Below the pieces are notes generated by a model that had not been told where the DNA came from, did no database searches, and worked only from the letters and a program-made list of their open reading frames with translations. 20,263 bases of DNA from a virus, in IMG/VR virus record IMGVR_UViG_3300035698_016605, positions 1-20,263 of that record. One strand, given 5' to 3'. Shown here in pieces: positions 1 through 20,263 of this stretch (position 1 is its first letter; each line of letters opens with the position of its first letter). A program made the position numbers and the translations under genes.

Positions 1-96
1 GGGAATATTTTAGAACGATTTGCCACAGGAAAATACGGTTCCTGTTACAGACCTGAAAACAGACAAGAATCAGTGGTTGATGATTTAAAATACTAA
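1..96 (+). CDS. C-terminal end of an unidentified protein (partial)
   Basis: The window opens inside a gene. Frame 1 is open from base 1 to a TAA at 94-96 and gives a 31-residue C-terminus that ends SVVDDLKY. The composition is ordinary for a soluble protein, with basic, acidic and aromatic residues mixed. The start lies outside the window and no family can be recognised from this piece. The same reading frame is blocked again by a TAG at 100-102 and then opens to a TGA at 258, see the next entry. It lies on the same strand as the zinc-ribbon gene at 255 and may be its upstream operon partner. Confidence 0.6.
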   Translation, partial: GNILERFATGKYGSCYRPENRQESVVDDLKY

Positions 97-183
97 CTTT
101 AGATTTTTGTAGGTTTTAAGGAACGGTTAAGTTCTAAATCAGAAACTTGGAGTGATAGAAAAAAATATCTATTTCAGCAACGA

Positions 184-258
184 ATGAAGAAGCTAGGCCC
201 TAAAAAAAAGAAAGAGTTTCTTCGAAGATATCCACACCGTTTATTAGAAAATATATGA
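184..258 (+). CDS. Short basic reading frame, start uncertain
   Basis: Frame 1 is open from 103 to the TGA at 256-258 and reads like real protein: basic, Lys/Arg-rich, with KKLGPKKKKEFLRRYPHRLL near its end. The only ATG in the frame is at 184, which would give 24 residues, and no Shine-Dalgarno precedes it. A purine-rich AAGGAA at 118-123 looks like a ribosome binding site, but no ATG, GTG or TTG follows it in this frame. The stop overlaps the next start as ATGA at 255-258, the usual sign of translational coupling, which argues that something is translated here. It may be a real small gene with an unusual start, or the 3' remnant of a decayed gene. Confidence 0.3.
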   Translation: MKKLGPKKKKEFLRRYPHRLLENI

Positions 259-437
259 AAAAGAACACCAAGAAATTAGATAAAAGTATTTGTACTAAAT
301 GTGGTGCTAAAATTGCAATACTAGCAAAGTGTACAATCTCTTCTTGTTACCAATGTTCAAAATGCCATGCTAGATATATTAAAGAAAAAGCATGGGAGAT
401 GTATGATCAAAAGAAATTTGAATGGATTAAAGTTTAA
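255..437 (+). CDS. Small zinc-ribbon protein (60 aa)
   Basis: A basic 60-residue protein with two cysteine pairs arranged as a zinc ribbon: C13-x2-C16, then C34-x2-C37 (YQCSKCHARY), with extra Cys at 26 and 31. Small ribbons of this kind occur in phages as nucleic-acid-binding or protein-contact modules, but no specific function can be given. It has no own ribosome binding site; its ATG at 255 overlaps the TGA of the preceding frame, so it is probably translated by coupling. Its last codons overlap by 11 bases the end of the convergent nucleotidyltransferase gene. No terminator hairpin was found at this junction. Confidence 0.7.
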   Translation: MKKNTKKLDKSICTKCGAKIAILAKCTISSCYQCSKCHARYIKEKAWEMYDQKKFEWIKV

Positions 438-1341
438 TGTCTTTAACATCACTGTGAGAAAGTTTTCCATCTTCAATTAATTTCATTAAATCGTTAATAA
501 TCTTAAAATACATATACCGATCTATTAGTTTAAATTTAACATTAATTTCTTCAAATGACTTCTTGTCGTGTCTAGTTTTAACTGCATTATGTCTTAACTC
601 AATTAATTCTTTTTTCTGTGTAGCAGCTCGTTTAATATCAGTTTCAATTTCCTTTAGTTTGTTTTCAAGTCGATTTTTAAATGGTTCACGAAACCTTTCT
701 GGAACAGCCTGTAATGCAGCTTTTATAGTTTCATAATCAATAACATCTCGTTTTAATTCACCTAATTGTATGTCAAACACTCTTGCTAAACCATTAACTT
801 GTTTTAATAATCCTTTAAAGTAATCATATGGATCATACGATATTTTTTCCATCTTTGGACCAATTATCCAGGCATCTTGATCTACAATATAAAGCCCATC
901 TGAATAATAATCTTGCTTTGAATTTAACTGAATATAAAATTCTAATGGATGTTTATTGATAAAAATATCTTCTTTAGGCTCATAAGTCGTTAAAAAGTAT
1001 TTTTTAACAGCAACAACAAGATCTTCTTTATTTGTATATTTCCCGCTAGTTTTAAGGACATCATTTAATACATCTTGTTTTGGAACAATATGAACATCAA
1101 TATCACTTGTAGGTACAATTTGATTTGTACATATAGAACCAATAATTCTAATTTCATCAACAAGTTTATGAAGGTTAAAAAAGGGAAATTTAGCTATTAA
1201 ATAATGAATTCGGTCTTTAACCTCTTGTTTTAACTTAGGATGCTGTTTATCTGTTAAATCCCAAACATCCTTCGATAATGTAAACATAGGAAAATCTACA
1301 AGACTTTCAGAAAGGAAATATATATATTTATTAAATTTCAT
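427..1341 (-). CDS. Nucleotidyltransferase-fold protein, predicted head-packaged (304 aa)
   Basis: The polymerase-beta-type nucleotidyltransferase signature is visible: G68-S69, then D80-x-D82 in SDIDVHI, and a plausible third acidic residue E134 in PLEFYIQ. These residues normally bind two metal ions and transfer a nucleotide to a protein, RNA or small molecule; the substrate here is unknown. The C-terminal half (about 190-300) is charged and helical, possibly coiled coil. The N-terminus is MKFNKYIYFLSES: aromatic and basic with an L-x-E at 10-12, like a T4 capsid-targeting sequence cut by the prohead protease. By that reading (inference) the enzyme is packed in the head. There is no Shine-Dalgarno; a late-promoter motif ends only six bases before the ATG. 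The family call is fairly secure; packaging and substrate are not. Confidence 0.72.
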   Translation of the reverse strand: MKFNKYIYFLSESLVDFPMFTLSKDVWDLTDKQHPKLKQEVKDRIHYLIAKFPFFNLHKLVDEIRIIGSICTNQIVPTSDIDVHIVPKQDVLNDVLKTSGKYTNKEDLVVAVKKYFLTTYEPKEDIFINKHPLEFYIQLNSKQDYYSDGLYIVDQDAWIIGPKMEKISYDPYDYFKGLLKQVNGLARVFDIQLGELKRDVIDYETIKAALQAVPERFREPFKNRLENKLKEIETDIKRAATQKKELIELRHNAVKTRHDKKSFEEINVKFKLIDRYMYFKIINDLMKLIEDGKLSHSDVKDIKL

Positions 1342-1347
1342 GTATTT

Positions 1348-1357
1348 TAAATATTTA
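1348..1357 (-). promoter_or_regulatory. Late-promoter motif TAAATATTTA, nucleotidyltransferase gene
   Basis: Exact copy of the palindromic 10-mer that precedes most transcription units here. On the minus strand it is followed by AAATAC and then directly by the ATG at 1341, so a T4-like late start would fall at or next to the start codon, giving a leader of almost no length. The orientation is taken from the following A-rich bases and from the gene. Confidence 0.6.
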
Positions 1358-1373
1358 CCATAATTAATAGAGA

Positions 1374-3182
1374 TTACGAGTATATTTTTACAAATACATA
1401 ATTTCCACAGTCCCAGATTCTATCCCATCCATTGGCTTGCATGTTAGTAATTTCGGTTTTGTTTGGGTCAAAAACTTCTAATTTATCTTTCAAGATATTT
1501 TTGCGGAAATTAAACCTATGATACCGTTTTATACCTCGAAAATACCAATAACTAGGTTTACTATATTTTACAAATGTAAACCCTAATTTTTTATATAAAT
1601 TACCTTGGCTCCAGCGCCTATCGGCATAACTTATAATTTTCTTTGGTTTGTAGTTAATCTCAAAATGTTTTAAAAATTTACTAGCAATTCCAGGAAAATT
1701 AAAACTACTTATTGTACAATATCTTATTAATTCATAAGACCCAACTTCAGCATTTTGTCCTAATGCTTTTCTTAATTTACCAAAAGTCATAACTCCAATT
1801 AATCTGTTTTTATAGAATGCTCCTAAATGTATAGCACTTTTATCTTCTCCTTGAATATGATATTTATTAAGGAATTTATTCTTTAGTTTAACATTTATTG
1901 GTTTTATTTCACATTTTCTAGCACCAATAGAATAATTAACTAAACCTAGTATGTGCTTAATTCTTGACTTTACTATTTTTTCTTTAAATAACCATTCGTC
2001 TTCAAATATATGAATTAATTTAATATTTTTAGATTCACATAATATTGTTTTATTATACAAATTTAACTTATCTTTGTGCCGTTCAGAATGCCAATATATT
2101 CCATCATATTCTATAGCAACATTTTCACTTGGTAAAAATATATCGAGTTCTTTTATGCCATTTTTATATTTATGAAATTTATAATTTTCTTCTATCTTTT
2201 TTTGATATATAGTTTTTATATAGTCAACAACATTCTTCTCACCTTTTGATATATTTTTATCTCCAAAACAACCAGAACAAAATATATCTTGCCATTTACC
2301 ATCCGATAGGTCTTTATTAATAATACTATGACATTTATTACATTTAAGACTTAATTTGGTTTTATTTAATCCATCATAATTTTCATTATTAATAATTTGA
2401 AATCCTTGTTTATTTATATATTGTTTTATTTCTTTAAAATGGTGTTCTATTCTAGCTTTTGGTGCATAATGTAAATTTCCACACTTAATATTACAAGCTT
2501 TTTGATATCCTTTTACAAATGATATATAAAATCTTTTATTTATATTACAAAATTCACAAATTGGGATTTTTTTTAAATCGTTGTGTATAATATAAAATCT
2601 TTGGCTCCAATTAAAACTTTTATAATTAATTGGTATAAGATTTTTTGTTAATTGTAAAATTGAAATTAATATATCTTTATGATCTTGTATATGTTTATAA
2701 TTAATAAGTTGATGTTTTCTACCAAGATCAGTGTCATTTAATCTTTGTTTAATAAAATCTTTAATGATTAAAACATCTTTAGGTTTATAATTAAATTGTT
2801 TAATTTCATTAATAAATTTATCTAATATTTTTTTAAATTGTTTCTTTTTTGTACACGAACAAGAAGCCCATTTTAGTGTATTTTTTCTTATGCATAGATT
2901 ATTATTACAAGTTTTATAATATCCATATTTAAACATTTTAAAATTTAATTTTTTATTACAATTAGGACATCTAGGATATTCTTTTATGTCGTGTAAAATA
3001 CAATATATTCTTTCTGCCAGTAGGTTAGATTTGTTTAATTTTTTTACTATAAATTGACTATTTAAATTGATTTGCTTATATAAATTAGATTCTAAAAACC
3101 ATTGCTTATCTAAAACCCTAGAGTTTAGCGTTCCTATTTTTGTTAATAAAATTTTCTTAATTTCTGTTTTAATAGTATTCAC
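1374..3182 (-). CDS. Hef-like free-standing homing endonuclease (602 aa)
   Basis: The protein carries three CxxC-based zinc fingers (C72/C75/C92/C97; C209/C212/C230/C234; C281/C284/C302/C305), then a Vsr-like PD-(D/E)xK nuclease block at about 313-412 with KELDIF (D347), IEYDG (E358, D360) and YWH (W364, H365). A C-terminal domain (about 420-550) looks acyltransferase-like. This order matches the Hef-type mobile endonucleases first described in T4-related phages. The first two fingers share flanking sequence (RIYCILHDIKEYPRC versus RFYIIHNDLKKIPIC), so the N-terminal module is duplicated. The start is GTG at 3180-3182, preceded by a clear AAGGAGATATT. The gene sits between the nucleotidyltransferase and the sheath, in an insertion-like position. 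It appears intact, with no frameshift. Confidence 0.82.
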   Translation of the reverse strand: MNTIKTEIKKILLTKIGTLNSRVLDKQWFLESNLYKQINLNSQFIVKKLNKSNLLAERIYCILHDIKEYPRCPNCNKKLNFKMFKYGYYKTCNNNLCIRKNTLKWASCSCTKKKQFKKILDKFINEIKQFNYKPKDVLIIKDFIKQRLNDTDLGRKHQLINYKHIQDHKDILISILQLTKNLIPINYKSFNWSQRFYIIHNDLKKIPICEFCNINKRFYISFVKGYQKACNIKCGNLHYAPKARIEHHFKEIKQYINKQGFQIINNENYDGLNKTKLSLKCNKCHSIINKDLSDGKWQDIFCSGCFGDKNISKGEKNVVDYIKTIYQKKIEENYKFHKYKNGIKELDIFLPSENVAIEYDGIYWHSERHKDKLNLYNKTILCESKNIKLIHIFEDEWLFKEKIVKSRIKHILGLVNYSIGARKCEIKPINVKLKNKFLNKYHIQGEDKSAIHLGAFYKNRLIGVMTFGKLRKALGQNAEVGSYELIRYCTISSFNFPGIASKFLKHFEINYKPKKIISYADRRWSQGNLYKKLGFTFVKYSKPSYWYFRGIKRYHRFNFRKNILKDKLEVFDPNKTEITNMQANGWDRIWDCGNYVFVKIYS

Positions 3183-3218
3183 AATATCTCCTTAACTAAC
3201 TATTAGTGTGTGATGTTT

Positions 3219-3228
3219 TAAATAATTA
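3219..3228 (-). promoter_or_regulatory. Degenerate late-promoter motif before the endonuclease gene
   Basis: The minus strand reads TAATTATTTA followed by AAAC, one mismatch from the TAAATATTTA motif and about 36 bases upstream of the GTG start. It also contains the -10-like TATAAT. It could give the mobile gene its own late transcription. Such AT-rich near-matches also occur by chance, so confidence is low. Confidence 0.3.
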
Positions 3229-3243
3229 TATCAAAAATTAAAG

Positions 3244-3277
3244 TAAAAGCAAGAATTTTTGACTTTTCTTGCTTTTA
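3244..3277 (-). terminator. Hairpin after the tail sheath gene
   Basis: Perfect 12-bp inverted repeat: TAAAAGCAAGAA (3244-3255) and TTCTTGCTTTTA (3266-3277), with a 10-base loop. It starts six bases after the sheath stop codon, and on the minus strand it is followed by the T-rich stretch TTTAATTTTTG. It fits a rho-independent terminator, though the stem is AT-rich. Confidence 0.65.
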
Positions 3278-3282
3278 TTTTT

Positions 3283-5973
3283 TTAACCACCAATTAATTC
3301 TTGGAAGTCTTGGTCGGTACGAGTTGCAATAAAGTTCACACGAATGAACTCAGCAGCCCTAACCGGTTTAAGATAAATATCTACTACAAGTTCATTATTA
3401 TCAATGACTTGTGGAGTATTATTCCTTTCGTCACAAACGATTAGATAATCATATACACCTTCATTATTTTTAGCAACTTCAAATAATGGTTTTAATGTAT
3501 TAATTACTCGTGTGCGTGTGAACACCGAATTGGGTTCAAACACAAAGTAACGCAATGCAGCCATAGTAGCTTTTTCCAAAGTAAGGAATAATCTACGCAC
3601 GTTAATTCTGTCAAATGCAGACTGTTTCTTCTGAAGTGTTTTCTGACCCCAGACAACATAACCATCGCCAGGGAAATAAACAATTGGATTAAGACCATTG
3701 CGATATAGAAGATCACGCTGCTTCTGATTTGGATTTATGGCCAAATCAACGATGTTTCGAATCACACCATTGTTTAGACCTGCCGGAGCAATCCAAGGGA
3801 AACGAGTACGATCAATATTTGTCATAATGTTATCCACGTTGCCGGACATTGGTAGCCATACATAAATATCTGCATTAGCATCATAAACCTTAGCCCAGTT
3901 TGCATAAGCACAAGCATAACTTGAATTTGAAGAACCAAGTAGATTCTTTAAAGGATTTAAAATATGCTGTGTAAAGTTCTTAGAAACATCACCAAGGGTT
4001 AAACTATTTGAACCTTGAACAAATACTTGACGTAATGGGTCAGCAATTAATATACAATCTTTTCGAGTACTTTCAGCAAATTGCTGAAGAACATTAAGCA
4101 TTGTCTTATAATCGTTAGCAAGTGTTGAACTTGAACCAGTTTCAGCATTCTGTAATTCAGTAATTCTTGTACTATTGACAGATAACGAATCATCATAACT
4201 GTCATAATATAAAGAAGCCGAAAGAGCACACGCATCTGTATTTCTGGTCGCAGCCCAAATAGTTGATAATCCAGCATCACAAACCACATCAATTGGTGTT
4301 TGTTCTGTGTTTTCAGCAAGAATTAAGGCACGTTCAACTTTACTTATAAGACTATTTTCACTAGCACCTGTAGCGACCCCAGTTGTTCCAGTGAAACAAC
4401 CAATTCGTTTTGAAGTGGTAATATCACTTGTCGCATATGTACCAGTGGCAACCGTAATGTCCCCATAAGTAAACTGGCCATAACCAGATAATAGAGGAAG
4501 TAAGGAAACATTAAATGACGATAATATATACGAACCAGCAGCACCAGAAAGTTCTCCAGTTAGAAGAACTGAATATGATGTGTCCGATTCAACATATGCC
4601 GTATAAGCATGGGAAACCGTGGAACTAAGTCCAAGGTCTACCGTATAACCGTCGCCCATATCCCATGCCCAAGCTGTTACCGGAAGACCCATCGTGGATC
4701 CAGAAAAGCTAATGGTTAAGGGTGAAGAGCCTGCGGAAAGATCCATATAAGTTGCTGTTTCTCCACCAGCATCCTCGTCGTCCTGTGGTGTAATATAAAC
4801 TGTCTGTAAATTATATGGATTCATACTGGAAAGATCATAAGATCCGGTTTCTGGCATACCAGCGGACGAAACCGTTGAGCTTTCCGTGAAAGCACGACTA
4901 TATATTCTTGCGACCTTATTTTTATCCTGCCAAGAACCACTTATCTTTGAAATGGCTGGATTAATAAGAAGCTTAACATATTGAGAGCTATTGTTTATCT
5001 TGTTTTCAAGATAAGCTGTTTGAGCTGAACCCCCATAACTAACTTCTGTTTTACTATAATCCAAAGAACCAGTATAAGTTTCTTGAAGAATAAAGCTTAA
5101 TTTTTGATCAGCATTATAAACACTCTTACGGAATTTAAATAACGTGAATAAAAGTGAATCGTCATATGAAGAATCACCAAAATCATAATTAGGAATATGT
5201 TCAATAGTTTCTGAGATACTTCCCTGATTAAACTGCGTTCCAGTTAAATTAAAAGATAGAGTTGCATTCGTTAAATTAACCCAGCTTGTGTCAGCAGTTG
5301 TCGGGCCAATTGAATTAGCTGTCTGAACATAATCAAAAACAGTACTATCCATTCTTGAGTTATCAGCAAAAGCAACATAATATCCTTCATAATACTGATT
5401 TATTGAGGTTTTTGCACTATTTAAAACAATCATACCTGCTTTGTAAGCGTCATCCATTGTGGAAATACCAGTAGCAGCATCAGCAATAGTAACTAAACCA
5501 GCAGTCCATGTTGAAGGCGTATCGCCAACATTACCAGCTAACCATTCAGTATATTGTGCTTGAGTTAAATCGACATGAACAGGTTGACCAAAATAATATG
5601 AAGAGCATCCATTTAGCAAGGTCTGTGAAGTAGCAGAAGCCGAAGGAACACCAAATACCGGATAAAGCAAGGCACTATAATCAGAGCCTAGACCAAGTCC
5701 TTCTCCATAAGGAATACGGCAAGTTAATAGGTTTCCATTAGCATTTAATACGTCTTTACAGGTATTATAAAAGTAACGTTCAGCTGTATTTGTTGGAGTG
5801 CTAAATATTCTTTCCTGTTCAGATATATTAGAAACATTAATTAATTCATATGCTGGGCCTTCATTTGCAAAACCAATTACTAGTGAATTTGTACCAGCAG
5901 GTAAAGTACTTACCTGTGAAAGATCCCGTTCATTAATTTCCACTCCTGGGGATTCAATTGTACGTGTTGCCAT
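3283..5973 (-). CDS. Tail sheath protein, gp18-like, with an inserted PKD-like domain (896 aa)
   Basis: This is the contractile sheath subunit that surrounds the tail tube and drives DNA delivery. The N-terminus (RTIESPGVEINERDLS) and the C-terminal domain (about 640-896: YFPGDGYVVWGQKTL, INVRRLFLTLEK, FEPNS, then AAEFIRVNFIA) are typical of T4-like phage sheaths. At 896 residues it is longer than T4 gp18 (about 660). Much of the surplus lies in the middle, where residues about 410-492 carry a PKD-like beta domain (WDMGDG at 437-442, SHAYT at 454-458). The region is Ser/Thr/Gly-rich and probably lies on the sheath surface. The start is well supported: AAAGGAGATATAAT precedes the ATG. A late-promoter motif lies 53 bases upstream and a terminator hairpin follows. 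Unlike in T4, it is on the strand opposite to the terminase and tube genes. Confidence 0.92.
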   Translation of the reverse strand: MATRTIESPGVEINERDLSQVSTLPAGTNSLVIGFANEGPAYELINVSNISEQERIFSTPTNTAERYFYNTCKDVLNANGNLLTCRIPYGEGLGLGSDYSALLYPVFGVPSASATSQTLLNGCSSYYFGQPVHVDLTQAQYTEWLAGNVGDTPSTWTAGLVTIADAATGISTMDDAYKAGMIVLNSAKTSINQYYEGYYVAFADNSRMDSTVFDYVQTANSIGPTTADTSWVNLTNATLSFNLTGTQFNQGSISETIEHIPNYDFGDSSYDDSLLFTLFKFRKSVYNADQKLSFILQETYTGSLDYSKTEVSYGGSAQTAYLENKINNSSQYVKLLINPAISKISGSWQDKNKVARIYSRAFTESSTVSSAGMPETGSYDLSSMNPYNLQTVYITPQDDEDAGGETATYMDLSAGSSPLTISFSGSTMGLPVTAWAWDMGDGYTVDLGLSSTVSHAYTAYVESDTSYSVLLTGELSGAAGSYILSSFNVSLLPLLSGYGQFTYGDITVATGTYATSDITTSKRIGCFTGTTGVATGASENSLISKVERALILAENTEQTPIDVVCDAGLSTIWAATRNTDACALSASLYYDSYDDSLSVNSTRITELQNAETGSSSTLANDYKTMLNVLQQFAESTRKDCILIADPLRQVFVQGSNSLTLGDVSKNFTQHILNPLKNLLGSSNSSYACAYANWAKVYDANADIYVWLPMSGNVDNIMTNIDRTRFPWIAPAGLNNGVIRNIVDLAINPNQKQRDLLYRNGLNPIVYFPGDGYVVWGQKTLQKKQSAFDRINVRRLFLTLEKATMAALRYFVFEPNSVFTRTRVINTLKPLFEVAKNNEGVYDYLIVCDERNNTPQVIDNNELVVDIYLKPVRAAEFIRVNFIATRTDQDFQELIGG
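4498..4746 (-). other. PKD-like domain inserted in the sheath
   Basis: Residues about 410-492 of the sheath. The PKD core WDMGDG is followed by VDLGLS, VSHAYT and an ESDTSYSVLL strand. The last PKD domain of the 419-aa protein at 8362 reads WDFGDG, ADAGLS, VSHTYT, with very similar spacing. The two look homologous; which one donated cannot be seen. Confidence 0.7.
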
Positions 5974-6026
5974 ATTATATCTCCTTTAAATACATTTCTT
6001 GTTCAGAAACTTACTTTTTATCTTTT

Positions 6027-6036
6027 TAAATATTTA
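6027..6036 (-). promoter_or_regulatory. Late-promoter motif, tail sheath gene
   Basis: Exact TAAATATTTA, read on the minus strand as GATAAATATTTAAAAAG. It contains the ATAAATA core of T4-like late promoters and lies 53 bases before the sheath start. It is back to back with the plus-strand copy at 6089. Confidence 0.65.
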
Positions 6037-6088
6037 TCTAAAAAAAATGTAATTAGTTAGTTTTTTCGATTTTTAATTGTTAAATGGG

Positions 6089-6098
6089 TAAATATTTA
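6089..6098 (+). promoter_or_regulatory. Late-promoter motif, basic protein and terminase operon
   Basis: Exact TAAATATTTA followed by AAAACC, 19 bases before the ATG at 6118. Together with the minus-strand copy at 6027 it makes a divergent pair in the 144-base gap between sheath and terminase operons. Confidence 0.65.
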
Positions 6099-6117
6099 AA
6101 AACCATGTAACATTTAT

Positions 6118-6585
6118 ATGAATAACTTATTAAATAAATTTTATGCTTTATTAGAAGCAAATATTACAACTAAAAAACTAAACAACCCGTTAAAAGATTT
6201 TACGTCCAAAAAACAGCATTGGCAGAAAATGACCCGAGGGTTAGGAAAACGGAAAAATCTTGCTCAAATGGGTAAAAATAATAGATTATTTTTAAAAACA
6301 TCTTCTGTTCCAATGCCTAATCCAGTAAGAATGGCCAAATCAGTTGAGAAGGGTGTATGGAGAGTGTCTTTATTGGACGCTGTTAATATTGCTAAAAAAT
6401 ATAAAATGTATCTACCTAATGACGATAAACCATCTAAACATTTAAGTACTACAGGTATTATATTGTTTAGAAATGCAAAAGGACAATACTTTTTGCTGAA
6501 AAATCCATCATTTAGGAAAAAACCTAGACGAAAAGCTTTTTACCATAAGTCACCACCACTCTTTGGGCCTGGATTTAATCAATAA
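6118..6585 (+). CDS. Small basic protein upstream of the terminase (155 aa)
   Basis: Not recognised. It is strongly basic: Lys/Arg clusters occur at about 17-65 and again in FRKKPRRKAFYHK near the C-terminus, which would suit DNA binding. The N-terminus, MNNLLNKFYALLEA, matches the Phe/Tyr/Lys plus L-x-E pattern shared with other proteins of this window and resembles a capsid-targeting sequence; cleavage after E13 is predicted by analogy with T4. No Shine-Dalgarno is visible before the ATG; a late-promoter motif lies 19 bases upstream. It ends 20 bases before the large terminase gene, where T4 has the small terminase. It lacks an obvious long coiled coil, so a gp16 role is possible but unsupported. 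A basic internal head protein fits as well. Confidence 0.7.
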   Translation: MNNLLNKFYALLEANITTKKLNNPLKDFTSKKQHWQKMTRGLGKRKNLAQMGKNNRLFLKTSSVPMPNPVRMAKSVEKGVWRVSLLDAVNIAKKYKMYLPNDDKPSKHLSTTGIILFRNAKGQYFLLKNPSFRKKPRRKAFYHKSPPLFGPGFNQ

Positions 6586-6605
6586 TTTTAAACTGAGAGG
6601 AAAAC

Positions 6606-8276
6606 ATGGCCTTTAATAGTTCCTTTTATTTGGGAAATAAGAATCTTCCTACCCCAAACACAACCTTTCAATATACTGAAAAAGAGATTAAAGAACTAAC
6701 TAAATGTTCTAAAAGCGCTGAATACTTTGCTAATCACTTTTTCTATATTATAGCTGAAGATGGTAAAGAAATTATTCATCTTTATAAAGCTCAAAAAAGA
6801 GTTTTAAGGGCACTTCAAGATAAGCTTAGATTAGTTTTACTTAGCAGTCGTCAAAGTGGAAAGACAACCCTTTTAACCATATATGCCCTATGGAGTGTTT
6901 GTTTTCAAGCAGATCAAAACATTTTAATTGTTGCTAACAAAGAAGCAACAGCGATCTCAATCTTACGACGAATAAGAATGGCTTATGAACTACTTCCAAA
7001 TTGGCTCAAACCAGCAGTCAAAGAATATGGAAAAACAGAAGTTATTTTTGGTAATGATAGTCGTATTAGTGTAAGTACAACTACGTCAACCGCTGCTCGT
7101 GGTGAAACTGTAACCTGTTTGTTAATCGAAGAATGCGCCGCTATACCAGAAAATTTAATTTCGGATTTCTGGCGATCAACCATCCCAACAATTTCAGCAT
7201 CTAAAAAAGCTAAAATCTTTTTAGTATCAACACCACAAGGAACTAATAATAAATTTTATGAAATTTATAATTTAGCTACAACTGATAAAGATTCTGAATG
7301 GCATGCTGAAAGAATTGACTGGTGGGAAGTTCCTGGAAGAGATGAAAAATGGGAAAAGTCAATGATAAAATCTCTGGGAACGCAAGAGGATTTTGACCAA
7401 GAATTTGGAAATGTCTTTGAATCTCGTGAAGACTCAACTATTGATGCAGCTGTTCTGCAAAAATTAAGAGAAATGTGTAAACCACCAAAACACCTTTTAA
7501 AAGATGATTGTTATAAAATTTGGGTAGACCCAGATGAAAGTCATATTTATAGTATAGGTGTTGATGTTTCTGAAGGTATAGGAAAGTCAAATTCAGTTAT
7601 TTCTATTATTGATATAACAGATCCAACTAATATTGTGTTAGTTGCTCAGTACGCAAATAATAAAATCGAACCGTATCATTTTGCAAAGGACATTTTTGAG
7701 ATCGCTGGTCAGTGGGGAAGCCCTCCGTTACTAATTGAAAAGAATTCATGTGGTGGTCAGGTAGTTGACTCTCTTGTACAAACACATCATTATACTAATA
7801 TTGTTACTTACGGTTCTAATTCCGAAAAGGACCGATTAGGGGTTTACTCTCACACCAATACCAAATTTACCGCAGTAATGAATATGAGATATTGGGTTAA
7901 TACTTTAAGAACAGTATCCATTTATAATGCTAATTTAATAAAAGAGCTAGAATCGTTTATTAGATTTCCTAATGGAACATGGAAAAAACGATCTGAAAGT
8001 TTATTTGATGATAGAGTTATGTCATTTATTTGGGCCTTATTAATCCTAGATACTGATATATGTAGAGCTTATTATGAGGTAAGTGAGGTAGATGACAGAG
8101 GTAAACCAAAGAAAATTGATCGAATCTCATTTGATATTCCTGAATTTTTAAAATTACCAGTAAGTGCCCCATATGCAGATAATGCAATGCCTATATTTCT
8201 TAGTGATACCCCTGGATCTCAAAAAGAAACAGATATTAGAGAACTTGCAGACTCTGGATGGAGTTTTTTAAGATGA
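6606..8276 (+). CDS. Terminase large subunit, gp17-like (556 aa)
   Basis: This is the packaging motor ATPase and headful nuclease. The ATPase half shows Walker A (SSRQSGKT, 80-87), Walker B with the catalytic glutamate (CLLIEE, 171-176) and the coupling motif STPQG (208-212). The RNase-H-like nuclease half shows three acidic metal ligands: D320 (GVDVSEG), E378 (LIEKNS) and D469 (FDDRV). The order and spacing follow T4 gp17, which is about 50 residues longer, mostly at the N-terminus. The start is supported by GAGAGG seven bases before the ATG. It is probably transcribed with the upstream basic protein gene. All key residues are present and the gene looks intact. Confidence 0.96.
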   Translation: MAFNSSFYLGNKNLPTPNTTFQYTEKEIKELTKCSKSAEYFANHFFYIIAEDGKEIIHLYKAQKRVLRALQDKLRLVLLSSRQSGKTTLLTIYALWSVCFQADQNILIVANKEATAISILRRIRMAYELLPNWLKPAVKEYGKTEVIFGNDSRISVSTTTSTAARGETVTCLLIEECAAIPENLISDFWRSTIPTISASKKAKIFLVSTPQGTNNKFYEIYNLATTDKDSEWHAERIDWWEVPGRDEKWEKSMIKSLGTQEDFDQEFGNVFESREDSTIDAAVLQKLREMCKPPKHLLKDDCYKIWVDPDESHIYSIGVDVSEGIGKSNSVISIIDITDPTNIVLVAQYANNKIEPYHFAKDIFEIAGQWGSPPLLIEKNSCGGQVVDSLVQTHHYTNIVTYGSNSEKDRLGVYSHTNTKFTAVMNMRYWVNTLRTVSIYNANLIKELESFIRFPNGTWKKRSESLFDDRVMSFIWALLILDTDICRAYYEVSEVDDRGKPKKIDRISFDIPEFLKLPVSAPYADNAMPIFLSDTPGSQKETDIRELADSGWSFLR

Positions 8277-8280
8277 ATAA

Positions 8281-8298
8281 TAAACATTAAAATGTTTA
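8281..8298 (+). terminator. Weak AT-rich hairpin after the terminase
   Basis: Inverted repeat TAAACATT (8281-8288) and AATGTTTA (8291-8298), followed by AAATTTTT, placed just after the terminase stop. The stem contains only one G-C pair, so termination is likely weak. Confidence 0.3.
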
Positions 8299-8326
8299 AA
8301 ATTTTTAACAATTCATAAAAATTTGA

Positions 8327-8336
8327 TAAATATTTA
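8327..8336 (+). promoter_or_regulatory. Late-promoter motif, Ig/PKD protein gene
   Basis: Exact TAAATATTTA in the context GATAAATATTTAAAAAGG, 25 bases before the ATG at 8362. A strong AAGGAG ribosome binding site lies between the two. Confidence 0.7.
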
Positions 8337-8361
8337 AAAAGGACTTTAAGGAGAATATAAT

Positions 8362-9621
8362 ATGCCACATGTAGCAACATCTGATTTAACACTTAGTTTT
8401 GGTCAAACTTCAGGATCAAACTTGTATCCCAATCCATTATCACTAGATATATCAGCAACAAATAATATAACTGATGTATCTCTTTCATCTATTGCTATCG
8501 GTTTAGACGGCGTTCTTATTGGAACAGAAACAACAGGTGATGGTTTAATTCTTAGCGGAACAGACTATTTTTGGAATTCATATGATATAACCGATACCAC
8601 TTCATATGTTTTTGATGTTTCTTGTAGGGTACAAAACGATGAAAGTACTGTCTATGTTGGGGCAGCTAGTTCTATGTCTTTTGCCCTAGTAAGTCCATCT
8701 GTAGATTTTTCAATTACCCCCAACTCTTTAAGTGGTTTAGGTGCATGTTCGAGAACTTATGTAATATCTGCACTATCGGGGAGTTTTGATTTATCTTTAT
8801 CAGCAACTGATTGGTCTATTTCTGATGTTGAAACTTTAAATGTGAGTACACTACCAGTAGTATATGACGGAACAGTAACAACTGATGTAATTAAAGTAAG
8901 CGGATATGACATTTATGGGAACTATACAGCAGCTACCAAAAATCATGTTACTCAGGCCGTTAGTGCTTATGTAACTCCTGTATCTTCATTCTTTAATTTA
9001 ATAGATGATACTCCTGCAATTTCAGTAAACATTGCAGTGGAAAACACAACTGATATGACTATATCAAGTTATGATTACTCATTTGATGGAACTTTTGATG
9101 CACTATCTGCATATGTAATGAGTCCAGGTGATGTTCATAATATATCTTCTGATGCTACTGCTGCTGGTACATATAACGTTAGTGTCACAGCTTGGCGCAG
9201 TGGTTATAATGAATACTCCACAGCTTCAGGACAGGCTATAACATATACGCCAGTTGCCCCAACAGCCTCATTAAGCTGTAATGTTCTATCAGGTGATGAA
9301 CCATTTGATGCTACATTTATTGTTGCTGCAACAGCTGGAACATGGACTGTGATGGATTCAGCCACAGATTGGGACTTTGGCGATGGAGTCTTAAGTGCAG
9401 ATGCGGGATTATCAGTATCACACACATATACTCCAGACACCACGGCAGACTCATGGACAATTAGTGTATCAGTCTTTGATCAGTTTGATAACGTTTCTAA
9501 TGTGCCTACTTGGACTATTGGGGACACGTGGAACGAAGCAGATCGTGAAGCCGAAGGAATTCGTAAATTCCTTTTGGGATATGGTAAAGGCGATAAAGGC
9601 GTTCCTCTAAGTGAACTATAA
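8362..9621 (+). CDS. Ig/PKD-repeat virion protein (419 aa)
   Basis: A Ser/Thr-rich, Lys-poor protein made of about four beta-sandwich-like repeats: roughly 7-110, 111-200, 201-296 and 297-387. The last is a recognisable PKD domain (WDFGDG 337-342, VSHTYT 352-357). A charged tail follows (TWNEADREAEGIRKFLLGYGKGDKG). Proteins of this build usually decorate phage capsids or tails and make weak contacts with cell-surface sugars, as T4 Hoc does; here that is inference. There is no signal peptide. The start has AAGGAGAATATAAT before the ATG. It sits between terminase and tail tube, where T4 has the sheath gene, and its PKD domain resembles the one inside the sheath. A GAAA-loop terminator follows. 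Confidence 0.75.
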   Translation: MPHVATSDLTLSFGQTSGSNLYPNPLSLDISATNNITDVSLSSIAIGLDGVLIGTETTGDGLILSGTDYFWNSYDITDTTSYVFDVSCRVQNDESTVYVGAASSMSFALVSPSVDFSITPNSLSGLGACSRTYVISALSGSFDLSLSATDWSISDVETLNVSTLPVVYDGTVTTDVIKVSGYDIYGNYTAATKNHVTQAVSAYVTPVSSFFNLIDDTPAISVNIAVENTTDMTISSYDYSFDGTFDALSAYVMSPGDVHNISSDATAAGTYNVSVTAWRSGYNEYSTASGQAITYTPVAPTASLSCNVLSGDEPFDATFIVAATAGTWTVMDSATDWDFGDGVLSADAGLSVSHTYTPDTTADSWTISVSVFDQFDNVSNVPTWTIGDTWNEADREAEGIRKFLLGYGKGDKGVPLSEL

Positions 9622-9647
9622 TTCTTTAAAAGAATATTAAAAAGGTT

Positions 9648-9672
9648 AAGGCCACTGAAAAGTGGCCTTTTT
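9648..9672 (+). terminator. Rho-independent terminator with GAAA loop
   Basis: Stem AAGGCCACT (9648-9656), loop GAAA, stem AGTGGCCTT (9661-9669), then a T-run. It is a GC-rich stem with a stable GNRA tetraloop, 26 bases after the Ig/PKD gene stop, and the most convincing terminator in the window. Confidence 0.92.
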
Positions 9673-9688
9673 CTTTTTCTGTTTAGAT

Positions 9689-9698
9689 TAAATATTTA
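9689..9698 (+). promoter_or_regulatory. Late-promoter motif, tail tube gene
   Basis: Exact TAAATATTTA followed by AAAAGG, 15 bases before the ATG at 9713. It stands just after the terminator, so the tube gene restarts transcription on its own. Confidence 0.7.
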
Positions 9699-9712
9699 AA
9701 AAGGATATTATT

Positions 9713-10348
9713 ATGGTCCTATCAAGAAGTGCTGAACTAGTTCAACAATCATTATTTAATAAAGCTTTAAAAGACAAGTTTTTACTTGTTTTAAATCTCC
9801 CAAAATGCCTTAAAGATTTACAAATAAATCGTTTAAGAGAAAGTGGGCTTATTAACCTAGATCAATTACAGTTTTCTATATTTAGTGCTCCTTCTCCAAC
9901 TATTACAATTAACCAGGTTCCATTAAACCAACAAGGTCAGGTCTATAATGTTACCTCCCAGAAGAGAGAAGCTTATACACCAATGAATGTCAACTTTACG
10001 ATAGATAATATGTATGGAAATTATTATGTTATATGGAAGTGGTTAGAGTATATTAATGATCCAAAGAACAGTGGAATGAATCCTTATTTTAAAGTACCTA
10101 GAACGGACACAAAAGTTGATACATACTTGGATTACCAAACAAATATAACAGTTTTTACCTTAGATGAATATCATAAGAAAGTTGCTAAATGGGATTATAC
10201 TAATTGCTTTCCAACTATGTTAACAGACATAAGCTATAATTATCGGATGCCTGATGAGGCTGAATGTTCATTTCAATTTATCTATTCACAATTATTTTTT
10301 GAACTATTAGACGATCCAAATACAACCTGTCCAATTTGTGAGGTTTAA
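9713..10348 (+). CDS. Tail tube protein, gp19-like (211 aa)
   Basis: This is the structural subunit that polymerises into the inner tail tube through which DNA passes. The sequence follows the T4-type tube pattern: an N-terminal helix with KFLLVLNLP, a beta section with SAPSPTITINQVPLNQQGQVYNV-type loop residues, then YTPMNVNFTID, a WKWLEYIND helix and closing strands ending in FQFIYSQLFFELL. It is longer than T4 gp19 (163 residues). AGGA precedes the ATG at the usual distance. It forms a single-gene unit: terminator and late promoter upstream, bidirectional terminator downstream. Confidence 0.88.
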   Translation: MVLSRSAELVQQSLFNKALKDKFLLVLNLPKCLKDLQINRLRESGLINLDQLQFSIFSAPSPTITINQVPLNQQGQVYNVTSQKREAYTPMNVNFTIDNMYGNYYVIWKWLEYINDPKNSGMNPYFKVPRTDTKVDTYLDYQTNITVFTLDEYHKKVAKWDYTNCFPTMLTDISYNYRMPDEAECSFQFIYSQLFFELLDDPNTTCPICEV

Positions 10349-10352
10349 AAAA

Positions 10353-10380
10353 AAAGAGCTACAATTTCTTGTAGCTCTTT
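10353..10380. terminator. Bidirectional terminator between convergent genes
   Basis: Perfect 12-bp stem AAAGAGCTACAA (10353-10364) and TTGTAGCTCTTT (10369-10380), loop TTTC. It stands between the tail tube (+) and the acidic protein (-). In the minus-strand transcript the loop reads GAAA and the stem is followed by a long U-run, so it is best formed for the minus strand. Confidence 0.88.
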
Positions 10381-10399
10381 AAAATCTTTTTGTTTTATA

Positions 10400-11188
10400 T
10401 TACATTAAATTACCAGTTTTCAAAGCAGCCTTGTTTGACTTCCCTTGTAGTTTCTTGTAGGAAGCTCCAAGTTTCTTGGGAGGCGTTATATGCTGTTTAT
10501 TAATCTTAGCAGTACCACCAGTTTTTGATAAAGCAGCCTTATTGGACTTCCCTTGTAACTTTTTCCATTTACTTCCAGCAAGCTTAGGCGTGGGGTTGCT
10601 AACGGCTTCACCAACAGGTCCTTGATCTTCGGGGTTAACTTCAAGGTCTTCAACGTCACTCTCAAGCCCTTCTTCACCTTCTTCACCTTCTTCACCCTCT
10701 TCGTCACCACGTATATCAGCAACGATTTCAGCTAGACGATCAGCTATTTCCTGAAGAGCATCAGCAACATCAACTTCTTCATCGTCCTCTTCCCCGTCCA
10801 TATCTCCAGTGTCTTCTACAGGCGGAATGTCAACATCGTCTTTGTCCATACTCTGAAGAGCGGCGTCTGGATCGGTTTCAATACCTTCTTCTTCATTTAT
10901 AATAGAAGCCTTTGCCGAATTAAATAACTGATCAAATTTAGATTCATTAGCCATACCGTTTTTCTCCTTTATACCCTTCGATTCTTTTTGTAATTTTTCT
11001 TTTCCAGTACTGATTGTTGCATCAACTTCATCTGGTTTATTTAGTTTAACATTTTTCATTGCATCTTGAGAAGTTTCCGGTTTTCCAGTTTTTTCTAGCT
11101 CAGAAGGTTTTTCATTCTTTTCCGTAAAAATTTGTTTCTCATAAATTTCTGAAATATCAAATGCTTCATCTATAATTTTGTTTTCCAT
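10400..11188 (-). CDS. Acidic protein with C-terminal repeats, prohead-core-like (262 aa)
   Basis: Not a firm family match. The N-terminus MENKIIDEAFDISEIYE holds I-x-E sites at 6-8 and 12-14, compatible with prohead-protease processing. Residues about 97-190 are extremely acidic, with an E-E-G microrepeat at 163-174. The C-terminus turns basic and carries two copies of a 20-residue repeat (205-224 and 241-259) sharing KKLQGKSNKAAL. An acidic body with a short N-terminal (L/I)xE peptide recalls T4 prohead-core and internal proteins, which fill the procapsid and are cut during maturation. The start has AAAAAGGAACAAAACT before the ATG and a late-promoter motif 16 bases upstream. The neighbouring acidic gene at 11217 is probably functionally related. 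Confidence 0.7.
   Translation of the reverse strand: MENKIIDEAFDISEIYEKQIFTEKNEKPSELEKTGKPETSQDAMKNVKLNKPDEVDATISTGKEKLQKESKGIKEKNGMANESKFDQLFNSAKASIINEEEGIETDPDAALQSMDKDDVDIPPVEDTGDMDGEEDDEEVDVADALQEIADRLAEIVADIRGDEEGEEGEEGEEGLESDVEDLEVNPEDQGPVGEAVSNPTPKLAGSKWKKLQGKSNKAALSKTGGTAKINKQHITPPKKLGASYKKLQGKSNKAALKTGNLM
10668..10694 (-). repeat. 9-bp microrepeat coding E-E-G
   Basis: Three perfect tandem copies of CCTTCTTCA (plus-strand reading), followed by a degenerate fourth. They code the Glu-Glu-Gly run of the acidic protein. Such repeats can expand or contract by slippage. Confidence 0.85.
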
Positions 11189-11203
11189 AGTTTTGTTCCT
11201 TTT

Positions 11204-11213
11204 TAAATATTTA
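11204..11213 (-). promoter_or_regulatory. Late-promoter motif, acidic repeat protein gene
   Basis: Exact TAAATATTTA, read on the minus strand as GGTAAATATTTAAAAAGGA, 15 bases before the ATG at 11188. The A-run merges with the AGGA ribosome binding site. Confidence 0.65.
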
Positions 11214-11216
11214 CCT

Positions 11217-11915
11217 TTAAATGCACATTTCTGTTAGATATATTTCTGTTCCTAAAGGTTTGACGGATTCATCTAGTTTATCGTCTTTAGCTTCGTCTGC
11301 ATCATCCTTTTCGTCCTGAGAATCTTCTTTTTCTTTCTTTTCATCTTTCTCATCCGATTCTTTCTTTGCTTCAGAAGGCTTATCCGGTTCTTTTTCTTTA
11401 GGCCCTTTATCTCTAGAAGTATCAGGTTTAGTACCCTTTCCTTTTCGCGGTTTTAAATCTTCAATTGTTTGAGTTAAGTTTTGAATTTCCATATTAACTG
11501 CGTCTAGTTGACTAATGGCTGAATCCCGGTTCGGTACATCGCCTGACTTTGTAGCATCAAAAATTGTTTTTTCTAGCTGCTTTTTTTCTTTTTCACTTAT
11601 GGTAAGTATTTCCATGGCAGTTTGAAGAGCAAATTTTTGTTTAATTTGGTCTTTCTTTTGATCTATGCTAGATAGAGTTTTATCAATTTCCTGCATATCT
11701 AAATCTGGTAAAGTATTTGAAATATCTTCTGGATTTATACCATCGCTCCCTGCCAAGGGGTTTTCCAGAGTTTCGGGTATGTCACGAGCCAATGCATCCG
11801 AGTCTAATCCTGCTGGGCGACCAAGAATTTCCTCGTCCGGATCGTACTGATCTTCATTATCATCCCTATCCGAAGAATCTTCCATTAACTGACGACACAT
11901 TTTATCAAATTTCAT
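11217..11915 (-). CDS. Highly charged acidic protein, prohead-core-like (232 aa)
   Basis: Not recognised by family. From the chosen start the N-terminus is MKFDKMCRQLMED, with L-x-E at 10-12, the same pattern as in the other putative head-targeted proteins. An acidic stretch follows, then a helical segment (about 75-150) with heptad-like spacing that may be coiled coil, then a mixed K/E/D low-complexity region (about 155-215). An in-frame ATG four codons upstream is unlikely to be the start: the sequence ATGGAGAATATT places a GGAG ribosome binding site exactly there, seven bases before the ATG at 11915. A late-promoter motif lies just upstream. With the adjacent acidic gene it may supply the scaffold or core of the prohead. 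Confidence 0.7.
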   Translation of the reverse strand: MKFDKMCRQLMEDSSDRDDNEDQYDPDEEILGRPAGLDSDALARDIPETLENPLAGSDGINPEDISNTLPDLDMQEIDKTLSSIDQKKDQIKQKFALQTAMEILTISEKEKKQLEKTIFDATKSGDVPNRDSAISQLDAVNMEIQNLTQTIEDLKPRKGKGTKPDTSRDKGPKEKEPDKPSEAKKESDEKDEKKEKEDSQDEKDDADEAKDDKLDESVKPLGTEIYLTEMCI

Positions 11916-11939
11916 AATATTCTCCATATAACATCTTTT

Positions 11940-11949
11940 TAAATATTTA
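11940..11949 (-). promoter_or_regulatory. Late-promoter motif, second acidic protein gene
   Basis: Exact TAAATATTTA, minus-strand context GGTAAATATTTAAAAAGA, nearly identical to the copy at 11204. It lies 24 bases before the start at 11915. Confidence 0.65.
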
Positions 11950-11969
11950 CCTTTTTTTATTGAGATATC

Positions 11970-12302
11970 TCAAATTTTATCACATAATATAAAATATTTA
12001 ATATCCGATATTCTAATAAATACAGGATTATCAATTAATACCTGGGGTATATCTTCTTCCGTCTTAGTTGAAATAGCTATCATTTTCATCCAACCTTCCC
12101 CGTAAGCATAATATGTATTTAATACTTTAAAACTACTCCAGTCATTAACTTCCTTATCTTGCCATATTATATTAATATCAATATCTTTTAATTCATTGAT
12201 TATATTATAATTAAACCGTTGACTTGGGTTAAATGGCTTTTTGTAACCTTGATTGTAATTATTGGGTCGATAACCATCATTTTGATAATTGTTATTATTC
12301 AT
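11970..12302 (-). CDS. Small protein with Asn-rich N-terminus (110 aa)
   Basis: Not recognised. Residues 1-32 are low-complexity, rich in Asn, Tyr, Gly and Gln, and probably disordered. Residues about 33-110 look like a compact alpha/beta domain (INIIWQDKEVNDWSSF, then WMKMIAIST and a final FIRISDIKYFILCD). The start has AAAGGA at the usual spacing, overlapping the end of the upstream transglycosylase gene, so the two form an operon. It ends with TGA; no hairpin was seen before the next late-promoter motif. Confidence 0.7.
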   Translation of the reverse strand: MNNNNYQNDGYRPNNYNQGYKKPFNPSQRFNYNIINELKDIDINIIWQDKEVNDWSSFKVLNTYYAYGEGWMKMIAISTKTEEDIPQVLIDNPVFIRISDIKYFILCDKI

Positions 12303-12314
12303 AAAAAATCCTTT

Positions 12315-12872
12315 TTAATCTTCCATTAAGTTTTGAAATCTAATACCATAATCTATAGCTCTTGGAGATGTATTTTTATATCCCTTTGGACCCCCATTCC
12401 ATATCATACCTATTTGTTTAAAACTAAAATTTTTGTTTTTTGTATAATGTTGTAAGTACTTTTTACACATGTCAGTTGCTTTGGCCAAGTCATGAGCATC
12501 TTCATGTGTATAATTAGTGTGATATACTCGATTTACATCAGCAACAATTCCATTATGCATTTGTAATGGACCATATGCAGTATATATACCAGTTTTTGCG
12601 TTTCTATCACCAAAGTATTTTCCATTAATCTTCCTTGCTGTAGAGGACTCTAAAGCTTCTATAGCCCAAACAACTTTATTCCAATCAATATTTTCTATTA
12701 TTTTAGATTGAACAGTGTTTGGGGGTGTTCTGTGAGTAGGTGCCCCGTATGAAGAAAGACCTGATAAACCAATTAATCCAGCAGCAGCGACATTTTGAAC
12801 AGTAGATTTAATATCCTCTTTAATTAGGACACATTCAATGGATTTGTAAAAAACTTTATTAAATTTATTCAT
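12315..12872 (-). CDS. Lysozyme-like lytic transglycosylase, possibly head-packaged (185 aa)
   Basis: Residues about 63-180 have the SLT/lysozyme pattern: the likely catalytic glutamate E75 in ALESS, then YGPLQM (100-105), which matches the conserved G-x-x-Q motif, and WNGGP (158-162), the usual N-x-G-P motif. Such enzymes cut the glycan strands of peptidoglycan. The N-terminus MNKFNKVFYKSIECVLIKED resembles the shared head-targeting pattern, with a clear I-x-E only at 17-19 and S-I-E earlier, so that link is weaker. Residues about 26-42 are Ala/Gly/Leu-rich and hydrophobic. If packed in the head it would act at entry; otherwise it could be a lysis enzyme. No Shine-Dalgarno precedes it; its ATG overlaps the TGA of the 33-aa gene, implying coupling. 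Confidence 0.78.
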   Translation of the reverse strand: MNKFNKVFYKSIECVLIKEDIKSTVQNVAAAGLIGLSGLSSYGAPTHRTPPNTVQSKIIENIDWNKVVWAIEALESSTARKINGKYFGDRNAKTGIYTAYGPLQMHNGIVADVNRVYHTNYTHEDAHDLAKATDMCKKYLQHYTKNKNFSFKQIGMIWNGGPKGYKNTSPRAIDYGIRFQNLMED

Positions 12873-12970
12873 TTGTTAAATATTTTTGTTATACTATTAT
12901 AAAGTTTACGTATTTTTGATATTCTCTTTCTAGGTCTATGAACATAAACTATTCGAGAATATTCACTCAT
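12869..12970 (-). CDS. 33-aa basic protein, coupled to the transglycosylase
   Basis: A short frame starting MSEYSRIVYVHRPRKR and ending ITKIFNK, strongly basic, function unknown. Support comes from arrangement: its TGA overlaps the transglycosylase start as ATGA, the transglycosylase has no ribosome binding site of its own, and the late-promoter motif lies two bases before this ATG, with TGA and TAA in frame just upstream. It may act as a leader peptide that loads ribosomes for the downstream gene. With no Shine-Dalgarno, translation would have to be leaderless. Confidence 0.5.
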   Translation of the reverse strand: MSEYSRIVYVHRPRKRISKIRKLYNSITKIFNK

Positions 12971-12972
12971 TT

Positions 12973-12982
12973 TAAATATTTA
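12973..12982 (-). promoter_or_regulatory. Late-promoter motif of the transglycosylase operon
   Basis: Exact TAAATATTTA, minus-strand context GATAAATATTTAAAATG, ending two bases before the ATG of the 33-aa gene. A 9/10 copy at 12877-12886, just before the transglycosylase start, may be a second weaker site. Confidence 0.6.
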
Positions 12983-12996
12983 TCATTTTGATACGC

Positions 12997-13006
12997 TAAA
13001 TACTTA
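12997..13006 (+). promoter_or_regulatory. Variant late-promoter motif TAAATACTTA
   Basis: Nine of ten bases match the motif, followed by AAAGGAG and the ATG at 13021. It is divergent from the minus-strand copy at 12973, with 14 bases between them. Confidence 0.5.
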
Positions 13007-13020
13007 AAAGGAGAATAATT

Positions 13021-13233
13021 ATGAGTTTAATACATGTTGATGAAACAGTTGAAAATCGCCCAATACCTTGTAGTTTTTGTGGAGCAACAGCAATGGGCAG
13101 AGAATGTGAAAATTATGATAGGTTTACAGGGGATATTGTAACGGAATGTACTTGGTCATGTGGACGTTGTGGACGAGTCTTTAAACGGGGTGTGGTTTCC
13201 ATTAAAAAGAGTTCAGAAAAACCTAATGAATAA
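13021..13233 (+). CDS. Small zinc-ribbon protein (70 aa)
   Basis: Two cysteine pairs, C17-x2-C20 (PCSFCGA) and C47-x2-C50 (SCGRCGRVF), with further Cys at 29 and 43, define a small zinc ribbon of unknown role. The C-terminal tail is Lys/Ser-rich. GGAG precedes the ATG at the usual distance. The last codons overlap the start of the next gene (ATG at 13226), so the two are translationally coupled. Confidence 0.75.
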   Translation: MSLIHVDETVENRPIPCSFCGATAMGRECENYDRFTGDIVTECTWSCGRCGRVFKRGVVSIKKSSEKPNE

Positions 13234-13642
13234 ATTCTCTAAATTGTTTGAAACAAAACTAGGTGGTTGGGCAAATAAAACTGCTGGTACTCAAGTTACA
13301 GGAACTAAAACTGCTACTAACCAAACAGGCTCAAAACCACCTCGCAATCAAGTGAAAATTGCTCCAACCCCTGACCTTAATGCTTTAATTAATTCTGTTG
13401 AGGATGATATAACAAAAGCACCTAAAATTCTTCCATTTCCTTTAGATACCATTACAGATGAGTTGATATATGCTTATGGAAGATTACAAGGAGTTGAAAG
13501 TTTACTAACTCAATGTCTTGAAAATAATGAAATGTTTATTGCTCAAAGAAAAGAACTAATACAAAGCTTAAAACAAAAAGCCACTAAAGCCCGATTACTG
13601 GTTGATGAAATTTATCAGAAATTAGGTAAACTTACCCTTTAA
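13226..13642 (+). CDS. 138-aa protein with putative head-targeting N-terminus
   Basis: Not recognised. I chose the ATG at 13226, which overlaps the end of the preceding gene. An in-frame ATG at 13160 would add 22 residues lying wholly inside that gene and has no supporting ribosome binding site. The chosen N-terminus MNKFSKLFETKLGG matches the shared pattern, with L-x-E at 7-9. A Thr/Asn/Gly/Pro-rich linker (about 15-45) follows, then an acidic patch and a helical C-terminal half (about 70-135) that looks coiled-coil-like. The build suits a small structural or internal virion protein; nothing more can be said. Confidence 0.68.
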   Translation: MNKFSKLFETKLGGWANKTAGTQVTGTKTATNQTGSKPPRNQVKIAPTPDLNALINSVEDDITKAPKILPFPLDTITDELIYAYGRLQGVESLLTQCLENNEMFIAQRKELIQSLKQKATKARLLVDEIYQKLGKLTL

Positions 13643-13681
13643 ATTTGTTAAAATTGTTGTTAACTTTTTGTTATTTTTTGT

Positions 13682-13687
13682 TATAAT
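13682..13687 (+). promoter_or_regulatory. -10-like TATAAT abutting a start codon
   Basis: A perfect TATAAT followed by ACTATT and the ATG at 13694. No good -35 is seen at 16-18 bases. It also reads as a T4-late-like TATAATACTATT. A start at the usual distance would coincide with the ATG, giving a leaderless transcript. Confidence 0.4.
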
Positions 13688-13693
13688 ACTATT

Positions 13694-14200
13694 ATGAAAA
13701 TATTAAATTTTGCCGTTGTTATCCTTGCATCGCTATTTATAACATCATGTATTTCTTCTATTTTGGGACTTGCATTTTATCTACTACATTGGAATTTTTG
13801 GGCTGGATTTACGTTAGCCTTTGCCGTACAAACAGTTGGATATGGTGTATGGTCTAAAATAATTGATAAGAAAAATCTTATTGAATTTCAAAAAATTGAA
13901 CTTCTTCGAAATTATAATCAATCTATTAAATTAACATGTTCTTTTTGTAGGAAAGAATCAGTTGTTCCTATTTCATTAAATAAAGAAAATCGTTTTCAAT
14001 GTCCACACTGTAATGAAAATAATTTAGTAGTTATTCAATATACTGTGGCTCAAGTGTCTATACCAAAAGTAGCAAAAATTGATATTGCAATTCCACCAGA
14101 TATGAAAAATCTTCCAGAAAATATTGATGAAGAAGTTAAGAATTTTTTAGTAGATAACTCAAAAACATTAAAAGAAACTCGAGAAGACAAAACAAAATAA
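13694..14200 (+). CDS. Membrane protein with zinc ribbon (168 aa)
   Basis: Two hydrophobic segments at about 4-28 and 35-53 should anchor the protein in the host inner membrane. The first ends near FITSC, which vaguely recalls a lipobox but lacks the usual L-x-G/A-C, so lipidation is doubtful. A zinc ribbon follows (C78-x2-C81 and C98-x2-C101), then a region ending in an acidic, charged tail. Function unknown; an early host-membrane protein or an accessory lysis factor are both conceivable. No Shine-Dalgarno is present; a TATAAT lies six bases before the ATG. Confidence 0.7.
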   Translation: MKILNFAVVILASLFITSCISSILGLAFYLLHWNFWAGFTLAFAVQTVGYGVWSKIIDKKNLIEFQKIELLRNYNQSIKLTCSFCRKESVVPISLNKENRFQCPHCNENNLVVIQYTVAQVSIPKVAKIDIAIPPDMKNLPENIDEEVKNFLVDNSKTLKETREDKTK

Positions 14201-14208
14201 AGGAAATT

Positions 14209-14397
14209 ATGGACATTATTAAAATTAAAACTAGTAAAATTTTTGACAAAAAAACTTCAAAACCTATTCTCGAAATTGGGCTTAGAGTTGAAATTGAAAA
14301 GCTTTTAAGTCTTAAACAGAGTAATGGTGTTAAGGCTGTTAATGAGATTTTAAGTGGATTAATGAAGCAAATCAAAGCTGAATGTAATTGTGCTTAA
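14209..14397 (+). CDS. Small hypothetical protein (62 aa)
   Basis: Not recognised. It is a Lys/Ile-rich, probably alpha-helical protein ending CNCA. AAAGGAAATT gives a good ribosome binding site, overlapping the preceding stop, so it is in an operon with the membrane protein. Its TAA at 14395-14397 overlaps the stop of the convergent neck gene. No terminator was seen at this junction. Confidence 0.65.
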   Translation: MDIIKIKTSKIFDKKTSKPILEIGLRVEIEKLLSLKQSNGVKAVNEILSGLMKQIKAECNCA

Positions 14398-15239
14398 GAT
14401 CCAGGTCTACCATAACCACCGTATACAGAATCATTACGGCATTTTCCGTCGCCAGGATCTGAATATTTAAATAGCTTATCAGATTCGACTTCAATACTGT
14501 TATCATAAATCTTTTCAGGGCTAGCTGGTAACGTACCACCAGATAGCTTTCCAAAGAATGACGGATCGGATGGTTGCATATTTCCTTCTTCTGGATCCAA
14601 ACCAGATTCGTAACTGAAGTCGAATCTTTTACATTTAATAATCCAGACATAATGGCCAAGCAAGGAATTAGCATAAGCAATATTTTCATCTCGACGTTCA
14701 GTGACTTCATACAATGGACCACCACGGGTCCAAGCTTCCCAGGCAGGGTGACTTCCTGAAATATAAGAATCACTTTCTGTTTTGATTCCTGAGGGTGGAT
14801 AAGTCCATTCAGCCCCACTCTTTGCTCCAGGTCTATCCCATCCATACTCAGTTAGTCTAATAATATCACCCGCTTGCGGTTCTCTCCAAGATCCAGAGAA
14901 GTAAGGACTTACACTTGCATCCATAGCTTGAAAAGTTTCTCTAAAGCCTGAAATATGAATAATGCATGTTAAATCAGCATCACTTTGAATACCAAATTTT
15001 GAAAGTAATATAGAGTCGTTGTTAAGGTCACATAGAACAATCATTTCGGCTGAAGGTGTAAAAACGTGCGTAGGGTCCTCACCATATATTAAGTCCATAC
15101 CAGAAAGAGACATAGTGTTTATATAATATGCACAAGCTGTTCCATATTGACCAATGTATTCGTACCACCAGTCAGAAACTAAATGACGCTCATTTGCGTT
15201 ATTATCTTTACGGAGATATCTAAGAGATTCTACAGTCAT
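14394..15239 (-). CDS. Neck protein, gp14-like (281 aa)
   Basis: In T4, gp13 and gp14 form the neck that seals the filled head and receives the tail. Several blocks match the gp14 pattern: the N-terminal YG-x3-YY section, DLIYGED (as in T4 DLIFGED), LLSKFGIQ followed by LTCII, the P-x-A/E-GDII/L motif (EPQAGDIIRL), a YEVTE strand and a KCKRFDFSYESG strand. It is slightly longer than T4 gp14 (256), mainly through the segment around 120-160. It starts two bases after the stop of the 1528-aa gene and has no clear Shine-Dalgarno, so it is probably translated by reinitiation in one operon with it. The N-terminus lacks the (L/I)xE targeting pattern, as expected for a neck protein. Confidence 0.78.
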   Translation of the reverse strand: MTVESLRYLRKDNNANERHLVSDWWYEYIGQYGTACAYYINTMSLSGMDLIYGEDPTHVFTPSAEMIVLCDLNNDSILLSKFGIQSDADLTCIIHISGFRETFQAMDASVSPYFSGSWREPQAGDIIRLTEYGWDRPGAKSGAEWTYPPSGIKTESDSYISGSHPAWEAWTRGGPLYEVTERRDENIAYANSLLGHYVWIIKCKRFDFSYESGLDPEEGNMQPSDPSFFGKLSGGTLPASPEKIYDNSIEVESDKLFKYSDPGDGKCRNDSVYGGYGRPGS

Positions 15240-15241
15240 AA

Positions 15242-18200
15242 TTATTCAGTTAATAAATTGTTTATTGCTATATCAAAATAACACTTCTGTTCTTTAAGAG
15301 TTTCTGTTATTTTTAAAACTTCTGAATTAATAAATTTTTGAATTTCTTCATTTTCTTCTTGCATCTTTTTAAGTTTTTCACTTATGTTTGACTTGGTAAA
15401 TAATTGGTGAAAGCTTGCAAATATTTTAACTTGATTACCTTTATCTTTTATATTTGTTTTAATAACTTGGTTAAAGTCGGAAACATATTTACTATATAAA
15501 GTTTGCATCTCAACTGAGGGTGGCGTTTTTGTCGTATAATACTTTTTGATAAACTCAACATCTATTTGGTTTAAATTATAAGCAAATTGTTTATAAAGCA
15601 AATATAAATTCTTAACTATATTTTTTCGGTCCGCTAAAGGCAGAGTTTTAATTGATTCTAAAACTTGGTTAATTAAATCAACTCGAGCTATTGCAATTGA
15701 GCTATAATAATCTCGAATACTTCTTATTTTGTTAAAATGAGTTCTTTGAATTTTCTTTGATTCTATTTCTTCAGGAGTAAGACCAATATATTCAGATACC
15801 TCTTCAGTTTTCTTTTCTGCTTTATTGCTAATGCGTTTTAATAAAAAGGCAGCATCAGTATTTGTTAACTGGTTTAGTTCATTATTAATTGGAGCAAATA
15901 TCTCATCATTATATGTTTTTTTACTTTTAATATAAGTAAGCATATCTTTAAAGTTATCATAATATTGTGTAAGAAAATTATTACGAATTAAAACAACTAT
16001 CTTTTTTTCGTTATCAGTTAAGTTTAATGTGTTAATTCTAGGTAGGATACCCTTTTTTAAAACAGAATCCTCATTATCTTTTTCAAATGGAATAAGGACT
16101 TCAAATAATAGATCTTCAAATGTTTCTTTATCTTTAATATTAAGTTGATTATATTGGTCTTTATACTCATCCTTAATATCATTAATTGTTACTTGTTTAT
16201 TAAATTCAAATAAAGAATTAATAAAGTTATCTATCCTTGAAACTTTCTTATTTAAAGCAAATGAAAATACATCATTTATTAAAGTTTCGTTAAATTTACT
16301 TTTGATAGAAATAATTTCTTTTCCAGCCTTATCGGTTTTAATATCAAAAATATAGTTAAAAACATCCTTTAACTGCTGGTCTTCACTGTTTAACCAATTG
16401 TTTTTAAAGTATAACATATTGCTGGTATTAGTAAAAAACTCACTTTCCATTTTTTCTATTTTGGAAACATTAACATTATTAAGTAAATATTTCTTCAACT
16501 CTTGAACTGAATTTTTATTTTCTGCACTTATGTTTTCTTGGATGTCTTTTCCTTCGTCTTGTAATATTTTATTTTGTAAGAATGTTAACTCTGAGTCGTT
16601 TAATGATTGTATCCATTGTAAAATGTTTTTTGACTTTACTTTGTCAAAAACAGAAAGATCTAAAGTTCTAATATAAGTCTTAACAATATCTTTAAACGTA
16701 TCTCCCATTTTTTCATACTGGTTTAAAATCTCCATTGTTTTTCTAGAAGAAATTGATGCTGGTTTTTGATAAGAATAGTTTTTAAAAAATTCCTTTTCTT
16801 TTTTTGTTAACGTTGTATTAATCGCTTTAATTCGTTCTTGATGAGTTTGATATGTTAATAAATCATCATTTGACAGGTCAATGTTCCTAGTTTTAAAAGT
16901 ACCATCAATAGTTGGATTAAAAGCTTCCATTTGTTTAACTTTATAGTCTGGACATGGATAATCTGCTTTATGCTCTAAAACTGGTAGGGTTTTTGCAGGA
17001 TTATTTGGATCTTGTTTTCTTACAGTTCCCCATAAAATAATTGAAAGATCCTTTCTCTGTTGCGGTGTTGGTTCCCAATAATTAATGTCGGTCTTATACA
17101 CCACATTTTCCCTTGGAAAACTGATAAAATTCTCTTTGTCAGATTCAGAAATCTCGTATCCATAAGATTTAATGTTTTTAGCGTCACCGGCAGTGTCTTC
17201 AAATACAACAACAGTTTTTCGTTTAGCCCCAAACTTCCCAGGCCAACCCATTGTGGCAGGTTTGTATATGTGTATACATTTAATTTCTTTTTCAACAACA
17301 GGTGATTGACTTATATTAAAAACTTGAATTTGAGTAACATAAATAGGATATGTTTTGTCTAACTCTCCTCGACTCTGTAAGAATTCTTTTTCAAGTTCAG
17401 GTATTTCCCCAAGTTTTTGAAACTTTTCTGGTGAGCTATCAGCAACCCTAGGATAATATTTCTTTAACTCTAAAACCTTAGCTGTTATATTAAAAAACAT
17501 GTCTTGATTGCTTTTTAATCTTAATATCCTACTAGATTTATCGCCTTTTGAAACAAATGTTGAATATAAATTGTTATCTTTATCTACTAACATAATATAA
17601 TCTTTTCCATACTTAACAGGCAGCATAAAAGATTCTGATCCCGTTTTTCCAATATCTTTCGTGGTTCCACTAGTCAAATACTTTAATTGGAGTGGTCGAG
17701 AAGGCAAAGAGGTTATTGTGTTTCCGCTTATTCCATTAATAGCCGGAATTTCAATATTAGATTTTTTAGGATCTCCGTATATAATGTTGTCATTTGCTTC
17801 ATATTTAAAATTAGAAGGAATGTTATTATTTTTATATTTCAAAAATACGTTATTAAAAATCTCTTGTTGCTCTAAAATATTTGAAAGTTTTTTAACATAA
17901 TCAGTGTAAAACTTGTAAGCAACATAAGAAGATGCCATTAAATTCATGTTTACATAATCTAAATTTTTCTCCCAAAGTGTCAGATCACCCTTTTCTTCCA
18001 TCTTTTTTCTAGGTCTAACATTTATTTTAAACTTGTCTCCATTAGATTTACATAGTTGAAAACTCTTATATAAATTGTTGTAATAGTCATTATATGCCAT
18101 TTTGCCTAAATTTACATCATTAACCCAGGTTTTTAAATTTTTAAGCTTACCTAAAGTTTCATCTTCATTAATATCATTGGATTCCTTCATGTATCCTGTG

Positions 18201-19828
18201 GTTTTAGACGCATGGGGCATGTTCTTTACAAGTGGGATTACGGCCCCTGTTTTGTATTCGTGTCTAGAATCAAATGACTTTGCAATAACTCCAGTCCCAG
18301 CTTTAAAGGCTTGAATCTCTTCAGGAGATAAAGAATAATCAAAGTTCATTAATCCTAAGTCAACACGTTCGGGCATTTTGTCAAGAAATTTATATATTTT
18401 TTCAGCATGGTTAACTTCGTCTGAAGTTGGACCCTGTACACCAGGTTTAGGGTTAATATATAGATTATAATATAAATCAAAGGCTAATGAGGCTGTATCT
18501 ACCGGACGTTCCTGCATAGCTCTTCGGGCTTGTTCTTTTTCTTTTCCAAGAGCTCGTAAAGTCTGTCCACTCTTTGAAGTAGCTAAAGTAACATTTTCTT
18601 GAGGATCAAAAATAGTTTTTTCTGATATTAAATTGTTTATAATATAACTAAATGTTCTCTTATTGTTATAAGATTCTTCTTTAGTGTTAATACCTGTGGG
18701 ATTTCCTTCTGTATTATCTTTCGTATTGCCAGTTTTTAATGCCCCATACGCCTTATTAAGACCCTGGGTTAAAGAGTTGTTTATTGATTTAACCTCTGTA
18801 TCATTTACTTGAGGATATCCGTAAAATCCACCATAATCTAACCCAGAAATAGCCTTCTTGCTTATAAATCCTAAAACTTTATCAGCATCAAAATCAGAAC
18901 CTAATTCCTTAGAAGATTTTGAAAAGGTCTCATTAACAGTGTGAACAACACAAGCTAAATATTTTTTTAAATCAACGTCTAGTTTCTCTGTAATTCCAAG
19001 ATTTTTAGAAGATCCAGCCTCCCCAGGTGGCCCAATAATTTTGTTTTTAAATAATAAGAATAAAATATAAGTAGCCCAGATTCTTATAAAGTTTAAACCG
19101 CTCTTGTGAATCTTAGCATCTTGTACTAAGTTTTCATTAATTAACCTTTCGGTCTCTTTAATAAAATCTGAAGCCCTAAAATAATCACTCCTTTCTAAAA
19201 ATGTCTTGATCCCTTTAATAATGTCATTAATAGACTCTGGAGATACTAACCATTTATTAAAAAATTCAGGTACTTGAACACCTAATGAAACTACCCCATC
19301 CCCTTTGGAAACTAAAATAGAATTTAATAAACTATCAAGAGTTATCTCTTCCCCCATAGGCTTTACAAAACACTTAGCATCTGAATTAATTACTCTTTGT
19401 TTAAAGTCTGCAGCATCTTGATCATTATTTAAAAAATACTGAACAGAATCTATGTCTTTTTCAAAAATATCCTTTTCTTTTGAAATTATAGGACTTTTAG
19501 ACTTTTTGCCTATATGTGAAGGTGGAGCCTCAGGGACCTTAGTTAAATCTAAATCGGTGGACATAGATGGAATAGGCTCTTCCGTTGTTTGATTATTTTG
19601 CTTTTCAAGATTCTTGAAAACCTTTTCCATTTTTGAGGGTTTGGCTTTTCTACTAATTTCTCTGTTTATTAAATCTCTTTCTGATAGCTTTTTGCTACCC
19701 TCAAAAAGAAAATCATTGACTTTATTGCTAAAAAAACGATTTGTTTTGCTATTAGGGGTTAAACCCTCTTTTGATTCCTTTTTTGATAAAGCTTCGGATA
19801 TATTCTTTAAAAAAATATTATTTAACAT
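15242..19828 (-). CDS. Giant protein of unknown function, predicted head-internal (1528 aa)
   Basis: The largest gene of the window, and I do not recognise its family. It is Lys/Asn/Glu-rich, without transmembrane segments, obvious enzymatic motifs or repeats. Residues about 730-900 look like a beta-rich globular section (SFMLPVKYGKDYIMLVDKD and following). Residues about 1050-1528 look largely helical, with coiled-coil character near the C-terminus. The N-terminus MLNNIFLKNISEA has I-x-E at 10-12, and further L-x-E sites lie at 41-43 and 48-50, which suits prohead-protease processing of an internal or ejected protein. AAGGA lies ten bases before the ATG, and a late-promoter motif 34 bases upstream. 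The neck gene follows in the same operon. A baseplate or tail component is an alternative. Confidence 0.75.
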   Translation of the reverse strand: MLNNIFLKNISEALSKKESKEGLTPNSKTNRFFSNKVNDFLFEGSKKLSERDLINREISRKAKPSKMEKVFKNLEKQNNQTTEEPIPSMSTDLDLTKVPEAPPSHIGKKSKSPIISKEKDIFEKDIDSVQYFLNNDQDAADFKQRVINSDAKCFVKPMGEEITLDSLLNSILVSKGDGVVSLGVQVPEFFNKWLVSPESINDIIKGIKTFLERSDYFRASDFIKETERLINENLVQDAKIHKSGLNFIRIWATYILFLLFKNKIIGPPGEAGSSKNLGITEKLDVDLKKYLACVVHTVNETFSKSSKELGSDFDADKVLGFISKKAISGLDYGGFYGYPQVNDTEVKSINNSLTQGLNKAYGALKTGNTKDNTEGNPTGINTKEESYNNKRTFSYIINNLISEKTIFDPQENVTLATSKSGQTLRALGKEKEQARRAMQERPVDTASLAFDLYYNLYINPKPGVQGPTSDEVNHAEKIYKFLDKMPERVDLGLMNFDYSLSPEEIQAFKAGTGVIAKSFDSRHEYKTGAVIPLVKNMPHASKTTGYMKESNDINEDETLGKLKNLKTWVNDVNLGKMAYNDYYNNLYKSFQLCKSNGDKFKINVRPRKKMEEKGDLTLWEKNLDYVNMNLMASSYVAYKFYTDYVKKLSNILEQQEIFNNVFLKYKNNNIPSNFKYEANDNIIYGDPKKSNIEIPAINGISGNTITSLPSRPLQLKYLTSGTTKDIGKTGSESFMLPVKYGKDYIMLVDKDNNLYSTFVSKGDKSSRILRLKSNQDMFFNITAKVLELKKYYPRVADSSPEKFQKLGEIPELEKEFLQSRGELDKTYPIYVTQIQVFNISQSPVVEKEIKCIHIYKPATMGWPGKFGAKRKTVVVFEDTAGDAKNIKSYGYEISESDKENFISFPRENVVYKTDINYWEPTPQQRKDLSIILWGTVRKQDPNNPAKTLPVLEHKADYPCPDYKVKQMEAFNPTIDGTFKTRNIDLSNDDLLTYQTHQERIKAINTTLTKKEKEFFKNYSYQKPASISSRKTMEILNQYEKMGDTFKDIVKTYIRTLDLSVFDKVKSKNILQWIQSLNDSELTFLQNKILQDEGKDIQENISAENKNSVQELKKYLLNNVNVSKIEKMESEFFTNTSNMLYFKNNWLNSEDQQLKDVFNYIFDIKTDKAGKEIISIKSKFNETLINDVFSFALNKKVSRIDNFINSLFEFNKQVTINDIKDEYKDQYNQLNIKDKETFEDLLFEVLIPFEKDNEDSVLKKGILPRINTLNLTDNEKKIVVLIRNNFLTQYYDNFKDMLTYIKSKKTYNDEIFAPINNELNQLTNTDAAFLLKRISNKAEKKTEEVSEYIGLTPEEIESKKIQRTHFNKIRSIRDYYSSIAIARVDLINQVLESIKTLPLADRKNIVKNLYLLYKQFAYNLNQIDVEFIKKYYTTKTPPSVEMQTLYSKYVSDFNQVIKTNIKDKGNQVKIFASFHQLFTKSNISEKLKKMQEENEEIQKFINSEVLKITETLKEQKCYFDIAINNLLTE

Positions 19829-19862
19829 GTTTATTAATTCCTTGTCGTTTATTAATGATTTA

Positions 19863-19872
19863 TAAATATTTA
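19863..19872 (-). promoter_or_regulatory. Late-promoter motif, 1528-aa protein and neck operon
   Basis: Exact TAAATATTTA, read on the minus strand as GGTAAATATTTATAAATC, 34 bases before the start at 19828. The downstream flank is TAAATC rather than the usual A-run. Confidence 0.55.
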
Positions 19873-19966
19873 CCCTTAAACCCTAGTAGTTTAGTTATTA
19901 AAAAAAATAAAATGTAAAGTACTAGAGAGAATTTTATTTAAAAAAATTTTTTGAAACGCTATTGCA

Positions 19967-19993
19967 CCCGAGGGGGTAGGGGGGTTTTTCCGG
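19967..19993. other. G-run island in non-coding DNA
   Basis: The 435-base stretch after 19828 contains no gene. At 19972-19984 two G-runs of five and six (GGGGGTAGGGGGG) are followed by TTTTTCCGG and preceded by CCCGA. This is the most GC-rich spot of an otherwise very AT-rich region. It falls in the predicted initial transcript of the minus-strand promoter at 19993-20021. Its function is unknown. Confidence 0.5.
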
Positions 19994-20021
19994 CTATACC
20001 ATAAAAAAATGACCTTGTCAA
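19993..20021 (-). promoter_or_regulatory. Sigma70-like promoter pointing left
   Basis: On the minus strand TTGACA (20016-20021) is followed after exactly 17 bases by TATAGC (19993-19998): a perfect -35, and a -10 with the first four bases matching. It would transcribe through the G-run island towards the 1528-aa gene. Confidence 0.5.
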
Positions 20022-20053
20022 GTACATAATAGTTTATTATATTATTGACAAGG
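20013..20053. repeat. 9-bp inverted repeat made of two divergent -35 regions
   Basis: CCTTGTCAA (20013-20021) and TTGACAAGG (20045-20053) with 23 AT-rich bases between. Each arm contains the TTGACA of a promoter facing away from the other. The palindrome may also be an operator for a dimeric repressor, or simply reflect duplicated promoters. Confidence 0.7.
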
Positions 20054-20073
20054 CAGAAGAAAAAGCATAGTAT
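20045..20073 (+). promoter_or_regulatory. Sigma70-like promoter pointing right (first)
   Basis: TTGACA at 20045-20050, spacer of 17, TAGTAT at 20068-20073. The -35 is perfect and the -10 matches four of six bases. The same element recurs 101 bases later. Confidence 0.6.
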
Positions 20074-20263
20074 TAAACTATAAACAATAAAAGAGAATAC
20101 ATATTATTTATTGTTTGTTATTTATTAATATGTTTTATTATTTGTTTGACAAGTGGGTAAAAAAAGCATAGTATTAAACTATAAACAATAAAAGAGAATA
20201 CATATTATTTATTGTTTGTTATTTATTAATATGTTTTATTATTTGTTTGACAAGTGGGTAAAA
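20060..20263. repeat. 101-bp tandem repeat running off the window end
   Basis: Copy 1 covers 20060-20160 and copy 2 20161-20261. I found no difference between them, and two bases of a possible third copy follow. Each unit holds a -10 element near its left end, a TTGACA near its right end that serves the next unit, and an AT-rich inverted repeat AAACAATAAA / TTTATTGTTT (20082-20091 and 20107-20116 in copy 1). No open frame of note is present. Confidence 0.95.
20146..20174 (+). promoter_or_regulatory. Sigma70-like promoter pointing right (second)
   Basis: TTGACA at 20146-20151, spacer of 17, TAGTAT at 20169-20174, exactly 101 bases from the first. A third TTGACA at 20247-20252 is cut off by the window end before its -10. 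Confidence 0.6.

What the first reader, a model, noticed from the sequence alone, without database searches (positions are those of the whole stretch)
427..19828. Shared N-terminal head-targeting signature on otherwise unrelated proteins
Seen: MKFNKYIYFLSE (427-1341), MNNLLNKFYALLE (6118), MENKIIDE...ISE (10400), MKFDKMCRQLME (11217), MNKFSKLFE (13226), MLNNIFLKNISE (15242) and, weaker, MNKFNKVFYKSIE (12315). All are short, rich in F/Y/K/N, and most reach (L/I)xE within 9-14 residues. Sheath, terminase, tube, neck and endonuclease lack it. Known: T4 internal proteins and Alt carry N-terminal capsid-targeting sequences cut by the gp21 protease after (L/I)xE. Inference: this phage packs a set of effectors, including a nucleotidyltransferase and a giant protein, through one signal.
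Basis: partly seen in the sequence, partly recalled or inferred. Interest (0 to 1): 0.78.

Follow-up and report, generated by a model that had tools for sequence, protein, structure and literature searches.

The report
Capsid-targeting leaders in T4-like phage
Several unrelated proteins of this uncultured T4-like phage, including a nucleotidyltransferase and a 1528-residue protein, begin with short peptides that look like the removable tag T4 uses to load proteins into its head, so the phage probably carries them in its head and may deliver them with its DNA.

Summary
Six of the seven listed proteins have (L/I)xE with E at residue 8-14. Against external null N-termini, five leaders hold up individually: NTase, p6118 and p13226 (T4-IP-like, "F class"), giant and p10400 (a second class, "Y", core (L/I)xEAY). 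p11217 is weak and the 12315 protein fails the motif.

Uncultured relatives show the pattern genome-wide. In one 229-kb relative, 35 N-termini carry (L/I)xE against 15 expected, 18 tagged bodies share no homology, and 12 replication/nucleotide-metabolism genes carry none. Seven relatives encode a gp21-family protease; the window is a 20-kb fragment without one. T4 (ipII, ipIII, gp24) and phiKZ behave as positive and negative controls.

New support: T4-late-promoter-like elements (7 against 0.02 expected) precede the tagged and structural genes. NTase and p6118 match the two halves of one protein in relatives.

Several tagged families look like conserved head/neck proteins rather than effectors. 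Packaging, cleavage and injection are inferred, not shown. The principle is known from T4; the second leader class, the breadth of cargo and the promoter link appear undescribed in the papers I could search.

The parts
1306..1341 (-). F-class leader MKFNKYIYFLSE of the Pol-beta NTase (gene 427-1341)
   Evidence: Profile P=0.013; Y6, F9, L10, E12 match the T4 IPIII register 4/7/8/10 counted from E; AF2: helix 3-14 with low pLDDT, better-modelled core from about residue 20.
427..1341 (-). Pol-beta superfamily nucleotidyltransferase, 304 aa
   Evidence: GS...DxD invariant among 11 homologs; weak Pfam Polbeta/NTP_transf_2 matches below cut-off; homologs with leader in L155, L158, L159, L005, L006; without in L160-L162, L183, L184 and G003.
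6118..6156 (+). F-class leader MNNLLNKFYALLE of p6118 (gene 6118-6585)
   Evidence: P=0.007; family F4 nearly invariant and (L/I)xE kept in most homologs at shifting positions 13-15.
6118..6585 (+). p6118: homolog of a small tagged protein encoded just upstream of the gp14-like neck gene in relatives, and of the C-terminal domain of the L005/L006 NTase fusion
   Evidence: Alignment score 61 against shuffles 34.4+-5.0, 0 of 500; family alignments.
11147..11188 (-). Y-class leader MENKIIDEAFDISE(IY) of the acidic protein p10400 (gene 10400-11188)
   Evidence: Class-Y P=0.016; relatives' counterparts keep a related core (DI..VYE) but not always (L/I)xE.
11880..11915 (-). possible leader MKFDKMCRQLME of the acidic protein p11217 (gene 11217-11915)
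   Evidence: (L/I)xE at E12 but profile P=0.21; the L001 homolog has D in place of E.
12834..12872 (-). MNKFNKVFYKSIE of the 185-aa protein 12315-12872: weak, no (L/I)xE before residue 19
   Evidence: P=0.18 with class F, 0.024 with class Y for the site at 19.
13226..13252 (+). F-class leader MNKFSKLFE of p13226 (gene 13226-13642)
   Evidence: P=0.007; homologs keep [LI]xED about 7-14 residues from the start in 7 of 8.
19793..19828 (-). Y-class leader MLNNIFLKNISE(AL) of the giant protein (gene 15242-19828)
   Evidence: Scores above all null N-termini with the class-Y profile; sits directly upstream of the neck gene, where most relatives carry a tagged protein.
15242..19828 (-). giant orphan protein, 1528 aa
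   Evidence: No homolog in viral contigs or phages at the sensitivity used, no PHROG or Pfam family.
1345..1357 (-). late-promoter-like TAAATATTTAAAA before the NTase
6089..6101 (+). late-promoter-like element before p6118
6024..6036 (-). late-promoter-like element before the sheath
8327..8339 (+). late-promoter-like element before the Ig/PKD protein 8362
9689..9701 (+). late-promoter-like element before the tube
11201..11213 (-). late-promoter-like element before p10400
11937..11949 (-). late-promoter-like element before p11217
12970..12982 (-). late-promoter-like element about 100 nt before the 12315 protein gene
12997..13009 (+). variant element (TAAATACTTAAAA) before p13021, the gene overlapping p13226
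19860..19872 (-). late-promoter-like element (TAAATATTTATAA) before the giant gene

Best explanation
The leaders are capsid-targeting propeptides of the T4 type. Shown: short N-terminal peptides of two classes, unrelated bodies, late-promoter-like elements upstream, and a gp21-family protease gene in relatives. Inferred: during late infection the amphipathic leader binds the scaffold core of the prohead and carries the protein inside. The gp21-type protease then cuts after the E of (L/I)xE, releases the mature protein, and the head is filled with DNA. Accessory cargo (NTase, giant protein and, in relatives, peptidases and other enzymes) stays with the DNA and may be injected, as T4 Alt and IPI are. 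Small conserved tagged proteins (p6118, p13226, p10400) are more likely head-assembly or head-maturation proteins than effectors.
For: N-terminal (L/I)xE, observed against expected: G001 35/15.2, G003 19/7.4, G005 15/6.4; the test recovers T4 ipII, ipIII and gp24 and finds no excess in phiKZ. Eighteen tagged G001 bodies have no detectable mutual homology. Replication genes 0 of 12; T4/KVP40-homologous genes 13/136 against 80/493 for other genes. Genes with TAAATA at -20..-2: 46/150 tagged against 56/527 others, P=1.9e-8; internal offsets give 4-14 of 150. PF03420 protease in 7 of 12 relatives, E about 1e-36; gp55 late sigma homolog in G001. Window late-promoter-like 15-mer 7 against 0.02 expected. 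NTase and p6118, each with its own leader in the window, match the two halves of one protein in L005/L006. NTase family with and without leader. IPIII CTS: residues 4 and 7 target, 8 and 10 govern processing (PMC9026906).
Against: No virion proteomics. The window has no protease, scaffold or major capsid gene. G006 shows no enrichment (6 against 5.0) and G004 a modest one (17 against 9.3). Two of six leader-bearing NTase homologs have HLE/VLE in place of (L/I)xE, and several p6118 homologs have lost (L/I)xE while keeping F4. The p10400 counterparts keep a related core but not always (L/I)xE. The gp23 of these relatives has no obvious counterpart of the T4 FLTE site. p11217 and the 12315 protein are weak.
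Confidence: 0.7

Rival explanations
1. The leaders are permanent docking helices: late head/neck proteins use an N-terminal F...F or (L/I)xEAY helix to bind portal, neck or scaffold, and are not cut. (L/I)xE is a by-product of an amphipathic helix.
For: F4 is nearly invariant in the p6118 family while (L/I)xE is lost in some members. The p10400 counterparts keep the Y-class core but vary at E. The tagged p6118-family gene lies next to the gp14-like neck gene.
Against: (L/I)xE persists at shifting distances (residues 13-15) from the start in most p6118 homologs and about 7-14 in 7 of 8 p13226 homologs, which fits a cut site better than fixed helix geometry. Leaders of the same classes sit on predicted enzymes of unrelated families.
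Confidence: 0.2
2. Chance and composition: AT-rich genes give K/N/F/I-rich N-termini, and a short motif appears by luck.
For: p11217 and the 12315 protein are not separable from null N-termini. The class-F profile alone puts only 3 of 18 window proteins above the 95% null (P=0.058). G006 shows no enrichment.
Against: Lineage-wide enrichment against internal positions of the same proteins, negative phiKZ control, and linkage to promoter-proximal TAAATA.
Confidence: 0.08

Closest known systems
T4 capsid targeting sequence (CTS) of internal proteins IPI-IPIII, and the Alt propeptide
   Same: N-terminal position within 10-19 residues, hydrophobic/aromatic positions, (L/I)xE site for gp21, unrelated mature bodies, gp21-family protease in the relatives.
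   Different: Different spacing in most leaders (F...F...LLE), an additional (L/I)xEAY class, more candidates per genome (18 hand-listed in G001), and cargo that includes NTase, cytidylyltransferase-like, M15 peptidase-like and zinc-protease-like proteins and a 1528-aa orphan.
Polyvalent proteins packaged by phages (PMC5512222)
   Same: Pol-beta NTases and peptidases proposed as capsid-delivered effectors.
   Different: Those are large multidomain proteins; here mostly separate proteins each carry a short leader.
Propeptides of SPN3US/phiKZ-type head and ejection proteins
   Same: A prohead protease removes propeptides of packaged proteins (PMC10052503, PMC7411985 abstracts).
   Different: Different cleavage motif (my own knowledge); phiKZ shows no N-terminal (L/I)xE excess here.

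Membership tests
T4-type capsid targeting sequence | short N-terminal position of the peptide (about 10-19 residues) | tested here: met
T4-type capsid targeting sequence | (L/I)xE cleavage motif near the start | tested here: met
   6 of 7 listed proteins; not met for the 12315 protein
T4-type capsid targeting sequence | IPIII register: targeting residues at 4 and 7, processing at 8 and 10 | tested here: inconclusive
   Counted from E, met in the window only by NTase; exact also in several G001/G005 proteins; other window leaders use other spacings
T4-type capsid targeting sequence | gp21-family (Peptidase_S77) protease encoded by the phage | tested here: inconclusive
   Present in 7 of 12 relatives; the window is a 20-kb fragment without it
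T4-type capsid targeting sequence | shared by proteins with unrelated mature bodies | tested here: met
   18 tagged G001 proteins
T4-type capsid targeting sequence | protein found inside the head with its N-terminus trimmed | not testable with these tools
   needs virion mass spectrometry
T4 late regulon | TATAAATA-like element at -13..-6 of the transcription start | tested here: inconclusive
   TAAATATTTAAAA elements far above chance and gp55 homolog in a relative; exact TATAAATA is not enriched in the window and no transcript ends are known
Pol-beta superfamily nucleotidyltransferase (427-1341) | G-S ... D-x-D catalytic motif | tested here: met
   G68 S69 D80 D82 invariant in 11 homologs
Pol-beta superfamily nucleotidyltransferase (427-1341) | NTase palm fold similar to solved structures | tested here: inconclusive
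   Best PDB matches are MNT antitoxin, CdnD and aminoglycoside adenylyltransferases, but E is 0.05 or worse; strong matches only to phage proteins, mostly uncharacterized

The most novel reading that the evidence does not exclude
This T4-like lineage has a second, undescribed capsid-entry code, the Y-class leader (core (L/I)xEAY), running beside the T4 IP-type leader, and loads a larger and more varied enzyme cargo than T4, expressed from late promoters placed so that transcripts of many tagged genes in relatives would begin at the start codon.
Probability: 0.35. Interest if true: 0.72.

Novelty: new variant of a known kind. Interest (0 to 1): 0.52.

Why it matters
If right, a short readable leader makes the head cargo of uncultured T4-like phages predictable from sequence. 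It would turn many 'hypothetical' late proteins into testable candidates for packaged and injected proteins, such as NTases, peptidases and a 1528-aa orphan.

Tried and rejected
Close relatives of the giant and of p10400 in viral contigs by single-sequence patterns: none. Giant in the phage collection: none. Exact TATAAATA and CTAAATA counts in the window are at chance; the longer element is not. The strict T4 register (E-6/E-3 hydrophobic) is only mildly enriched in relatives, so the leaders cannot be described by the IPIII register alone. Recent DNA-level cassette shuffling of Y-class leaders was considered and not favoured: codons differ between leaders in G001. The p6118 fold gave no informative match. 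Paper searches for CTS in cyanophages or T4-like phages beyond T4 found no survey of this kind.

Full report
What the window is. The window is a complete 20,263-base IMG/VR record, a fragment of a T4-like myophage: large terminase (6606-8276), sheath (3283-5973), tube (9713-10348) and a gp14-like neck/Hc2 protein (14394-15239), by Pfam and PHROGs (the tube and neck Pfam matches are below cut-off). The terminase is under 60% identical to every record in the annotated phage collection but finds 38 uncultured relatives, one on a 229,717-base contig (G001). I fetched the contigs G001, G003, G004, G005 and G006 in full and called genes with a simple caller of my own; its start choices are predictions.

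Noticed in passing
relatives G001, G003, G004, G005, G006 (L046-L082): TAAATA lies exactly 4-6 nt before the start codon of 114 called genes (38/102 tagged, 76/575 untagged; background about 0.2-1 per position). With T4 late-promoter spacing the transcript would start at or next to the start codon, so leaderless late mRNAs are predicted. Not seen in T4, KVP40 or S-WAM1; a hint in RHph_I1_18.
   Followed up: partly
window 12869-12970 (-): A 33-codon ORF, read by eye, begins at the end of the 12970-12982 promoter-like element (gap 6, so predicted leaderless) and ends overlapping the start of the 12315 protein.
   Followed up: no
window 1374-3182 (-): The 'endonuclease' has a C-terminal match to the Mom family (PF25680, E=1.1e-7) and a weak REase_MTES_1575 match; GC is about 20-27%, no late-promoter element upstream, no homolog in the loci searched.
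   Followed up: partly
T4 NC_000866 18966-19130: T4 gp61.1, a hypothetical protein encoded beside the primase gene, starts MKTFKEFIKED, a near-perfect CTS.
   Followed up: no
Methylophilales phage Melnitz MZ577097, 82-1131, 12203-13288, 13281-14528, 14914-16866: A cultured phage with several F-class leaders, one of them on a RimK-like ATP-grasp protein; a convenient bench system.
   Followed up: no
L005:6270-7466, L006:2606-3802, L158:1637-2800, L159:3001-4164, L183:2308-3351, L184:2305-3351: Recurrent fusion of a Pol-beta NTase with the p6118-type domain, suggesting a shared function.
   Followed up: partly
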